Of a stretch of 64,000 nucleotides of DNA, positions 1 to 64,000 are shown one piece after another. The notes below the pieces were generated by a model that was not told where the DNA came from, did no database searches, and saw only the letters and a list, made by a program, of their open reading frames with translations. Positions within the stretch are counted from its first letter, which is position 1, and the number at the start of each line of letters is the position of its first letter. Source of the DNA: a virus; the IMG/VR virus record IMGVR_UViG_3300025770_000870, positions 124,001-188,000 of that record. One strand, given 5' to 3'. A program made the translations under genes and the position numbers.

Positions 1-167
1 ACAGACAATGATGGTTGTATCAAAACTGGTGGTAAGAATCCAGAAGTTTTTGAAAAATCGGGATTTACTAATGTTTGTGGCCAAGGATTACTCACAAAAG
101 CAATAATACTTGATGCTGAGTTAGATATTTTCTCTTTTAAATCTGTGATTTTGTCGAATACTCCCAT
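1..167 (-). CDS. Partial hypothetical protein, N-terminus only
   Basis: The first 55 codons of a minus-strand gene start at an ATG at 167 and run off the left edge without a stop. The peptide begins MGVFDKITDLKEKISNSASS and continues through a proline-rich stretch. It follows the baseplate hub and tail lysozyme genes on the same strand, so a tail or baseplate role is likely by context. Nothing in the visible part identifies a family. Confidence 0.55.
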   Translation of the reverse strand, partial: MGVFDKITDLKEKISNSASSIIAFVSNPWPQTLVNPDFSKTSGFLPPVLIQPSLS

Positions 168-226
168 AATGATTTATATATTAAAAATATCCTACTCTAA
201 TAGAAGTTTGTTGAAAATTAAGGTGA

Positions 227-2587
227 TTAAGCAGGGGCGTATTTACCAGTACCATTTTTTTCGGCTCTAACATCATTATAAGTAGCTAAAGCAGCTTCAC
301 ACTTCTTTATTCTTTCACCAGCGTGATGTTTGTAATAGTCCCTATTGGATACTCCGTTTTTATAGATTGCATCAGGCTTCTTTAGTGGTCGGCCGACTGA
401 ACCAGGAACCTCAAAGTCACATAAAATTGCTTCACAATAAGCACCTATTGTTTGTGTTGGCTTACCACCCTTTTGGTTGATAAAAGTACCATTCTTTATC
501 AACTTAGCTGAATTACCAGATGGAATACCAGCGAACATTTTTTGAATTCTACCTCCTTTACCGGAGCTCTGAGTCAATTCAGATATTAAAAAGGCACATT
601 GTGCCTCAAATAAATAAGGCACTGATTTCAAATATACTTCGAGTTTATTTAAAGTATCTCTTCCAATCTTAACAGTTCCGCCTCCATGTGGTCTTGGATC
701 TGTATCAAGGAATCCATTCTTCAAAGCTGAAGTCTTAACTCCTTTGTTAGTTAGATACTCACCACAAAATTTCTCCATGTTATATCTCCTTGAATATGTC
801 CATTGAGCTAAGCCGAGACCAGAGAATACTTGACATTTACCTTTCTTACACGTATAATGTTTTACTGATCCTTGTTTTGCGTTCTCTTTTGACCACCGTT
901 TTGCACCCATCCCACCGGGTACTATGTAATTTGCTTGATTTTCAATATTCCAAAATTTAAAACTTGATTCTGCATCGATATTACCACAGATACCAGCTGC
1001 TTGGTCTTTTGTAAACCCGCCCTCCTTGATTAACAATTCCATCAAAATATAAATCGCCTGTCGTTTCGTTTGGTTGTTACTAGGTGATGCTGGTGTAGGA
1101 GGTTCACCAGTAGCTGGATCAGCGTCTGGATCATTGGATCCATTCTGTTCCCGCGCCTCATCCCGCTCCTCAGCTGCTTCTGCTTCTGCCTCCTCTTGAC
1201 CTAAGAATGCAGTTTCTCGGTACTCATCGTCCAATTCACCAAGTTGTTCAAAATCATCCTGGAAAACAAACCCACCGGGTTCGATTAGTGTTAATTTACC
1301 AATTTTTGAATCTACTATTATTGATAAAGAATCTTCATATGATTTGAGAGAATCGTTACTAGTTGTTCCGCCGCTTGCACTTCCACTTGATAAAGGAAGA
1401 AACACTCCCTCAATTTCAACATTGAATGTTATTATATTTTTTTTTGATTCTACATCACCGCTTTGTGAACCCGTAATTACAGGCGCGGGCTCTTCTACTT
1501 CTTCTTCTGGTAGTAATTTTATGGGGCTTTTATACTCTACTAATTCTCCTGAATAATATAAACCTTTTTCACTTTTAGCAGGTGTTGAATTAGCCGCCCC
1601 CAATCTACCACCACCTTCGGGGTTATATATGTTACAAGCCACACCATTACCAAATATTTTATTAGTGTTCCCATCCTTCGCTGGCCACCTACCGAGTGAT
1701 GTTTCCTGTGGATCTATCAACTCACATTGACCAACATTATAATTAGGTACTTTTTTATTCCAAGCAGATAGTATATCATTTATGATATCAACATCATCAA
1801 CATTACCAGTATATTTCTTTTCTTGCTTCTCTAATTTTGTTGTGGTAGATTTCCCAGTATCGTCATAAGTCGTTTCATATCCAACCTTAGTAGATAATTC
1901 TAATAAATTATCCTCTGTTATATAAAGAACAGATTCTTCGGTCTTCCATTGTGGATCAAAAGAAGGGTCACTAGGAGTCCGTATGGTTACCGACTTAATT
2001 ATTCTAGATTTGATACTTTGATAAATTATCAAACCATTACCATCTCCAATACTACCATCACTATAATAGGATTGTGTGGGTGATACACCATCAGGTAATG
2101 CTAATTCATTACCTTCATCATCACTCCATTGTTCACCACCCAACATAGTATATGGACCAACAGTGCGCCCAAAGTATGTAGTATCTCCATTTTCATCGAC
2201 CTGACTAGAAGATGCGCCGAAGTCTGGTGATGTCCATCTAATATCTACCCTTGTTCCATTATTTAAATGATAATAATCGGATCCGAAGTTTCTTTTTCTA
2301 GCTATATTTACTGACCAGGGGTCCTGTATTATTTCAGAGCCTTTGGGTATTTTACCCGAGGCCGAATTCACATGCAACCAATCAGCTATGATTTCATCGG
2401 AACTCATATCTTTATACCTATTACCTTTATAATCCCCTTCACCTAGAATAGGACCGGTATCATAATCATTAACGTATCGAGTTAATCCATAAACGATTCT
2501 GCTTTTAAGTTTACCGTTATTTTTAAAATTCTCAACCACACGGACCATTATATCACCTGTAATTCTAACCTCTTTAACTATTCCCAT
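227..2587 (-). CDS. Tail-associated lysozyme, baseplate spike/hub component
   Basis: This 786-residue protein should cut peptidoglycan locally when the contractile tail penetrates the envelope. The C-terminal part, about residues 507-700, looks like a phage tail lysozyme domain: the segment AAGICGNIDAESSF carries the probable catalytic Glu near residue 540, followed by GLGLAQW. An acidic, proline-rich linker (about 465-505) separates it from a large N-terminal part with no domain I recognise, which probably attaches it to the baseplate. The neighbouring hub gene upstream supports a role like the lysozyme of T4 gp5, although the domain order differs. A TATA-rich box ends 4 nt before the ATG. 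Family assignment is from the motif; attachment to the hub is inferred. Confidence 0.8.
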   Translation of the reverse strand: MGIVKEVRITGDIMVRVVENFKNNGKLKSRIVYGLTRYVNDYDTGPILGEGDYKGNRYKDMSSDEIIADWLHVNSASGKIPKGSEIIQDPWSVNIARKRNFGSDYYHLNNGTRVDIRWTSPDFGASSSQVDENGDTTYFGRTVGPYTMLGGEQWSDDEGNELALPDGVSPTQSYYSDGSIGDGNGLIIYQSIKSRIIKSVTIRTPSDPSFDPQWKTEESVLYITEDNLLELSTKVGYETTYDDTGKSTTTKLEKQEKKYTGNVDDVDIINDILSAWNKKVPNYNVGQCELIDPQETSLGRWPAKDGNTNKIFGNGVACNIYNPEGGGRLGAANSTPAKSEKGLYYSGELVEYKSPIKLLPEEEVEEPAPVITGSQSGDVESKKNIITFNVEIEGVFLPLSSGSASGGTTSNDSLKSYEDSLSIIVDSKIGKLTLIEPGGFVFQDDFEQLGELDDEYRETAFLGQEEAEAEAAEERDEAREQNGSNDPDADPATGEPPTPASPSNNQTKRQAIYILMELLIKEGGFTKDQAAGICGNIDAESSFKFWNIENQANYIVPGGMGAKRWSKENAKQGSVKHYTCKKGKCQVFSGLGLAQWTYSRRYNMEKFCGEYLTNKGVKTSALKNGFLDTDPRPHGGGTVKIGRDTLNKLEVYLKSVPYLFEAQCAFLISELTQSSGKGGRIQKMFAGIPSGNSAKLIKNGTFINQKGGKPTQTIGAYCEAILCDFEVPGSVGRPLKKPDAIYKNGVSNRDYYKHHAGERIKKCEAALATYNDVRAEKNGTGKYAPA

Positions 2588-2625
2588 ATTGTATATTTAT
2601 AATTATCTTAACCCCCGCTATAAAA

Positions 2626-4869
2626 TTAATCAGAAACGTCAATTAATTCACCTACTACTTCTTTACCATCATCTGATAATGATGAAACTATAAGTTCGTA
2701 TATTTTACCATTACCATCACTAAGTCTATATGATTCACCAATATTATAGACCTCATTTGGTTTAGGTTCCTCAACAGGATTATCATTTGTTTCTGCATTA
2801 TCAACACCCTCTTTTGCTTTTGTTGGTATGTCTAATTCCTTGTTTAATTTACCTAATTCTTTTCTAGCTATTTTAACTTTTTGTGTTAATTTACCAGATC
2901 TCCAAGAATATCTAATGTCTATTATTAACCACTCACCGCTCATCCGCTCATCAAGATATGATTCTGTTGTTTCTGTTTGTGGTGTTCTTTTAGTATTTGT
3001 AAAGTTGACTTGTATTTTTTGATATTTATATATGTTAAAATTAGGTTGTGGTAATTGTAACTCGGCTGTTATTTTAACCATGTTATCTAAGTTAATTCTA
3101 TTTTGTGTTTCTGAATAGAGATAATTTTCATGAACATTATCCATATCAACTCTGCCTAAAAAATTAGTTCTATAATTTTCTTTAAATGATTTTTCATCAC
3201 CAGGTGCTCCCTTTAATGAGACAACATCATCCTTTTTTGTAGTTAAAGAGTCAATTTTGAATATCTGCATAATTTTTTTATTACTATCATAGTATTTGGT
3301 AATAGTAAATTGTCCCTTTTTAAGTGATTGGCTTGTTGAATTATTACTTATTTTGTATGATGAAAAATATAAGTTGTTACTTTGATTACTCTGCTCGTTA
3401 GATAAAGCGAGGGGTATTATTTTACTCTCATCACTTTTACCCACTGTTTGTGTAGATAAACCTGATGAATCAACACCAACATCTGATGATATATCTCTAT
3501 TCCATTCTTTTTCTATATCAACATAGTTAAAACACCAATAATGATCAATATAACCTAATACAAAAGAGTCATCTGATATATATGAGTGTTTTATAATATT
3601 GGAAACAAAATCTTTAAACAACATACCTGTATTTGTCCATTTCATCGAATCTTTTGTGTTATTTATATTTGAATTAAATCCTAGTTTTAATTCTTTTGAT
3701 ATCATATCAAATGTATCAAATGATGTTCCGGTATATGATTTATAAGCTATTTCATAAAATTTGGGTAAGTCAATAGATCCAGATATTGTATAATTTTTCC
3801 TCTTTCTTTGAAAGGTTTTAATCTTAAATTTTAGGTGTATTGATTTTAAATTTTCAGATCCAGAATTAAGAAATATTTCAAACTTAGTATCATCAAGTGG
3901 AGCACCTTCAGCTTTCATAATACCGAGCGTATCTTTGAATGTTACAATCACCGTTGGTGATATTCCTTCGTGATAAAGTTCAAGTGACTTAATATCCTTT
4001 TCAGGTATTTGTAGTGCATTATACCATAAAAACGGCATATAACCTTGTCCCTGTGAGTCCGTATTCTGTTGTGCGTCCTCGGTGACCTTATATTGAATTG
4101 GTGGTAATATTACTTCTGGTTTACGTATCTGTGCAATTATTGGTCTATCTCCTTCTACTTTTACTTCATCTGGGCCACTATCATCCTGTTCTATAAGTTC
4201 ATCCTCCGGTAATACTGTTATTGAAAATTCTGTGCTATCAAGATCTGGTGATGTTGGTGTTACTGCTATAATATAATCACCTGGTTTATCGAATTGTAAC
4301 CCAGAAAAGTCTATTTCTCCATTGACAACTTCTTTTTCGGTAATACCAATTATAACACCTGGTCCACTTTTAACACTTAATGTTATTTTTGTATTTATAG
4401 ACTTTGGATCTACTATCGCTGATGTTTGTTTATTTGATGGTTCTGGATCGCTCTGTGGTGTGCTCTGTGTACCAGTTTGTGGTTCTTCTTCTTCTTGTTT
4501 TGGTTCCTCTGGTGCTGGCTCCCAAACCAATCTTGGTCCAATAGTAGTGCCATAGATATCATCTATGATTCCAGCCATTTCACTTAATAGTATATCAATT
4601 GCGTATTTAAGGGATCCTGGACCATCACCCGTGAAAGGAGTAATTGCTTCTTGGGTTCCCTCTATGGTAAATTCACCAATATCAACTATTTCTTGTGCTG
4701 ATTTACCATCAATCGTAACACTACTATTTGTTGTGAATGGTTTGGGAAATCCATTTACGGTACCAAATACTGTTAATTTATTGAATTGGTTTTTATTATC
4801 TATTGTTCCGGTTATAGATTTCTCTGCATCTGATACAGGGTTTTTTACGAAGAGTGACCAATTTGACAT
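2626..4869 (-). CDS. Baseplate hub protein (gp27/late-control-D-like)
   Basis: This 747-residue protein is probably the central hub that links baseplate, tail tube and spike. Residues from about 280 to the end have the look of phage hub proteins: a segment with SLELYHEGISPTVIVTF, then a beta-rich domain, then a stretch with FDTFDMISKELKLGF and FKDFVSNIIKH as found in gp27 and late-control-D-type hubs. Residues 1-260 form an extra region with an Ig-like look and an acidic low-complexity stretch near 120-150 (PEEPKQEEEEPQ). The tail lysozyme lies directly downstream. An AAATATATA box ends 4 nt before the ATG. Assignment is by pattern, without alignment. Confidence 0.6.
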   Translation of the reverse strand: MSNWSLFVKNPVSDAEKSITGTIDNKNQFNKLTVFGTVNGFPKPFTTNSSVTIDGKSAQEIVDIGEFTIEGTQEAITPFTGDGPGSLKYAIDILLSEMAGIIDDIYGTTIGPRLVWEPAPEEPKQEEEEPQTGTQSTPQSDPEPSNKQTSAIVDPKSINTKITLSVKSGPGVIIGITEKEVVNGEIDFSGLQFDKPGDYIIAVTPTSPDLDSTEFSITVLPEDELIEQDDSGPDEVKVEGDRPIIAQIRKPEVILPPIQYKVTEDAQQNTDSQGQGYMPFLWYNALQIPEKDIKSLELYHEGISPTVIVTFKDTLGIMKAEGAPLDDTKFEIFLNSGSENLKSIHLKFKIKTFQRKRKNYTISGSIDLPKFYEIAYKSYTGTSFDTFDMISKELKLGFNSNINNTKDSMKWTNTGMLFKDFVSNIIKHSYISDDSFVLGYIDHYWCFNYVDIEKEWNRDISSDVGVDSSGLSTQTVGKSDESKIIPLALSNEQSNQSNNLYFSSYKISNNSTSQSLKKGQFTITKYYDSNKKIMQIFKIDSLTTKKDDVVSLKGAPGDEKSFKENYRTNFLGRVDMDNVHENYLYSETQNRINLDNMVKITAELQLPQPNFNIYKYQKIQVNFTNTKRTPQTETTESYLDERMSGEWLIIDIRYSWRSGKLTQKVKIARKELGKLNKELDIPTKAKEGVDNAETNDNPVEEPKPNEVYNIGESYRLSDGNGKIYELIVSSLSDDGKEVVGELIDVSD

Positions 4870-4900
4870 GAACTATATATTTGCCATCACATCTTCTGTC

Positions 4901-6505
4901 CTATAAGTTTATTTTAATTGTTTTATATGGGTATTTTCGTTTATCATACATACGTGCTCTCTCTTTGAAATGTCTATATAATATATTATTCATATTCTTC
5001 GGATCAAAAACATCTACTAAGTCAAATATCATAGCCTTTGTCTTATCCGTGTGTAAACGTAAGGCTCTACCAATTGATTGTATTATAATTTGCTCTGATT
5101 TGAAAGAATCTACAAATATCACATTAAATATAGCATTAATAGATACACCAGTTGATAGTGTACCATAAGAAGCAACTAATACTCTAACTTTACCATCAGT
5201 TTCCTCCATTTGTTTCTTAATAACTTCCCTCTTTTTACCCGATACACCACCATCAATATAATAAAATTCTTTATCTGGTAATTCCTCTGATAATTTATTC
5301 ATTATCTTTTGACCATATTCAATCGTGTGAAATAATAAAAGTGTATTTGATTCACATTTATCAACTATCTTCTTGATAAAGTCTAATCTTTTATCCGAAA
5401 CATGAATATATTCCTTTTCTATTTGAAAAGCTTCTTTACCATAACCACCTTTCCTTATTTGTTCCATTCTATCTGCGAATTCTAAGTCATTATGATTCAT
5501 AATGACAGCCTTTATTTCCATAGCTGATATTATACCCTTCTTCTTTAATTCATCAGCAGAAACTTCTGTTATCTTAGGACCTAAAACTGATTGTATTGTT
5601 AGTATTTCACAAGTATCATCCTCAGGGAATGTACCAGATACACCAAACCTTGAATATGCTTTACCAAACGTTCTCTTTAATATACTTAACATCGTTTTTG
5701 CTTTAGCTCCATGTGCCTCATCAGTAACAACTGTGTGAAATTGGTCAAAGAATTCTTTCGGCCATTTTTCTAATGATTGATAAGTTCCGATATAAATATT
5801 AGCATCTTGTGTACCTGTGTGTTTTCTTGGTCTTTCTGACATAACTTCCTCAACCCTTAAATCAAAGGGTACATGAGTTCCTTCTATATGGTCTATCTTT
5901 TTATCATCCATTTCTATTAAATTATTAACACCATGGTTATATTCTACAATATTATCATAAAATTGAGTAACTAATGTTATCGATGGTACTATTATTAGAA
6001 ATTTAGCTTTAGGAGTATGTTTAAGTGTATAAAACATAACAATTGATATGATTAATGATTTACCACCTGATGTAGCAACCTCAGCCATACAATATCTATT
6101 CTTTAATATTTTGTAAGCTGATTCAACTTGGTGGTCATAAGGTATAAATGGTATCCAAGTACCATCTTTTTTCTTAACTTTATGTTCTTTAAAAAATTCT
6201 TTACAAAAATCATGAACTTTTTCTAAGGTAACATCTCTATTTAATGGGAAATCTTCTTTATTTTCTAATATAAAAGGTGCTCCGATTTCTTTACAACCTT
6301 TCAAAGCTTCTTTCCAAAGACCGATGTTTATTCTACCGTCCTTAAAATATGATTGTTGTCCATTCCAAACACCCATCTTGAATGCTGGCATATATCGATA
6401 ACCTTTAACGTGTCTAGATAACCACAAATCCATTTGGTGGTATTCGATTCTCGTAGCTTCACTTACGACAATTTCTTCTGTTTCTTTATCATATCTAAAC
6501 TTCAT
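4901..6505 (-). CDS. uvsW: UvsW-like DNA/RNA helicase
   Basis: This is a 534-residue superfamily 2 helicase of the UvsW type. In T4, UvsW unwinds branched DNA and R-loops, drives fork regression and helps switch replication from origin-primed to recombination-primed. Visible motifs are Walker A TSGGKS (145-150), the DEAH box (262-265), SGTFP (motif III) and QSIGRALR (motif VI, from 476). The N-terminal 115 residues, with WLSRHVKGYRYMPAFKMGVWNG, match the small UvsW N-terminal domain. Length is close to T4 UvsW. The gene is transcribed toward the baseplate genes from a TTTTTTATATATA box just upstream of its start. Confidence 0.92.
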   Translation of the reverse strand: MKFRYDKETEEIVVSEATRIEYHQMDLWLSRHVKGYRYMPAFKMGVWNGQQSYFKDGRINIGLWKEALKGCKEIGAPFILENKEDFPLNRDVTLEKVHDFCKEFFKEHKVKKKDGTWIPFIPYDHQVESAYKILKNRYCMAEVATSGGKSLIISIVMFYTLKHTPKAKFLIIVPSITLVTQFYDNIVEYNHGVNNLIEMDDKKIDHIEGTHVPFDLRVEEVMSERPRKHTGTQDANIYIGTYQSLEKWPKEFFDQFHTVVTDEAHGAKAKTMLSILKRTFGKAYSRFGVSGTFPEDDTCEILTIQSVLGPKITEVSADELKKKGIISAMEIKAVIMNHNDLEFADRMEQIRKGGYGKEAFQIEKEYIHVSDKRLDFIKKIVDKCESNTLLLFHTIEYGQKIMNKLSEELPDKEFYYIDGGVSGKKREVIKKQMEETDGKVRVLVASYGTLSTGVSINAIFNVIFVDSFKSEQIIIQSIGRALRLHTDKTKAMIFDLVDVFDPKNMNNILYRHFKERARMYDKRKYPYKTIKINL

Positions 6506-6513
6506 CTCATGTT

Positions 6514-6526
6514 TATATATAAAAAA
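6514..6526 (-). promoter_or_regulatory. Late-type promoter box for the uvsW-like gene
   Basis: Read on the minus strand this is TTTTTTATATATA, ending 8 nt before the ATG at 6505. It matches the AT-only box that precedes many genes in the window. No Bacteroidota-type housekeeping promoter (TTTG with TAnnTTTG) is evident here. Confidence 0.5.
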
Positions 6527-6614
6527 GTAATCTTTGTTTATTTTGGGTTTTTTCGAGGTTTTTTACAGAGGGAGGGAAAAAATATGAATATATAATAAAA
6601 AATAATTTAAAATC

Positions 6615-6989
6615 ATGAAAAGTATAATATCTTTTTTTAAGAGATTGTTTGGTAAAAAAACTACACAAGTTGTTGTTAAGGCTGAAGTTAAAATAGAAGC
6701 TGTTAAAGAAGTTACTAAACCAATCGTAAAGGCTAAACCAATCGTAAAGGCTAAATCAACAAAGGACAAGTCTAAAGTTGAAAAGCCTGTAACAGCTAAG
6801 GATATCAAAGCTAAGGTTAAAAAACCAGTGAGTAAAAAGTCAACGGTTAAAAAGTCAGATACTAAGAAATCGACTAATAAAAAGTCAACTCCTAAAGTTA
6901 AAAAGGAATCGACTAATAAAAAGTCAACGGTTAAAAAGGAATCTACTAAGAAGAGAGCTCCTAGAAAGTCAACTGCTAAAAAGGATTAA
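6615..6989 (+). CDS. Lysine-rich, histone-tail-like basic protein
   Basis: This 124-residue protein is dominated by Lys, Ser, Thr and Val. Residues 1-15 (MKSIISFFKRLFGKK) form an amphipathic hydrophobic/basic start; the remainder is a disordered tail with repeated KKST and PIVKAK units, ending RAPRKSTAKKD. The composition resembles the C-terminal tails of linker histones and suggests binding to nucleic acid or another acidic partner. An AATATATAATA box lies about 20 nt before the ATG, and a strong hairpin terminator follows. No enzyme domain is present; the role is inferred from composition alone. Confidence 0.75.
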   Translation: MKSIISFFKRLFGKKTTQVVVKAEVKIEAVKEVTKPIVKAKPIVKAKSTKDKSKVEKPVTAKDIKAKVKKPVSKKSTVKKSDTKKSTNKKSTPKVKKESTNKKSTVKKESTKKRAPRKSTAKKD

Positions 6990-7010
6990 ATTAATTGATT
7001 TTTAACAAAA

Positions 7011-7039
7011 AACCCACTCAAATATGAGTGGGTTTTTTT
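7011..7039. terminator. Bidirectional hairpin terminator
   Basis: A perfect 10-bp stem, AACCCACTCA with TGAGTGGGTT, has an AATA loop, A residues before and a T run after. It lies between two converging genes and can serve both. The same stem core is reused near 25272 and 42607. Confidence 0.9.
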
Positions 7040-7051
7040 ATTCTTAATATT

Positions 7052-7723
7052 TTATTTCCTTTTTGTTAAAATTTCATCTATCATACCATATTTCTTAGAA
7101 TCAGCGGCCGACATCCAATAGTCTCTATCACCATCTTTATAAACTCTATCATATGTTTGACCAGTTCTATCTGATATTATCTCATATAATTCTTTTTTAA
7201 GTGAGTTAATTTGTTTTGCTTCAATTTCTATATCAGATGCTTGTTGTGCCCACCCACCACCAAGTGGTTGGTGTATCATAGTTCTACTTCTTTTTAGTGA
7301 TTTTCTTTTACCTTTTGTCCCAGAACATAATATAATAGCTCCCATGGAAGCAGCTAACCCGGTATTAACCGTAATTATATCAGGTTTAACAAACTCCATA
7401 ACATCCAATAATCCTAATCCGGAATAAACTGAACCTCCTGCCGTATCTATGTATATAGATATATCTTCATCACTTTGGGATTCTAAGTATAGAAGTTGAG
7501 CTTTTATTATGTTACATACATAATCATCTATTTGTGTTGAAAGAAATATTATTCTATCATCTAATAATTTAGAGAATACATCTACTGGTATTTCATTATT
7601 ACTTAATATGTTTGGTGTGTTATTATTTTTCTGTATCTGCTTGAAGTAGTCATCACTATAATTAGATCCTATTTTATTACTACGTAGATATTTTTGTAAA
7701 TCTTTGTCGTTATTCATTATCAA
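7052..7723 (-). CDS. clpP: ClpP-like ATP-dependent protease subunit
   Basis: This 223-residue protein is a serine peptidase of the ClpP family. The catalytic triad is visible: Ser126 in GLAASMG, His151 in MIHQP and Asp201 in DRDYWMSAA, with spacings of 25 and 50 residues as in bacterial ClpP. It is complete, with about 40 extra residues at the N-terminus; an alternative start two codons later is possible. ClpP assembles as a double heptamer and needs a Clp ATPase, none of which is in the window, so it may pair with a host ATPase or act in head maturation as some phage ClpP-like proteases do. A phage ClpS gene lies at 56840. The gene sits alone between a terminator and a divergent promoter. 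Confidence 0.93.
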   Translation of the reverse strand: MIMNNDKDLQKYLRSNKIGSNYSDDYFKQIQKNNNTPNILSNNEIPVDVFSKLLDDRIIFLSTQIDDYVCNIIKAQLLYLESQSDEDISIYIDTAGGSVYSGLGLLDVMEFVKPDIITVNTGLAASMGAIILCSGTKGKRKSLKRSRTMIHQPLGGGWAQQASDIEIEAKQINSLKKELYEIISDRTGQTYDRVYKDGDRDYWMSAADSKKYGMIDEILTKRK

Positions 7724-7792
7724 AGTTATTTTTTTGTTTTATGTTATAATGTTGTGAATGTTTAGTAAAATTGTATGTAAAGTGGCTTTATA

Positions 7793-7805
7793 TTTTTAAT
7801 ATATA
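7793..7805 (+). promoter_or_regulatory. Late-type promoter box
   Basis: TTTTTAATATATA lies 20 nt before the ATG at 7826, followed by an A-rich leader (AATAAAAAATAATAATATA) with no Shine-Dalgarno sequence. It is one of the best copies of the recurring box. Confidence 0.6.
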
Positions 7806-7825
7806 ATAAAAAATAATAATATAAT

Positions 7826-8143
7826 ATGAAAACTAAAGTTGAGATTGCTGGATACGAAATTGAGGTCGAAGAAAAAGACGGCCTTATTATGGTGAAAGCT
7901 GAAAAAGATGATGAGGTTGTAGAAGAATTTACGATTGAAACAGAAGAATTTGAAGGTGAAGAAGGACAAGAAGAAGTTCAAGGACAAGAAGAAGTTCAAG
8001 GATTTGGAGACTTCGAAGGAGGAGCTCAAGAAGAAGGTGACTTTGAAGAAGGTGACTTTGAAGAAGGTGAACTTGAAGAAAAAGATGATGAGGTTCAATT
8101 AGAGTCTTTTCAATCATTTGTTAATAAGAACGCTAAAAAATAA
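7826..8143 (+). CDS. Small, highly acidic repeat protein
   Basis: This 105-residue protein has a short beta-like start (MKTKVEIAGYEIEVEEKDG) followed by a very acidic tail with tandem units GQEEV-QGQEEV-QG and EEGDF-EEGDF-EEGEL. The C-terminus (FQSFVNKNAKK) is basic. Such polyanionic proteins can act as DNA mimics or chaperone basic proteins, but nothing here proves that. It shares a promoter box with, and lies 8 nt upstream of, the HAD gene at 8152, so the two are probably co-transcribed. The Lys-rich protein encoded at 6615 is a conceivable partner by charge only. Confidence 0.75.
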   Translation: MKTKVEIAGYEIEVEEKDGLIMVKAEKDDEVVEEFTIETEEFEGEEGQEEVQGQEEVQGFGDFEGGAQEEGDFEEGDFEEGELEEKDDEVQLESFQSFVNKNAKK

Positions 8144-8151
8144 AAATAAAA

Positions 8152-9219
8152 ATGATTAAGAAGTTTAATCAATTTCTAGAAAATAAAAATTCTAGTTACC
8201 TTCTTTACTATGCGTTTGATTGGGATGATAATATATTAAATATGCCAACCGTAATACACCTAGATAAAAAAGATGGTGACTCTTGGGTACCTATTAATGT
8301 TTCAACATCTGATTTCGCTGATGTCAGAAATGATGAGAATTATAGAATGTTGAATAATGATCCTGATGAGGCTTTCTCTGAGTTTAGAGATGGCGGTCCT
8401 CGAGGGGTTGAAGCCTTTTTGATTGATACTAAAGCAGCTATTGCTAGTAACAGTTATGGTCCGGCTTGGGATGATTTTATTGAATGTTTGACAAATGGGT
8501 CAATATTTGCTATAATCACCGCTAGGGGTCACGAACCAGAGGCTATAAGATTAGGTATTGATTGGATACTTGATAATGTTCTAACCGAAGACGAAGTATA
8601 TGATATGTATAATAACTTATTAAAGTTTGAGTATATGTTTGATAGAGTTGAAGGTGAGAAAATATTAAAAGGTGATCCATCTAAGAATGAATTGGTTAAG
8701 AAGTATTTAGATCAATGTGATTTAGTTGGTGTTTCGGCTCCTTCTAGAGGTGGTTCTCCTGAGAATCCGGAAAAGGAAAAGGAAAACGCTCTTATGGATT
8801 ACAAGACTAAGATTAATGACTTTGCTAAAAACCTAGGTATGGAAGCAAAAGTTGGTTTTTCTGATGATGATTTAGGTAATGTTAAACATATTGAAGATTT
8901 AGTTGATAGTTTACATCACGAAAAATTCCCTAATATTGTTGAGTTTGTAGTTAAAAATACAAAAAACCCAGAAGATGTTACCAAAAAAGTTAGAACAATG
9001 AATCTAATAGAGGGTAATGATACCCCAGGTATGGAATCATCTGTTTTAGCATTCACTCAATTTAATAATATGACAAATAAACTGTATCCAACGGATGATA
9101 AAACAAGACAAGATGACTTTGCTAACCAATTCAGAAGACAATCTGAATATCTAGCTAAAACTTCTAAAGACATCTTAGGGAAAAAGAAAGTAAAGAAGAA
9201 ATTTCCTAAAAAGAAATAA
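8152..9219 (+). CDS. HAD-superfamily protein with capsid-targeting-like N-terminus
   Basis: This 355-residue protein carries the haloacid-dehalogenase signature: AFDWDDNIL (nucleophile Asp23, acid/base Asp25), IITARGHE (motif II, near 122-128) and GFSDDDLGN (motif III-IV, near 240). HAD enzymes are mostly phosphatases; the substrate cannot be told. Residues 1-10 (MIKKFNQFLE) match the recurring N-terminal tag of this genome, so the protein may be packaged in the capsid. The C-terminus is Lys-rich (KKKVKKKFPKKK). It follows the acidic protein gene and ends at a hairpin. Confidence 0.8.
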   Translation: MIKKFNQFLENKNSSYLLYYAFDWDDNILNMPTVIHLDKKDGDSWVPINVSTSDFADVRNDENYRMLNNDPDEAFSEFRDGGPRGVEAFLIDTKAAIASNSYGPAWDDFIECLTNGSIFAIITARGHEPEAIRLGIDWILDNVLTEDEVYDMYNNLLKFEYMFDRVEGEKILKGDPSKNELVKKYLDQCDLVGVSAPSRGGSPENPEKEKENALMDYKTKINDFAKNLGMEAKVGFSDDDLGNVKHIEDLVDSLHHEKFPNIVEFVVKNTKNPEDVTKKVRTMNLIEGNDTPGMESSVLAFTQFNNMTNKLYPTDDKTRQDDFANQFRRQSEYLAKTSKDILGKKKVKKKFPKKK

Positions 9220-9226
9220 AAAATTA

Positions 9227-9253
9227 AAAGTCCTCTTAATGAGGATTTTTTTT
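9227..9253. terminator. Hairpin terminator between converging genes
   Basis: TCCTC and GAGGA form a short stem around TTAAT, flanked by A residues on the left and eight T residues on the right. It overlaps the last codons of the minus-strand gene at 9236. Confidence 0.6.
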
Positions 9254-9472
9254 ATGCTTTATAATTTCATCTATTTTAATATCTCTTAATATAGCTTTTT
9301 GATTTTCATTAAACCAACGTTTATAATCGTGATTATAAGCCATATGAACACCATCAATAATTGGACCAGCCTGTCCAAACATAAACTCAGTAAAGCTTTT
9401 ACGCCAATCATCAGGTATATCATCGAATGATACGGGCTCTGTATTTAAATACATCTCCATTAATTTAATCAT
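9236..9472 (-). CDS. Hypothetical protein, 78 residues
   Basis: This small protein begins MIKLMEMYLNTEPVSFDDIP and contains WRKSFTEFMFGQAG followed by a tyrosine- and tryptophan-containing stretch and a basic end (KHKKNPH). I recognise no family. Its ATG is 47 nt from the divergently transcribed primase gene. Codon use and composition match neighbouring genes, and the frame is complete, so it is likely real. Confidence 0.6.
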   Translation of the reverse strand: MIKLMEMYLNTEPVSFDDIPDDWRKSFTEFMFGQAGPIIDGVHMAYNHDYKRWFNENQKAILRDIKIDEIIKHKKNPH

Positions 9473-9519
9473 GTAACAAATATAATAAACTTAACTCTAT
9501 TTTCCTAATATATCATGTA

Positions 9520-10716
9520 ATGGATAAGGGATATATAAAAAATATGATACAGAAGATTCTTGATAAAGAGTTTTCTCATAAACAGAAGCGTCGTCTTAAT
9601 GATTATCACGATAGACTTAACATGGCTTGTCCTTATTGTGGTGATAGTCACCGTCACAAACATTCTAAGAGAGGCAATCTCTATTTCAATAGATTATTCT
9701 ATATTTGCTTCAACTGTGATAAGAAGACTACCTTAGACAAGATGTGTAGGGATTTCAATGAGCAAATTGATCCAGGTAAGAAATTAGAAATGATTGAGCA
9801 CTTAGATAGTGTCATGACTTATAATGATTACGAAAATGAGTTTGTAGATGCTCAATTTGATAATCTAATTGATATGGAAGATCTTGAAGCAGCTTTCGCT
9901 TCTGATATAACTCCCATAAATGACTTCCAACCTATTAAGGTTAATGGTGGTATTTATAAGTACCTTATTGGTAGAGGAATAGGTCCCGAATTACATAAAA
10001 ATATTTATCAAGCAAAGTATCACAAAAACGAAAACGAAAGTGAGTGGATAATAGCTATGTTAAATAGAAGAGGTGATAAGATAATTGGAATGCAAGTCAG
10101 AAACCTTAAAGGTGGTAGACGAAGAATGTTCAAGATATACAATTATGAGAATCTATTAGAGTGGGTTAATCATGGTAAAGAAGAGCCTCTTAATATAGAT
10201 ATGGGTGAGATGGTTATTTATAATAAATTATCATACTATTTTAATATATTGAATGTTAACTTCGAAAAAAGAATAACCGTATTTGAGGGTTATTTAGATT
10301 CTTTATTCTATCCAAATTCAATAGGTTTGGTTGGTGTAAATACTGATTATAGATTTTTGGAGAATAATGGATTTGATATACAATATTTCTTTGATAATGA
10401 TGAAGCTGGTTTTAATAAGTCAGAAGAAAAAATGAATGATGGGTTTTCTGTCTTCTTGTGGAGAAAATTATTAAACGATATAGTTGATAAAAAGAATTCG
10501 ACAGATCCATATAAGCTATTCCATAGAATAGTTAAGGTCAAAGATATAAATAAATTGGCTGAGTTAGTACCAAATCCCTATAAGGCTCTTAAATTACCTG
10601 ATTATTTTAGCACAGATGTTCTTGATGTTAAATGGATACCTAAAATGAATAAAGGTAAGTGGGTAGAAAGAGAAACTGATTATAACAAGAAATTTGATAA
10701 TTTTAATAGATTATGA
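9520..10716 (+). CDS. 61: DNA primase (gp61-like, zinc ribbon plus TOPRIM)
   Basis: This 398-residue protein should synthesise RNA primers for lagging-strand replication, working with a replicative helicase not found in this window. An N-terminal zinc ribbon is visible as Cys37-x2-Cys40 (ACPYCGD) and Cys63-x2-Cys66 (CFNC). The catalytic TOPRIM core is marked by Glu256 in VFEGYLDS and the DxD pair at 292-294 in FFDNDEAG. Length is near T4 gp61. A TAATATAT box stands a few bases before the ATG. Degraded homing-endonuclease sequence follows. Confidence 0.88.
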   Translation: MDKGYIKNMIQKILDKEFSHKQKRRLNDYHDRLNMACPYCGDSHRHKHSKRGNLYFNRLFYICFNCDKKTTLDKMCRDFNEQIDPGKKLEMIEHLDSVMTYNDYENEFVDAQFDNLIDMEDLEAAFASDITPINDFQPIKVNGGIYKYLIGRGIGPELHKNIYQAKYHKNENESEWIIAMLNRRGDKIIGMQVRNLKGGRRRMFKIYNYENLLEWVNHGKEEPLNIDMGEMVIYNKLSYYFNILNVNFEKRITVFEGYLDSLFYPNSIGLVGVNTDYRFLENNGFDIQYFFDNDEAGFNKSEEKMNDGFSVFLWRKLLNDIVDKKNSTDPYKLFHRIVKVKDINKLAELVPNPYKALKLPDYFSTDVLDVKWIPKMNKGKWVERETDYNKKFDNFNRL

Positions 10717-10760
10717 ATTGGCATGGTGTGTGTTAATACAGGTAGTTGAGTTATTTATAT

Positions 10761-11026
10761 ATGATAAAAGATGAATTGATACAAATAAAAATATCCAATA
10801 AAACACTCTCATATTATTTGAATATTAAAGAGAGGTATCATCAACATTAATACAAGATGGATCTGGTATTTTAATAACAGGAATATGTGATTTTTGTGGG
10901 AATGAAAAGTTAATAAGTAAGAAAAAATATAACACACAAACCAAGTTTTCTAAGTTGGGATTCTCCTGTTCCAAACCAAACAGAACATTCTATAATGAAC
11001 GAAAGGGGTTATTATCGGATATTTGA
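10761..11026 (+). pseudogene. Broken homing-endonuclease-like gene (N-terminal domain)
   Basis: A short frame beginning MIKDELIQIKISNKTLSYYL stops at 10850. A second frame downstream reads LITGICDFCGNEKLISKKKY and then FSCSK before stopping at 11026. Together they resemble the N-terminal region of phage homing endonucleases, with its I-x-V/I start and CDxCG zinc-binding motif, but the reading frame is interrupted at least once and no nuclease domain remains. A TTATTTATATATG box precedes it. This explains most of the gene-poor stretch 10717-11065. The family call rests on remembered sequence style, not on a search. Confidence 0.55.
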
Positions 11027-11065
11027 TTGTGGGTCTAAAAAGTGGATTAGGAAATTTAAATATCT

Positions 11066-11539
11066 TTAGATAATTATATTACCTTTATTTATATACTTTT
11101 TATTTTTAGTAAAAAGAAATGACTTAAATTCTTTATTTCCTCTTTCTGCATTACAATCTTTACAACAAACAACTAGATTTACTTGACAATTATTACCACC
11201 TTCTGATATGGGTACTATATGATCCGCCGTAGCGTTTTCATAACTTAACTTTTCTTCACAATATAAACAAAGGCTACCTTTGTTTTTATTTATGAAATCT
11301 TTAGCGAATCCGCTAGTTCTTCTTTTAACATTTTTACCGCTATATTTTAGTCCGACCACAACAAAGTCTTTCATATATTTGAATTTTTTCCTATATATCT
11401 CACAAGATTTATAGTTCTTATTTACAATGACTACCAACTTTATTAAAAATTTCCATCTGTTGTATGTTTTCTTTTCTACTGAGAGAAAATGTGGGTGTTC
11501 CGATTTTACTAGGAATTTTATTACTTTTATTACTTTCAT
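11066..11539 (-). CDS. HNH endonuclease
   Basis: This 157-residue protein carries a complete HNH nuclease motif in its C-terminal half: Cys91-x2-Cys94 (CLYCEE), the metal-binding ADHIVPISEGG (His107) and CCKDCN (Cys125-Cys129). The N-terminal 80 residues are basic and probably contact DNA. Solitary HNH genes in T4-like phages are usually homing endonucleases that spread into or beside core genes. It lies beside the wrecked homing-endonuclease sequence at 10761 and downstream of primase, which fits that behaviour. No intron is visible around it. Confidence 0.8.
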   Translation of the reverse strand: MKVIKVIKFLVKSEHPHFLSVEKKTYNRWKFLIKLVVIVNKNYKSCEIYRKKFKYMKDFVVVGLKYSGKNVKRRTSGFAKDFINKNKGSLCLYCEEKLSYENATADHIVPISEGGNNCQVNLVVCCKDCNAERGNKEFKSFLFTKNKKYINKGNIII

Positions 11540-11579
11540 ATTTTATCAATTTATATATTGAATTTTCTCATTTTCCTCG

Positions 11580-11590
11580 TTTAATATATA
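11580..11590 (+). promoter_or_regulatory. Late-type promoter box
   Basis: TTTAATATATA lies 20 nt before the ATG at 11611, followed by an A-rich leader. It matches the recurring box. Confidence 0.6.
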
Positions 11591-11610
11591 CCTAAAATAA
11601 AATAACCACT

Positions 11611-11922
11611 ATGCGTAAATTTAAATTACCAAAAACTTTCTTTGGATGGTCTAACATTAAATGGGCTATTAAAGAGCTTACAAATGTTTATTCAACAAAC
11701 AAATCTTTCTTTTCTAAGAAAAGACTAGAATCTGGAATGGCTTTTTTAGTTGGTCAATTCGGGATGGTGTATTTCATGATACAAAATCATTCTACAATGA
11801 CTGCATCTGACTTAGCTATCTGGGCTGGGATAGAGTTTGCTATATCTGGGTATATGGTTACTCAAATACAGAAAGAAAAGAAAAAGGGTGATCCGGAAGG
11901 AAGTCACGAAGAACAAGTTTAA
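11611..11922 (+). CDS. Small two-helix membrane protein, possible holin
   Basis: This 103-residue protein has a basic N-terminal segment (to about residue 42), two hydrophobic segments near 46-63 (AFLVGQFGMVYFMI) and 70-86 (LAIWAGIEFAISGYMV), and a charged C-terminal tail (QIQKEKKKGDPEGSHEEQV). Size and two-helix layout are compatible with a class II holin, but there is no family motif and no lysis gene next to it. It is a monocistronic unit with its own promoter box and terminator. A structural membrane protein is an alternative. Confidence 0.65.
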   Translation: MRKFKLPKTFFGWSNIKWAIKELTNVYSTNKSFFSKKRLESGMAFLVGQFGMVYFMIQNHSTMTASDLAIWAGIEFAISGYMVTQIQKEKKKGDPEGSHEEQV

Positions 11923-11928
11923 AAACAA

Positions 11929-11955
11929 AAAAGACCATCAATTTGATGGTCTTTT
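11929..11955. terminator. Bidirectional hairpin terminator
   Basis: AAAAGACCATCA pairs with TGATGGTCTTTT around a very short loop, giving a near-perfect stem with T-runs on both strands. It sits between converging genes at 11922 and 11975. Confidence 0.88.
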
Positions 11956-11974
11956 TTTGTATCTATTATTTTAA

Positions 11975-12472
11975 TTACTTAAATTTTCTAGTATTCTTAT
12001 AACTTTTAGATTCACCTACTTTCATAGCATATCTTTCATCCTCATCCATTTCATCAAATTCTTTATCAGCTAATTTGTTTGATTCACCTTCTATAAAAGT
12101 AACAACTTCATCCGCCGTTTTGAATTTTTTATTACCAACGTGAAACATCTCTGTTTCTGATGGGAAAATTATCTTTTGTCCATTATATTCTACTTTACCA
12201 TTAGTAACCTCTGATCCTAATTTATCAGCAACTTCTTGTAGTTTATTTGCATAAACATCTCCACCTTCTTCTTCCATTTCTTCTTCCATTTCTTCAGATT
12301 CTAAATCTTCAATGGGAGCTTCTTTAACGTCAGATTCTAAATCTTTGAATTCATGTTCTAAGTCACGAATAGCTAATTCATGTTCTTGTTGGTTTGTATC
12401 AAACTCTTCTTCTGATTCAAACTCTTCGTTTACTCTTTCGTTAACAAATTGATTATATTTTTTAATCATCAC
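11975..12472 (-). CDS. Acidic protein with capsid-targeting-like N-terminus
   Basis: This 165-residue protein begins MMIKKYNQFVNERVNEEFES, matching the recurring tag and followed by VNE, a plausible maturation-protease site. Residues 20-80 are extremely acidic (repeats of EEMEEE) and probably coiled or disordered. Residues 85-140 (VADKLGSEVTNGKVEYNGQK) look like a small folded domain. No enzyme motif is seen. By analogy with T4 internal proteins it may be head cargo; this is inference from the tag. A TTTTAATATATATA box lies about 30 nt upstream. Confidence 0.7.
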   Translation of the reverse strand: MMIKKYNQFVNERVNEEFESEEEFDTNQQEHELAIRDLEHEFKDLESDVKEAPIEDLESEEMEEEMEEEGGDVYANKLQEVADKLGSEVTNGKVEYNGQKIIFPSETEMFHVGNKKFKTADEVVTFIEGESNKLADKEFDEMDEDERYAMKVGESKSYKNTRKFK

Positions 12473-12509
12473 TATTACTTATTTTTTGTTGTGTTTATAT
12501 ATATTAAAA

Positions 12510-13019
12510 TTAATTATCAGAATTTTTCAATTCACTTATAACATAATCAACAAAACTATCTAACTCATATTCTAATCCATTACAAAATTCGAATATGTCA
12601 TAATTATCTTGATTCTTTCTCTTTTTTATTGAGAAAAAATCAGGTGATGTTGTTCCATTACTAAATAAAACTATTTTTCCCTCTAACCTACCTTCTATTT
12701 TCTTCTTACTAGGAAATTCTAAATCAGGAACATACATTGTCCCAATATAGTGTATTTCATCACCATAATCTTCTATTTCTTCTAATTCAAATTTGAAATA
12801 TCCATAATCATCTTCGAAAACTCTTTCACTTTCTTCTTTCACTATCTCCTTATGAACTTCTTCTTCACCACCAGAAGCGTGAGCGTCCAAAAAATCTTTC
12901 TCCAGCTTGGTTATAGAAGGCATACCATATTTAGATATTTTATCTAAAATATCATCTACCCTTTCTTTGGTAGTATAACCTTCATATCTCATTAAGTGTT
13001 TCATATTGTTATTAAACAT
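12510..13019 (-). CDS. Hypothetical protein with tag-like start and DUF6576-like motif
   Basis: This protein has 169 residues from the ATG at 13019, or 164 from the ATG at 13004. The second start gives MKHLMRYEGYTTKE, like the recurring tag. The first lies 5 nt after an AAATATATA box, the spacing seen before many other starts. Residues 20-50 (ILDKISKYGMPSITKLEK) resemble a small helical motif common in Bacteroidota proteins and found again in the gene at 51588. The rest is acidic with a beta-rich C-terminal half. Function unknown. Confidence 0.65.
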   Translation of the reverse strand: MFNNNMKHLMRYEGYTTKERVDDILDKISKYGMPSITKLEKDFLDAHASGGEEEVHKEIVKEESERVFEDDYGYFKFELEEIEDYGDEIHYIGTMYVPDLEFPSKKKIEGRLEGKIVLFSNGTTSPDFFSIKKRKNQDNYDIFEFCNGLEYELDSFVDYVISELKNSDN

Positions 13020-13024
13020 TAAGG

Positions 13025-13033
13025 TATATATTT
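13025..13033 (-). promoter_or_regulatory. Promoter box with 5-nt spacing to start
   Basis: The minus strand reads AAATATATA, ending 5 nt before the ATG at 13019. A start at 13019 would therefore be leaderless or nearly so. Confidence 0.45.
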
Positions 13034-13054
13034 CATATTGAATTCCCTTTTTTA

Positions 13055-13447
13055 TCAGTAAAACTTATGTGTTGGTGTTTTACCTAACCCACTATCAACA
13101 AGGTTTCTGTTGTGGTTACCAACTAACCAAGGTTTTCCTATCTTTTTATGTATATTTTCCTTTATTGCTTTATATACTATTTCTAAATCCCCGTCTGTCT
13201 GATATATACAAATATAATTGTTGTTTACAATATCGATATCAAAATCAATAACTTCTTCATCTGATAGTATATTATCTATCTTAGACCCTCTATCGTACTT
13301 TTTAACCTCACTTACCCAATTCTCAACGAAGTAGAATATAAATCCACCAGATCCGTCCTTAGGATGCTCTTGAGCCATTTTTAGGTCTATACCATCATAG
13401 TATTTAACATTAATATCGTCTATTTTTTCCTCAGAAATTAATATCAT
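13055..13447 (-). CDS. Hypothetical protein, 130 residues
   Basis: This protein begins MILISEEKIDDINVKYYDG and contains acidic and aromatic stretches (GGFIFYFVENWVSEVKKY, YICIYQTDGDLEIVYKAI), consistent with a small alpha/beta fold. I recognise no family. Its start overlaps the end of the upstream gene at 13431 by 17 nt, so the two are probably translated from one message. It belongs to a run of small minus-strand genes between 11.9 and 13.7 kb. Confidence 0.6.
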   Translation of the reverse strand: MILISEEKIDDINVKYYDGIDLKMAQEHPKDGSGGFIFYFVENWVSEVKKYDRGSKIDNILSDEEVIDFDIDIVNNNYICIYQTDGDLEIVYKAIKENIHKKIGKPWLVGNHNRNLVDSGLGKTPTHKFY

Positions 13448-13664
13448 CGAATATATCGTCTATTTTTTTATCCCTTGTTTCGGATTTATGTAATCCTATT
13501 ATATTTTTATGGAAAAGTTCATCGGTTTCAAATTTTAGTTTGAAACTATCAAATGATGATCGTGACATTCTCAATAAAGAATACTCACCTCTTGATATTT
13601 TAGACTCTAAAATCCTGGTATCCAAGTAAGTTATATATTCTAGGTATAATTCCTCGTTTTTCAT
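13431..13664 (-). CDS. Hypothetical protein, 77 residues
   Basis: This small, charged, mostly helical protein begins MKNEELYLEYITYLDTRILE and includes LLRMSRSSFDSFKLKFE. It is the first gene of a two-gene unit with 13055, overlapping it by 17 nt. A TATATA-rich 32-nt gap separates it from the divergent gene at 13697, so the same AT-only DNA may hold back-to-back promoters. No family was recognised. Confidence 0.55.
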   Translation of the reverse strand: MKNEELYLEYITYLDTRILESKISRGEYSLLRMSRSSFDSFKLKFETDELFHKNIIGLHKSETRDKKIDDIFDDINF

Positions 13665-13680
13665 AAATTATATATCTATA

Positions 13681-13691
13681 TTTAATATATA
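13681..13691 (+). promoter_or_regulatory. Promoter box with 5-nt spacing to start
   Basis: TTTAATATATA ends 5 nt before the ATG at 13697. This is one of the clearest cases where the recurring box sits too close to the start codon for an ordinary leader. The same short gap also serves the divergent gene starting at 13664. Confidence 0.6.
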
Positions 13692-13696
13692 CCCAT

Positions 13697-14455
13697 ATGC
13701 TAAATTATAAAGAGTATTTAAAGGAGGCCCAAGATAATCAAGTCGTTGTGTTGGATGATGGACAAGGTGGTAATATGTTTAAGACTGTTAAAAATGGTAG
13801 TAAGAACTCAATTACTTATCTTAATGCTGTTATAAAAAGGTTTATCGAAAGTGTTTATGGATCATCTGGGTTTGTTTATGGTAAACATACTGATATATTT
13901 ATCGATAATAAGATAATTAATGGTGAGTATATATCAAAGATGGTTAATAATTACACCATTTTTAAAAATGTGATAAGAATTAATAATATTAAAGAGGAAG
14001 AATCTTTTTATAATTTTATGTTATCTAATCTGAATAATATTTATTCACCAAATGGTAAATTCTTTTTAGAACAATCATTACCTATTTTAATAAACACAAC
14101 TAGAAGGGGAAATGTACTTGAAAAAATGGCTAAGGAATCCTTTTTAAAGTATTCTAAAGAAAAAGATATCGAGATTACTATACAAAACCCTTCTGTTGAT
14201 GAAGATATAAACGGTGTTGATTTCAAATTCTTATCCAATGGTAGAAGTTTTACTGTTCAAGTAAAGCCATTTACTGATTATAAGTATATTGGTGATAAAA
14301 TTTTCATAAAGACAGAAGGATCTTTATCATTGAATACAAACTACTTGATACTATGTGATGGTAAGAATTGTATTAAATTAAGAAATACACCCTCTAATCC
14401 AGTTAAAATAAAAGGTAATACTTTTATTTCAAGTAAATCTAATCTACTTATTTAA
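13697..14455 (+). CDS. PD-(D/E)XK-like nuclease with capsid-targeting-like N-terminus
   Basis: This 252-residue protein begins MLNYKEYLKEAQ, strikingly like the T4 internal-protein leader MKTYQEFIAEA, with LKE followed by Ala where the T4 head protease would cut. In the C-terminal half, Glu142 (NVLEKMA), Asp175 in DINGVDFKF and Lys190 in TVQVKPF are arranged as in PD-(D/E)XK nucleases (E, D, QxK). This suggests a DNA-cutting enzyme carried in the head and injected, perhaps to attack host DNA or defence plasmids. The nuclease call is from motif spacing only; a non-catalytic relative is possible. The 3' end overlaps the converging polymerase gene by 8 nt. Confidence 0.65.
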   Translation: MLNYKEYLKEAQDNQVVVLDDGQGGNMFKTVKNGSKNSITYLNAVIKRFIESVYGSSGFVYGKHTDIFIDNKIINGEYISKMVNNYTIFKNVIRINNIKEEESFYNFMLSNLNNIYSPNGKFFLEQSLPILINTTRRGNVLEKMAKESFLKYSKEKDIEITIQNPSVDEDINGVDFKFLSNGRSFTVQVKPFTDYKYIGDKIFIKTEGSLSLNTNYLILCDGKNCIKLRNTPSNPVKIKGNTFISSKSNLLI

Positions 14456-15770
14456 ATCCACCGAATATATCCATTACCACACTCAATCTTCTTGTTATTT
14501 CTGGCATACCTAATGGTTCAATAATAGAATTAATTGGTGATAGTATTGATTTCTCAAATTGTATATCATAATCTATCTCAGGAGCAAATTCAATCGGGTA
14601 AGACCCTCTAGCATAAGCAAATGTGGAATTAACTGATTTATCTTTACAGATATAATATTTAATCTTTGTACCAGATTTCATAAATTCATACTTATCTTGT
14701 AATTTCTTATCATTGTTCAATAAGTAATTATGATAAGCGGCCGCTTTAACAGCAAAGTGAGCTCCACTTATAAATTGTAATGGTAATGTTTTATCATTTA
14801 AAACTTTCTCATCATATTTATTACAAGATGATTGCATTGCGATATCATCAACATCAGCCAATTCAAATTCCTTTCTAAGACCTTTTACCAATTTAAGTAA
14901 ATCCTTTATATTGAATGTATCGGGATTCTCAAATAAATACTCTACTATCCCAACAATCTTATCACGAGCAAAGGCTGGTGTGGATGACCTAACAAGTTCA
15001 ACTCCTTTAGGATAAATATATTTCAATCTATCATATGGAATACCATCCTCATATAAAATATGTTGTATGTATTTTTTCTTAGCAATATTTATAATTGATT
15101 CTGATATTCTTTCAAGTTCAAAATCTTCTTTGTTTTCAACACCATATGATTCTGCGTGTTTATCTAAACAATCTTTGAAGTAACCCTCATATTTTATTTG
15201 GTCAACTCCTAATATAAAATCAACCTCAGTAGACCAGTTCCAGATAATATCATTTGTTAAAACTCCATCATCTATCATCTTATTTAACTTCCTATCTTTC
15301 ACGAAGTTACCATCTATTAAAACTAACCCATAATCTTCTTTCAGAAGTTCTGTAAATTCCGTGATATCTTTTGACATACCCAAATAATTTGGATTATCTG
15401 TTTCTATCAAATCTCTTGATAGTATAATAAATTTCTTATCAATTGAAGATAGATATTCATCGTTAAATACTTGATCTCTCCAAGTACAATGGTCCATACA
15501 AGGTTTGAATGAAACAAAAATTGAATCGGTATCACCATAGATACTAACATCCTCTTTCGTATCAATTGGTGTGATATCTTTTATATTTAATTGTTTGTGT
15601 AGCTCAGTATCAAGATGCCATTGATTATACCAATAATCTTGGTTATCATCATCCATCTTTCTAGTCAATTCTCTACCCTCTGCTGTTATAGTACCTGCAA
15701 CGTGGTTGTTATAAAGTATGAAGTATGGTGTTGCGAAGGCTCCATAAGAACCATTCAATACAAGTTTTAG
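14448..15770 (-). CDS. 43: DNA polymerase gp43, C-terminal part (motifs B and C)
   Basis: This is the C-terminal portion of a family B replicative polymerase. Downstream of a TGA at 15773-15771 the frame reads LKLVLNGSYGAF, which is motif B, and contains YGDTDSIFV (motif C, the metal-binding palm Asp pair) about 75 residues later, then the thumb region. Coding from motif B to the stop is 436-440 residues. The exonuclease and N-terminal domains are not upstream and do not occur anywhere in the window, so gene 43 is split. No ATG stands near motif B; a TTG at 15758 would lose the motif B lysine. The piece just before motif B is encoded at 15805-15909 across a 37-nt hairpin gap. Confidence 0.88.
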   Translation of the reverse strand, partial: LKLVLNGSYGAFATPYFILYNNHVAGTITAEGRELTRKMDDDNQDYWYNQWHLDTELHKQLNIKDITPIDTKEDVSIYGDTDSIFVSFKPCMDHCTWRDQVFNDEYLSSIDKKFIILSRDLIETDNPNYLGMSKDITEFTELLKEDYGLVLIDGNFVKDRKLNKMIDDGVLTNDIIWNWSTEVDFILGVDQIKYEGYFKDCLDKHAESYGVENKEDFELERISESIINIAKKKYIQHILYEDGIPYDRLKYIYPKGVELVRSSTPAFARDKIVGIVEYLFENPDTFNIKDLLKLVKGLRKEFELADVDDIAMQSSCNKYDEKVLNDKTLPLQFISGAHFAVKAAAYHNYLLNNDKKLQDKYEFMKSGTKIKYYICKDKSVNSTFAYARGSYPIEFAPEIDYDIQFEKSILSPINSIIEPLGMPEITRRLSVVMDIFGGFK

Positions 15771-15807
15771 TCATTTACCCCCACTTAAAATAAAGCGGGG
15801 GTGATTA
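15771..15807 (-). other. 37-nt hairpin gap interrupting the polymerase frame (bypass-like element)
   Basis: On the minus strand the polymerase-like frame ends QLAL with codon CTT followed at once by TAA. After 37 nt it resumes after TGA at codon CTA, then AAA-CTT-GTA, giving K-L-V-L-N-G of motif B. The gap holds a 10-bp stem, ACCCCCGCTT with AAGTGGGGGT (one G-U pair), and a 6-nt loop at 15777-15802. A stop right after the take-off codon, a hairpin, and a synonymous leucine codon at the landing site are the layout of the T4 gene 60 bypass. A simple disabling insertion or a terminator hairpin in a truly split gene are the alternatives. Confidence 0.5.
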
Positions 15808-15909
15808 AAGAGCGAGTTGAAGGGCATTGTAGTAATCTACTTCCTTTTTCAACTCGCTCGCTTTAATTTTTAATGACTCGATTTTTTTTATTTTTTCGGT
15901 TTTTGTCAT
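15805..15909 (-). CDS. 43: 34-residue polymerase fingers fragment preceding motif B
   Basis: The ATG at 15909 opens a 34-codon frame, MTKTEKIKKIESLKIKASEL followed by KKEVDYYNALQLAL and TAA. The charged helix followed by YYNALQLAL is what normally precedes motif B in family B polymerases (the residue run before K-x3-N-S-x-Y-G). A TTTATTTATATAT stretch lies about 40 nt upstream, so this could be a new start for the C-terminal polymerase polypeptide. Joined to the downstream frame it would restore an unbroken ALQLALKLVLNGSYGAF. On its own it would be a useless stub. The link is inferred from sequence continuity. Confidence 0.55.
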   Translation of the reverse strand: MTKTEKIKKIESLKIKASELKKEVDYYNALQLAL

Positions 15910-15974
15910 ATTTAATAAATTTGTTATAAAGGGTACTTATACATTTTGATATATAAATAAACCTCTTAAAGTAT

Positions 15975-16061
15975 ATGATAAAGGAAGAAAAAGTTTCAGT
16001 AAAAATCGGACCACGTAACATAAAATATTTTAATATGTGTGGATATGATGTTACACTTTAG
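15975..16061 (+). pseudogene. Remnant of homing-endonuclease N-terminus
   Basis: A 28-codon frame, MIKEEKVSVKIGPRNIKYFN then MCGYDVTL and a stop, resembles the first residues of the phage homing-endonuclease family also seen broken at 10761 (I/V-x-V-K-I, N-I-x-Y-F/Y). Nothing recognisable continues it on this strand. It points away from the polymerase gene. The assignment rests on style of sequence and is tentative. Confidence 0.45.
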
Positions 16062-16111
16062 TCAGGCGCAATTTGGTCAGATAACAGAACTATACGCCTA
16101 TATGGTATTTG

Positions 16112-16433
16112 TTATGCTGATTGATAACCACTTATATTCTCACCATCATAATAGTCGATACCTATCCAATTTTCATAATCTTCTACATTCACGTTTATAT
16201 AATTCCCATTGTGGTAATAATTCACCAGGTATAATAATAAACAATATAGGATCTGCCATTAGCTCTGTACCTCTTTTAACCTTTGTTTGTTTTGATTTTA
16301 ATTTTACAATATCAACCTTTGATACATTATCAACTCCATATCTCTCTAAACAGGTTTCTTTTATTTTAGATATGATTGATTTTTTATTTATCTTATATTG
16401 ATTATAGTAATGGAAATAGTAGTAACCTATCAC
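16112..16433 (-). pseudogene. Remnant of homing-endonuclease C-terminal half
   Basis: The minus strand encodes KETCLERYGVDNVSKVDIVK, then GELLPQWELYKRECRRL and a stop. One base out of frame, ENWIGIDYYDGENISGYQS follows and stops at 16112. Segments of this kind (TCLEKYGVxNxSQ, then ELYKRxVRxLT, then NWNGYDYYDGEY) occur in order in phage HNH-type homing endonucleases, so this is a frameshifted and internally deleted copy without an intact nuclease domain. It lies upstream of the split DNA polymerase, a classic target of such elements. Together with 15975-16061 it explains the gene-poor stretch 15910-16495. Confidence 0.6.
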
Positions 16434-16465
16434 TATTTGATTAATCAGATATATTATATTTTAAA

Positions 16466-16476
16466 TTTAATATATA
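16466..16476 (+). promoter_or_regulatory. Late-type promoter box
   Basis: TTTAATATATA lies 19 nt before the ATG at 16496, followed by an A-rich leader (ATAAAAATAACAGTATCAA). Confidence 0.6.
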
Positions 16477-16495
16477 ATAAAAATAACAGTATCAA

Positions 16496-16879
16496 ATGAG
16501 GTTAAAGAAGTTTAATAGTTTCAAAATTAATGAATCAGAAGAGTTGATGGAAACTCCTGTTGAGACTGGTAGCAAAGCATCTACATTAACTGGTGAGGTT
16601 ACTCTTTATAGACTCACTTCTCATCCGGTTGTTGATCTTTCTTCACCTGGTGAGTATTATGTATGTGATAAAGGTGATATCGACCCTTCTATATTAGATA
16701 AGAAAGAAAGTTCTGAGTTATATTTAATTACGGTTACTTGTGATTCTTCTAATATTGACTTAGATAAATCTGAAATGGAGATTGCTAACTTAGGAAACGA
16801 TTCTATCGTAGCAGTTAAAGATGATAATGTTTGTAAGGTTATTAGTGTTACTCCTTATGGAAACAATCCAGTAGATTAA
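16496..16879 (+). CDS. Small tagged protein, possible ADP-ribosyltransferase-like fold
   Basis: This 127-residue protein begins MRLKKFNSFKINESEEL: the recurring tag with INE followed by Ser, matching the I-x-E cleavage rule of the T4 head protease. The remainder contains LYRLTSHPVVDLSSPGEYYV and later LDKSEMEIANLGNDSIVAV. An Arg after a beta strand plus a late ExE-like SEMEIA recall the R...ExE layout of ADP-ribosyltransferases such as the T4 head protein Alt, but the protein is small and the central Ser motif is not clear. The enzyme idea is weak; packaging is suggested by the tag. Confidence 0.6.
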   Translation: MRLKKFNSFKINESEELMETPVETGSKASTLTGEVTLYRLTSHPVVDLSSPGEYYVCDKGDIDPSILDKKESSELYLITVTCDSSNIDLDKSEMEIANLGNDSIVAVKDDNVCKVISVTPYGNNPVD

Positions 16880-16904
16880 TATGAATCGAATTTAGTTGGA
16901 TTCA

Positions 16905-17807
16905 TTAATAGATAATTGGTCCATCAAACCCCAAACGAACATTTTGACCATCAAACACAATTGTTTCCGTTATCTCAGAAGGCTTAAATGTATTTTTGTG
17001 ATAAACTTTCATTGGTCTTCTAAAGTCTTCTTCTGGTGGAGTATAGACATAATTAAAACACTCACATCCACCACCCGTTCTTTTCCAAGACTTGGTTAAA
17101 AAAAAGTTATCACCTATTAATTCCTTTATGTGAAAATAAATATAATTCTCTTTTGAGTATTCATTGATAGGCATTAAAGATACTAAACCAATATCATTTA
17201 TCTCAACAGAGTTTGCCCATTCTAAATATTTAAATACTTCTTCTGGTGTATCTATATAATTCTTTATTAAGTTACATCTGAATTGTACTTGGTGTGGATG
17301 TGTTTGTAAATGGCTTATAGCCTTTATCTCTTCTGATGTAGGAGTTTTGCATTTGAATATCTCATCATTAATCTTATCATCATAGTGGTGACGACTAAGT
17401 TGTATATAATCATATCTTTTAGCAATAGGGTCGTTAAATAACTTCTCCCATCTAAATCCGTCTGTATTCAGTGATAATTCACAATCAGGTGCATATTCCA
17501 CACCAACATTGGACATTTCCAGAAAATTATCCCAATATAAAGTTGGTTCTCCACCAGAAATGGCTATTTTTCTAATCTTAATTCTATCTGATATATGTTG
17601 TAAGACTTCTTTATATTTTTTACCGTTCCATTTGGATGCGTCTGAGTGATATGTACAGAATGAGCACTTAGCGTTACAGAATTTAGTTCTAACATAAAGA
17701 TTTATATAAGGTTCTTCAATGGCGTTTCCCTCCTCCTCTCCAAATAAGGCACAATTATGAGTTATTAGCTTAATTTCTTTCCCGAATAATTCGATTGATT
17801 CTAACAT
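16905..17807 (-). CDS. Radical SAM enzyme
   Basis: This 300-residue protein carries the radical S-adenosylmethionine cluster motif CNAKCSFC (Cys44, Cys48, Cys51) and the SAM-binding ISGGEPT (about 83-89), followed by repeated beta/alpha elements as expected for a partial TIM barrel. A C-terminal GGGCECF at about 252-258 could ligate a second cluster. Overall it resembles MoaA- or QueE-type enzymes, but no other 7-deazaguanine or molybdopterin genes are nearby, so the substrate is unknown. It is the last gene of the minus-strand cluster containing TonB receptor, pnuC and nadR, with 10 nt to the gene before it. Confidence 0.85.
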   Translation of the reverse strand: MLESIELFGKEIKLITHNCALFGEEEGNAIEEPYINLYVRTKFCNAKCSFCTYHSDASKWNGKKYKEVLQHISDRIKIRKIAISGGEPTLYWDNFLEMSNVGVEYAPDCELSLNTDGFRWEKLFNDPIAKRYDYIQLSRHHYDDKINDEIFKCKTPTSEEIKAISHLQTHPHQVQFRCNLIKNYIDTPEEVFKYLEWANSVEINDIGLVSLMPINEYSKENYIYFHIKELIGDNFFLTKSWKRTGGGCECFNYVYTPPEEDFRRPMKVYHKNTFKPSEITETIVFDGQNVRLGFDGPIIY

Positions 17808-17817
17808 TATTTATTTA

Positions 17818-18078
17818 TTAACAAGATGATCTTGAATATGATGAATCATCGTTTCGAAATCTCGAAATTGATGATTTTGGTGTTGGTGTTACTTTTTTAT
17901 TAATTCGTGGCTCGATATCATTTTCGATACAAAACTTTATATAAACAGATCTTTTCAAATCGCCTGTGTTTATTAAATCTTCACAAGCATCATTAAATTT
18001 TGATTCAAGGTTAGTACCTTCATATCTACCTTTGTAGAATTGTAAAAGTTTTGCTAAAAGTTCTAATTGTTGGTCCAT
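17818..18078 (-). CDS. Hypothetical protein, 86 residues
   Basis: This small protein has a helical N-terminal part (MDQQLELLAKLLQFYKGRY) with DACEDLINTGDLKRSVYIKF and a Ser/Arg-rich disordered C-terminus ending SYSRSSC. No family is recognised. It lies between nadR and the radical SAM gene on the same strand. A TTTAATATATA box about 20-25 nt upstream of its ATG (inside the end of nadR) could give it its own promoter. Confidence 0.6.
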   Translation of the reverse strand: MDQQLELLAKLLQFYKGRYEGTNLESKFNDACEDLINTGDLKRSVYIKFCIENDIEPRINKKVTPTPKSSISRFRNDDSSYSRSSC

Positions 18079-18096
18079 TGTGAATTCTTATTTTAG

Positions 18097-19116
18097 TTAT
18101 ATATTAAATTGTGAATTTACAATTTCAATAGATTTGCTTAATCTATCTCTCCAATTACCACCCACTTCTATATAATTACAATTGTACTTTTCCAATTCTG
18201 ATTTAATAACATTATAATGTTCCATCCTTTCTTCTAAAAACTGTCGTGTTCCGTCTTGAACACCATCACAATCAGGTTTCAATAGTAAGTATAAATCATA
18301 ATTACTATTTTTATATACTTTATCTAGTAATATGTTTTCAATACTTTTATAACCATTTGGAAAATACATTTTTGAGAAGAGGTATGTTGTTATATCCTCT
18401 GTATCACAGAATAATAATTTATTGGATGTCTTTATTTTTTGATTTTCCAATTCTTGTCGACCAACAGATATTGGGATAAAGTCTTCTATTCCTATTTTAT
18501 TACCATTTCTTTCAAATACAGTTCTGCCATATTCCTCAACAAAATTTGTGTTATAGTATTTAGCTAAATTTTCACTCATTGTTGATTTCCCAACAGATTC
18601 CGGCCCCATAATAACAATTCTCTTAACGAAGTAGGGTTTTATTTCATCCGGTATAAATTCCCAACTATCAAAGGGGTTAGTTCTTACTTTAGTTCCTGAT
18701 ATAGGAAATTTCTTTCTTTCTTTATCAACTAGATAGTGTTTTATACCCAAATATTTAGCAAAATCATCACCGTAATTCTCAGAAGTGAATACACAATCTA
18801 ATTTACCAACAAATTTATAAACAAATGGAACCCAATAAGAATAAAATTCATCAAGTGATTTACATTCGTGTTCATATTGTGGCATCTCACTATCATCAAC
18901 AGAGTGTATTATGACATTTGGGTTACTTTCATATATTTCTCGTAAAGATTTTACTCTTAATTTACCAGGGATTGTTTGTGTAGGATTATGACAAGCTAAA
19001 ACATGAACAACTTCCGAATTTTCCAAAGCGGTGTCTATTAAATAAAGGTGCCCGGTGTGTAATCCGTAGAATTTACCCAATACTAAACTACTTTTGTACT
19101 TTTTATCCATTTCCAT
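18097..19116 (-). CDS. nadR: Bifunctional NMN adenylyltransferase / ribosylnicotinamide kinase
   Basis: This 339-residue enzyme should phosphorylate nicotinamide riboside to NMN and adenylate NMN to NAD+. The N-terminal adenylyltransferase domain shows GKFYGLHTGH (14-23) and ISGTKVR (139-145). The C-terminal kinase domain shows the P-loop GPESVGKST (171-179), VEEYGR (193-198) and FCDTED. The N-terminal helix-turn-helix repressor domain of enterobacterial NadR is absent, so it is an enzyme without the regulator. Its start overlaps the 3' end of pnuC by 34 nt (28 nt if the second Met is used), giving tight co-translation. Vibrio phage KVP40 also carries NAD-salvage genes. Function is strongly supported by motifs and operon. 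Confidence 0.93.
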   Translation of the reverse strand: MEMDKKYKSSLVLGKFYGLHTGHLYLIDTALENSEVVHVLACHNPTQTIPGKLRVKSLREIYESNPNVIIHSVDDSEMPQYEHECKSLDEFYSYWVPFVYKFVGKLDCVFTSENYGDDFAKYLGIKHYLVDKERKKFPISGTKVRTNPFDSWEFIPDEIKPYFVKRIVIMGPESVGKSTMSENLAKYYNTNFVEEYGRTVFERNGNKIGIEDFIPISVGRQELENQKIKTSNKLLFCDTEDITTYLFSKMYFPNGYKSIENILLDKVYKNSNYDLYLLLKPDCDGVQDGTRQFLEERMEHYNVIKSELEKYNCNYIEVGGNWRDRLSKSIEIVNSQFNI

Positions 19117-19631
19117 AATCCAATTGATGCTAATATTAAGAATAAACCATATACATATGATGATACGTCTAAGCCATTTGATGAGAATAATACTATTAAT
19201 AGAATGTCATTTATAATCCAAAGAATCCAAGCTTCTATTTTCTTCTTCACTAATAGGAATGTAGCCATAACACCCAATGTCATTACAGCAGAGTCTAGAA
19301 ATGGCATATTACCACCATATTCACTTGTTATACAAAACGTGGTCATGTATAGAATAATGGTGCTGGTTGTTAGATATCCTAATTGCTTTTTATTTAACCA
19401 ACTAATAGCCAATTCTTCTTTTGGTTTGCTCCAGTTTATCCAACCTAGTATAGATTGGACTAGAAATACACCTTGTAAAACTAAATCACCAAGTAAGTTA
19501 TGGTTGTAAAAGATAACAGAGTAAAAGATAACTCCTACGATACCAAATGGCCAACATAATATGTTATCTTTTACTGTTAGAATAACAGCTAGTAACGTGA
19601 ATAAAACAGCTACTGCCTCAATAATATCCAT
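19083..19631 (-). CDS. pnuC: PnuC-family nicotinamide riboside transporter
   Basis: This 182-residue integral membrane protein has about seven hydrophobic segments. It shows PnuC hallmarks: NILCWPFGIVGVIFYS near the N-terminus, a Q-x2-F-x3-SILGWINW motif near residue 60, and KKKIEAWILWIINDILLI near 130-145. PnuC transports nicotinamide riboside across the inner membrane, driven by phosphorylation inside the cell. It is sandwiched between a TonB receptor gene, whose stop codon touches its start, and nadR, which overlaps its end, giving a complete uptake and salvage order. Phage pnuC genes are known, but not usually with an outer-membrane receptor. Confidence 0.93.
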   Translation of the reverse strand: MDIIEAVAVLFTLLAVILTVKDNILCWPFGIVGVIFYSVIFYNHNLLGDLVLQGVFLVQSILGWINWSKPKEELAISWLNKKQLGYLTTSTIILYMTTFCITSEYGGNMPFLDSAVMTLGVMATFLLVKKKIEAWILWIINDILLIVLFSSNGLDVSSYVYGLFLILASIGLWKWIKSTKVV

Positions 19632-21613
19632 TAAATCTTAAATTTAATTGTAGCGAAGAAGTTGAATGGTGGATTAACAAAGAAGTGTCTATCTGTACCA
19701 ACTGCGTATCCATTAGTGTAATAACTTTCATTAGTTATGTTATTTACTCTAATACTTAAACTGTGTTGTTTATAGAATTTATAATCAACTTGAGCATTTA
19801 ATACCACAAAATCTGGTGTTGTGAGTGTGTTCTCCATATCAATATAAGACTCTGAGTGGTACTTCACATCAAATCCAACTCTTATTCTATCTTTTGAATC
19901 TTTAATCACCACACCTTGGTTAATTATCAAATTAGGTGTGTATAATGGACTAAATTCTTTCCCATCATCATTAATTCTGTTATAAGAGTATGATGATGTA
20001 TTAACTAATAATAAGTTAATTTTCTTTTTACTAAATAAACTTAAAGTCATATCTAATTCAATACCACTTCTAAAAGAGTTTTCAACATTAGTCATTAACG
20101 GTAAACCATTTGAACCAATTGCTCCTAATAATGTTATTTCATTTTTGAAATCCATATAGTATAGATTACCTTGTAACTTAAAGTTATCTAATGTTATATT
20201 AGTACCTAATTCATAATCAACAACCGATTCTGGTTTAACATCTATGTAACTAATAGGATCATCTTCTCCCATAAAAATATCATTTCTTGTTGGTTCTCTT
20301 TGTGATTGACCAACAGAAGCATAGAAGTTATAGTGTTTACATTTCGTGAACATTATACCACCTTTTGGGTTGAAGAATGTCCATTCAAATGGTGCCATAT
20401 CCATAGTACCTTGATACTTGAAATCAACGTATCTAACTTGAGCATCTCCGAAAAGAGTAAACTTCTTTATATCATATCCGAATTTAACAAATGATGATAC
20501 TTCGTTTTTAAGTCCTTTATTAGAATATAGTTCATCTGTGTTTGCTAATACAGTCATAGCATGTCGTCTATCATACATATTACCACTAACACCAATATTC
20601 AATCTATATTTATTACCAGTTAAGTTATAGTTAGAGGTTAATCCATAGAAGTTAGAACCTAAATTGAAGTTAAGAACATCATCCCCTCCACCAAGTGGTA
20701 GTAAATCTAATCCCCAATCTCCATCTAATCTATTATAGAAAGCGGTAGTCGTTAAATTTGACTTGTTAAAAAAGTGTTTGTGTTTTAAGATAACCATACT
20801 TTGTGTAAAGTCGTCATTTTCTCTAGTAGTATTATAGTTAGTTCTTGGTTCTGATTTTATATCATCTTCTGAAACTGCGAACCAAGCCATTTCATTAGTT
20901 GTGTGTCCATTGAATGCTGTTATTTTAACAAAATCCTTTTCTCCATAATAACCACCACTTAAAAAGAATGATTGTCCTTCACCACCTGAGTTATATTTGT
21001 ATCCATCACTCGCGTAATTTGAATATCTAGTATAAAAGGCTGTTTTATTTTTTAGTAATCCTGTTGAGTTTTCAATACTAACTCTATAAGTATTAAATGA
21101 TCCATATCCAATTTGTCCTTCTGTTCCTTTCTTTAATCCCGTTGGTGATTCAAAATTAATAGAACCAGCATATGAGGAAACACCGTTTGTTGATGTACCA
21201 ACACCACGTTGTATCTGCATTGACCTAATTGAGTTTGTAAAATCTGGGTAATTTGAGAAATATACACCTTGGTCCTCTGGTTCATTAAGAGGAACCCCAT
21301 CGAGTGTCATATTAATTCTAGTTTGGTCAATACCTCTCAATCTAAAGTAAGTATATCCCATATTGTGACCGCCATCTGTTGATGATGTTACACTTGGTGT
21401 TGTGTTTAATAACAACGGTAATTCTTGTGTATGATACATAACATCTATATCATCTTTACTGATTGTTTTCTGAGTGACTGGTGTTTTAGATCCAGCTCTA
21501 ATTCCTTGTATAGTAACTTCTTCAATTTGCACCATTGATGTGTCAACCTTTAGAGTATCCTGTGAATACGATGTTGATGTTGCTAATAAAAATAAAAATA
21601 GTAATTTCTTCAT
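19631..21613 (-). CDS. TonB-dependent outer-membrane receptor
   Basis: This 660-residue protein begins with a signal peptide (MKKLLFLFLLATSTSYSQ, cleavage near 17-18). A plug domain follows (EEVTIQGIRAG as a TonB-box/plug start, then RLRGIDQTRINMTLDGVPLN and IQIQRG-type elements), and then a long beta-barrel with alternating aromatic strands, ending FNFFATIKFKI. It is full-length for a receptor without a carboxypeptidase-like N-terminal domain. Receptors import scarce substrates across the outer membrane using TonB energy supplied by the host. Its last base overlaps the first base of pnuC, so its substrate is probably nicotinamide riboside or a related NAD precursor. A role in superinfection exclusion by changing the surface is an alternative. 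Such a gene is very unusual in a phage. Confidence 0.92.
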   Translation of the reverse strand: MKKLLFLFLLATSTSYSQDTLKVDTSMVQIEEVTIQGIRAGSKTPVTQKTISKDDIDVMYHTQELPLLLNTTPSVTSSTDGGHNMGYTYFRLRGIDQTRINMTLDGVPLNEPEDQGVYFSNYPDFTNSIRSMQIQRGVGTSTNGVSSYAGSINFESPTGLKKGTEGQIGYGSFNTYRVSIENSTGLLKNKTAFYTRYSNYASDGYKYNSGGEGQSFFLSGGYYGEKDFVKITAFNGHTTNEMAWFAVSEDDIKSEPRTNYNTTRENDDFTQSMVILKHKHFFNKSNLTTTAFYNRLDGDWGLDLLPLGGGDDVLNFNLGSNFYGLTSNYNLTGNKYRLNIGVSGNMYDRRHAMTVLANTDELYSNKGLKNEVSSFVKFGYDIKKFTLFGDAQVRYVDFKYQGTMDMAPFEWTFFNPKGGIMFTKCKHYNFYASVGQSQREPTRNDIFMGEDDPISYIDVKPESVVDYELGTNITLDNFKLQGNLYYMDFKNEITLLGAIGSNGLPLMTNVENSFRSGIELDMTLSLFSKKKINLLLVNTSSYSYNRINDDGKEFSPLYTPNLIINQGVVIKDSKDRIRVGFDVKYHSESYIDMENTLTTPDFVVLNAQVDYKFYKQHSLSIRVNNITNESYYTNGYAVGTDRHFFVNPPFNFFATIKFKI

Positions 21614-21629
21614 ATTTTTTGTTATTGAT

Positions 21630-21989
21630 TTATATTGATTGATTTATTATTGATTCTCTGTTTTCTGATTTAAGATATTCGAAAAAGTCTTTTAGTAAAA
21701 TATTTTCTGTTCCATCATACTCATATTCACTACCACTTCCTATATTCCCATAATTTATATTTGAGTTTTTAAACTCATTAAATTTTTCTTCTAATTTCTT
21801 ACTCATTTCAGTGGATGTATGGATATCAATTGTATTGTCTCTTTCATCTAAGTAAAAAGTGAACAATTTGTTATCTAATCCAGTTCTTTTGTGGTGTACC
21901 GAGACGAATCTTTTACCAAGTACCTCAATATGGTCTGAGTTATCACATTTAAGTTCAATTCCGTAAAATGGTAAGTATAAATTTATCAT
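21630..21989 (-). CDS. Hypothetical protein, 119 residues
   Basis: This small protein begins MINLYLPFYGIELKCDNSDH, with beta-rich N-terminal half (FVSVHHKRTG, LFTFYLDERDNTIDIH) and an acidic helical C-terminal half. It lies between the sliding clamp and the TonB receptor genes on the same strand, with gaps of about 20 nt, so it is probably co-transcribed with them. No family is recognised. Confidence 0.6.
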   Translation of the reverse strand: MINLYLPFYGIELKCDNSDHIEVLGKRFVSVHHKRTGLDNKLFTFYLDERDNTIDIHTSTEMSKKLEEKFNEFKNSNINYGNIGSGSEYEYDGTENILLKDFFEYLKSENRESIINQSI

Positions 21990-22009
21990 ATTAGATTAAA
22001 ATTATTTGA

Positions 22010-22798
22010 TTAAATATCATCCTCTTCAAAATCTTGTTCGAAGCTAAGCATCAAATTAGATTCTTCATCTTTAACTAACATAAAGGTTTCGAATATACTG
22101 AATGTGATTTTTTCTCTCTCAGCGTTTATGCAATTTAAAAACCTTTTATTAAAAATAAGGTTAGAACTTCTATCATCTTCTAAGTTATCGACTTCTAAAT
22201 CCCAAGCTGATTTTTCAGAGAAGTTAACAATACCTTTATCGATACCAATATTTATAATTCTCTCTGAGTTAATACTTGAAAGTTTTTTAATATCAGTGAA
22301 ATCATCTTTCGTAAGAGCGAATGACCATTTACTATTTTTTAGATTTAAGTTCTTAGCTAACATTTCTTTATTGATTTCTCTAGTTTCATTATTGTGTTCT
22401 CCACCAACCCAATTAATCTTAAATCGACCACAAGATACTTGGAAATATCTTACTTGATAAATGTCTCTATCATCGGCTGATGGTTTATAATTAAATTCTA
22501 TTGTTACTTTATCCGGATCCTTGATCATACCAAGGTTCTTAACAAATTTCTTGATATTAGGTATGACTAAATCTAATTGATAATCTAGGTCATCGTTTTT
22601 TATGAGAAATTCATCTGTTGGTATTAAATAGTTTTTGAAGGCGAGTAATATATTCTTACCTAAGATAGAATACATTAATACATCATCATTATCTATTTTC
22701 AACCTAACACTATCATCAATAGTTGATAAATCACTTAATTTAGAAACAAATGTATTAAATGTGTCTCCGTTTATTTTAAATTTTACTTTATTCGCCAT
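22010..22798 (-). CDS. 45: Sliding clamp (gp45-like processivity factor)
   Basis: This 262-residue protein has the size, acidic character and beta-rich texture of T4-type sliding clamps, which form trimeric rings that tether DNA polymerase and activate late transcription. Characteristic features are the N-terminal KFKINGDTFNTFVSKLS, a second-domain start near KWSFALTKDDFTDIKKLSSIN, and an acidic C-terminus. It is somewhat longer than T4 gp45 (228 residues). The clamp loader subunit gp44 is encoded at 61021 in this window. If late transcription follows the T4 scheme, this protein would couple replication to the AT-only late promoters. The call is from overall pattern, as clamps lack a catalytic motif. 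Confidence 0.72.
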   Translation of the reverse strand: MANKVKFKINGDTFNTFVSKLSDLSTIDDSVRLKIDNDDVLMYSILGKNILLAFKNYLIPTDEFLIKNDDLDYQLDLVIPNIKKFVKNLGMIKDPDKVTIEFNYKPSADDRDIYQVRYFQVSCGRFKINWVGGEHNNETREINKEMLAKNLNLKNSKWSFALTKDDFTDIKKLSSINSERIINIGIDKGIVNFSEKSAWDLEVDNLEDDRSSNLIFNKRFLNCINAEREKITFSIFETFMLVKDEESNLMLSFEQDFEEDDI

Positions 22799-22853
22799 TT
22801 CGTAGAAATATTATTACTAAGTATATCATGTAAATCTTTTTTTGTTTAGTTAT

Positions 22854-22864
22854 TTTAATATATA
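22854..22864 (+). promoter_or_regulatory. Promoter box with 4-nt spacing to start
   Basis: TTTAATATATA ends 4 nt before the ATG at 22869. This spacing also favours that ATG over an in-frame one 27 nt upstream, which lies before the box. Confidence 0.6.
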
Positions 22865-22868
22865 TGTT

Positions 22869-23195
22869 ATGGTAAAAAAATGGAATCAATTTATTAGAGA
22901 ATTCATAGAGAACTCGGATAATGTTATCGATATTAAAATGCAAGAGATAAGAACACTTATAAATGGTGTTTCTGATGGCCAGAACATAGTATATGAATGG
23001 GAGAATAAAAATGATCATCAATTAATAGTTAATTTCACTAAAGATGATTTATCTATTAGATATGAATTTGACATCGATAATTTGATAGTTAAAAAAATAG
23101 TTGGTGATACTGTTGATTTCACCAATCAGGCAAAATCCATAAGTGGTGGGTTAATTAATATTGAAAAGGATATACATATGGTTTTAAGTATTTAA
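22869..23195 (+). CDS. Tagged hypothetical protein, 108 residues
   Basis: I start this gene at the ATG at 22869, which gives MVKKWNQFIREFIENSDN, a variant of the recurring N-terminal tag. The in-frame ATG 27 nt upstream would lie before the promoter box. The rest is a small alpha/beta protein (LIVNFTKDDLSIRYEFDIDN) without known motif. It converges with the gene at 23184 and overlaps its 3' end by 12 nt. Packaging in the head is a hypothesis based on the tag. Confidence 0.65.
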   Translation: MVKKWNQFIREFIENSDNVIDIKMQEIRTLINGVSDGQNIVYEWENKNDHQLIVNFTKDDLSIRYEFDIDNLIVKKIVGDTVDFTNQAKSISGGLINIEKDIHMVLSI

Positions 23196-23576
23196 GATAG
23201 GTTTAACGTGTTCGTTAATTATTCTTTCAACTTCCTTTAACTTCTTTCTCGTAGTTTTAACATCTAATTGAATTCTCCAATTTCTAACAAGTACATCATC
23301 ATCATCTGGAATTTCTTCGATTATTATATCGAAGTCTTCATCTTCCTTTAAAATTTCAAAGAAATTCTCATCACTTTCAAAAGAAGTCTTAAATTCTTTC
23401 ATTGTCTTTTCATCAATCTGTTGATAAGCACCATAAGGATCTAGAACCTCATATGTACCATTTTCGTTTGGTTCAAATATATGACCTTTTTCATAAATGA
23501 CCTTTTCCTTTGAAAGGCCCATAAAATCAGTCTTTATACACCAATCTTCTTTTGATATAAATCTAGGATACTTCAT
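23184..23576 (-). CDS. Hypothetical protein, 130 residues
   Basis: This protein begins MKYPRFISKEDWCIKTDFMG and contains KEKVIYEKGHIFEPNENGTYE and DPYGAYQQI, suggesting a small beta domain, followed by an acidic helical region (EEIPDDDD) and a basic end. Proteins of this texture are common unknowns in T4-like phages of Bacteroidota. It lies directly downstream of the UvsY-like gene with a 24-nt gap and converges with the gene at 22869. Confidence 0.6.
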   Translation of the reverse strand: MKYPRFISKEDWCIKTDFMGLSKEKVIYEKGHIFEPNENGTYEVLDPYGAYQQIDEKTMKEFKTSFESDENFFEILKEDEDFDIIIEEIPDDDDVLVRNWRIQLDVKTTRKKLKEVERIINEHVKPILNT

Positions 23577-23600
23577 TTTTAATTTGTTTTTTATAAAATA

Positions 23601-24098
23601 TTAACTACGACCTAAATAGTTCATTAATTCAATCATATTCTTTATTGAATATGAAAAGCTTTCAAGATTTCTTACGGTGTCTCTTAAAAATTCTATATAT
23701 GATTCTATTAATTCCATACATCTATCATTCTCGGCTAGGTGACCGTCTATTAAAATACCCTTTTCTCCTAAATTGGTTTTCATACCAAAACCCGTTGCAT
23801 AAAAAACAAATTTATCTTGTCTAAGTTTCTTTATCTTAGTCGTTTCTCTACTACGTTTATTTAAAAAGAAGTTAATTTGTTCGTTAATTTGTTGTCTGTG
23901 TGTGAGAGCGTTAGCTTGAGCATCAAGTAATGGTTTAGCATTTGAGGGAATACTTAAATCCAAAGAAAGTACTTGAAATAATGGTTCCACATTTTTATTC
24001 CAATCTGTTCTTTTGTCATTAAAGAAGTCTTCTAATTTATCATTAGTCTCCTTTGCTTTTTTGATTCTCTCTAATTCTTCTTGGTTATATGGGTTCAT
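23601..24098 (-). CDS. uvsY: UvsY-like recombination mediator
   Basis: This 165-residue, largely helical protein resembles UvsY, which loads the UvsX recombinase onto gp32-coated single-stranded DNA in T4. Supporting features are a helical middle with many charged residues (KRSRETTKIKKLRQDKFVFY), an aromatic/Gly stretch (ATGFGMKTNLGEKG), and a C-terminal helical pair ending FSYSIKNMIELMNYLG, comparable to the GFAIKHIQDM end of T4 UvsY. It is slightly longer than T4 UvsY (137). UvsX itself is not in the window, while UvsW is. The call is by texture and C-terminal similarity from memory and could be wrong. Confidence 0.5.
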   Translation of the reverse strand: MNPYNQEELERIKKAKETNDKLEDFFNDKRTDWNKNVEPLFQVLSLDLSIPSNAKPLLDAQANALTHRQQINEQINFFLNKRSRETTKIKKLRQDKFVFYATGFGMKTNLGEKGILIDGHLAENDRCMELIESYIEFLRDTVRNLESFSYSIKNMIELMNYLGRS

Positions 24099-24175
24099 AC
24101 TTAAATATTTTTTTCATTTGTTAATCATACCTTTTATGTCTTTATCTATGTTTTGATTTAAATATTTTTCAAAAT

Positions 24176-24454
24176 TTATTTATTTATTTCATCCATAATC
24201 TTTGAGATTTTGAAATCTCTTATGATTTTAATTGTTGAATTATCGATACCCTCATATATATCATTTGATGAGTGACCATTATTATTGATAATATTTAATA
24301 CTGATATTAATGATTCTCCCATCTCATCTAGATGTTGATTGATAATATTCTTCTTATTAATATTATTATTTTTTATATAATCAGAAATTATAATTATATG
24401 TGATGTTAGGTAATCAAGGTATTCATTAATTTCTAACTCTGTTGGTTCTTGCAT
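24176..24454 (-). CDS. Hypothetical protein, 92 residues
   Basis: This small, mostly helical, Asn- and Ile-rich protein begins MQEPTELEINEYLDYLTSHI. It contains no recognised motif. It stands alone on the minus strand with 77 nt of AT-rich DNA before the UvsY-like gene and a divergent gene 66 nt upstream. The composition agrees with neighbouring genes; evidence for function is lacking. Confidence 0.5.
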   Translation of the reverse strand: MQEPTELEINEYLDYLTSHIIIISDYIKNNNINKKNIINQHLDEMGESLISVLNIINNNGHSSNDIYEGIDNSTIKIIRDFKISKIMDEINK

Positions 24455-24520
24455 ATGTATCGAATTTTATCTAAAAATGGGTATTTTGTTTATTATATAT
24501 ACTAAAAATAAAAGTATCTT

Positions 24521-25252
24521 ATGAGTATAACAATAGGAAACCTTAAAAGGGTTATGAAAAACAAAGGATATAAATGGTATACAGATAGACCTAATATGAT
24601 AGGAGTGAGAACCACATTAGATATACCAGATTCGTTTAATGATTTCTTCTGTATGGTTTATTCTATCCCAGAAATGCCTTCTACTTTATCATTAAAACAA
24701 AAACAATCTTTTTTAAATAATTGGGGATTTATAGGAGCCAATGGTAGAAAATTATCGGAGGATGGTGTTAGTGGTAAAAATACTGATTATGCTATTTCTC
24801 AATATGAATCTAAGAAGGGAAAAGAAGATTTAAAAATATTTCCGAATACAACTAACCCTGGGGTTTATTGGTTAAACCACCCTATGAATAAAATGGGATC
24901 AGCTGTTCTTAAACCTGGTCAATGGGAAGATTGTTGGTCTCGTGGACAACACATAAAGCCTAGTCATAGAGCATTAAGACAAACTGGTAAGATAACAGTT
25001 TATAGAGATAATGATAAAGATAATAATTATGACTTGAATGAGTCTAATACACAAAATGGTTTATTTGGTATAAATATTCATGGTTCTGGTAGAAAGTACC
25101 CTTCTAAACAAATTGGTAAATGGTCTGCTGGTTGTCAAGTTTTCTCTAATTGGGAACATAAAGAGTTTGTGATGGATGTTTGTGATAATTTCAAAGCACA
25201 CACTGGTAATAAATTTACTTATACATTAATAGATGAAGTTGATTTAGTTTAA
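24521..25252 (+). CDS. YkuD-like transpeptidase/hydrolase domain protein, endolysin candidate
   Basis: This 243-residue protein contains INIHGSG (His187) and GKWSAGCQVF (Ser202, Cys205), matching the H...S-x-G-C signature of L,D-transpeptidase (YkuD) catalytic domains. In phages related domains appear in lysis or cell-wall enzymes. The N-terminal part begins SITIGNLKRVMKNKGYKWYT and has NGRKLSEDGVSGKNTDYAI, which could be a binding module. There is no signal peptide, so release would depend on a holin or on injection with the virion. A TTTATTATATATA box precedes the start by about 20 nt and a hairpin follows. Wall activity is inferred from the motif. Confidence 0.65.
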   Translation: MSITIGNLKRVMKNKGYKWYTDRPNMIGVRTTLDIPDSFNDFFCMVYSIPEMPSTLSLKQKQSFLNNWGFIGANGRKLSEDGVSGKNTDYAISQYESKKGKEDLKIFPNTTNPGVYWLNHPMNKMGSAVLKPGQWEDCWSRGQHIKPSHRALRQTGKITVYRDNDKDNNYDLNESNTQNGLFGINIHGSGRKYPSKQIGKWSAGCQVFSNWEHKEFVMDVCDNFKAHTGNKFTYTLIDEVDLV

Positions 25253-25267
25253 AACTAAAATAAAGTA

Positions 25268-25297
25268 AAAACCCACTCAGATTTTGAGTGGTTTTTT
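25268..25297. terminator. Hairpin terminator
   Basis: AAAACCCACTCA pairs imperfectly with TGAGTGGTTTTTT around GATTT, with a T run. It has the same stem core as the terminators near 7011 and 42607 and separates converging genes. Confidence 0.8.
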
Positions 25298-25619
25298 ATG
25301 CTTTTTTATTTATTTTGTCATATAACTTTTTGAAATGATCTCTTATCATTCTTTTAGTAACTTCTTCTAAAGATAAAATGTTATTAACTTCGTTAAGAAA
25401 ATCTTCTAATCCTAAATCATCCATGAATTCTTTGGTGAATTCTTTGTTTAATTCTCTTAGTATTGTTCTTGAATCTATTTTCTTATCCATGTTCAAAAGT
25501 ATAGAAGTTCTATATTCTTTTAATCTAAATAATAAATTATCATTTATCTGTGATAATGTATTTTCATCCAAATCAGACATTTTTAATTCTTCGTTAAACT
25601 TTTTGAAATTATAAATCAT
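25296..25619 (-). CDS. Tagged helical protein, 107 residues
   Basis: I place the start at the ATG at 25619, just after the stop of the upstream gene (25624). It gives MIYNFKKFNEELKMSDLDEN, which fits the recurring tag pattern with NEE as a possible cut site. An in-frame ATG at 25655 would add 12 residues that overlap the upstream gene. The remainder is helical and charged, with no known motif (LLFRLKEYRTSILLNMD, FMDDLGLEDFLNEVNNIL). Function unknown; head cargo is possible from the tag. Confidence 0.6.
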   Translation of the reverse strand: MIYNFKKFNEELKMSDLDENTLSQINDNLLFRLKEYRTSILLNMDKKIDSRTILRELNKEFTKEFMDDLGLEDFLNEVNNILSLEEVTKRMIRDHFKKLYDKINKKA

Positions 25620-25623
25620 ATTA

Positions 25624-26526
25624 TTATACTTTTTCGTCAAATAGATAAAGGTCATATAGTGAATTGCCTTTAACTCTTTTAATATTTTTTAATACATCTC
25701 CTGTTATAGAGTCTAATACTTTATAAACTCCTAATTGTGTACCTTTGTCTGTTAAAACTTTAACTGTATTTCCTGGTTGACCAAGTGCTCCTAAAATAGC
25801 AATATATTTATTACCATAAATACTTTTAAGAAAAGACATTCTTAACCCAACCATATCCTTAATATTATTGATATAAGCATTTTCCATTGGGTTTGTTAAA
25901 TCTACTTGACTGTCAGCATCTTTAACTTTAATTATAGCGAATTTTCTATTTTCATCTCCAATAGTAACCTCTTCTCTACTTTGAATCTTATCTTGTTTAA
26001 CAAGGTTTTGTTGGTTTCTTCTTATTTCATTGAAATCAGCACGTGCTATCATACCACCTCTCATTCCTTTATCATTCATATTGTATCCGTTTGGTGGAAG
26101 TCTATAAAATGAACCAGTAAATGTCATTGACAATACTCTATCAGTTCTAAAAAGTCTCCATATCTTATTAATGTGTCTTTTTTGTGATACTGACCAACCA
26201 TTTAAGTGCCATCCTCTAAGTAAAGTCTTACCTTTTGATGACCTACCTAATACCATTGGATATATAACTCTTTCATGGCCAGCAAAATGAGAATCCTTTT
26301 CTCCTTTGTAGTTAAGTAAGAATATCATACCATATTTAATAGCTTTAATCATTAATTCATCCGAATATTTAACTGGTTCGTTAATAGGAATATTTGCTAT
26401 ATCTCTAACATTCTTTAATGAAAATCTAGGAACAAACTCTTGATTTTCAATCAAGTCATATTTTTCTTTAATAATAAACTCAACTGGTTTTGTGTTGTAA
26501 TATGCTCTTACTTGTCTTAAATTCAT
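25624..26526 (-). CDS. WYL-like domain protein, 300 residues
   Basis: This protein begins MNLRQVRAYYNTKPVEFIIK. Residues about 65-145 (MIFLLNYKG, then HERVIYPMVLG, LLRGWHLNGW and IWRLFRTDRV) follow the beta-barrel pattern of WYL domains, which sense ligands in bacterial regulators, many of them in defence systems. There is no helix-turn-helix. The C-terminal half has a second beta domain with a KOW/SH3-like look (LGALGQPGNTVKVLTDKG). A virion role cannot be excluded. A TTTTAATATATA box ends 4 nt before the ATG. Family call is tentative. Confidence 0.5.
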   Translation of the reverse strand: MNLRQVRAYYNTKPVEFIIKEKYDLIENQEFVPRFSLKNVRDIANIPINEPVKYSDELMIKAIKYGMIFLLNYKGEKDSHFAGHERVIYPMVLGRSSKGKTLLRGWHLNGWSVSQKRHINKIWRLFRTDRVLSMTFTGSFYRLPPNGYNMNDKGMRGGMIARADFNEIRRNQQNLVKQDKIQSREEVTIGDENRKFAIIKVKDADSQVDLTNPMENAYINNIKDMVGLRMSFLKSIYGNKYIAILGALGQPGNTVKVLTDKGTQLGVYKVLDSITGDVLKNIKRVKGNSLYDLYLFDEKV

Positions 26527-26530
26527 GTCT

Positions 26531-26542
26531 TATATATTAAAA
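26531..26542 (-). promoter_or_regulatory. Promoter box with 4-nt spacing to start
   Basis: The minus strand reads TTTTAATATATA, ending 4 nt (AGAC) before the ATG at 26526. It is one of the best matches among minus-strand genes. Confidence 0.6.
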
Positions 26543-26684
26543 TTAACCTTTAGCTAAAAAGGATGAGTTGATGAAATAAATATCTTCCCACTCAGGATCA
26601 CGACCACTTGTATTTTTTTAGTAGTATATCATAAACATCTGATTTTATATCATTACTTTCGTTAAATTTTCTTAGATATTTCAT
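26543..26684 (-). pseudogene. Frameshifted small tagged gene
   Basis: The ATG at 26684 overlaps the stop of the methyltransferase gene as ATGA. It opens MKYLRKFNESNDIKSDVYDI, a clear copy of the recurring tag, and stops at 26598 after 28 codons. In the next frame the text continues SGRDPEWEDIYFINSSFLAK and stops at 26543. The frame change lies by a run of seven A residues (T on the plus strand, about 26611-26619). It may be a decayed gene, a sequencing error in the homopolymer, or a genuine slippage site. It fills the gap between 26527 and 26680. Confidence 0.55.
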
Positions 26685-27253
26685 GTCTTAGCAACTATTT
26701 CTAACCATTTTGATTGATTATCATAAAGAATTCCTTCCTTTATCTCAGATGAAACTATCTCAAATTCATTTGATACTAAATCTTCCCAAGTTTCTTTATT
26801 AAATATTGTTTTACCTGTTTGTATATCATTTACTAACTTAACAGTAAATACTAAATACTCTTTTGTGATTCTACTAATGTCTTTGAATATACTTTGTAAT
26901 TCTGACTCACTGAAATAGTGAAGTCCTAATCTAGAATAAACTAAATCAAATGAATTATCAGGAAATGGGAATTTGTTTTTGGTGTCGTGTTTAACACAGT
27001 TAATCTTCTGATTAACGTGGTCTACATATTGTTGATTGTTTTCTGTTCCGAATACTACATATCCTCTTTTTAAGAGTTCTAAAGCATCAGCCCCGTTACC
27101 ACAAGAAATTTCTAAGATAGAACCACTTGAAATAAGTGATTGTATTTTCTCTACTAACTCAATATCAGCATTGTCATCTAACTTTAGTAGAGTGTCTTGA
27201 TTATTTAATTCTTCTTGATTCTCGAATATTTTTCTAGTGAGTAAGTGTTTCAT
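26681..27253 (-). CDS. Class I SAM-dependent methyltransferase
   Basis: This 190-residue protein has the class I methyltransferase fold signature: motif I ILEISCGNGADAL (about 42-54), an acidic end of beta 2 in VVFGTENNQQ, and FPFPDNSFDLVYSRLGLHYF (motifs II-III). The substrate is unknown; UbiE-like or small-molecule methyltransferases look similar. The first residues, MKHLLTRKIFENQEE, loosely match the recurring tag. A TTTTATATATA box ends 5 nt before the ATG. Its stop overlaps the ATG of the small tagged gene at 26684. Confidence 0.8.
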   Translation of the reverse strand: MKHLLTRKIFENQEELNNQDTLLKLDDNADIELVEKIQSLISSGSILEISCGNGADALELLKRGYVVFGTENNQQYVDHVNQKINCVKHDTKNKFPFPDNSFDLVYSRLGLHYFSESELQSIFKDISRITKEYLVFTVKLVNDIQTGKTIFNKETWEDLVSNEFEIVSSEIKEGILYDNQSKWLEIVAKT

Positions 27254-27258
27254 TAGAG

Positions 27259-27269
27259 TATATATAAAA
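27259..27269 (-). promoter_or_regulatory. Promoter box with 5-nt spacing to start
   Basis: The minus strand reads TTTTATATATA, ending 5 nt before the ATG at 27253. It lies against the stop of the upstream DNA methyltransferase gene. Confidence 0.55.
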
Positions 27270-27992
27270 CTACTCTAATCTTTTTTTAGTTAAGTCAATA
27301 GCTTTCTGATTTATATCACATCCAATGAAATCCCTCTTTAGCTCCTTACAAACAACAGCACATGTACCGCTTCCTAGGTAAAAATCAGCTACCAAATCAC
27401 CTTCATCTGACGAAGCTCTTATTATTCTATCAATAAGTTCTTTCGGTTTCTGTGTATCATATCCAACTCGCTCCTTCTTATCGTTTTGTCCTAGAATATT
27501 CATTTTCCATACATCACCAATTACTTTACCGTCTTTGTGATAGTACTTTTCTTTAGCATAACCTCTTGGTGCACTTTTAGCATAAGGTTCTCTGATTGGG
27601 TTGAACTTATAATTGTTACTTTTAGTGAATCGGTATATTATATCATGTCTTTTTCCAAAATCTAATTTCTTTCTGGGAGCTGTATTGTAATTCCATATGA
27701 TTTCGTTTCTCATATTATCATACCCGAATATGTCTTCCATTATACAACGTATCCAGTGATTGATTTTAGTATCCATTTGTAGGTATATGGTTCCTGTATC
27801 CTTTAATACGCGGTGCATCTCCTTTAATCTAGGTATATAGTGTTCTTCTATATCAGATTTTATGGGTTTTAAGTCTTGGTAGTCTTTGAATTTCCTACCA
27901 GTCCCATATAAGATATCTACGTATATCAAATCTATTGAGTTGTCATCTAATGTTTTTAGTAAATCAAGATTATCTTGGCATGATATGTTCAT
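27270..27992 (-). CDS. DNA methyltransferase (beta-class, altered catalytic motif)
   Basis: This 240-residue protein has the order of a beta-class N4-cytosine/N6-adenine DNA methyltransferase: N-terminal QDNLDLLKTL, catalytic motif IV near 26-29, a target-recognition stretch, and C-terminal motif I ADFYLGSGTCAVVCKEL followed by IGCDINQKAID. Motif IV reads DILYGTG rather than the usual DPPY or NPPY, so both prolines are missing; activity or specificity may be altered. TQKPKELIDRII is the usual segment before motif I. It probably marks or protects phage DNA. No partner restriction enzyme is visible. Confidence 0.83.
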   Translation of the reverse strand: MNISCQDNLDLLKTLDDNSIDLIYVDILYGTGRKFKDYQDLKPIKSDIEEHYIPRLKEMHRVLKDTGTIYLQMDTKINHWIRCIMEDIFGYDNMRNEIIWNYNTAPRKKLDFGKRHDIIYRFTKSNNYKFNPIREPYAKSAPRGYAKEKYYHKDGKVIGDVWKMNILGQNDKKERVGYDTQKPKELIDRIIRASSDEGDLVADFYLGSGTCAVVCKELKRDFIGCDINQKAIDLTKKRLE

Positions 27993-28022
27993 ATTATGTT
28001 TATAGTTAAATTATAATTTTTG

Positions 28023-28035
28023 TTTTTTATATATA
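28023..28035 (+). promoter_or_regulatory. Promoter box with 5-nt spacing to start
   Basis: TTTTTTATATATA ends 5 nt before the ATG at 28041. The spacing supports that ATG over an upstream in-frame one at 28020, which precedes the box. Confidence 0.6.
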
Positions 28036-28040
28036 GTGTT

Positions 28041-28361
28041 ATGAATCATATTAAAAAATACGAATCTTTCGATTTTAGTAATACTTTACCAATATCATCT
28101 AAATCAGACTTAACAATGTATTATAATTGCAATGTTTGTAATGCTCTTTGGGAATCATTTAATGATCCTTGTGTTAAGTGTAGATTTTGTGATACGGGTA
28201 ACATTAAAGAATTGGATGAAGATGGTTACTATGATATGGTTGAGTCAAGGTTAGAGGATGATGAAGTAGAAGATTTGAGAAGTGAGAGGGAAGATAGTAA
28301 AGATAAATTTGTTAATTTATTATCATTAAAAGCAAAAGAGAAGAAAAAGTATGTCAATTAA
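28041..28361 (+). CDS. Tagged zinc-ribbon-like protein
   Basis: From the ATG at 28041 the protein has 106 residues and begins MNHIKKYESFDFSN, a good copy of the recurring tag. A probable zinc-binding site follows: CNVC near 31-34 and CVKCRFCDTG near 46-55. The C-terminal half is acidic and helical. A role in binding nucleic acid or protein is possible. The gene overlaps the next one by 11 nt, so they form a unit. Head packaging is a tag-based inference. Confidence 0.65.
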   Translation: MNHIKKYESFDFSNTLPISSKSDLTMYYNCNVCNALWESFNDPCVKCRFCDTGNIKELDEDGYYDMVESRLEDDEVEDLRSEREDSKDKFVNLLSLKAKEKKKYVN

Positions 28362-29061
28362 TAACAGAGAAGATGCTAATAAGTATTATCAAATAATGAA
28401 TGAGCTTGTTGATGAGTATATCGATAAGTGGAAAATACGTCCTGCTAAATTGAAAAAGTATCTTTCTCCTGGTTCTAGTAGGTTTAATAGATTTCTAGAA
28501 AGAAATAAATTAGGTGATATTAAAGGTGCTGGTACTATACTAACTGATATAATTGATGATAGGTTCAGTATGGAGTCTGATGGTGTTCTTACATTTGAGA
28601 ATCACAAGTTCTTAGAATCTGCTGAATTTAAAATACAATCATTAAAACAATGTCTTTATAAAGGTATTGAGAAGGCTGATATTAAAATGGAAAAAATAAT
28701 AGCTGATTATCACGATACTAATTTAGGTGAAATAGATGTTGTTGATTCTGATAAACATTTATTTAAAATTTCTTCTTGGGGAAATGATGGTTCCAATATT
28801 GTCATTTATTCAAAAGAGGATATTGATTTAATAGTAAGTAATATGATAGACCATTTATTTGATGAATTGTCTAAAAATAAAGTTGAATTAACTGATTCAA
28901 TTTCTATTGATCTTTCTGATTTGATTAAAAAAGAAAATTTTGAAGATAAAATGAATTCAATTTTTAATAAAGAATTTTCAACAAAGGTTATTACTGATTG
29001 TTTAGGTGAAGAATGTCAGTTTGATGGTGAATTAAATGGATTTTTACTATGGTCTATGTAA
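28351..29061 (+). CDS. Hypothetical protein, 236 residues
   Basis: This protein begins MSINNREDANKYYQIMNELV and is helical in its first 130 residues (PAKLKKYLSPGSSRFNRFLE), then mixed, ending ELNGFLLWSM. No catalytic or structural motif is recognised. It overlaps the zinc-ribbon-like gene by 11 nt and is probably translated with it. It lies just before the tail-fibre block, from which it is separated by a promoter box. Confidence 0.6.
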   Translation: MSINNREDANKYYQIMNELVDEYIDKWKIRPAKLKKYLSPGSSRFNRFLERNKLGDIKGAGTILTDIIDDRFSMESDGVLTFENHKFLESAEFKIQSLKQCLYKGIEKADIKMEKIIADYHDTNLGEIDVVDSDKHLFKISSWGNDGSNIVIYSKEDIDLIVSNMIDHLFDELSKNKVELTDSISIDLSDLIKKENFEDKMNSIFNKEFSTKVITDCLGEECQFDGELNGFLLWSM

Positions 29062-29140
29062 AACATGTAACATCATGATACCACTTTAACTATAATTTCG
29101 TATTTATATTTATCTTAATATACCATTAATAGATTTAAAA

Positions 29141-29151
29141 TTTAATATATA
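29141..29151 (+). promoter_or_regulatory. Late-type promoter box at head of fibre block
   Basis: TTTAATATATA lies 21 nt before the ATG at 29173, followed by an A/G-rich leader. It probably drives the two fibre genes at 29173 and 30216. Confidence 0.6.
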
Positions 29152-29172
29152 AAAGAAAGAAATTAGTATTTT

Positions 29173-30204
29173 ATGTCTGTCACTGGTACATATAGTCCTC
29201 CTGGTGGAGGTCCTCCTTATGGAGGTAGCGCTTCGGCTGAGAGTTGGTCTGATTTGGATGATTTACTTATTCGTATGCCTGATAATACGGCTAACTTAAT
29301 AGTAGCTAAGAATATTAGAGATTCTGTTTACACTTTATGGGATAGAATTGATACTGTTGAGGTAATAGCAGCTTCTGCGGGTTCGGCATCTTCTTTTTTC
29401 CAAAATACAGAATCTACACCAATTACAGTTGGTGGTATACCATCAGGAACTTCGTTTCCGACACCAACTAATATGCAAGATATGTGGGATCAATTACTTT
29501 ATCCATATGTTGGACCAAGTTCTGGATTTTCACCATCATCTTTATCAAGAGAATTTGGTACACCTTTAGCGGTAACATTGAATTGGTCTGTTGTGAAAAA
29601 TAGTGATCCAATTACAGTTATAACTGTTGATGGTGTTGCTCAAATACCCACCGGTAATTCACAAGTTGGTACAAAAACAGATTCAACTGGTACACATAGC
29701 TTAACACCCGGAGTTACTGAAACTAATGTATTTGCTATGTCTGCTTATGATGGTACATCTACTACAAATTCAAATTATACATTAACATGGAAAAATAGAA
29801 TATTTTGGGGATATATTGACCTTGCTTCTATTGATAATCCAAATCTAACTACAAATCCAGGATCACAGTCAATAGTAGCATCACTTTGTACCGATACTGC
29901 TATAAAGTCATTGACTGGAGCAAATGCAAATGGGTCTATGTTAGGTAGTGAATTAGCAATTAGTAAAAATAAAACATATACGGGAATAGATGGTGATGGT
30001 AAATATTTAATATTTGCTTGGCCTAGTAATGTGAGTGGTGCGTTGATACCATCATTTAGTGTTAATGGATTGCCTAATACGGCATTTACGAGAGTTAGGA
30101 CCGCGTCAGCTTTTGTAAACTCAAATGGATTTAGTGGCACAAATTATGAAGTGTGGGTTAGTAATACATTACAAAACTCACCATTAAATATAATAATAAG
30201 TTAA
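29173..30204 (+). CDS. Virion structural protein, fibre or neck related
   Basis: This 343-residue protein is rich in Ser, Thr, Gly and Asn. It starts SVTGTYSPPGGGPPYGG and later has beta-sandwich-like repeats (LSREFGTPLAVTLNWSVVK; TNSNYTLTWKNRIFWGYID). The segment MWDQLLYPYVGP followed by an Ig-like stretch is common in phage fibre or appendage proteins. It is the first gene of a co-directional adhesin block and sits 11 nt before the next. The exact place in the virion is unknown. Confidence 0.6.
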   Translation: MSVTGTYSPPGGGPPYGGSASAESWSDLDDLLIRMPDNTANLIVAKNIRDSVYTLWDRIDTVEVIAASAGSASSFFQNTESTPITVGGIPSGTSFPTPTNMQDMWDQLLYPYVGPSSGFSPSSLSREFGTPLAVTLNWSVVKNSDPITVITVDGVAQIPTGNSQVGTKTDSTGTHSLTPGVTETNVFAMSAYDGTSTTNSNYTLTWKNRIFWGYIDLASIDNPNLTTNPGSQSIVASLCTDTAIKSLTGANANGSMLGSELAISKNKTYTGIDGDGKYLIFAWPSNVSGALIPSFSVNGLPNTAFTRVRTASAFVNSNGFSGTNYEVWVSNTLQNSPLNIIIS

Positions 30205-30215
30205 ATATATAGAAT

Positions 30216-31838
30216 ATGGCACAAAACATAGGTACATTAGTTTCATCAGCAATCAGACCCAATGATTCATTAGATCCAATTGCGTCAGCTTTTTCTAGTG
30301 AGATAAAAGGTGGATTACATACAGTGGTATCAAGTGGTGATAGAGATGATACTATATTTGAGAGAAGAGAATGGGGTATGATGTGTTACATTATCAATGA
30401 TAAAAAAACATATCAATTAGAGTATAATTATGCGGATACTGATATAATGAACAACTCTAATTGGATTGAATTTAGTGGATCTGGTGGAGGTGGTGGAAGC
30501 GAATGGGTTGATTCTGTGTTTTCAGTTTTGTTAACTGAGCCAACGATAGGGCCCGGGTCACCAACAAGTGGTGATAGATATTTAGTAGGTACTAAACCCA
30601 CCGATGTCGTTTCTGGTACTAATTGGTCAGTTATATCTCCTGGATTTGTAGCTGAGTGGAATTCAGCTTTAATGTCTTGGGATATCACATATCCAACTGA
30701 GGGTATGTCTGTTAGGGTAGATGATGAAGATAATTCCATTTATAAATATGAAACGGATGGTGGATTAAATAATTATCCGAATGGAACTTGGGAAAAGGAA
30801 AAATTAGGACAAGTTAGATCAATAGATGCTAATTTCACCGGAGGGTTTAGTTATTCAACAACATCTGATCCTGAATTTTCAGGATATATAAAAGATATGT
30901 TATTCCTTACCAAATTTGATACAGTTAATTCCGGAGTAACAGCTTCATTGGATGTAAATGGATTGGGTAATGTTTTAATAAAAAAATCAACATCGGGTGG
31001 TGTTATAAACTTAAACCCATTTGATATAAAAACAGACATTGTTTATAGTTTAGTTTATGATGGTACATATTTTCAATTAAACAAACCTTCAAATGATGAT
31101 TTATTTAATGTTAAATATTATATAGAACCTACTGATTATATAGTTGTTCCTCAATATTATCAATATTGGGTTTATGGAGATTTAACCATTGATGGTTGGA
31201 TGGAAAATTACGGACAAGTTGTTATCGCTAATGGTTCACTTATTAACACTGGAACTTTTTCCAATTTTGGATCCTTATCATTTATTAGTTTTGACTCTGG
31301 AACTGGATCAACCCCATCAGTAACATCATATTCTGATACAGACACGATAGATTTTGATATTTTTGTAGCACCACTTGGTCCCTCGGTATCAGCTTTCATT
31401 AAAAATGATTCACTAACGGCTTCACACTTAAACACTGGATCTTCCGGTGGAGCAACTGCTGGATATGTATTATCTGTTGATGAATCAGGATTATTTAACT
31501 GGAAAGGCGGAGGAGGAGGAGCTTTATCGTATTCTGATAAAAGTTATGTAATGAGTACTAATACTAGTGGTGACGGTTCACCTACTGGATTGGTTATATC
31601 AAATACACCTCTTGTAAATTCTTATGTTGGTGTTTTTATAAATGGTCAAGAATTTCAAGTTGGTTTTGGTACAACTTCTAGCGTTCCATGTTATTTTAGT
31701 GATGATGGTGGAACAACTGCTAAAACATCAACTTCACCTAATAATGTACAGATAGGTGACGAATTATATTGGAATGGAGTTGTAGTTGGAATGGATTTAT
31801 TCACTACTTGGAGGATTTCATTATTTTATCAAGAATAA
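30216..31838 (+). CDS. Tail-fibre/adhesin protein
   Basis: This 540-residue, Ser/Thr/Gly-rich protein contains a tail-fibre-type module near 110-190 (PTSGDRYLVGT, VAEWNSALMSWDITYPTEG, GTWEKEK) like the domain of unknown function found on many phage fibres. Glycine runs (SGSGGGGG near 92) serve as linkers. The last 100 residues (VGVFINGQEFQVG, DELYWNGVVVGMDL, ISLFYQE) are shared with the C-terminus of the 1062-residue fibre at 31917, suggesting a common tip domain. It should take part in receptor recognition. Confidence 0.72.
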   Translation: MAQNIGTLVSSAIRPNDSLDPIASAFSSEIKGGLHTVVSSGDRDDTIFERREWGMMCYIINDKKTYQLEYNYADTDIMNNSNWIEFSGSGGGGGSEWVDSVFSVLLTEPTIGPGSPTSGDRYLVGTKPTDVVSGTNWSVISPGFVAEWNSALMSWDITYPTEGMSVRVDDEDNSIYKYETDGGLNNYPNGTWEKEKLGQVRSIDANFTGGFSYSTTSDPEFSGYIKDMLFLTKFDTVNSGVTASLDVNGLGNVLIKKSTSGGVINLNPFDIKTDIVYSLVYDGTYFQLNKPSNDDLFNVKYYIEPTDYIVVPQYYQYWVYGDLTIDGWMENYGQVVIANGSLINTGTFSNFGSLSFISFDSGTGSTPSVTSYSDTDTIDFDIFVAPLGPSVSAFIKNDSLTASHLNTGSSGGATAGYVLSVDESGLFNWKGGGGGALSYSDKSYVMSTNTSGDGSPTGLVISNTPLVNSYVGVFINGQEFQVGFGTTSSVPCYFSDDGGTTAKTSTSPNNVQIGDELYWNGVVVGMDLFTTWRISLFYQE

Positions 31839-31880
31839 ATTGAGAATAAACAAAACATAGATATATAATTAAGTTTCATA

Positions 31881-31891
31881 TTTAATATATA
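31881..31891 (+). promoter_or_regulatory. Late-type promoter box for the large fibre gene
   Basis: TTTAATATATA lies 25 nt before the ATG at 31917. An out-of-frame ATG at 31910 lies between box and start but opens only a short frame. Confidence 0.55.
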
Positions 31892-31916
31892 ATCTAAGAA
31901 AAATTAAAAATGAAGA

Positions 31917-34900
31917 ATGGCATTATTAGATGGTAAGCAAATGAGAGATAACTCACTCTCATTAGATAAATTAAATGGATCCAGTGGTTTAGTTACTTTC
32001 ACTTCTGCAACAATGAGTTTTTCTACGGGTGCTTTTTTAAGAACATCCGATGATAATATTTTAGATGGATTAGATGTTGTTAATAAAAATTATGTTGATT
32101 CTGTTTCATCTGGATTAAATCCAAAAGAATCTTCTACTGCTATTTATGAGGATGACGTTGCATCAGAGACAGGATATGTATATAATAATGGTGCTTCTGG
32201 AGTTGGAGCTACATTAACATTTACAAACGTTAATAGTCTTGATTTTGATGGTGTTACACTATCTGTAACCTCACCACTAACAAGAGTTATTATAAATTCT
32301 AACACAGACACATTTGTGAATGGTATTTATGATGTTACTAGTTTGACAGTACTTACAAGATCTACTGACTTTGATGGTTCTCCATCTCAAGAGGTTGATG
32401 GTGGTGAATATTCATTCGTTACGGAAGGTAGTTTATATGCTGATACAGGATGGGTTGTTTCCTCTCCTAATAGCACAGCTACAATAGGAACAACTCCAAT
32501 TATTTGGACTCAATTCTCATCTGCTGGTGTTGTACAAGCTGGATCTGGATTAACAAAAACCGGTAACACATTAAATGTTGGATCTGGAACAGGATTATCA
32601 GCATCATCAACAGAAGTTTTTCTTGAAGATACATCCGTTACTCCTACTACTTATGGTGCTGATGATACAATACCAACATTTACAGTAGATCAACAAGGTA
32701 GATTAACATCAGCGAGTGATGTTACGATTGATATAACGGCATCTCAAGTAAATGATTTTACATCCGCTTCAGAAACAGCTATCTTTACAGATGCGAATTT
32801 TGTGGATGGTATAACAGTCACATTCTCAGTAACACCTGGGTCCGATATTACTGCTGAAGTAGTTGATGGTTCGTTAGGAACTGTTAAACTTGATGCTAGT
32901 GGTGGAGCAACTGCTGGTTATTCTTTACTATCAAACGGAACAGGATTTGATTGGGTTCTTAACGCAGGAGACATATCAGCAGTTACTGCTGGAGCCGGAT
33001 TAACTGGTGGTGGTTCGTCAGGAGCGGTTTCATTATCTGTTAATGTTTCTAATGGTTTAAATTTAGATGGCGATGATGTTGAATTAGGTGGTACATTAGA
33101 TAAGACAACAACAATAGATACTGATGGTAATGTTTTAGATATAACAAATGTGGCTGATTCATACACTTTGATGAAAAATCAGAACCTAGCGGATAAATCT
33201 GGTACATTTAGTACACTTTCTATTGGTTCTGATATTGATAATGGTATTTCGGAACCTTCGACTAATAGAGTTGATGATTTACAAGTGGAAGCAGACTCAG
33301 TTTATATCATCGGCGCGAGTGATAGTAGTAATTTAGGATTTTTAAATATAAATAAAGAACAAGGTACTTTAGGCGTAGATGCACCTGGAGGACAATCATC
33401 AATTAACATATTGGCAACTCAGATGTTAGTAGGTGATACTTTAAATCTAACAGGTTTAAAGTATCAAGCTGATTACTCATCTAACTATACTGATCGTTCT
33501 TTAGTTGATAAAGAATATGTTGATGATGCTATTTCAATAGTTACTGGATCAGATATCGATGAAGTTACTGCTGGTGCTGGTTTAAGTGGAGGTGGTACTC
33601 AAGGAGTTGTTACTTTAGATGTTAATGTTAATGCTGACTCTATGGAGATAGTAACTGATGTTATTAGATTAAAAAATACTATTACAGGAGATAGAACATT
33701 TGCTGATTCGGTTATCGTATCAGGAAACTTAACAATTGCTGGAACAGCAACTTATGTAAATACAGAAAATCTTTATGTAGTTGATAATACTATTACATTG
33801 AACGCTACTTATAGTGGTTCTCCATCAGCAGTACCTTATTCAGGTATCGAAATTAACTTAGGTGATGGTACATATTCTACATTTTTACACGAAGAATCAA
33901 CTGGGTATTTTGTTGGTGGTGTTTCTGGATCAGAATCAGCATTTATACAAGAAGCTGGTACAGGATTAACAAAAACTGGTAATGCACTATCTGCTGATTT
34001 AACAGAAATTGCTGAATCAACACAAGGTGCTGGATTAACAGCAAGTGCCGGTGTTATTAATGTTGGTCAAGGAACTGGTATTACAGTAAATGTTGATGAT
34101 GTGGCAATTGATTTTGTTTCAATCACTGGTAATGGTTTAACACAATCGGGTGGAGTTATTAATGTTGATGTTGATAATACAACAATTCAAATTGTAAATG
34201 GTGAATTAGTCGCTACTACATTGGGTGATATACAAGGAGTTACTGCTGGTGCTGGTTTAAGTGGAGGAGGTGATTCTGGATTTGTTACTTTAGATGTTAA
34301 TCTTGGAGTTGATGGTGGTTTAACATTCTCTAGTGATGATATAGTAGTTGATGAGGCTAACTTTAATTATACGATAATAAATACTAACTTACAAGGAAAT
34401 GGTTTAACTGCAAATGGTGTAGTTCTTGACGTAAATACTGGAAATGGTTTAACAATCAATTCTGATGTTGTTGAAGCTGACTTATTATCTAATGGAGGTT
34501 TAACATTCTCTAGTGGCCAAATTGAAGTATCTGTTGATAATAGTACAATAACAATTATAGATGGTGAATTAGTTGCTTCTGCACAAGGAGATATTACGGG
34601 AGTTACAGCCGGATCTGGTTTAAGTGGAGGTGGTAATTCTGGATTCTTACAGATGGATGCTGATATTACCGCACAAGGTGGTTTAACATTCTCAGGAGTT
34701 ATTGTTGATAACAACAGCACTTTACAAGTTGAAACTGATGGTACAACTATAACAGTTAATGCAAGTGGTCAATTAGAAGCAATTGGTACAACAGCTCAAC
34801 CAGTTTATAATCAAATGAATGAAACTTCTGTATTAACTACACCAAACACTGATAATGTTAGTACACAAATTGCTATCGCGAACCCACCATCTAAATATTC

Positions 34901-35105
34901 AAGAGTACAAGTATTTGTTAATGGACAATTACAAAACTTGGGTGATAATAACACAACCAAAGATTGTTACTTTAGAGATTCTGGTAATACAACAACTAGA
35001 GCAATAAGTCTTATAGTTGCTACTGATGTTCTTTATTGGAATGGGGCAATTGCTGGATTTAACTTAACAACTACTGATACAATTTCTCTTTCTTACGAAA
35101 CATAA
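31917..35105 (+). CDS. Large repetitive tail fibre
   Basis: This 1062-residue protein begins ALLDGKQMRDNSLSLDKLNG and is built of beta-rich repeats. Four copies of a unit centred on VTAGAGLSGGG, each followed by a short strand (VTLDVN or similar), occur near residues 355, 550, 775 and 895. Many shorter NGLTxxxGVIxV units lie between them. This texture fits a trimeric beta-helical fibre shaft. The C-terminal 100 residues (YSRVQVFVNGQLQNLG, VLYWNGAIAGFNL) match the tip-like domain of the 30216 product. It likely forms the long tail fibre. A terminator follows. Confidence 0.8.
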   Translation: MALLDGKQMRDNSLSLDKLNGSSGLVTFTSATMSFSTGAFLRTSDDNILDGLDVVNKNYVDSVSSGLNPKESSTAIYEDDVASETGYVYNNGASGVGATLTFTNVNSLDFDGVTLSVTSPLTRVIINSNTDTFVNGIYDVTSLTVLTRSTDFDGSPSQEVDGGEYSFVTEGSLYADTGWVVSSPNSTATIGTTPIIWTQFSSAGVVQAGSGLTKTGNTLNVGSGTGLSASSTEVFLEDTSVTPTTYGADDTIPTFTVDQQGRLTSASDVTIDITASQVNDFTSASETAIFTDANFVDGITVTFSVTPGSDITAEVVDGSLGTVKLDASGGATAGYSLLSNGTGFDWVLNAGDISAVTAGAGLTGGGSSGAVSLSVNVSNGLNLDGDDVELGGTLDKTTTIDTDGNVLDITNVADSYTLMKNQNLADKSGTFSTLSIGSDIDNGISEPSTNRVDDLQVEADSVYIIGASDSSNLGFLNINKEQGTLGVDAPGGQSSINILATQMLVGDTLNLTGLKYQADYSSNYTDRSLVDKEYVDDAISIVTGSDIDEVTAGAGLSGGGTQGVVTLDVNVNADSMEIVTDVIRLKNTITGDRTFADSVIVSGNLTIAGTATYVNTENLYVVDNTITLNATYSGSPSAVPYSGIEINLGDGTYSTFLHEESTGYFVGGVSGSESAFIQEAGTGLTKTGNALSADLTEIAESTQGAGLTASAGVINVGQGTGITVNVDDVAIDFVSITGNGLTQSGGVINVDVDNTTIQIVNGELVATTLGDIQGVTAGAGLSGGGDSGFVTLDVNLGVDGGLTFSSDDIVVDEANFNYTIINTNLQGNGLTANGVVLDVNTGNGLTINSDVVEADLLSNGGLTFSSGQIEVSVDNSTITIIDGELVASAQGDITGVTAGSGLSGGGNSGFLQMDADITAQGGLTFSGVIVDNNSTLQVETDGTTITVNASGQLEAIGTTAQPVYNQMNETSVLTTPNTDNVSTQIAIANPPSKYSRVQVFVNGQLQNLGDNNTTKDCYFRDSGNTTTRAISLIVATDVLYWNGAIAGFNLTTTDTISLSYET
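32970..34670 (+). repeat. Dispersed in-gene repeats of the fibre shaft
   Basis: Related segments encoding VTAGAGLTGGG or VTAGAGLSGGG recur near 32980, 33560, 34240 and 34600, each with the core GGTTTAAGTGGAGGTGG or a close variant. They are coding repeats, irregularly spaced, and offer sites for recombination that could change fibre length. Confidence 0.75.
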
Positions 35106-35125
35106 TAATTAATAATTAATTAATC

Positions 35126-35155
35126 AAAAAGGAGTGAAGAAATTCACTCCTTTTT
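35126..35155. terminator. Hairpin terminator after the large fibre gene
   Basis: AAAAAGGAGTGAA pairs with TTCACTCCTTTTT around a 4-nt loop (GAAA), followed by further T residues. It is placed 20 nt after the stop. Confidence 0.9.
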
Positions 35156-35185
35156 TTATGTACATTTTTAAAATAGAGTATCCTG

Positions 35186-35197
35186 TTTTAATATATA
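35186..35197 (+). promoter_or_regulatory. Late-type promoter box
   Basis: TTTTAATATATA lies 29 nt before the ATG at 35227, directly after a terminator, so it starts a new unit covering 35227 and 36049. Confidence 0.6.
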
Positions 35198-35226
35198 AGA
35201 CTAGATAAAAATATTAAATCCATTAA

Positions 35227-36018
35227 ATGGCTCAACAGAATATTAAACAAATAAAAGGTGCTTCACAAGGTTCAGTACTTTTCTTAGGTACTAATAGTGT
35301 AGTTAGTGAAGATTATAATAATTTAAATTGGGATCAAGGTACCTTTTCGATAAATGGTAATTTAGTAACATCTGGTATAATAAATGGTATAGATATAGCT
35401 ACTGATGTAGCAGCGAACACAGCTAAAGTAACTAATGCTACTCATACTGGTGATGTTACAGGAGATACCGCATTGACTATTGCAGCAGGATCCGTAGATA
35501 TACCAATGCTTTCAGCTAGTGGTACATCTGACACTACTACTTTTTTAGGAGGAGATAATGTTTGGAATGTTGCTCTTAAAAGCTTAACGGTAGGAAGTAG
35601 CACATTTGTAAGCTTACAAAATGTAGGTACAGTAAATGTTCCTGATATCACTTCTACATTATCTGCTACTGGTACACCGGATTCTACTACATTCTTACGA
35701 GGTGATAATACTTGGTCTGTTCCAGCAGGAGGAGGCGGAGCAACAGTATCTTTTACATTAAGAAATGTGAGTTCAGGTGATACTTTTTCAACAGCACAAG
35801 AAACTATTAACGCTACTGCTGGTACATTTATAGTAAACTTACCAACATCAGTAGGTATTCAAGGCGTAACCTATACACTCGTAAACAGTGGTACAGGGAT
35901 AATAACATTAAAAGGTAATAGTGGTGAGACAATAAACGGTTCCACAACTATTACTTTGTCAACTCAATATACAAGTAGAACAGTACAATCAGATGGTGCA
36001 AATTGGATCATCATATAA
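35227..36018 (+). CDS. Short tail-fibre-like protein
   Basis: This 263-residue protein begins AQQNIKQIKGASQGSVLFLG and contains fibre-type repeats (GDVTGDTALTIAAGSV; SGTSDTTTFLGGDNVW; TGTPDSTTFLRGDNTW). A glycine-rich hinge (PAGGGGATV) leads to a C-terminal domain with TYTLVNSGTGIITLKG and TSRTVQSDGANWIII, typical of fibre ends. The duplicated DSTTFLRGDNTW element is a familiar fibre motif. It is followed 30 nt later by the 36049 gene, which could form the distal part of the same appendage. Confidence 0.75.
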   Translation: MAQQNIKQIKGASQGSVLFLGTNSVVSEDYNNLNWDQGTFSINGNLVTSGIINGIDIATDVAANTAKVTNATHTGDVTGDTALTIAAGSVDIPMLSASGTSDTTTFLGGDNVWNVALKSLTVGSSTFVSLQNVGTVNVPDITSTLSATGTPDSTTFLRGDNTWSVPAGGGGATVSFTLRNVSSGDTFSTAQETINATAGTFIVNLPTSVGIQGVTYTLVNSGTGIITLKGNSGETINGSTTITLSTQYTSRTVQSDGANWIII

Positions 36019-36048
36019 ACAAGAAGAATAAAAATAAATATATAAGAC

Positions 36049-38193
36049 ATGAGTTATACACCACCATTAGAAGCAGAAGTAACTGCATTTAAAACTACCG
36101 CACTTTTAGCAAATGGAGCGACTTACACTTCATCTGATGTAGATTGGGATGGAGATGTAAATGGTTGTTCACAAGTTCAAACAGAGATATTAGCCTCTCA
36201 CGATGGTAATATTGATATTTCATTTTGTGAAGATTCAGCTTTTACAGATGTTGTTAGAACTATATCAATTCCTTATACTGCAAGTGGGGGTTATCAATTC
36301 TTTGCCGCACCTGCTTTTGCGAACTTTATAAAATATGAGTTTACAAATAACGGTGGAGTAACACAAACAGATTTTTATTATACTACTAAGCTTTTAACAA
36401 CTGCAATATCTCCTCAGTTATTAACAACGGGCGCTTTTATTGCCCCCGCGATGGTTACTACCCTAAATAGAAGTATAACAGTAGGACAAGACCCAAATGC
36501 TGTTTTTACAAATACTCCAAGCGGAGGAATAAGTGATGTAAATTCATCAGTTGCACCTCTTGGTGCAGGAGCAACATTTAGCGGAACATTCACCGACACT
36601 AGTGGTTATGCTTCAACTTCTATTTTTATGAAATCGGATCAAGATTCAGCCGCAGATGGACTTAAAATTATACATTCGAGTGATGGTGTTACTGATGAAA
36701 GAGTAATAAGTTTTACATATTTAACAGCATCAAATCCACAAGGACTTGTGTATATGATACCAGCTTCAACTAAATATTTTAGAGTTCAGTATATCAACGG
36801 ATCCACCCCTCAAAGTTCATTTGTCATGAGTATTAAGAATGAAACATCACCACAACAAACAATAGCATTACCTGTTAATTTACCAATTAAAGATGGCACT
36901 CTTTCTAATGTAACTAAGTCAGTTATAGTTGGTCAGAATGATGCAGGTAATTTTGAAAATGTCCCAATAGATACTAAAGGTCATTTAGAAGTAAACGTTA
37001 CAAATCCTAATACCTCTTATGATGAAGTTCAAGTAGCACAACTTACTCCAGTATCTCAATTAAGTTTTCCATATAATATTAATGCAGATATAGTAACTAC
37101 TATTTTAGGAGGAAGTGGAACAGTTACACAAGGTGATAATATGGCTGTTCTTTCTACAAGCGTAGATCAAACCGCAGTAGAATCAGCAGCATTAGAAAGT
37201 AAAGAAACTATTACATTTAGAGCAGGACAAGGATCGTTAGCAAGATTTTCAGTCTTGTTTACAAACTCATCAAATGGACCAACAAGCATTCAAGGAATGG
37301 GAGTAGGAGATGCAAATGATGGATATGGTTTTGCTCTAATAGGTTCAGTTATGAATATATCGTATAGAACAAACGGAGCAGTTGATACACCTCCTGCTAA
37401 CCAGACTAACGTAGTACAGACCTTATGGAATAATGATGTGATGGACGGCACAGGAAGTGTGGATAATCCATCAGGAATGTTATTAGACCCAACACTAGGT
37501 AATGTTTACCAAATTAGTTATGGAAGCGGGTTTGGTTGTATTAACTTTTCTATTGAAAGCGATGTAACAGGAAGAATGATATTAGTTCACGTATTGCATC
37601 TTGCAAATATATTGGATGCTCCATCCGCCTACAATCCAACTTTTGCATTAAGAGCAGAAGTTTTCAAAGTAGGAACATCAGATGCCAACAATTATGTAAT
37701 GAAAGTTGCTGATATGTCAAGTTTCGTGGAAGGAAATAACTTACCAACTGGTCCTGTTAATGGATTCACAAACATAGAAGATACTAATAATACAACTGAC
37801 GTACTAATGTTTACACTATATAACAATGCTACCTTCGCAAGTAAAACGAATAAAGTATCTTGTTTATTACAAAGTATTAGTATTGCAAGTGGTTCAGGTG
37901 AGCCTGGTGTAGTTAAAATAATAGAGGATGGTTCTTTGACTGGAGCGGGAACACCTAATGATATATCAACTGGAACATCTGTTGTATCTACTGATATTAC
38001 CGCAACTGCAATAAGTGGAGGTAGAGTACTATGGGTAGGTTCTGTCGCAAAAGATGGTGGGACCTCTGTTGATATAAGTAATTTAGGTATAAGAATGCGA
38101 CCTGGTAGCCATTACACTGTTACTACTGCTTTGGTTACTACCGCTCAAAACAAAAAGATTTCAGCAGGAGTTGTTTGGAAAGAAGATTTTTAA
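36049..38193 (+). CDS. Adhesin-like virion protein with giant-virus-type fibre domain
   Basis: This 714-residue protein has repeated beta-sandwich regions in its N-terminal half (residues 1-300). Residues about 380-570 contain ETITFRAGQGSLARFSVLF, GVGDANDGYGF, WNNDVMDGTG, NPSGMLLDP, GNVYQISYG and VLVH-type strands. This ordered set recalls a domain I remember from surface or fibre proteins of large eukaryotic DNA viruses and some phages. It probably binds a host surface molecule. Codon choice seems slightly less AT-biased than in neighbours. It ends the plus-strand fibre block. The relation to giant-virus proteins is from memory and untested. Confidence 0.6.
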   Translation: MSYTPPLEAEVTAFKTTALLANGATYTSSDVDWDGDVNGCSQVQTEILASHDGNIDISFCEDSAFTDVVRTISIPYTASGGYQFFAAPAFANFIKYEFTNNGGVTQTDFYYTTKLLTTAISPQLLTTGAFIAPAMVTTLNRSITVGQDPNAVFTNTPSGGISDVNSSVAPLGAGATFSGTFTDTSGYASTSIFMKSDQDSAADGLKIIHSSDGVTDERVISFTYLTASNPQGLVYMIPASTKYFRVQYINGSTPQSSFVMSIKNETSPQQTIALPVNLPIKDGTLSNVTKSVIVGQNDAGNFENVPIDTKGHLEVNVTNPNTSYDEVQVAQLTPVSQLSFPYNINADIVTTILGGSGTVTQGDNMAVLSTSVDQTAVESAALESKETITFRAGQGSLARFSVLFTNSSNGPTSIQGMGVGDANDGYGFALIGSVMNISYRTNGAVDTPPANQTNVVQTLWNNDVMDGTGSVDNPSGMLLDPTLGNVYQISYGSGFGCINFSIESDVTGRMILVHVLHLANILDAPSAYNPTFALRAEVFKVGTSDANNYVMKVADMSSFVEGNNLPTGPVNGFTNIEDTNNTTDVLMFTLYNNATFASKTNKVSCLLQSISIASGSGEPGVVKIIEDGSLTGAGTPNDISTGTSVVSTDITATAISGGRVLWVGSVAKDGGTSVDISNLGIRMRPGSHYTVTTALVTTAQNKKISAGVVWKEDF

Positions 38194-38250
38194 AATACAC
38201 AACCATCCATATAATTTATAAACAGAAAAGTCTAGCGTTCTGTTTTTATA

Positions 38251-38261
38251 TTTAATATATA
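38251..38261 (+). promoter_or_regulatory. Promoter box with 4-nt spacing to start
   Basis: TTTAATATATA ends 4 nt (CTTT) before the ATG at 38266. It probably drives the three-gene unit 38266-40358. Confidence 0.65.
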
Positions 38262-38265
38262 CTTT

Positions 38266-39012
38266 ATGAAACTTACTAAATATTTAGAATTTGTCCAGTC
38301 TGATTTAGAACCTGTTAAATCTTTCTATATTAAAGATGAATTAAACCCAAAAGTTTGGGAAAATGAAGAGATGATACCTGAGGTAAGAGAACAATTACTT
38401 CAAATTGCTCAAGATTTTTACGATGGTACAGATTTAAAGGCTGATGTTCAAGACATTATACTAACTGGATCTTTGGCTAATTATAATTGGTCGGAAAAAT
38501 ACTCTGATTATGATATACATATATTAATTGATTTCAAGGATGTTAATGATGATGAAGAATTGGTTAAGAAATATGCGGATAGTGTTAAGAACATATGGAA
38601 CGGATTACATGATATTGAGATTGGAGGATATGAGGTTGAAGTTTATATACAAGGTATAAAAGAAATACATAAAGCATCTGGGATTTATTCAGTTATGAAT
38701 GATGAATGGAATGTAAAGCCGAGTAAAAAAGATTTCGAACCAAATGAAGAATTAATCAAAGAAAAGGCTAAATCAGCTATGATGATGGTTGATGATTTAG
38801 AGGGAGATATCGATGAAGATAAATATGAAGAATTTCAAAAGAAGGTAAAGAAAGTTTGGGATAAGATTAAGAATTATCGTAAGAGTGGATTAGCTACACA
38901 AGGTGGTGAATTCTCTACTGGTAATTTAGTATTTAAGTTACTTAGAAGAAATGGATATATTGGAAAAGTTCTTGTTCTAAAGAGAAAATCTTATGATAAT
39001 CAATTTAATTAA
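38266..39012 (+). CDS. Nucleotidyltransferase-like protein with capsid-targeting-like N-terminus
   Basis: This 248-residue protein begins MKLTKYLEFVQSD, a copy of the recurring tag. Residues 67-88 contain TGSLANYNW and SDYDIHILID: the Gly-Ser pair (68-69) and Asp81-x-Asp83 of the polymerase-beta-type nucleotidyltransferase fold. Members add nucleotides to RNA, proteins or small molecules, and minimal ones act as toxins or antitoxins. A later conserved acid is less obvious. Combined with the tag, this could be an enzyme injected at infection. It is the first gene of a unit of three, 3 nt before the next. Confidence 0.7.
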   Translation: MKLTKYLEFVQSDLEPVKSFYIKDELNPKVWENEEMIPEVREQLLQIAQDFYDGTDLKADVQDIILTGSLANYNWSEKYSDYDIHILIDFKDVNDDEELVKKYADSVKNIWNGLHDIEIGGYEVEVYIQGIKEIHKASGIYSVMNDEWNVKPSKKDFEPNEELIKEKAKSAMMMVDDLEGDIDEDKYEEFQKKVKKVWDKIKNYRKSGLATQGGEFSTGNLVFKLLRRNGYIGKVLVLKRKSYDNQFN

Positions 39013-39015
39013 ATT

Positions 39016-39711
39016 ATGGCTAGAATTTCAGAAATAGAAGAATTGCTTAAAGAAGTATTTGATGAGGAAAAGGGTGTTGTTAACTCTGTTGAATCTATTT
39101 ATGAGTCACCCGAAGAAGGTGATTTTCTTAAATTGGTTATATCTATACATGGTTTAGTAACGGAAGATACTACTATCATACACACAAAGTTTATATTTAA
39201 AGTTGATTTAGAAAAAAGAAAAACCGTAGAGGATTCTTTTATTTATTTATATGATGTTAATTGTGTTTATCATAAATTAGATTTCAAAAATATTATTGAC
39301 TTGAAAGATAAGATAACTAATATTATAGAATCTAAAGATTTTGGAGAGGACTTACAAATACTTTCTGACTTCATTGAGGCACCTGCTATGTTCTTAAATT
39401 ACTACATGAGAAGACACAAGATAACAGATTATTCTATTTTTGATGTGGTGTATCAACCAAAATTTAAGACTACTCCGTGTGATAAAACAACGTTTGATTT
39501 CAAAGTCAATATTAATAATAACTATGATATGGGATTATCTATTAGTAAGGTAGATCGAGATGAAGAAGAGAATGAAATTGACTCCTATAAATTCCAATTT
39601 AGGTTTATGGATGATATAGAAACACTTGAAACAGATTCTTTGTCAAATGTTCACTTTTTTATCGGGTCTAATATCGCTAAGATGTTGGATAAAAAGTTAA
39701 AGAATAAATGA
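39016..39711 (+). CDS. Hypothetical protein, 231 residues
   Basis: This protein begins MARISEIEELLKEVFDEEKG and has alternating acidic beta-rich segments (LKLVISIHGLVTED, HTKFIFKVDLEKR) and a C-terminal region with FRFMDDIETL and a Lys-rich end. No motif is recognised. It lies between two tagged genes, 3 nt after one and overlapping the next by 4 nt (ATGA), so it is co-translated with them. Confidence 0.6.
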   Translation: MARISEIEELLKEVFDEEKGVVNSVESIYESPEEGDFLKLVISIHGLVTEDTTIIHTKFIFKVDLEKRKTVEDSFIYLYDVNCVYHKLDFKNIIDLKDKITNIIESKDFGEDLQILSDFIEAPAMFLNYYMRRHKITDYSIFDVVYQPKFKTTPCDKTTFDFKVNINNNYDMGLSISKVDRDEEENEIDSYKFQFRFMDDIETLETDSLSNVHFFIGSNIAKMLDKKLKNK

Positions 39712-40358
39712 AACATCTAGAGAAATTTTATAACTATATTACGGAGTCTGATTCATATTCTAAAGATGAATTGAATGAATTGTTAGTACCTATTAGGGAT
39801 TTGGGTGTGTCTTGTGATATTGGTGATAAAAGAACAATAACAGAGGGTAAATTTTATGGTAGTGAATACATTAGTGTTGGATTTTCATTTAATGACTATG
39901 AAAAAACACCTGGTTTTGGATACCGAACCGATATTATGTCTGATAATAGAATATGGGATTTTTTCGATGAGTTAATTTCTTTGAGAAATAGGTTAGAGAA
40001 TGATAAAATATTAATACATTTTTATAACACTAAGTATGGTAGTTATGGTGTTAGTATAATGTTTGTTACTGGTGAGGTAACTGATAATAAATTATTTGAA
40101 CTAGAAAAGGTTTATAATGTATTAAGAACTAGATCTAATTCTGGTACAACAGATTTTTATTATAGTATGTTACTGAAATTAAATAAAGAGGAACCCTCTA
40201 TAAATATTGAGGTTTCTCAATATACTAGTAGGAAATTCAAATACTTTACTAGACAAATTGATATGTCTGGTTTTGATATTAGAATTGTAATTATTGGAGC
40301 TGGTAGTTATGGTTATGGCGGTACAAAAGCAGATATTAAGATAACACCTAAAGGTTAA
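39708..40358 (+). CDS. Tagged hypothetical protein, 216 residues
   Basis: This protein begins MKHLEKFYNYITESDSYSK: the recurring tag followed by ITE and Ser, which satisfies the I-x-E rule for T4-type head-protease cleavage after residue 13. The mature part is alpha/beta with many aromatic residues (YISVGFSFNDYEKT; YGSYGVSIMFVTG) and ends in a Gly-rich stretch. No enzyme motif is seen. It overlaps the upstream gene by 4 nt and the converging gene at 40348 by 11 nt. Confidence 0.65.
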   Translation: MKHLEKFYNYITESDSYSKDELNELLVPIRDLGVSCDIGDKRTITEGKFYGSEYISVGFSFNDYEKTPGFGYRTDIMSDNRIWDFFDELISLRNRLENDKILIHFYNTKYGSYGVSIMFVTGEVTDNKLFELEKVYNVLRTRSNSGTTDFYYSMLLKLNKEEPSINIEVSQYTSRKFKYFTRQIDMSGFDIRIVIIGAGSYGYGGTKADIKITPKG

Positions 40359-40548
40359 AACCCTCATCATGTAACCTACTATCTGATAGATTTTTCACAA
40401 CAATACACTTTTCATATTCTTCATCATTCTCAAATGAAATTAGAACTCTTTCTAATAAAACTTCTGAATAAGGCTTTAAGTCCTTATCATAAGGTTTACC
40501 TGATATAATTCTATTATAAATTTTGTTATTATCTATTATCTTAAACAT
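40348..40548 (-). CDS. Hypothetical protein, 66 residues
   Basis: This small protein begins MFKIIDNNKIYNRIISGKPY and includes LLERVLISFENDEEYEKC. It follows the gp47-like gene on the same strand, overlapping its end by 8 nt, which indicates translational coupling. In T4, gene 47 is accompanied by small genes before gene 46. No family is recognised; a function tied to the nuclease is possible only by position. Confidence 0.5.
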   Translation of the reverse strand: MFKIIDNNKIYNRIISGKPYDKDLKPYSEVLLERVLISFENDEEYEKCIVVKNLSDSRLHDEGFNL

Positions 40549-41662
40549 CGTCTTTTTTATTAGTGTAGTTTTCTTTATAAATTTTAATTACTTCATCATA
40601 CTCGTTTAATATACCATCCTTGAACTTACCATTATCATAGGTTTGTTTAAGTATGTACTCTTTTACATAGTCTTCGTAGTCTAGTTGTATAGATATATCT
40701 AAAGTCTCTTCATCCAATTCTATGATATCATCCTCACTTTTTTCTGTTATTAATGAAACATCATCTATATACTCAACAGATGCGAAATTACTACTTTCTA
40801 ATATAACTTCCAATTTTCTTCTCAATTTTCTATTACTCATAAGTAATGAATTTGATATAGCTATATCAACATAATCTTTGGTGTTTTTTATCTCATCAAG
40901 ACTCTCAACATCATCCTCATTTTCTACACGAACTTTCTTAAAACTAGGTGAATAAGTGTTGTGTATAAATGAAATTTCATCAGTATCTAAATCCAACATT
41001 GTTATGCCTTTTTGGTCACCATAGTCATTTCTATCCATTTGATATAAACTACCAATAAACATAAAGTTTTTATTTTCTTGTCTTATATGTATGTGTCCAG
41101 AGAAAACATTCTTATATCCTTTGAATTCTTCAACATCAATCTTATCACCATTTCTATGAGCTATTGAATTTAGGTGCATCTGACACCCATTTAAGTCTGA
41201 GTGACACAATAAGTAGTCTCCAGGACTTATACTTATTTGATCAATCATATCTCTTCGTCTTTCAATCCAAGGCATTAGAACGAGTTTTTGACCTCCCAAT
41301 TCTAATGTTGTTGTTTCTTCATACACTTGAATATCTTTATTCATATATCCGAATAATCTAACTGAATTAACTTCATTACTACCTTTATTCCATAAATCGT
41401 GGTTACCCACCATTATATGTAATGGTAATATATCAGACATTTCTTTAAGAATTTTCTCTACTTTGTTAATAACAATAATAGGTAAACTATTTCTATTATC
41501 AAATAGATCACCTAAATGTATTAGTACATCACCTTCTTTAGCATTTTCTTTTAGATAAGGTATAACAAAATCATAAAACGTTGATTCCATCATATTTAAC
41601 CACTTATCTAAATTATTAAGATAGATACCAAAGTGTGTATCTGTTATCATGAATACTCTCAT
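40541..41662 (-). CDS. 47: gp47-like Mre11 nuclease subunit
   Basis: This 373-residue protein is the nuclease subunit of the gp46-gp47 (Rad50-Mre11) complex, which resects DNA ends for recombination-dependent replication. All five calcineurin-type metallophosphatase motifs are visible: MITDTHFG (residues 5-12), HLGDLFDNR (about 49-57), VGNHD (about 85-89), LCHSD and FSGHIHI. Length is similar to T4 gp47 (339). The gene 46 partner is not in this window, so the usual 46-47 adjacency is lost or lies elsewhere. A small gene overlaps its 3' end. Confidence 0.93.
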   Translation of the reverse strand: MRVFMITDTHFGIYLNNLDKWLNMMESTFYDFVIPYLKENAKEGDVLIHLGDLFDNRNSLPIIVINKVEKILKEMSDILPLHIMVGNHDLWNKGSNEVNSVRLFGYMNKDIQVYEETTTLELGGQKLVLMPWIERRRDMIDQISISPGDYLLCHSDLNGCQMHLNSIAHRNGDKIDVEEFKGYKNVFSGHIHIRQENKNFMFIGSLYQMDRNDYGDQKGITMLDLDTDEISFIHNTYSPSFKKVRVENEDDVESLDEIKNTKDYVDIAISNSLLMSNRKLRRKLEVILESSNFASVEYIDDVSLITEKSEDDIIELDEETLDISIQLDYEDYVKEYILKQTYDNGKFKDGILNEYDEVIKIYKENYTNKKDDV

Positions 41663-41694
41663 ATAAAAACATTTCTTTTTTAATTATATGAATA

Positions 41695-41705
41695 TTTAAT
41701 ATATA
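41695..41705 (+). promoter_or_regulatory. Promoter box with 4-nt spacing to start
   Basis: TTTAATATATA ends 4 nt (GTTT) before the ATG at 41710. It supports expression of the short tagged frame that follows. Confidence 0.6.
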
Positions 41706-41709
41706 GTTT

Positions 41710-41868
41710 ATGAAATATATTAAGACTTTTGAATCTTTCTATATTGGATGTTGGATGATATTGGACGGTCACCATAGGTTATTGAAAGATATTAATAATG
41801 GTATTGTTAATATAAAGGATAGAATTTTGGACTTAAAAAGTTTTTTATCAAAAAATGATTTTTGGTAA
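41710..41868 (+). CDS. Very small tagged protein, 52 residues
   Basis: A 52-codon frame begins MKYIKTFESFYIG, one of the closest copies of the recurring tag, and continues CWMILDGHHRLLKDINNGIV before ending KNDFW. It is preceded by a perfect promoter box. Both features argue that it is a real gene despite its size. The mature part, if cleaved, would be about 40 residues. No function can be assigned. It lies between gp47 and the tail-tube gene. Confidence 0.6.
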   Translation: MKYIKTFESFYIGCWMILDGHHRLLKDINNGIVNIKDRILDLKSFLSKNDFW

Positions 41869-41957
41869 TTTATATATACTAATAGAGAAAGGAGAGATTA
41901 TAATATATAAATTATAATTTAACCAAAACAAATTAATTAAAAAATAATAAAAAGATA

Positions 41958-42578
41958 ATGGGATTACCACACTTTACACAAGTAATAAATTCAGGATCAC
42001 CAGGTGGACCAGGAACCTTACCGGATGAGGTTGTATATTTAAACCTTTTTGAAATAACTTTTATTTTACCAGTTATTTTACAAGCACAGGGAAGAGACCC
42101 AATTTTATTGCTACAAAACGCAACTAAGGTTGATTTAAACTTAACAGAGTTTGATTCTAGTACTGTACAACAAAGATTTAAATACTCAACTAGAGAGTTT
42201 ATAACTACACCAACTAAAACTAGTGGTACTATAGCTATACCGATTCAAGTTAACGTAAATCAACAAGGTTCTATGGAGACTTGGAACACTATGAAATCTT
42301 GGTACGATTTAATGTTTAATTCACAAAATGGTGCATTACACTATAAAAGTGATATGATTGGTACTATTATAGTTAATCAGCATGATAAGAAAGGTGTTGT
42401 TTTAAGAAGAGTAACATTTCAGAATTGTCAGATAACAAAATTAGGTGGATATTCACTCGATTGGTCATCTAATAATATATTAACTGAAGCATCAGCAGAT
42501 TTTGTTTATGATTACTTTATTGATGAGTATATAGATCAAAACTTTACAATTAATCCTCCTTTAGTAACAGGATATTAA
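41958..42578 (+). CDS. 19: Tail tube protein (gp19-like)
   Basis: This 206-residue protein forms the inner tube of the contractile tail. It contains a T4 gp19-like core: ITFILPVILQ, then STVQQRFKYSTREF, SWYDLMFNSQNGALHYKSD, and VVLRRVTFQNCQITKLGGYS with a C-terminal FVYDYFIDEYI. The texture (central beta barrel, FxNCxI strand) is shared by contractile-tail tube proteins. TATATA-rich sequence at 41870-41910 precedes an A-rich leader. It is separated from the sheath gene, which lies on the other strand, unlike T4 where genes 18 and 19 are adjacent. Confidence 0.78.
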   Translation: MGLPHFTQVINSGSPGGPGTLPDEVVYLNLFEITFILPVILQAQGRDPILLLQNATKVDLNLTEFDSSTVQQRFKYSTREFITTPTKTSGTIAIPIQVNVNQQGSMETWNTMKSWYDLMFNSQNGALHYKSDMIGTIIVNQHDKKGVVLRRVTFQNCQITKLGGYSLDWSSNNILTEASADFVYDYFIDEYIDQNFTINPPLVTGY

Positions 42579-42600
42579 AATTAAGATTAATAAGAATAAT

Positions 42601-42636
42601 AAAAAAACCCACTCAAAATTTGAGTGGGTTTTTTTA
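42601..42636. terminator. Strong bidirectional hairpin terminator
   Basis: AACCCACTCAAA pairs perfectly with its complement ending GAGTGGGTT, flanked by seven A residues on the left and seven T residues on the right. It lies between the converging tail tube and hub-chaperone genes. Its stem core is shared with terminators near 7011 and 25272. Confidence 0.92.
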
Positions 42637-42668
42637 TTATTGTCTATCCCCAATAGGTCGCCTAGTAT

Positions 42669-42920
42669 TTATAATTTCGGCATTTTCATGTTTTTTGTCA
42701 TATCAGAAGCACTTTTCATCATAGAATTTGCATCGAAGTTTCCTTGTTGTCCATCTTCTTGTTTCTTCTGATTAGAATCTTCTTCTTCAAGAATTTCATT
42801 TACTAACTTAACATTTTCTTCAAATAACCAATAAGGCCAATTGTCCATAGCTAATTCTTGTGTATGGAAATGTTTCTGTAATAATAACTTATTCTTTAAG
42901 ATATGCTTCAAAGGCATCAT
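42669..42920 (-). CDS. Small protein downstream of gp26-like gene, possible assembly chaperone
   Basis: This 83-residue protein begins MMPLKHILKNKLLLQKHFHT and contains NWPYWLFEENVKLVNEILEE, then a Gln/Met-rich tail ending KMPKL. Its start lies inside the last 32 nt of the gp26-like gene in another frame, so it is translationally coupled or made by frameshifting. Short, coupled genes at this place in tail clusters often encode assembly chaperones. That role is inferred from position and size only. Confidence 0.55.
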   Translation of the reverse strand: MMPLKHILKNKLLLQKHFHTQELAMDNWPYWLFEENVKLVNEILEEEDSNQKKQEDGQQGNFDANSMMKSASDMTKNMKMPKL

Positions 42921-43839
42921 GAATAACGAAAATACCTGAGGCTCCGTTGGGAAACGTCATATCTGTGAGGACCTCCATTCCACACTCACCACATGATTTT
43001 TTAAGTTCCTTTATTCCAAATGTCATTTTACCAATTGCTGCGTTTAAGAATTGAAATGAAATATCATCCATATCTTCAAAATCTACAAGTTTAGATTTTA
43101 TACCATCATATGATATGCTAGTTCTACCAGCTAACATAAATGGTATTATCTTCAAGAAAGCTAGATTAGGAGTTTTCTTTTCATTATTTTCTTTTATGAT
43201 ATAATCAGTAAAAGCTTTTTGTAAACCAATATTAGGTGGTGAAATTTCATAGTCTTTACCATTAACTGTTTTGAACTGGTATGTTTTTGTTGATAGATTT
43301 AAGAACTTAGATAAGTTCTCATCAACTTCGTGATAATTAAAACTATCTCTTTTCAATTCAACCTGAAATTCACTACCACATCCACATCTTGCTGGTATAG
43401 CTAAGCTATTTCCTTGTTGAAATGTTAATTCTCTTATTAAGAATACAAGATATAATCTATCTTGGTCTTTAATTTCTAAATAAGATCCTACCTTACCATC
43501 TGTGTATTTAATCCTAACACATGATTGTAACATATCATTCATCTTCTCAACAATATCATAGAAGTTATTATCATCAACCATTGAGTATGCTTGTATTTCT
43601 CTAACTTGAGCTGGTCTTACCATAAAAAGAGTACCTGTTGGGTAAAACTCACCACAAGGTAATTCTTTAACATCAAAATTAAAGTATTGTAAATCATCAA
43701 CTCTTGATCCTGATTTATTTTCTGAAATAAATGGTGTGTCAGTACTAGCTGACGCTGCCTCTTTACCAACTTCCAAGTCTGTTAAGTGTCTTTTTAAGTA
43801 GTCCTCTTCGGACATCTTATCTTGTTTTTTATCTGACAT
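42889..43839 (-). CDS. gp26-like baseplate hub assembly protein with zinc motifs
   Basis: This 316-residue protein contains FDVKELPCGEFYPTGTLFMV followed by RPAQVREIQAYS, the LPSxGxFYP...E-I-x-x pattern of T4 gp26-like baseplate hub proteins. It also has two Cys pairs, CGCGSEF near 155 and CGECGMEV near 285, which could bind zinc. T4 gp26 is shorter (208 residues). It probably helps build the hub around the central spike. Its 3' end overlaps the small gene at 42669 by 32 nt, and a terminator separates it from the sheath gene upstream. Confidence 0.65.
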   Translation of the reverse strand: MSDKKQDKMSEEDYLKRHLTDLEVGKEAASASTDTPFISENKSGSRVDDLQYFNFDVKELPCGEFYPTGTLFMVRPAQVREIQAYSMVDDNNFYDIVEKMNDMLQSCVRIKYTDGKVGSYLEIKDQDRLYLVFLIRELTFQQGNSLAIPARCGCGSEFQVELKRDSFNYHEVDENLSKFLNLSTKTYQFKTVNGKDYEISPPNIGLQKAFTDYIIKENNEKKTPNLAFLKIIPFMLAGRTSISYDGIKSKLVDFEDMDDISFQFLNAAIGKMTFGIKELKKSCGECGMEVLTDMTFPNGASGIFVIHDAFEAYLKE

Positions 43840-43926
43840 AAAATTATCTTTATTTTTTAATTATATATTCTATATAACTCTTCCTCTATTATAAATAATA
43901 ATATACACTTTGTTTAGTTTAAAATG

Positions 43927-43955
43927 AAAAAACCCTCGAAATTCGAGGGTTTTTT
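43927..43955. terminator. Hairpin terminator downstream of the sheath gene
   Basis: AAAAAACCCTCGAA and TTCGAGGGTTTTTT form a perfect stem with almost no loop. It lies 18 nt after the sheath stop on the minus strand. Confidence 0.9.
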
Positions 43956-43972
43956 AATTTATTTTGATATTT

Positions 43973-46900
43973 TTATGAGTTTTGAAACCCACCCGCGTTA
44001 ATAGCTCCTGTTCTAAGTATAGTAATGTTGTTAACAATTATACCCATACCTTTGATTGGTTCTACATAAGTATCAATAACACCAATTTGGTTATCAATAA
44101 TTTCAGATGTGTTATTCTCTTCATCCATTTTGTTAAAGAAGTTGTATAAACCATTCTTACTTACATAAGTTTCACAAATAACATCTGCTCTAAGTTTAAT
44201 TTCTGCTCTTACATCAGGAGTGTTAAACTTCCATTGGTAGTCTAATAACATTCTTGATAATTCTCTTTCAAGTTCAATAAGTACTTCTCTTACGTGTATG
44301 TAAGAAAGAGCTGATTTATAAAGAGTTTGAGCTGTATTCTCAGTTTCAATTTGGTAACCTCTATTTCTCTTGAATACAATTGGATTCATTTGAGCTTGAT
44401 TCAAGTATTCGATGTCTTCTTGTGTGAAGTCCATTTCTATACCAGAAGTGTTAGTAATCTTACCATTTGTTACACCAGCTGCTATTGTCCAAGGAGTAAC
44501 AGATGTTATATTAGAAATATGCTTTCTCATATAAGTTGTTGCTACAAAGGATGCAGGTGGGAATTCTAATGGTCTACCATTATCATTCACCGTAACATAA
44601 GGTGTGAAATAACCAACAGTAGTTGTACCTGCTCCATCACCGAATGAGTAAAGGAATGCTGGGTTACTTTCTGGGTCACCTCCACTTGCTACATATTTAA
44701 CTTGTAATGTACCTTCTGAATTAACAAATGATGGAGAAGATGAATTTTTGAACGATCTAAGTGATGGCATATTTAAGAAACCAAAGGCATCTAATCTATC
44801 ACCACATATATCAACTAATTGTTGTTTTGATCTTTCGGTTAATCCTAATCCAAATGAGTCAATTAAATATCTAAAGTCTAATGCTTCTTTGTTAATTAAA
44901 GCTTTGAACATTGGAGTTCCTTTAGCTACTAAGTTAAGTACTTGATTTTGTTTATCTTCTGTTCCATCAGGTAAAGAAGCTTGTCTAACCTTGAATCCTT
45001 TCATAGTGATAGCTTTGTATGTTGTCGCATATTGGTCAACTGATACATATCTCATTGTTTGTACATCACCATTAAAAACATAAGTAGCTATTCTAGAATC
45101 ACAAGATATTTCAGTTAAACTAGCATCACCTACATATTGTCTCTTACTAAGAATTCTTGTTAATCTTCTTGGTACTTCACCAACTGCAAGAGTTGTAGGG
45201 TCATAATAAGCTTCTAAGAAATCACCAACTTTTATTTCGGTGTATCTAGAACCATCTATTAATATCTTATTTGGTATTTGAATATATCCAGTAGGTAATT
45301 CTACTTCAACTGTTTGTTTGAAGTTTGTTTTACCTGATTGTATATAAAATGTGTTATTAGCTTGTATATCAACTGCTTCAGTTGCTAGTAATAACTCATC
45401 CATAAATTGAACATTCAATACGCCATCGTTATCAAGATATAATTTAAGGTAGTGTCTTCTAGAAGAATAGTTATAAACTATACTCTGTGAGAATAAAGTT
45501 TCAGTCTCTACTTCCTCAGTTACTTGATAAGCGTAGAATGTACCGCCTAGAATACCATATCCTAATTTTACAGCCAATTCATTTGGAGTATCTCCTGGCT
45601 CTACTGAGTTTCCTACTATTGTAAATGTTCCTTTATTTACTTTCGAAGTAGGGAACAATAATTGCTCAAATGTTTGTAAATCAATTTCATCAGAGAAGGA
45701 CGCGACACTTGAATCAAATACGATATAATCATATCCAGCGTATGATGAAGTAGCTGATGTAGCATTTTCACCATCGATAAATGATATATCAACTGTTGTT
45801 CCAAGAACATTAGTAGCACTCGCACTATTATCAACATAAAGTCTATTATCATAAAAGAAATCTTTTGTGTTAATAACACCATCATAGTATTTACCATAAA
45901 GGTTAGAGTATTTAGCTACTACCCCAGAAGCTGGTGTCGAGACTAAATCAGTTGTTGTTACTTCGTCAGTACCTAATATAAACTCATTATCTTCTGTATA
46001 GAATACTAATAAACCATCAGTTATTACATTTACTAATTCAACTGTTGTTAATCCAGTATTTAATGTGAATGATTTATTTTCTAATGTAGAAGTAACAATA
46101 TCAGTTATAGTCATTAATCCCAAACTAACTTTAGTCATTGAATTATCCAATAACATAGTCATTTTATTTTTATTAGGACTATCAATCAGATTAACCAATC
46201 TGTTATACATTTTGAATCTTCTATATTGTTCGTAGTTTTTAACATCTGATTTTGTATTAGTTCCTAAAAATTCAATTTTTAATGAACCACTTCCTAAATC
46301 AGTTATTGAATAATCGGTACCTAATCTAAAATCAAGGTAATCGAATGTCCCGCTATCACCAACTGTTACATCAGTTACTCCACTCGATATGGCTGTTACG
46401 CTATCAATTGAACCTTGATAGACAGTAAAATCTATATACCCAAGTATAATATCACTTGTGTTAACCGATGGGTTAACATTAGGAGTTAAGCTATTTACTA
46501 ATACAACCTCACCAGTAGCGTCTAATACAAATGTTGATGTATAAGATGCTGTTGAGCTTGTATATGTATAATCACTAGCACTTATAGTAAGTGATGTAGT
46601 TCCTGATACCGGAATATGAGTATCACCTATTACTGCGAATGCGTTTGTTCCAGTAACATACTCTATTACTAAAGATGCTGATGATCCTGTTATTGGTGTA
46701 GATCTAGTAACATTATAAACAGACCCTTCACCGAAAAATCCAGTTCTATTATTACCATTCTCCAATATTCCACTTGATAATGGTCCAATAGAACCATTTA
46801 TCGGACCATCAAATGCATGTGATGCTTGACTTCCGTATGCTGAATATGTTCCTAACATAGCAGTTACGTTACCTGGTAAATCAAGAGGTGTATTTGTCAT

Positions 46901-47905
46901 CACCACTGATTCTGCGATTGTTTCCTTATATGATAAGAATTCAATATCAGTTTCGTTAACACCAACTAATGTATTACCTAATAAATCAAGTAATCCTGTA
47001 TAATAATCTTGTTCAACTAAATCATTGTTAAATGAACAAAATAGCCCAGTTGAATCTGTATCTCTGTTTATTGATGTTTCAATAAATATATTTCTTCCGT
47101 TTAAGTCTCTGAAATAAGGTATTAAAGATAAACCTTCGTAATAAGAAAGTAAAGTGACATTTCTATCATTAGCAAAATTACTAACTTGGTCTTTTACTAA
47201 ACCAGAAGCGTTGAAATATTCACTCCATCTTGGATCAACTGCTAATTCTTGATAGTTTGACCAGTCTCCAGCAATAACAACAACATCAATTAAGTAATCT
47301 GATGCAAAATCATTAGCATTTACATAAGTTGGCATTTTCTCAACAGAACCATACCATTCTAGTAATGTTCTATCAAAACCATTTAGTTGAGATTTGAACA
47401 CAAAAGTAGTTATAGGCTTATCCGATAAATTAGTAAGATTAAATGCTCTTTCAGTATATCCTGTGTTATTTTTTGTTAAGTTGATAAATGATTCGGTATC
47501 TCTTTTCCAGAAACCTGTTGTATCAAACATTCTTCTATAAGGTCCTTCTCTCTTTATATCATTCTTGTATTCAGCAGAAGCAGATAGTGATTTATATTCA
47601 ATCACATCTAAGTTATCATCTGTTAATAACAAGTTCATAGCATATATAGGAGCAGTCTCTAACATTTTAGCAATCGTTCTGTGGAAGAAAGAACCTTTTC
47701 TTTCTAAATTACGATCTAATTGTCCAAAGATAGCTTCTAAATCTGTTATATTAGTTAGTCTAATCGGTGTGTTAACAGGTCCTTTTCTGGATACACCCAT
47801 CACAAGATTGGTAATCCCTTCAACAGTTGGACTGCTGATTACAGACGCGTCAAATTCTTCGATGAAGATTCCTGGTCTTTTGTATTTTCCAATTTGAATT
47901 GCCAT
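43973..47905 (-). CDS. 18: Tail sheath protein (gp18-like), unusually large
   Basis: This is the contractile sheath subunit. The N-terminus (KYKRPGIFIEEFDASVISSP, then VMGVSRKGPVNTPI and FGQLDRN) and the C-terminus (PASFVATTYMRKHISNI, then YLNQAQMNPIVFKRNRGYQI, TLYKSALSYIHVREVLIELE) match contractile-tail sheath proteins, with the conserved core at both ends. At 1310 residues it is about twice T4 gp18 (659). The surplus lies in the middle, about residues 290-860, a Ser/Thr-rich beta region that would project outward from the sheath as decoration. A TTTTTATATATATA box lies about 26 nt upstream and a terminator follows. Confidence 0.88.
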   Translation of the reverse strand: MAIQIGKYKRPGIFIEEFDASVISSPTVEGITNLVMGVSRKGPVNTPIRLTNITDLEAIFGQLDRNLERKGSFFHRTIAKMLETAPIYAMNLLLTDDNLDVIEYKSLSASAEYKNDIKREGPYRRMFDTTGFWKRDTESFINLTKNNTGYTERAFNLTNLSDKPITTFVFKSQLNGFDRTLLEWYGSVEKMPTYVNANDFASDYLIDVVVIAGDWSNYQELAVDPRWSEYFNASGLVKDQVSNFANDRNVTLLSYYEGLSLIPYFRDLNGRNIFIETSINRDTDSTGLFCSFNNDLVEQDYYTGLLDLLGNTLVGVNETDIEFLSYKETIAESVVMTNTPLDLPGNVTAMLGTYSAYGSQASHAFDGPINGSIGPLSSGILENGNNRTGFFGEGSVYNVTRSTPITGSSASLVIEYVTGTNAFAVIGDTHIPVSGTTSLTISASDYTYTSSTASYTSTFVLDATGEVVLVNSLTPNVNPSVNTSDIILGYIDFTVYQGSIDSVTAISSGVTDVTVGDSGTFDYLDFRLGTDYSITDLGSGSLKIEFLGTNTKSDVKNYEQYRRFKMYNRLVNLIDSPNKNKMTMLLDNSMTKVSLGLMTITDIVTSTLENKSFTLNTGLTTVELVNVITDGLLVFYTEDNEFILGTDEVTTTDLVSTPASGVVAKYSNLYGKYYDGVINTKDFFYDNRLYVDNSASATNVLGTTVDISFIDGENATSATSSYAGYDYIVFDSSVASFSDEIDLQTFEQLLFPTSKVNKGTFTIVGNSVEPGDTPNELAVKLGYGILGGTFYAYQVTEEVETETLFSQSIVYNYSSRRHYLKLYLDNDGVLNVQFMDELLLATEAVDIQANNTFYIQSGKTNFKQTVEVELPTGYIQIPNKILIDGSRYTEIKVGDFLEAYYDPTTLAVGEVPRRLTRILSKRQYVGDASLTEISCDSRIATYVFNGDVQTMRYVSVDQYATTYKAITMKGFKVRQASLPDGTEDKQNQVLNLVAKGTPMFKALINKEALDFRYLIDSFGLGLTERSKQQLVDICGDRLDAFGFLNMPSLRSFKNSSSPSFVNSEGTLQVKYVASGGDPESNPAFLYSFGDGAGTTTVGYFTPYVTVNDNGRPLEFPPASFVATTYMRKHISNITSVTPWTIAAGVTNGKITNTSGIEMDFTQEDIEYLNQAQMNPIVFKRNRGYQIETENTAQTLYKSALSYIHVREVLIELERELSRMLLDYQWKFNTPDVRAEIKLRADVICETYVSKNGLYNFFNKMDEENNTSEIIDNQIGVIDTYVEPIKGMGIIVNNITILRTGAINAGGFQNS

Positions 47906-47965
47906 AGTATTATCTTTAATTTTTTGATTTAGTATATATATAAAAAGTAAAAAATGGTATTTTTT

Positions 47966-48526
47966 CTATTTTTGCTCTTGAGATGAGAGATTTTTTACAT
48001 GATCCCTCATATCTTGCTCCATTTTAACCATTTTTTCTTTGTGGTCTTTTTCTTTTCCTACTAAATCTTGTTGTATTTCACTTATTTTGCTGGATCTTTC
48101 GGACATTCTATTTTTAATATCACTTATTTTGAATTCAACAGCTTTTTTTGTTTCACTATCCTCTGATAAACCAAGAGATTGTTGTAAATCATCTAATTTT
48201 ATTTTATCATTTGAATTATCATCTTGTGATTTATTTATATCCTTTTCTAACTTAGCTAAGTGTGCATATTCTACTAGAAAGGGATTTCTATCCTTTCCGC
48301 TCTGAACATCTGTCTCACCTAGTATCTTTTCTAGCTCTGGTTTGATATCAGCGCCTTCTTTAGAATATAATGCATCGATTTGTGATTTCTTAGTCTTATA
48401 GTCTTTCATATTAGACATAATAGTATTCATCTTCTCTTTAGACATAACAACGTCTGGAGTATCAGTATCTCCTATCTCAAATTCATCAGCTTCTAGAAAT
48501 AATTTATACTTTTTTAGATATTTCAT
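47966..48526 (-). CDS. Tagged coiled-coil protein, 186 residues
   Basis: This protein begins MKYLKKYKLFLEADEFEIGD, a model copy of the recurring tag. The remaining 160 residues are charged and helical with heptad-like spacing (LAKLEKDINKSQDD, SKISEIQQDLVGKEKDHKEK) and should form a long coiled coil. It starts within the stop codon of the 948-residue gene upstream (ATGA overlap), so both are made together and may interact. Internal head or scaffold-like protein is the best guess from the tag and helical content. Confidence 0.7.
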   Translation of the reverse strand: MKYLKKYKLFLEADEFEIGDTDTPDVVMSKEKMNTIMSNMKDYKTKKSQIDALYSKEGADIKPELEKILGETDVQSGKDRNPFLVEYAHLAKLEKDINKSQDDNSNDKIKLDDLQQSLGLSEDSETKKAVEFKISDIKNRMSERSSKISEIQQDLVGKEKDHKEKMVKMEQDMRDHVKNLSSQEQK

Positions 48527-51369
48527 TTTTCTAAATAACCTTTTGCTTTATCAACTGATATATCACCATAAGCATTTTGTGTTGCTGATGTTGGTAGTAA
48601 GTATTGTTCACCGGAACCTTCACCTTCTTTTACATAAAATGTGTATAAATCTTCTATCTTGCCTAAGTCAACTTCTTCTGTTTTCAGTTCTGAGGAACGT
48701 TCTTTAAGAGTAGTTAAATTAATAGATTTCAATTTTAAATTGATACCTTCTTTTAAGAGACCACCTTTAGCATCGAATAATTTATTAGATATTCTAGCAT
48801 AATGTATAGTAGAGTCATTATCATTTAATGATGATGATAAGTCACCTTTCATACCCTTAACATTTTCACCTTTAATATATTTACTGATGTATCCAAATGT
48901 TTTTGAATATTTCAAATAAGTAAAATCACTATCACCTGCTATTACTATCATAAAATATGAATTATTTAGGTTAAAAATACAACCAGGTTTATCATTTACC
49001 TCTTTAGACTTTTTGAACTCAGCTATTATATTACCTTTTGTTTCATCAGCAACTTCAGCATTTCCTTCAACCTCTTTTCCACCCGTATAATCTAATTTAT
49101 TTGAATCAACATCAACTTTGAAGTATTTGCTGATAAATTTATGTTGTGCGCCACCACCTTTTCCACCCGAGGACCTGTATAAAGTATCTCCGTCTAACAT
49201 ATCGTTCATAAATTTGAGTAGTACTTTACCACCACCTTCTACTCTACCACTTTTCTTACCTTTATCACTAATTGATGTTGGTGAAACATTTACCCTATCA
49301 TCTGCTTTACCAACTTGTATAATAGTCGATTCATCGAATAAAACTGTATATTTTGAATCCTTTATTATATCAAGAACAGCATCTTCCCATTTGGTGAATA
49401 TTCTTATGTTTCTATAAGGGCCCATTCCAACTTTAAATCCACTTGATTCAGTATTAACCTCAGGAGATCCACTACCTATATACTCATACTCTCTGAATTT
49501 TTTATTAGATACTTTACCACCACTTCTACCCGTTGGTATTGTCTGTGATGTGTGTAATTTATAAGCTCTGTTAAATATCTTAACAATTTCTAGTATAGGA
49601 TCAATACCGTTTATTTTATATGTAGTACCCTCTTTCTCCATTTTTACCAACCTCTGTTCCAGATTTTTAGCATCTTGTTCGGTAACAGACCATTTTCTCA
49701 AATATTCTTCACTGAAAAATTTATTCCATGGTATGGATAAATCATATCTATTCTCTTTTTCGATAGATTGATCCTCTTTTGAAACATCTCCAGATGGTTT
49801 ATCTTTTGTTGTATCATCAACCACATCTTCACCTTCCGCTTCAAATATTTTTCTGAAACTTTTATATCTTAATAACTTACCTTCGTTTTTCTCTACCTTA
49901 TCCTCTGGTTTTTCATTTTCTGTAACCTCTGGCTCCTGTTCTAAAATAGCACTCATTGTTTCATTAAATGATTTTATTGAATTTTTCAATGCACCATCTA
50001 TATCTTTCCCCCATTCATCAATTTCGGTTAAATCTCCTGATTTTGAAACACTATATAAATTTTTAATATGATTACCAAGTGCCTCACTACCGGATAATAA
50101 ACTATCTAAATTTTCTGATACTGATGTTTTCTTAATATGATCATATAGGTTTTTAACAGAAGCATATTTTTGCATCATTTCCGCGTTACCAGCTGATAAT
50201 TTATTTTTATTGTCATCAGACATTTTATCATAACTTGATATCAATCCTTGTAATTCTACTAGATTATTAGGATCTTCATTCATAAAATTAAATAATGCCT
50301 TTGTAGCATTTAGAATAGGTATATTATCTTGCTTTTTATCATCAGTTCCCTCATTTAGTGAGAATTTTCTAAAACTATCGTTCATAGACTCGGCATATAA
50401 TTCGGTATCTGGTACTTTATTCCATGTTTCAGCTTTAGCAACAGATTTTAGAAAACTTTCTCCTTCTTTGGATTTTTTGAAATCCTCCATAGTACCAGAA
50501 TTTCCTTTTTCTGACCAAATTTTGTAAGCAACTTCCTGTTTAAATTTCTTTCTAGTATGTTCTCCTGGTTTAAGATTAGCTCCCTTACCAAGAGCTTTTT
50601 GACTTTTTAGCAACTCAGCTAGTTTTTTCTGATAAAGATCTTCACCTTTAACTCCCCATTCAAAATGAACCTGTTCGGGTTCTTCAACTTCTTTTGGAGC
50701 TGGTAATGACCTTACTGATTTAATCTTCTTAAAAGACTCTAATATACTAGATATGGATTTTATATTTGCCATATAAAGTTGATAAGGTATTTTTTCACCA
50801 TCAGTTTCCTCACCATCAGTTTCCTCATCATCAGTTTCCTCATCATCAGTTTCCTCATCATCAGTTTCCTCCATTTCTTTAAGTTCTGCTAAAAATTCAG
50901 TTAACTTTTCTAAAACTTCTTGTCTATCACCTTCACTTTCATCAGAGTATAATACCACTTCTGTTATTGCATAAATAGTTTCAGTTGTAACTCTTATTAT
51001 TTCATCTAAATGATTTTTACCTTCCGCTTCAGGTTCTTTTATTGCTTTTATTAATTTCCCTATTAAAATAGAAATAGACAACATATCAATTTCTTTATTT
51101 GTTGCTTCATCAATCTCAGCTCCGTTTAATTTAGCAGTATCTACTAAATAATCAAATTGTGTTTTTAGTCTTTTAATAACAGAGTCTATTCTAACTAAAT
51201 CTATTCCTATTTGAGCCTTTCTAGCAAATGAGTGTAACATTCTTCCTAATAATGAGTCTCCCCATGCTATATCATTGGCGAATGGTCCTGCTCCTGAAAC
51301 AACAGCTTCGTTAACGACTTTATATTTTGCTGACTTTAAGTATTCAGTTCTACTTGATAGATACTTCAT
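48523..51369 (-). CDS. Large tagged virion protein with several protease-site-like motifs
   Basis: This 948-residue protein begins MKYLSSRTEYLKSAKYKVVN with NE-Ala at 20-22, then SGAGPFANDIAWGDSLLGRM. Two internal segments repeat the tag texture: NDSFRKFSLNEG near 330-341, which contains the exact L-x-E pattern, and LLRYKSFRKIFEAEG near 499-513. The protein could therefore be cut into several pieces during head maturation. Residues 166-191 are a tandem EETDD repeat. The C-terminal 400 residues contain folded alpha/beta regions with no motif I know. The tagged coiled-coil gene overlaps its stop by 4 nt. Confidence 0.65.
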   Translation of the reverse strand: MKYLSSRTEYLKSAKYKVVNEAVVSGAGPFANDIAWGDSLLGRMLHSFARKAQIGIDLVRIDSVIKRLKTQFDYLVDTAKLNGAEIDEATNKEIDMLSISILIGKLIKAIKEPEAEGKNHLDEIIRVTTETIYAITEVVLYSDESEGDRQEVLEKLTEFLAELKEMEETDDEETDDEETDDEETDGEETDGEKIPYQLYMANIKSISSILESFKKIKSVRSLPAPKEVEEPEQVHFEWGVKGEDLYQKKLAELLKSQKALGKGANLKPGEHTRKKFKQEVAYKIWSEKGNSGTMEDFKKSKEGESFLKSVAKAETWNKVPDTELYAESMNDSFRKFSLNEGTDDKKQDNIPILNATKALFNFMNEDPNNLVELQGLISSYDKMSDDNKNKLSAGNAEMMQKYASVKNLYDHIKKTSVSENLDSLLSGSEALGNHIKNLYSVSKSGDLTEIDEWGKDIDGALKNSIKSFNETMSAILEQEPEVTENEKPEDKVEKNEGKLLRYKSFRKIFEAEGEDVVDDTTKDKPSGDVSKEDQSIEKENRYDLSIPWNKFFSEEYLRKWSVTEQDAKNLEQRLVKMEKEGTTYKINGIDPILEIVKIFNRAYKLHTSQTIPTGRSGGKVSNKKFREYEYIGSGSPEVNTESSGFKVGMGPYRNIRIFTKWEDAVLDIIKDSKYTVLFDESTIIQVGKADDRVNVSPTSISDKGKKSGRVEGGGKVLLKFMNDMLDGDTLYRSSGGKGGGAQHKFISKYFKVDVDSNKLDYTGGKEVEGNAEVADETKGNIIAEFKKSKEVNDKPGCIFNLNNSYFMIVIAGDSDFTYLKYSKTFGYISKYIKGENVKGMKGDLSSSLNDNDSTIHYARISNKLFDAKGGLLKEGINLKLKSINLTTLKERSSELKTEEVDLGKIEDLYTFYVKEGEGSGEQYLLPTSATQNAYGDISVDKAKGYLEK
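50796..50870. repeat. Five tandem 15-nt coding repeats
   Basis: The unit (C/A)A(C/T)CATCAGTTTCCT is repeated five times with few changes and encodes EETDD/EETDG on the minus strand. In-frame copy-number change would alter the acidic linker of the 948-residue protein without breaking it. Confidence 0.85.
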
Positions 51370-51587
51370 AAAAGAGTATTATTTTTTATTATATATTATT
51401 TCTACATACTCTATTTTTATTTTTATTGATATTTATCTATAAAAATTAGGTTTATCAATATATAATTACTATATTGTGTATAGAAACAATAATAATGAAT
51501 TAATAATAAAGAAAAGTAATAAAAAATTAGGTTACTTGGTATATTATCCTTATATTGTATTATAATCATTAAATAAAACAAACCACT
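51370..51587 (+). promoter_or_regulatory. Gene-free AT-rich region between divergent genes
   Basis: This 218-nt stretch separates the start of the 948-residue gene from the gene at 51588. It is almost entirely A and T, with several TATATA-like sites on both strands (for instance near 51388 and 51458) and GGTTACTTGGTATATTATCC near 51530. It should hold promoters in both directions, but no single site stands out. I see no small gene or structured RNA in it. Confidence 0.4.
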
Positions 51588-51941
51588 ATGAAAAACAACA
51601 TAATTTGCATCGACCTTACTAAATTCAACAACGAGAAACTTAAAGAAGTTTCTAATGAATTAAACTTATCTTATGATATTGTTTTAAACAATAAGAAAAA
51701 GGGATTCGCTAAAATTTACTTAAAAGGTATTGAAGTTATAGCATTCACAACTAAGAAAGATAAAGGAAACATAATCTTTATGGAATCTTTCAAACTTGGA
51801 TTATTATTTATGGATTCTTTCGAATTAACTGATGAGCCAATTCAGTTCGAATTAGATTCAGTTTTAGAAAAAATCACAAAGTATGGAATTGATTCTTTGA
51901 GTAAAAAAGAGAAATATTACCTTGATAACCTTTCAAAATAA
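51588..51941 (+). CDS. Hypothetical protein with DUF6576-like C-terminal motif
   Basis: This 117-residue protein begins MKNNIICIDLTKFNNEKLKE with an alpha/beta N-terminal domain. The C-terminal helix pair, LEKITKYGIDSLSKKEKYYL (about 93-112), resembles a short motif widespread in Bacteroidota proteins (C-terminus of some rhomboid proteases) and is found near the N-terminus of the 12510-13019 product. The leader is A-rich without a Shine-Dalgarno sequence. A strong terminator follows. Function unknown. Confidence 0.65.
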   Translation: MKNNIICIDLTKFNNEKLKEVSNELNLSYDIVLNNKKKGFAKIYLKGIEVIAFTTKKDKGNIIFMESFKLGLLFMDSFELTDEPIQFELDSVLEKITKYGIDSLSKKEKYYLDNLSK

Positions 51942-51970
51942 GGAAAAAAACAGGAAATAGTTAATATATT

Positions 51971-51998
51971 AAAAAACCGGGATATTTCCCGGTTTTTT
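51971..51998. terminator. Hairpin terminator
   Basis: AAAAAACCGGGA pairs with TCCCGGTTTTTT around a TATT loop. It lies 30 nt after the stop at 51941 and is one of the few GC-rich spots nearby. Confidence 0.92.
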
Positions 51999-52110
51999 AA
52001 TTTTAAATAATTTTTTTTATTTACATAGTCGATTTTATTAAAAAAAAGAGGGCGGTATAATTTTCTATAAAAAATGTCGAATATATAAAGATGTAAATAA
52101 TTATTAAATT

Positions 52111-52410
52111 ATGAATTTTCAAGAACTAAAGTATAACGGTAAGACTTATACAGAATACAATCAAATCATTAAAATTATTAAAGAAGAAGGATTCTATTGG
52201 TTAATAGACTCCGAGACTGATGGTGCTATTTTAGAAATAGAGAATAACACTCTTATATGGCACGAAGGTATTTATATGGTTGGTGATTGGGAATATGGTA
52301 TATTCAAAAATGGAGGTTTCTACGGCAATTGGAAAAATGGTATCTGGGAGGATGGATATTTTAAGGGCAATTGGGAAAGTGGAATAAATTTATCAAAAAA
52401 TAATGTTTAG
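52111..52410 (+). CDS. Small MORN-like repeat protein
   Basis: This 99-residue protein begins MNFQELKYNGKTYTEYNQII. Residues about 55-92 contain tandem short beta units, GDWEYGIFKNGGFYGNWKNG followed by IWEDGYFKGNWESG, i.e. the F-x-G-x-W-x-x-G pattern of MORN-like repeats. Such repeats form flat beta solenoids used for binding or as spacers. Function is unknown. It overlaps the next gene by 8 nt. Confidence 0.65.
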   Translation: MNFQELKYNGKTYTEYNQIIKIIKEEGFYWLIDSETDGAILEIENNTLIWHEGIYMVGDWEYGIFKNGGFYGNWKNGIWEDGYFKGNWESGINLSKNNV

Positions 52411-52867
52411 TATTATGAGAAGAAAAAAAGATTTACTTAAAGAATTATCAGAAATGACTTATGTTAATGATAAAGTTGTGATTAATAAAGATAGTGGTGG
52501 GTGGTTTTTTGAAATTGGTAAAGAAGTAACAACTGATGTCGCTGAAGCGGCGGTTATTCTTATGAGAGATTTTGGTTATAATCACCCAGTTTGGGAAACC
52601 GATATTATTGATGTTGAAATTGAGGAGCTAACACCTGAGAAAAGTTTGTTTTGGTTAACAGGTGGTTATAAGGAGTGGAGAAGTTTAGAACATTATAATA
52701 GACCTTGGTGTGATTGTTATTTAGACTTTCAGGAAGAATTTGGATTTTTGATTATAAATATTGTTAAAAAGGCTAATACGATGGGAGATATTAGAGATGG
52801 TTTTATTAGATATTTGAATTTGCCTGTCTTGTATGACTTTGCTATTGGTAAAGATTTTGTGAAATAA
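52403..52867 (+). CDS. Hypothetical protein, 154 residues
   Basis: This protein begins MFSIMRRKKDLLKELSEMTY; an internal start at the second Met is possible. It contains many Trp residues (GGWFFEIGKEV, NHPVWETDIID, YKEWRSLEHYNRPWCDC) and a mixed alpha/beta layout. No family is recognised. It overlaps the MORN-like gene by 8 nt and is followed by a terminator, so the two form a unit. Confidence 0.6.
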   Translation: MFSIMRRKKDLLKELSEMTYVNDKVVINKDSGGWFFEIGKEVTTDVAEAAVILMRDFGYNHPVWETDIIDVEIEELTPEKSLFWLTGGYKEWRSLEHYNRPWCDCYLDFQEEFGFLIINIVKKANTMGDIRDGFIRYLNLPVLYDFAIGKDFVK

Positions 52868-52871
52868 TATA

Positions 52872-52896
52872 AAAACCCATCAATTTGATGGGTTTT
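52872..52896. terminator. Hairpin terminator
   Basis: AAAACCCATCAA pairs with TTGATGGGTTTT in a near-perfect stem, followed by CTTTTTTT. The same stem core recurs at 59384. Confidence 0.88.
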
Positions 52897-52900
52897 CTTT

Positions 52901-52911
52901 TTTTATATATA
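52901..52911 (+). promoter_or_regulatory. Promoter box with 4-nt spacing to start
   Basis: TTTTATATATA ends 4 nt (CAAT) before the ATG at 52916 and directly follows a terminator. Terminator, box and start codon are compressed into about 45 nt. Confidence 0.6.
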
Positions 52912-52915
52912 CAAT

Positions 52916-53152
52916 ATGGAATATAAAAGTGTATGTAGAAACCCTTGGTGTAAAGCACATTTTATCTATAACGATATTGATATACAAGATATTGATGGTA
53001 AGAAATTATCACCAAGTCAGTGTAAAAAGTGTGAAAGTTTTGATAGTGAATTGAGTGGTGGTGTTACTTGGACGGATAAAGAATATGAAGGGCCTCGGGA
53101 TGATGGAAAACCTCATGAGATGAGCTATAAAGTAACAAATTTTAAATTATAA
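52916..53152 (+). CDS. Small zinc-ribbon-like protein
   Basis: This 78-residue protein has CRNPWC (Cys7, Cys12) and CKKC (near 36-39), spaced as in a zinc ribbon, followed by a stretch rich in charged residues (EYEGPRDDGKPHEMSYK). It is likely to fold around one zinc ion and could bind nucleic acid or a protein partner. It ends 1 nt before the start of the HAD-like gene at 53154 and is probably co-translated with it. Confidence 0.65.
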   Translation: MEYKSVCRNPWCKAHFIYNDIDIQDIDGKKLSPSQCKKCESFDSELSGGVTWTDKEYEGPRDDGKPHEMSYKVTNFKL

Positions 53153-53153
53153 T

Positions 53154-54005
53154 ATGGGTGCTCATTTTTTCGATATAGATGTATTAGTTGATGTTAATAG
53201 TAAGGTTTGGGTTATATCTAAGATAAAACCAGATATTCCTGTTATTAAAATTTCAAAACATGAATTTAAACTCATAAAAAGGGGCATTTATAAGAAATAT
53301 AAACAAAACCTTAATATAGGAGGAAAATCATATTGGTTACCAGAAGATTTAATGAATAACCTAAAGGTTAGGTGTAAAAATTTAAAATGTGATATAACAG
53401 ATTTATCATTTTCGATGCAAGAATTTATGAACCCGTTAGTTATAGATCACTTAGAATTTAAGGTACTGGTTGAACACTTTCAACAATTGAAAAATACTAA
53501 GGATGATATTTATATTATTTGTTCAAAGAACACAGAAAAGAATTATAAAAAAGTAGTTGATACGTTAATAGAAAAAATGGCTGATTTTGGTTTGGTTATT
53601 AAGGATTTCTATTATTTATCAGAAACATTCTATAATAGAGATAAAGATAATATATCACATACTAAAGTTAAGTTACTATTACAACACTTGATTGGTTATA
53701 GAAGCGAGAGTGATAAATTTATCGATGAGGAAATAACACAATATGATAGAGTTTATTTTTATGATGATGACTCTAGTGTGATTTCATTGGCTAATGATTG
53801 TAACAAAACATTCGATTTCATTGTTTCAAACACAGAAGATTCAATAAAATCTAACATAAAAGATGTTGTTAAAGAGGATGATAAAATAATTATTGTTAAT
53901 AAAGTAACAAATAATAAAGTAAATCCTTTTATAACCAAGGAGGTTTTAATAGAATGGAGTAATATAAAGAAAACTTTCGAGAGTTTTATCTACAAAAGAG
54001 ATTAA
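53154..54005 (+). CDS. HAD-like conserved phage protein
   Basis: This 283-residue protein begins GAHFFDIDVLVDVNSKVWVI, where DID near 7-9 resembles HAD motif I. DIYIICSKNTEKNYKK near 118-133 could be motif II, and RVYFYDDDSSVI near 204-215 motif III/IV. The order of elements supports a diverged HAD fold, as in conserved unknowns of T4-like phages. Activity is doubtful because the nucleophile context is unusual. It follows the zinc-ribbon gene by 1 nt and abuts the converging gene at 54006. Confidence 0.5.
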   Translation: MGAHFFDIDVLVDVNSKVWVISKIKPDIPVIKISKHEFKLIKRGIYKKYKQNLNIGGKSYWLPEDLMNNLKVRCKNLKCDITDLSFSMQEFMNPLVIDHLEFKVLVEHFQQLKNTKDDIYIICSKNTEKNYKKVVDTLIEKMADFGLVIKDFYYLSETFYNRDKDNISHTKVKLLLQHLIGYRSESDKFIDEEITQYDRVYFYDDDSSVISLANDCNKTFDFIVSNTEDSIKSNIKDVVKEDDKIIIVNKVTNNKVNPFITKEVLIEWSNIKKTFESFIYKRD

Positions 54006-54656
54006 TTATTTCTTTTTCTTATCTTCTTCTTTACCGGTCATCGCCCTTTTAATTAAATCATTCAATTTTCTATTATCCATTACTTCACCACCTTCATCCT
54101 TTACTCCTTCATCGGCAGCGTGAGCGACTTGTGATTTAAGAACATCTGGACTTTCAATATCATTCAAGCCTAAATCGCTTCTTAGTGTTTTGTAGAATTT
54201 TTCAAGATCTGTTCTTTGTGTTGATAGAAATTTAGAATTTTCTCTTATCTGACCAATTGTTTGATTGACAACTTCGTGCATTCTAGCTGAGTTATCACCG
54301 TTATCTACCTGCCTTAGTTGATTTAAGAAGTTTTTACGAGTCATTTTAGAAAGAAATATAGCCTCGGCATAAACTAAAGCATCTTCCCTCATTTTTGTTT
54401 TTATGTATGAGTGTTCTTTTAATTGTGGTACATCACTTAGATATAAATCTACAAGTGACTCTAAGACTTCCATTGATTGTTGTGATGAAACACTTAAATC
54501 TGAATCGTAATCATATATCTCTATTTCTCCTAGATCTGGTAAGTCCTCGGGTTTAGCTAAGTGGTCAGATATATCAAAATTGAAATCATTACTTTCTGAC
54601 TGAATTTGGTCAAATTCATCTTGTAATCTATTTCTTTCATTCTCACTTTTAGACAT
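54006..54656 (-). CDS. Candidate terminase small subunit or virion helical protein
   Basis: This 216-residue, almost wholly helical acidic protein begins SKSENERNRLQDEFDQIQSE. Its centre (about 75-175) has LESLVDLYLSDVPQLKEHSY, FLSKMTRKNFLNQLRQVD and KFLSTQRTDLEKFYKTLRSD, and the tail is Lys-rich. It is divergent from, and only 45 nt away from, the large terminase gene, which suggests a gp16-like small terminase, but no helix-turn-helix or other proof is visible. Shared AT-rich promoter DNA lies between the two. Confidence 0.45.
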   Translation of the reverse strand: MSKSENERNRLQDEFDQIQSESNDFNFDISDHLAKPEDLPDLGEIEIYDYDSDLSVSSQQSMEVLESLVDLYLSDVPQLKEHSYIKTKMREDALVYAEAIFLSKMTRKNFLNQLRQVDNGDNSARMHEVVNQTIGQIRENSKFLSTQRTDLEKFYKTLRSDLGLNDIESPDVLKSQVAHAADEGVKDEGGEVMDNRKLNDLIKRAMTGKEEDKKKK

Positions 54657-54701
54657 AGAGGTGGTTTTTTACAATATATATAAAAAAAATATGCTTTCTT
54701 T

Positions 54702-56834
54702 ATGGCTAAGGAACAAGTACAGAGACAAATGATATTCACAACCATTCTGGTTGATGATGCTACTGATAAAATAAATGATGGTGTTGTTGTTAAGAGATAC
54801 CAGAACCCTTGGCTAAAAAGTGAAGTTGGTTTAAGAAGAGCTGGTGTTACTTTTAAGATGACTACTACTGAACAACAAGAGTATATTAGATGTGCTTTGG
54901 ATGTTCACTATTTCACTGAAAAATATTGTAAGGTTAAAACAGAGGACGGTAGTGTAGGTAATATAAAACTTCGAGATTATCAAAAAGATATGATGGATAA
55001 TTTTGTTAATAATAGATTTAATATATTAATGGCATCCAGGCAGGTCGGTAAGACTATATCATCCTCTATTTTTATGTTACATACAATTTTATTTAATAAT
55101 GATAAGAATGTGATGATAGTTGCGAATAAAGGTGATACTGCGGTTGAGATTGTTGATAAGATGAAATCTATTTATACTTTATTACCTTTCTTTCTAAAGC
55201 CTGGTATAAAAACCTGGAACCAGAAATCATTAACATTTGAGAATGGGTGTAGGATAAAGACATCTGCTAGAACAAAGACACCTGCGATTGGTTTTACTAT
55301 TGATGTTTTATATCTTGATGAGTTTGCTCATATACCATCCAATATTATAGAACCATACTACACGGCTGTATTTCCAACTGTATCAGCAATTAAGAATTCT
55401 AAGATTATAATAACATCAACACCCAATGGTATGAACTTATTCCATAAATTACTTACTGATGGTGAGAGACCAGATGGTGATCCTAGAAGGAATAACTTTA
55501 AAGCTCATAGGGTTTATTGGTATCAAGTACCGGGTAGGTTTGTTACTTATGTTAGATTGAATGATCATAAATTATATGAACAGGGTATTGATAAGGAATA
55601 TATTTTAAAATTTCTTCAAGAAAACCTTGGTGATATTACTAAAGTTGATATGTCTTATAATATTGATTTACAAAAAAATATTATAAGTGTACTTAATAAT
55701 GATAAATGCTCTGATGATGATATTAGATCATTGATGATAGTAAATTCAAAGGACGAGGAGATTCCTTTATTTTCTGTTGCTGAGTTAACAACTTGGAAAG
55801 AAGAAGCTATTAAGGATATTGGTGGAGAAGATGCTTTTAACCAAGAGTACGGTTTGAGATTTATCAATGCTAGTAAATCTCTATTAAATGAGTCTATTAT
55901 AGATGATTTATTAAAGTCTAAGAAAAATTATATTCATGAGGAAATTTCAGAATTTGAAAAACTTAGATTTAGTTATAATGAATTAAGATGGGTTGATGAT
56001 GATGTTTACCTACCATTAATGAGAAAGGATTATAAAATTGTATTATCTGTGGATATCGCCGAGGGTTTAGGACAAGATTATTCAATAATAAATATATTCA
56101 GAGTTAATAATAAGACAAAGGAAGTCATAGATAACCAAAAGGCAGCATATACATCAATTGTTGATTTCTTTAAATTAGAACAAATAGGTATATATAGGAG
56201 TAATTTAGTATCTGTTAAGCAATTGGCTGAGATTTTATATCTTATTGCCTTTGAGTATTTTAATCCAGATAATGTTAAAGTTGTTTTAGAATTAAATAAT
56301 TATGGCAATACATTATTAGCTGAGCTACCACATGTTTTTGAGGGTAATAATGATTATGGTTCTTCTATTTTTGTTAGATATAAACATAGAGCTGATGCTA
56401 ACGAAGAGAAGGTTGGGTTAAAAGTTGGAGAAAATAAAAATTTATTGGTTAAGGATTATCAAGACTTAATGATATCTAAGGGATTCTCAATTAATAATGA
56501 GGAAACAATTAGAGAGATAACAACCTTTGTTAAACACACAACAACTGCTGGTAATACCAGATATGCTGCTGATGTAGGTCATGATGATTGCGTTATGACT
56601 ATTGTTAACTCAACATCTATATTTAAAAAGAGTGAATTTCGTGAAATGGTTGAGGAATGGTCGAGTAAATTTACAGATAGAGATCTTATGTCTTATATAA
56701 ATGGGTGCTTGAAAAACTTTGATTATGTTGAGGGTGTGGATTATGGACAAGTACTAAAGGTTAGAAGAAATTTCCAAAATCGTAATAAGAATACTGGATT
56801 AGATAATAACATTGGTACTTGGTTTGGTCAATAA
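54702..56834 (+). CDS. 17: Terminase large subunit (gp17-like)
   Basis: This 710-residue motor packages DNA into the head and cuts concatemers. The ATPase domain shows Walker A ASRQVGKT (111-118), Walker B VLYLDEFAH (202-210) and TSTPNG (coupling motif, about 239-244). The RNase H-like nuclease domain shows LSVDIAEGLGQDYS (Asp451), LELNNYGN and VGHDDCVM. A stretch of about 70 residues near 285-360 between the two domains is extra compared with T4 gp17 (610 residues). The gene is monocistronic, with a TATATATA box about 20 nt before the start. Confidence 0.95.
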   Translation: MAKEQVQRQMIFTTILVDDATDKINDGVVVKRYQNPWLKSEVGLRRAGVTFKMTTTEQQEYIRCALDVHYFTEKYCKVKTEDGSVGNIKLRDYQKDMMDNFVNNRFNILMASRQVGKTISSSIFMLHTILFNNDKNVMIVANKGDTAVEIVDKMKSIYTLLPFFLKPGIKTWNQKSLTFENGCRIKTSARTKTPAIGFTIDVLYLDEFAHIPSNIIEPYYTAVFPTVSAIKNSKIIITSTPNGMNLFHKLLTDGERPDGDPRRNNFKAHRVYWYQVPGRFVTYVRLNDHKLYEQGIDKEYILKFLQENLGDITKVDMSYNIDLQKNIISVLNNDKCSDDDIRSLMIVNSKDEEIPLFSVAELTTWKEEAIKDIGGEDAFNQEYGLRFINASKSLLNESIIDDLLKSKKNYIHEEISEFEKLRFSYNELRWVDDDVYLPLMRKDYKIVLSVDIAEGLGQDYSIINIFRVNNKTKEVIDNQKAAYTSIVDFFKLEQIGIYRSNLVSVKQLAEILYLIAFEYFNPDNVKVVLELNNYGNTLLAELPHVFEGNNDYGSSIFVRYKHRADANEEKVGLKVGENKNLLVKDYQDLMISKGFSINNEETIREITTFVKHTTTAGNTRYAADVGHDDCVMTIVNSTSIFKKSEFREMVEEWSSKFTDRDLMSYINGCLKNFDYVEGVDYGQVLKVRRNFQNRNKNTGLDNNIGTWFGQ

Positions 56835-56839
56835 AAATA

Positions 56840-57121
56840 CTAATTTACTTCCATAGTTACTGATAACCCAGCACTTTCCAATTTATCTTTCATTGTTGAA
56901 ATAGTTTCTAAGTCTCCGTACTTTACATCACAGATTCCTTTGAAGTGTACAAGATGAGCACATTGATTAGCTTGTTCTTGTTCATGGTCACAAACCTTCA
57001 TTAAACAAGTGATTACCCAATCAAATGAATTGTGATCATCGTTATGTAAATCAAGTCTAAATGGTTTAGAAAGTATTTCATCTACCTTAGTCTCACTTTT
57101 TTTCTTTGTAATAGTTGCCAT
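56840..57121 (-). CDS. clpS: ClpS-like N-degron adaptor
   Basis: This 93-residue protein matches ClpS, the adaptor that delivers proteins with N-terminal aromatic or Leu residues to a Clp ATPase. Visible hallmarks are LDLHNDDHNSFDWVI (the NDD at 27-29 forms the substrate pocket), CDHEQEQANQCAHLVHFKG with the pocket His near 59, and the C-terminal YGDLETISTMKDKLESAGLS. Length and order match bacterial ClpS. The phage also encodes ClpP (7052), so adaptor and peptidase could act together with a host Clp ATPase. It converges with the terminase gene, 6 nt apart. Confidence 0.9.
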   Translation of the reverse strand: MATITKKKSETKVDEILSKPFRLDLHNDDHNSFDWVITCLMKVCDHEQEQANQCAHLVHFKGICDVKYGDLETISTMKDKLESAGLSVTMEVN

Positions 57122-57146
57122 TTTTATTATTTCCTTTTTGTATATA

Positions 57147-57662
57147 TTAATATGTATTTGTTATCTTATTTACTATATCAACAACTGTTACCTCACAATC
57201 TTGTTCACTAGCCCATTCTCTGAACTTTACAAGGTGTTCGTGTCTATCATCATACATGATGAAATTATCACAGTTTGTTTTTTCAATTAATTTTTCGAAA
57301 AGTTTGGTTTTGAATTTGAATGTATCTCCACCATCATTTAAGTGAATTTCATCAAATGATAAATTGTGTTTATTTAGAATTTTTTCAACATTTCCTCTCA
57401 TTCCTGGTGATTTTTCTAATCTACCAGTTGCCATTATTATGTAGTTATCCTCATCTGATACTGCTTCAAGATATCTTTGATATACCCATTCATTTTTATC
57501 AACTTCGAAAACATCATTATCCAAAGATTCCGATTTACCCCACCATCCAACATATGGCCATGTCATCTCGGTCTTTTTCAACCAAATATCTTTACCTTCA
57601 GTCGGCATTGGTGAGTGTACTAATGTACCATCAAAATCGAAACAGTATAATGTTTTTGTCAT
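57147..57662 (-). CDS. HAD-family phosphatase-like protein
   Basis: This 171-residue protein has the full HAD set: FDFDGTLVH (Asp9, Asp11), MATGR (Thr79) and FIMYDDRHEH. The arrangement resembles the HAD domain of phage and eukaryotic RNA-repair-associated proteins and of small nucleotide phosphatases. The substrate is not known; a 3'- or 5'-phosphate on nucleic acid or nucleotide is plausible. Its promoter and first codons are duplicated in a 24-nt tandem repeat that creates an upstream 3-codon mini-frame. Confidence 0.82.
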   Translation of the reverse strand: MTKTLYCFDFDGTLVHSPMPTEGKDIWLKKTEMTWPYVGWWGKSESLDNDVFEVDKNEWVYQRYLEAVSDEDNYIIMATGRLEKSPGMRGNVEKILNKHNLSFDEIHLNDGGDTFKFKTKLFEKLIEKTNCDNFIMYDDRHEHLVKFREWASEQDCEVTVVDIVNKITNTY

Positions 57663-57701
57663 GTTGTTATATATTTATTTTGTCATGTTGTTATATATTT
57701 A
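57654..57701. repeat. Exact 24-nt tandem duplication of promoter box and start codon
   Basis: Two identical 24-nt units lie head to tail at 57654-57677 and 57678-57701. On the minus strand each reads TAAATATATAACAAC then ATGACAAAA. The upstream copy makes ATG-ACA-AAA-TAA, an in-frame 3-codon mini-gene just before the true start at 57662. Confidence 0.88.
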
Positions 57702-57760
57702 ATACAAATATAAGTAAAATCCTTGAATTTTTCAAATAATACAAGGAGATAATTTGTTAA

Positions 57761-57770
57761 TTTATATATA
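57761..57770 (+). promoter_or_regulatory. Late-type promoter box
   Basis: TTTATATATA lies 20 nt before the ATG at 57791 with an A-rich leader between. It should drive the membrane/coiled-coil gene pair. Confidence 0.55.
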
Positions 57771-57790
57771 CACCAAAATAAAAAAGTTTT

Positions 57791-58204
57791 ATGAAGTTAG
57801 ATATTAAGTCAATTCTCATATTAATACTTCTAGGGTTTACACTTATATTTGGGTATAAGTGGTACTTTAGTACTGATGGTGAGATTGGTGAAAAATTAGA
57901 CCAATTACAGGAAAGGTATGATGAGATTGAATTAAAGAAACAAGAATCTAATAAAAGGTTAGAAGATAATTCCTTTATTATAGATTCTTTGATGTTAGTT
58001 GATAGTCTAAATGGTGAAAAAATTGCATTACTAGAATTTAATATTAGAGAAGCTGAGGATAAAGCTACCGAAAGCGCTGATAACCTTAGTAGGATAAAAA
58101 GAGAATTAGCGGATACTAGAAAGAAGATAGAAGAATTAAAGAAAAATCCACCAAATAGAACAGGAGACGATTTACTTAATTCTATAAAAAATAAAACGAA
58201 ATAA
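57791..58204 (+). CDS. Membrane-anchored coiled-coil protein, spanin candidate
   Basis: This 137-residue protein has one N-terminal transmembrane segment (about 6-24, ILILILLGFTLIFGYKWYF) with the rest outside or in the periplasm: a long charged coiled coil (DQLQERYDEIELKKQESNKR, IREAEDKATESADNLSRIKR). This is the layout of an inner-membrane spanin (Rz). Its stop overlaps the start of the next gene (TAATG), as in many spanin pairs. The partner lacks a lipoprotein box, so the call is open. A tail-tape-like or other membrane role is possible. Confidence 0.6.
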   Translation: MKLDIKSILILILLGFTLIFGYKWYFSTDGEIGEKLDQLQERYDEIELKKQESNKRLEDNSFIIDSLMLVDSLNGEKIALLEFNIREAEDKATESADNLSRIKRELADTRKKIEELKKNPPNRTGDDLLNSIKNKTK

Positions 58205-58704
58205 TGAAAAGTTTATTAACATTGTTGGTTGGGTTATTAATTTCTATTAATGTACTTTCACAAGAAATAGAATATCCTAGATATGAATTAGATTCTTTGG
58301 GTCAAAGTGTTGTTGTTATGACAATAGAACAAGCTCAAAAGCTTGATAATAATTCTGATTTATTACAACTATTTGAGCAGTTAAATGTCCAGATTGGTAG
58401 TTATGATTCGGTTTGTGTTAAGGCGGTTAATGATAAGAATATTTTGATATCAGAACAAAAAGTTTTAATAGAACAATTAAACACTAGTATTGATACTAAG
58501 GACACCACAATCGAAACTTTACAAAAACAAGTAACTGAGTATCAGTTAAGGGAGGTTATGTTTAATGATCAATTGATAAATCTAAAGGATCAGATAGATT
58601 TGAAAGATAAACAGATACGTGAGATGAAAACTAAGATGATAATAGGAGGAGGTCTCGGAGGTCTCGCTATTGTTGGTTTAATAATATCTATATTATTACC
58701 ATAA
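58204..58704 (+). CDS. Exported coiled-coil protein with C-terminal membrane segment
   Basis: This 166-residue protein has a signal peptide (MKSLLTLLVGLLISINVLSQ), a long helical middle (LIEQLNTSIDTKDTTIETLQ, LINLKDQIDLKDKQIREMKT) and a C-terminal hydrophobic anchor (GGGLGGLAIVGLIISILLP). It is coupled by TAATG overlap to the preceding membrane coiled-coil gene. The pair could bridge the envelope at lysis like spanins, but no Cys lipobox follows the signal peptide, so it is not a classical outer-membrane spanin lipoprotein. The arrangement may be a Bacteroidota-phage variant. Confidence 0.6.
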   Translation: MKSLLTLLVGLLISINVLSQEIEYPRYELDSLGQSVVVMTIEQAQKLDNNSDLLQLFEQLNVQIGSYDSVCVKAVNDKNILISEQKVLIEQLNTSIDTKDTTIETLQKQVTEYQLREVMFNDQLINLKDQIDLKDKQIREMKTKMIIGGGLGGLAIVGLIISILLP

Positions 58705-58732
58705 TTAAGTTGTAAAAAACGGCTTTTAATAC

Positions 58733-58742
58733 TTAATATATA
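58733..58742 (+). promoter_or_regulatory. Late-type promoter box
   Basis: TTAATATATA (preceded by AC) lies 24 nt before the ATG at 58767. Confidence 0.5.
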
Positions 58743-58766
58743 ACTTATAAAAAAATTCTATTAAAT

Positions 58767-59360
58767 ATGAAGCATATTAGAACGTATGAAAAATATCGTA
58801 TTGTAAAGAACAGATCTGAAATTATCAAAGAAGCTGTTCTACAAGTTAATGATATTTATAAAGTAAAGACAATGATTGATATTCCTCAATCTTTGATTAA
58901 CTCTTATGTTAAGAAAGTTAAAGAAACTACTGGTAAGAACCTAAGACAATTTTTTGGTGATGTTGACATCGCTGAGGAAATTGTTAAATATATTAATATG
59001 AACAATCTTGATATAGAGAAGATTCCAGGTGGAGCTTTGATGGGTGGTCAAGAAGAAACACAAGTTCAGCAAGCTCAACCAGAAGCACAACCACAAGCTC
59101 AAATGCAACCTCAGGTTCAACCAGAAGCACAACAAACACAACCACAAGGTGAGTTTGAAGAGCCACAAGCAGATGCTCAAGTACAGGCTCAAGATGGTCA
59201 AGTACAAGTTCAAGCAGATGGTCAAACACAAGTACAAGATGGTCAAGTACAGGCTCAAGATGGTCAAGTACAGGCTCAAGATGGTCAAACACAAGGTCAA
59301 GTACAAGGTCAAGCACAAGACGAAGATGAAGAAGAGGACGAAGAAGAACTTCCACTTTAA
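58767..59360 (+). CDS. Tagged Gln-rich repeat protein
   Basis: This 197-residue protein begins MKHIRTYEKYRIVKNRSE, a copy of the recurring tag. Residues 20-90 form a small helical domain (IPQSLINSYVKKVKETTGKN, VDIAEEIVKYINMNNLDIEK). From about residue 95 the sequence is a disordered Gln/Ala/Pro tail with QAQDGQV repeats, ending in an acidic stretch. The helical part could bind DNA or protein in the head. The repeats vary in copy number at the DNA level. No enzyme motif is seen. Confidence 0.7.
   Translation: MKHIRTYEKYRIVKNRSEIIKEAVLQVNDIYKVKTMIDIPQSLINSYVKKVKETTGKNLRQFFGDVDIAEEIVKYINMNNLDIEKIPGGALMGGQEETQVQQAQPEAQPQAQMQPQVQPEAQQTQPQGEFEEPQADAQVQAQDGQVQVQADGQTQVQDGQVQAQDGQVQAQDGQTQGQVQGQAQDEDEEEDEEELPL
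59172..59317 (+). repeat. Tandem coding repeats encoding Gln-rich units
   Basis: Units of 21 nt containing CAAGATGGTCAAGTACAGG, with degenerate neighbours, repeat several times and encode QDGQVQA. They are in frame and suggest slippage-driven length variation. Confidence 0.8.
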
Positions 59361-59383
59361 TTTATAGAAAATATTAAAAAATG

Positions 59384-59412
59384 AAACCCATCAAATAAAC
59401 TTTGATGGGTTT
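59384..59412. terminator. Hairpin terminator
   Basis: AAACCCATCAAA pairs with TTTGATGGGTTT around TAAAC, followed by more T residues. A promoter box begins 5 nt later. Confidence 0.9.
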
Positions 59413-59416
59413 TTTA

Positions 59417-59427
59417 TTTAATATATA
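59417..59427 (+). promoter_or_regulatory. Promoter box with 6-nt spacing to start
   Basis: TTTAATATATA ends 6 nt before the ATG at 59434, immediately after a terminator hairpin. Confidence 0.6.
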
Positions 59428-59433
59428 CTTACA

Positions 59434-60048
59434 ATGAGATACCTAAAGGCATATGAGAATTATAATACTGATACAACACTTATAATTGTTGATGTTCAAA
59501 AATCATTTAAGAAATTCTTTTCTGAGATGTACATAAATAAATTAAAAAAGTATTGTAATGAATTTGTCAATGTTTATCAAATCTGGGATAACCATACAGA
59601 TGGTAAAATTGTTGATAAAGACTACTTATATGATAAAAATCCTGAAATTCCAATACATGATGATTTATACCATTTTCCTAACCAAAGTGAGTTAATCGAA
59701 AAGAGATATAATTATGATGTAGATGCTGATTTTTATAAAAAAATTCTAGATAAGGAAGTTTATAAAGAGATTAGTGATAAAGAGGATAATAAACAATTAA
59801 AAAAAGGTGACTTTTTCCGAACAAAAGAGGGAACTATTATAGTTTATATTGGTAATAATCATAAATGGTTCCAAGTTCCTATTAAATTATATAAACATCT
59901 TGTTGAATTAAGGGGTAAGAGTGTTATTATTGTTGGTGGTTCTGATTCTGAATGTTTGGAGGATATTATTACATCTGCTGAAAGTCTTGGTGTTAATATT
60001 AAAAGAGATTATAAGTATATCTACTCAGCAAATCATTGTCCTATCTAA
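59434..60048 (+). CDS. Tagged isochorismatase-like cysteine hydrolase
   Basis: This 204-residue protein begins MRYLKAYENYNTD, a copy of the recurring tag. TLIIVDVQKSF (Asp20) and SVIIVGGSDSECLEDIITSA (probable nucleophile Cys174) followed by LGVNIKRDYKYI match the Asp...Cys layout of the isochorismatase/nicotinamidase superfamily. The middle region with the expected catalytic Lys and metal ligands is atypical (QIWDNHTDGKIVDKDYLYD). If it were a nicotinamidase it would touch the NAD theme of the 18-21 kb operon, but many other substrates are possible. It overlaps the converging gp25 gene by 4 nt. Confidence 0.68.
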   Translation: MRYLKAYENYNTDTTLIIVDVQKSFKKFFSEMYINKLKKYCNEFVNVYQIWDNHTDGKIVDKDYLYDKNPEIPIHDDLYHFPNQSELIEKRYNYDVDADFYKKILDKEVYKEISDKEDNKQLKKGDFFRTKEGTIIVYIGNNHKWFQVPIKLYKHLVELRGKSVIIVGGSDSECLEDIITSAESLGVNIKRDYKYIYSANHCPI

Positions 60049-60422
60049 ATTACTGAAGCATAAACCTCATAGTCTTTGAGATTGAATGTTATAACCATAT
60101 ACTCTTGGTGTCTATCTGGATCTTCGAAAAACTCAACTGTTAGCCCATAGTCTATACCATCTATTTCCTCTATATAATCTGATATTTGTGCTCTAATATC
60201 TCCTTCGATAGCTTCTGCTGATAATCTTGTTTCATATAATAGAGCTGGTAAATCTGCTCCGAAGTTTGGATCACCTAATAAATCACCTTTATTAGTGAAA
60301 ATGACCATTTCGTATTTTTGTACGATCACCCTAATCACATCATCCTCAATCATTTCTTTATCGGTGAATCTTGGGTGACCAGGGTAACCTATGTAGAAGT
60401 CTATAAAATTAATATCTGCCAT
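60045..60422 (-). CDS. 25: Baseplate wedge protein gp25
   Basis: This 125-residue protein is gp25, a conserved lysozyme-like-fold wedge component of contractile-tail baseplates that bridges wedge and sheath initiation. The hallmark region is TNKGDLLGDPNFGADLPALL (about 43-62), followed by IEGDIRAQISDYIEEIDGID and a beta end. Length is close to T4 gp25 (132). An AAATTAATATATA box ends 5 nt before its ATG. It is alone on the minus strand between converging tagged genes, not within a wedge operon. Confidence 0.9.
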   Translation of the reverse strand: MADINFIDFYIGYPGHPRFTDKEMIEDDVIRVIVQKYEMVIFTNKGDLLGDPNFGADLPALLYETRLSAEAIEGDIRAQISDYIEEIDGIDYGLTVEFFEDPDRHQEYMVITFNLKDYEVYASVI

Positions 60423-60427
60423 GTGTT

Positions 60428-60440
60428 TATATATTAATTT
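60428..60440 (-). promoter_or_regulatory. Promoter box with 5-nt spacing to start
   Basis: The minus strand reads AAATTAATATATA, ending 5 nt before the gp25 ATG at 60422. It overlaps the AT-only DNA that also carries the plus-strand box for 60455, giving back-to-back promoters. Confidence 0.55.
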
Positions 60441-60449
60441 TTATATATA
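60438..60449 (+). promoter_or_regulatory. Promoter box with 5-nt spacing to start
   Basis: TTTTTATATATA ends 5 nt before the ATG at 60455. The two divergent starts are only 32 nt apart. Confidence 0.6.
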
Positions 60450-60454
60450 CTCAT

Positions 60455-61024
60455 ATGAAATATCTGAAATTTTTTGAATCTTATAGAGGAACTGTATCTG
60501 TTAATAGAGATATTTTTATAAAGGTTTTATCTGATTATAGTAGTATATATGATGATGGTTTGGTTACACAATTAGAGGAATTGGGATTTGAGAGTAGTGA
60601 TGTAATTGCTGATATGATAGAAGATTCATTGAATAATGGTGATCGTATAAGTTTAGAGGCTATAACACTTTTAGTTGATGAGATATCAAGAGGTAATTCT
60701 GAGAGGAGCGCAAGTAAGTTACAGGATATTTATAATGAATGTGAATATCATTTAAATAATAGTACTGTTGATGTTATTGATAACTTGAAAGATATATTCT
60801 CTGAATATGTTGATGATAATAAAGCAATGATATATAAAACTGGTGATAAATCTGACAACCGATGTGTCGTTTTACTAAAACAGGTTGATGTTTTGTTAAA
60901 TATCGATTTCGATGAAGTATTAAATAGGGTTAAAGAATTTGTAAACTTAAAACATATGGAATATGTTGGTAGTAAAGACCGAATTAAATTTGAGTTTTAT
61001 GAAAGATATCCTGATGAAGATTAG
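60455..61024 (+). CDS. Tagged helical protein, 189 residues
   Basis: This protein begins MKYLKFFESYRGTVSVNRDI, a copy of the recurring tag. The following 120 residues are helical and acidic (TQLEELGFESSDVIADMIED, SKLQDIYNECEYHLNN), ending in an alpha/beta part (DRIKFEFYERYPDED). No enzyme motif is recognised. It converges with and overlaps the clamp-loader gene by 4 nt. A head-cargo role is suggested by the tag alone. Confidence 0.65.
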   Translation: MKYLKFFESYRGTVSVNRDIFIKVLSDYSSIYDDGLVTQLEELGFESSDVIADMIEDSLNNGDRISLEAITLLVDEISRGNSERSASKLQDIYNECEYHLNNSTVDVIDNLKDIFSEYVDDNKAMIYKTGDKSDNRCVVLLKQVDVLLNIDFDEVLNRVKEFVNLKHMEYVGSKDRIKFEFYERYPDED

Positions 61025-61980
61025 TTCAATATATCTCTTAACTTACCAATTATAGTCATCCCTAAAACAATAGGATCTGTGTTAGTCTCTAATTTTGACG
61101 AATAATCTGATATTATATAATTACACTCGAATAACTTATCAACATTTTTACCTTGTTCCATAGACCATTTTATAAATGGTGTTCCTAATACTTTAATCAT
61201 ACCATCTATTTTCTCAGGACCGAACATATTCATTAAGAAATGATAGATTTTTTCGTAATCCATTGATGTGTCATATATAGTCTTGTATAAATCTAACCTA
61301 ACCTTATTAGAAACATTAGATGATGATGTCGATTCTCCAGTTTTTATGTGTGTTTCAAGATCAACCATTATTTCTCTGAAATCTGGGAACTTCTTATTGA
61401 TAATAGTAACTAAACTTTCCTTTGATATTTCTTCTTCTTCTGTTGGTAATACAGTATTATTAATTCTCTTGTATATTGCTTGTTTTAGAAACTTTTCTTC
61501 TTCTAAATTCTCACAATCGAAGTTTAATCTAGGTATTCTGGATTTAATACCACCATCTATCTTATTTAAGTGATTGGTTGTTATTATAAACCTAACATTT
61601 TTACTATACTTTTCTATAAATGCTTTAAACCCATCTTGAAACTGAGCGGATGTTCTTTCAAACTCATCAAAAAATATATATTTATAATCTGATTCTGTTT
61701 CCATCATAGGTGAAAACTTACAAAAATCATCAATTTCATTTCTAAGTAAATCAATTGATGTCTCGATAGAACTATTTATTTCTAGGAATGGTTTATCCTT
61801 GGTGTATTTACCAATGAGTATTCTAGCTAAGCTGGTTTTGCCAGTTCCATAATTTCCATGAAAAATATAATTTCCATCAATTCCGTTTTCAAAATGCTTT
61901 CTGATTCTAGGTAATAGAATCACATCATCCATAGTCTTTGGACGCCATCTTTCCCATAATAATAATTTTTTTACGCTCAT
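61021..61980 (-). CDS. 44: Clamp loader large subunit (gp44-like)
   Basis: This 319-residue AAA+ ATPase loads the sliding clamp onto primer-template DNA together with gp62. Motifs are Walker A HGNYGTGKTS (41-50), Walker B FFDEFERT (103-110), sensor 1 IITTNH (about 131-136) and GGIKSRIPRL with the arginine finger (about 141-150). The length matches T4 gp44 (319). The DEFE box replaces the more usual DEAD/DECD form. The matching clamp is at 22010, so T4's 45-44-62 cluster is broken up here. No gp62 was recognised. Confidence 0.92.
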   Translation of the reverse strand: MSVKKLLLWERWRPKTMDDVILLPRIRKHFENGIDGNYIFHGNYGTGKTSLARILIGKYTKDKPFLEINSSIETSIDLLRNEIDDFCKFSPMMETESDYKYIFFDEFERTSAQFQDGFKAFIEKYSKNVRFIITTNHLNKIDGGIKSRIPRLNFDCENLEEEKFLKQAIYKRINNTVLPTEEEEISKESLVTIINKKFPDFREIMVDLETHIKTGESTSSSNVSNKVRLDLYKTIYDTSMDYEKIYHFLMNMFGPEKIDGMIKVLGTPFIKWSMEQGKNVDKLFECNYIISDYSSKLETNTDPIVLGMTIIGKLRDILN

Positions 61981-62025
61981 AACATGTATATTGATATTTT
62001 GTGATAAGTTTTGGAGAAGATTTAG

Positions 62026-62037
62026 TTTTTATATATA
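62026..62037 (+). promoter_or_regulatory. Promoter box with 5-nt spacing to start
   Basis: TTTTTATATATA ends 5 nt (CATCT) before the ATG at 62043. It supports this ATG over an in-frame one at 62001 that lies upstream of the box. Confidence 0.6.
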
Positions 62038-62042
62038 CATCT

Positions 62043-63086
62043 ATGATAGGTGAAAGATTTAATATGGAGGATGTTTTCTTCCGAGATTTAACAGTTTGTG
62101 TTCTTGATACCTTAGAAGGTCAAGTTAATTGGGTTAATAGATTTTCTTCTGGGGATGTTTATGTAAAAGTACCTTTTTATTACTCATTGACGGGTGATGA
62201 GAGGTTTTTATTGGATACATTTCAGGATGATGTGGTTTCTGAAAATAGATTTGTTGAATTAAACACCGATATTATACCAAGGGGTCACATAACAATGACT
62301 GGATTTAATATTAATTCTGATGAATTCTCCAATCCTAATGTTTGGTTGAGAATGGTTGTCGAGAATGAGGTTGAGATAAGAAAGATTTTAGCTAAAGTTA
62401 GAGCAGTTCCTATTACTGTTAGTTATGATTTGGAAATATTACTTTCTAGTGAAGTAGATACGTTCAAGTGTAGTCAGGCAATAATGGATACTTTATGGTT
62501 ATATAAATTTATGTATTTTGAGCATAACTTTATGAATATAGATGCTGTTATATTAATGCCAGATGGTAATTCAATAGAAATGGCACGTGAAAAAAATATG
62601 TCTTCTGATAATAATATTAAGATGAAGGTCTCATTTGAGGTACAAACATATTATCCAGCTTTTAGAAAAGATAGATATAATGGTGTGGGTTATCCTAGGA
62701 ATTATGGTGATGGTATGACTGATTTAAATGGTCATACAATAGTAGATGGGTTTTCGGAGGGATTTGGTACTGATAACCCATCGAATTCTCCTGGACCGTT
62801 CGCGCCCGGAGGTGGTACTAATAACGTACCGAATTCTCCTTATGATTATATTGGTGGTCTAGATCCTAATATTAATACTGGTACTACACCATATGGTGCT
62901 ACTGGTAATTATACATACATTCAAAATCCTAATGGTTCCGGTGATCCTGATTATTATATCACACCTAAAAGAACTAGATGGTTTAATAATATACTAAGAG
63001 CTAGACAAAAATCTAGTATACCAATAAATAACCCAAATTCACAAGATCCTAATAATGGATCATCAGGAAATCCTTACACTCCGTAA
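62043..63086 (+). CDS. 15: gp15-like tail terminator/completion protein
   Basis: From the ATG at 62043 this protein has 347 residues. An in-frame ATG at 62001 precedes the promoter box and is less likely. Residues 1-210 follow the T4 gp15 pattern: FFRDLTVCVL near the start, GDVYVKVPFYYSLTGDERFL, TDIIPRGHITMTGFN, VPITVSYDLEILLSSEVDTF and MKVSFEVQTYYPAF. The last 125 residues are a Gly/Asn/Pro-rich disordered tail, longer than in T4. gp15 caps the tail tube and sheath and contacts the neck. The call is from pattern order and would need structural comparison to be sure. Confidence 0.6.
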   Translation: MIGERFNMEDVFFRDLTVCVLDTLEGQVNWVNRFSSGDVYVKVPFYYSLTGDERFLLDTFQDDVVSENRFVELNTDIIPRGHITMTGFNINSDEFSNPNVWLRMVVENEVEIRKILAKVRAVPITVSYDLEILLSSEVDTFKCSQAIMDTLWLYKFMYFEHNFMNIDAVILMPDGNSIEMAREKNMSSDNNIKMKVSFEVQTYYPAFRKDRYNGVGYPRNYGDGMTDLNGHTIVDGFSEGFGTDNPSNSPGPFAPGGGTNNVPNSPYDYIGGLDPNINTGTTPYGATGNYTYIQNPNGSGDPDYYITPKRTRWFNNILRARQKSSIPINNPNSQDPNNGSSGNPYTP

Positions 63087-63141
63087 ATATTTTACGATCT
63101 GTTAAAGGAATATATAAAAATGGTAAAAAATGACTTTTTAC

Positions 63142-63153
63142 TATTAATATATA
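63142..63153 (+). promoter_or_regulatory. Late-type promoter box
   Basis: TATTAATATATA lies 34 nt before the ATG at 63188, followed by an A-rich leader. Confidence 0.5.
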
Positions 63154-63187
63154 ATAATAAGTAGAAAAAAAAATAATATTTTAAAGT

Positions 63188-64000
63188 ATGAAGAATCTTA
63201 AACTCGAGTTGTTTAACTTCAAGAAAAATCTTTCACTTGATCAAGAAGACGTTGCACTTATTGTAGAGGGGCATATGAATGCTTGTAATGAGCATGCCGA
63301 GAAAGCAATAATTAATTCTCTTAATGAGAAATTAAGATCTTTCACGTATGATAGCGCTGTGAAGGGTCTATTGGAGAGTTTAAACGATGATATGTCAAAT
63401 CACGAACTAATATATGAATTAAAAAGTTTATATAATGTTCTTAATACCCAAAACCAAGGAGAGCTTTATAGACAACCAATTAATGTTCTTTTACAAACAA
63501 TCAATTTAGAATCTGATGAAGATAGAATGTCTAAGGTTTTGAATGAATTAGCTATTTATGACTGGGTTCCAGAAATTAAAGTATTTGTTCATAACTTAAC
63601 AAAGTCTCCGGAGAAAAGAAATAACCTATTGAGTGGTGGTTCTGGTGAGTCAGTATTCACTATTGTTGAATCTGTTGAAGATGGTCACATCGCTTTAATT
63701 AAAGATTCTTGGTTCTTACTTACAGAAAATGTTATTGAAAAAACACTTTTAGAAAACCATGTTAAAAATGAAGAAGACTTAAAAAGTCTTAGAATGATTG
63801 AATCAGCTATGAAATATGCTACTATCAGTGAAGATAGAGTTAATTTCAGAATATCTGAATATCTAACAATTGGTCTTTCTGTTAGTAAAAAAGGTGGTAT
63901 CTTTATTAATGAAGATGAATTAAATGAAGAAACTACATTAGAAAGTCTTTTCTCATCTCCAATTGTTCCTATTGTTAACAAAAACTTTTACCCTATTTTA
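63188..64000 (+). CDS. Partial hypothetical protein, C-terminus beyond the window
   Basis: An ATG at 63188 opens a frame of 271 codons that runs off the right edge. It begins MKNLKLELFNFKKNLSLDQE, a loose relative of the recurring tag, and continues with helical, acidic segments (VEGHMNACNEHAEKAIINSL, LIYELKSLYNVLNTQNQGEL) and a mixed region with SVEDGHIALIKDSWFLLTE. No motif is recognised. The strong promoter box and A-rich leader suggest high expression, as for a virion protein. Confidence 0.7.
   Translation, partial: MKNLKLELFNFKKNLSLDQEDVALIVEGHMNACNEHAEKAIINSLNEKLRSFTYDSAVKGLLESLNDDMSNHELIYELKSLYNVLNTQNQGELYRQPINVLLQTINLESDEDRMSKVLNELAIYDWVPEIKVFVHNLTKSPEKRNNLLSGGSGESVFTIVESVEDGHIALIKDSWFLLTENVIEKTLLENHVKNEEDLKSLRMIESAMKYATISEDRVNFRISEYLTIGLSVSKKGGIFINEDELNEETTLESLFSSPIVPIVNKNFYPIL

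Follow-up and report, generated by a model that had tools for sequence, protein, structure and literature searches.

The window analysed here, a stretch of 64,000 nucleotides, comprises bases 124001-188000 of a 241,918-base viral record (G000). The nearest annotated relative of the record is LR745206 (634,780 bases), which is among the largest complete huge phages and shares 79% identity across 63% of the first 25 kb, and the 242-kb record is a fragment of a Mahaphage-type huge phage. In the source paper of these phages, the largest genomes fall in the Mahaphage clade, with predicted Bacteroidetes hosts (PMC7162821). Genes were called on the whole 242-kb record (342 genes) and on the whole of LR745206 (905); given that a simple codon-usage caller was used, the choice of starts is approximate. 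Many proteins of the window have in common a short N-terminus of 10-19 residues (the leader, or tag) in front of unrelated bodies. To our knowledge, none of the phages bearing this tag has been cultured. The tagged and borderline proteins, followed by untagged controls, are:

8152..9219, +, tagged protein of 355 aa with HAD-like motifs, leader MIKKFNQFLENK
11975..12469, -, tagged protein of 164 aa, leader MIKKYNQFVNER
12510..13004, -, tagged protein of 164 aa, DUF6576 (PF20216), leader MKHLMRYEGY
13697..14455, +, tagged protein of 252 aa, leader MLNYKEYLKEA
16496..16879, +, tagged protein of 127 aa, leader MRLKKFNSFKINES with a profile score below threshold, preceded by a TTTAATATATA element
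22869..23195, +, tagged protein of 108 aa, leader MVKKWNQFIREF
25296..25619, -, tagged protein of 107 aa, leader MIYNFKKFNEE
26598..26684, -, tag (MKYLRKFNES) on a 28-aa open reading frame, possibly a decayed cargo gene
26681..27253, -, tagged SAM methyltransferase of 190 aa (Methyltransf_25, 6e-14), leader MKHLLTRKIFEN
28041..28361, +, tagged protein of 106 aa, leader MNHIKKYESF
38266..39012, +, borderline leader MKLTKYLEFVQS, profile score 8.2, below threshold
39708..40358, +, tagged protein of 216 aa, leader MKHLEKFYNYITES
41710..41868, +, short tagged protein of 52 aa, leader MKYIKTFESF
47966..48526, -, tagged protein of 186 aa adjoining the sheath gene, leader MKYLKKYKLFLEA
48523..51369, -, protein of 948 aa whose start resembles the leader and ends in KVVNEA, borderline profile score, 10 cleavage-like motifs
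58767..59360, +, tagged protein of 197 aa, leader MKHIRTYEKYRIVKNRSEIIKEA
59434..60048, +, tagged protein of 204 aa with isochorismatase-like motifs, profile match
60455..61024, +, tagged protein of 189 aa, leader MKYLKFFESY
43973..47905, -, tail sheath, untagged control
54702..56834, +, terminase large subunit, untagged control
61021..61980, -, clamp loader, untagged control

The original prediction listed about 19 starts with such a leader. All of them were translated and the leader was found at each except 63188+, which was rejected as a carrier on its negative profile score; those at 38266+ and 51369- are borderline, and 26684- opens only the 28-aa reading frame. The start at 12469-, earlier given as 12472, is an ATG lying 3 nt downstream of a GTG. 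Among relatives of the 8152+ protein, F5 and F8 are invariant and the spacer behind the leader is variable. The accompanying statement that no core gene is tagged holds for the clamp loader, terminase, helicase, thymidylate synthase, portal, major capsid protein, sheath and the pieces of DNA polymerase B tested. Two candidate exceptions in LR745206 were discarded, as the tagged "polymerase" match is the DEDD exonuclease of an Acb1-like fusion and the tagged "primase" match is a 193-aa TOPRIM-only protein.

Forms, frequency and conservation of the leader

When an anchored nine-position profile covering residues 2-10 was applied to all 342 genes of the 242-kb record, 55 matched, against 0.3 expected both from internal-methionine windows and from shuffled N-termini, the latter being the comparison that the original prediction had proposed; the scores are bimodal. 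The same profile without retraining matched 118 of the 905 genes of LR745206 versus 2 of 3006 internal methionines. A second form of the leader, M-I-K-K-[FYW]-x-x-[FY]-[ILV]-x-E (e.g., MIKKFNQFLE and MIKKWSEYITE), was also recognized, and with both forms together about 68 of 342 proteins are tagged in the record (20%, null 0.9) and 150 of 905 in LR745206 (17%, null 1.0). The predicted scale of about 19 proteins was therefore too low, as 16-20% of all genes are tagged. Scanning every ATG of the 242-kb record yielded 10 further starts, mostly start corrections of called genes.

Leaders of the same type, in lineage-specific versions, are present in three further huge phages, namely LR756501 (735 kb; 63/955, null 2.2), LR756500 (462 kb; 38/526 in the 400 kb read, null 0.7) and LR756504 (636 kb; 42/558 in the 400 kb read, null 0.7). 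Those of LR756500 have the complete form M-K-Y-I-x-x-Y-x-[ED]-F-[LIV]-x-E-[SA], also written MKYIKEYEEF[ILV]NE[SA], which by its sequence connects both leader forms of the 242-kb record. Aromatic residues three apart ([FYWH]xx[FYWH] in residues 3-14), the spacing of Tyr4 and Phe7 in T4, occur in 69%/65% of tagged versus 17%/15% of untagged proteins. In viral contigs, 88 stretches match a narrow DNA pattern of the tag, against a single one in 257 Gb of bacterial and archaeal genomes.

Several of the leaders were also said to continue with I/L/V-x-E before a small residue, and this is borne out: [ILVFM]xE[SAG] lies within residues 6-16 of 31%/41% of tagged but 3%/4% of untagged proteins, an approximately 10-fold difference, and at residues 31-50 tagged and untagged proteins are equal. 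The shorter [ILVFM]xE in residues 6-15 is found in 71%/76% of tagged versus 20%/21% of untagged proteins, a clear copy being missing from 25-30% of leaders. Where the T4 cut aligns, the capsid protein lacks an E; an I-N-E is located earlier.

For the 40 orthologous pairs in which both proteins are tagged, leader residues 2-12 have a pN/pS of 0.21 versus 0.39-0.40 further on, and the same zones of 138 untagged pairs give 0.30, 0.31 and 0.29. Synonymous change is not reduced in the leader (pS 0.69, level as elsewhere), its codon choice equals general genome usage, and the same leader peptide is encoded at loci of 21-40% G+C. Compared with the remainder of the same proteins, the leader is under roughly twofold stronger purifying selection, which acts at the amino-acid and not the nucleotide level. 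Tag status is also stable between orthologues, with 40 pairs both tagged, 151 neither and 7 discordant, mostly through start calls or borderline scores, and indels cluster at the junction directly behind the leader.

Clustering of the 218 tagged proteins from two phages gave 145 clusters, so that the original description of the remaining sequences as unrelated is nearly right; the exceptions are a paralogous family with 23 members and a few families of 3-7. One protein of the large family has few relatives. The tagged bodies differ in fold and in length, from 28 to about 800 aa. In the predicted model of the 59434+ protein (mean pLDDT 81), residues 1-11 are disordered and the body is folded.

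Protease-scaffold gene, promoter-like element and cargo

The gp21-like protease, which the original prediction expected in the rest of the genome, is encoded at G000:198213-200354, 10 kb outside the window. This S77 protease was identified by Pfam (E 6e-5) and as a PHROG head maturation protease (E 2e-30), and it aligns with the His and Ser motifs of T4 gp21; a search of the record for Peptidase_S78 was negative. The portal gene lies a few kb before it and a gp23-like capsid gene after it. Fused to the protease is a scaffold-like region that carries a tandem repeat of 14 residues (YSEYIAENLDKNIA; ...AYSEYIAENLDKNI...), in which about a dozen copies of YSEYIAEN nearly reproduce TYQEFIAEA of the T4 leader MKTYQEFIAEA. 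The region also holds KLFES, as in many leaders, and cargo leaders here include KWSEYITES, KYNEFILE and KKYKLFES. Among proteins with at least 6 sites, the scaffold part has the highest density of cleavage motifs, 2.7 per 100 aa versus 0.5 on average.

A leader-core profile was trained on N-termini only, the protease/scaffold gene never being in the training set, and was then scanned over internal positions. In G000, LR745206, LR756501 and LR756504 the top internal match is the protease/scaffold protein, with corrected P values of 3e-10, 4e-12, 7e-9 and 3e-6. Of 80 relatives from viral contigs, 77 retain between 7 and 11 repeats. LR756500 is an exception to this pairing of leader and repeat; its leaders are the most T4-like, yet its scaffold repeats are too degenerate to score.

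Upstream of the tagged genes, a promoter-like element, T[TA]ATATATA, is enriched (60% of tagged versus 19% of untagged genes in the 242-kb record, p 8e-11; 48% versus 14% in LR745206, p 4e-18), and it also precedes the portal, capsid and sheath genes. From this position before virion genes we infer that the element probably acts late. Of the 44 tagged genes of the 242-kb record with a T[AT]ATATA site upstream, 26 have the nearest one ending 5-9 nt ahead of the start codon. Starts are AT-rich, and Shine-Dalgarno sequences are almost absent.

The families recognized among tagged proteins include methyltransferase, NUDIX, HD and other phosphohydrolases, acetyltransferase, lysozyme, an internal-virion-lysozyme match, PPK2, a T4-type RNA ligase, a Sa_NUDIX protein, an Hc1-like protein and a TOPRIM protein, as well as a fusion of a 2H phosphodiesterase/Acb1-like domain with a DEDD exonuclease. 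The Acb1-like call comes from a Pfam match below the cutoff (6.7e-5), accompanied by a 2'-5' RNA ligase-like match (3e-8); plain phmmer with T4 57B found no Acb1 homologue, and no solved-structure relative of the domain was found. For the 59434+ protein, the fold search returned weak matches, several of them to isochorismatase-like hydrolases (E 0.09 to 1.6). As regards the enzyme types first proposed for the cargo, the methyltransferase is confirmed, the HAD assignment depends on motifs alone and the hydrolase on motifs plus this weak fold match, and some types were not confirmed. The ability of injected T4 proteins to counter host defence is established (PMC12373910, PMC9391042). The cargo here probably includes counter-defence enzymes, with the RNA ligase, the Acb1-like/exonuclease fusion and NUDIX as candidates.

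Interpretation of the leader

We consider it very probable that the leader targets proteins to the capsid and is of the T4 internal-protein type; its carriers would be packaged, cleaved and injected. This reading, already put forward in the original prediction, draws its strongest support from the scaffold repeat that matches the leader. It is further supported by the S77 protease, the confinement of the motifs to the leader zone, the protein-level selection, the promoter-like element of virion genes and the absence of the leader from the core enzymes tested. T4 IPII and IPIII also match the profile, built without T4 training, and score 10.7, the best among the T4 N-termini scored. Under this model, tagged proteins would be made late, and the leader would dock them on the prohead scaffold via the dozen or so 14-residue repeats of the latter, which are nearly identical to the leader in sequence. 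During head maturation, the S77 protease would cut after the glutamate of [ILVF]-x-E in both scaffold and leaders, destroying the scaffold and freeing the cargo within the head, from which it would be injected together with the DNA. Several cargo proteins would probably serve in counter-defence or metabolism, with an immediate benefit upon infection.

That many tagged proteins also dock on the prohead core by their leader and are core or maturation components, degraded or lost instead of injected as effectors, seems unlikely to us. Such a role would fit the match between leader and scaffold repeat and the destruction of the T4 scaffold, and the two tagged or borderline proteins beside the sheath gene do look structural, the 948-aa one with its 10 cleavage-like motifs; however, the approximately 145 unrelated bodies and many enzyme folds (methyltransferase, NUDIX, RNA ligase, PPK2, HD hydrolase, acetyltransferase) do not correspond to assembly needs, and cleavage-like sites cluster outside the leader in only a few tagged proteins. 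There is very little probability that the leader directs proteins to another place, for example a replication compartment, a membrane or an infection vesicle. Protein sorting to compartments does occur in other jumbo phages, and an N-terminus that is short and aromatic/basic could act as a general address, but the core replication enzymes tested lack the leader, the internal match of its profile is the prohead scaffold, S77-type cleavage-like sites come after it, and its core is that of the T4 capsid-targeting sequence.

Common descent, by which diverged paralogues would have kept only their N-terminus, would explain the family of 23 and the several small ones, but it is highly improbable in view of bodies that differ so widely in fold and length and of the indels just behind the leader. 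The AT-rich starts with almost no Shine-Dalgarno sequence, and the TATATA element placed most often so close to the start codon, could suggest that the stretch is conserved at the nucleotide level, as an element of translation start or as a promoter. This has been largely refuted and keeps next to no probability, as the amino acids are conserved at a pS as high as elsewhere, codon choice follows the genome and the peptide is common to loci of 21-40% G+C; the reading as a translation signal was rejected on the codon and pN/pS tests.

On the capsid-targeting reading, very many proteins may have become cargo (about 70 in the fragment and about 150 in LR745206) because the leader is short and independent of the body. 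Among these largest known phages, about one sixth of the proteins carry the short, probably removable tag, which would most likely load well over 100 different proteins into the particle for injection into the next cell. We also find it reasonably probable that this amounts to a delivery platform, in which about a dozen leader-like docking repeats would load well over 100 tagged proteins into the virion of each lineage and any late gene could turn into an injected effector by gaining some 12 residues. If true, no bacterial virus known to us would inject a larger repertoire of proteins. Huge phages harbor hundreds of genes without known role, and a readable address on 16-20% of them would give both a place (the virion) and a time (the first moments of infection). 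The leader also yields a list of candidate counter-defence proteins and may help to explain why genomes and heads are large. For capsid targeting, the leader-like scaffold repeat provides a possible molecular basis that is open to testing. We contend that the leader is a simple rule at the sequence level, which lends itself to testing and to further use.

Comparison with known systems

Tenacibaculum phage PTm1 and Prevotella phage Lak-A1 have a major capsid protein and protease related to those described here. The leader is not above background in either (2/299 in PTm1 and 1/395 in Lak-A1), and the scaffold repeat is absent from both. In phiKZ and SPN3US, at least 19 and 9 ejection and inner-body proteins are cleaved, respectively (PMC10052503). 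A gp21-type prohead protease is shared with these phages, where propeptides are removed from many packaged proteins; there, however, the propeptides are mostly long with an S/A/G-x-E-type motif, whereas the leaders here carry [ILVF]xE, and a short leader common to dozens of unrelated proteins is not described for them.

The internal protein loci of T-even phages encode at least 10 Ips across relatives, of which Ip1-3 inhibit GmrSD (PMC12373910). One leader with exchangeable bodies is common to both systems, and the injected counter-defence of T-even phages may have its analogue here. Unlike those loci, the tagged genes cover many enzyme kinds and are scattered over the genomes of Bacteroidota-type huge phages.

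The T4 capsid-targeting sequence has affinity for the core, with residues 4 and 7 serving targeting and 8 and 10 processing, and it was suggested earlier that such a leader lets T4-like phages package varied proteins (PMC9026906). The T4 targeting logic is thus already known, whereas literature searches did not find this leader described in huge phages; as far as they show, the novelty lies in the scale, the taxonomic position, the fusion of the protease to a scaffold with leader-like repeats and the selection evidence. The system resembles the gp21-cut leader of T4 IPI-III (MKTYQEFIAE) in its N-terminal core [FYW]xx[FY][ILV]xE, its unrelated bodies, its S77 protease and its scaffold core, a likeness less direct for class I leaders (MKYLKTFE) than for class II. 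It differs from T4 in up to three extra N-terminal residues (MKY[LI]K..), in the fusion of the protease to a scaffold with tandem leader-like repeats, and in having about 70-150 carriers against about four. The best reading of these sequences is that they would encode a T4-type capsid-targeting system scaled up some 20- to 40-fold.

Tagged proteins and a protein with scaffold-like repeats

The proteins carrying the short N-terminal leader, read as a T4-type capsid-targeting leader, include a paralogous family of 23 members with a DIKDIFxELxDDG motif C-terminal to the leader. A tagged fusion in LR745206, a complete huge phage and the nearest relative, within the annotated collection, of the 241,918-base viral record (G000), is a candidate anti-CBASS protein, and a small protein of the same phage, with repeats (MNYEDYIAESLEKNISYSEYISEN) like those of the protease-fused scaffold, is a candidate competitor or a candidate scaffold fragment after duplication.

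G000:8780-25156 and LR745206, several clusters: 23-member tagged family
LR745206:448257-449573 (L024:48257-49573), minus strand: tagged 2'-5' RNA ligase/Acb1-like domain fused to DEDD exonuclease
LR745206:460435-460635, minus strand: 66-aa protein, N-terminal scaffold-like repeats

Promoter-like elements

T[TA]ATATATA elements lie upstream of tagged and structural genes in G000, most frequently ending a mere 5-9 nt ahead of the start codon of tagged genes, so that transcripts would be leaderless or very short if this is a -10 element. Outside the window, at G000:1-6200, small genes stand in a row, many preceded by AAACCAAAACAAAG, which looks like a separate expression signal, perhaps for early expression.

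Split DNA polymerase and tail sheath

Window 14448-15758, minus strand: DNA polymerase B domain, gene 1
G000:234401-235939: DNA polymerase B domain, gene 2
Window 43973-47905, minus strand: tail sheath protein, 1310 aa

The two DNA polymerase B genes, separated by ~100 kb, are a split polymerase, and these domains are arranged likewise in LR745206. The window half has a TTG start codon and an adjoining in-frame TGA. In Tenacibaculum phage PTm1, the annotation gives a split polymerase containing an intein. The tail sheath has 1310 aa, whereas that of T4 has 659 aa.
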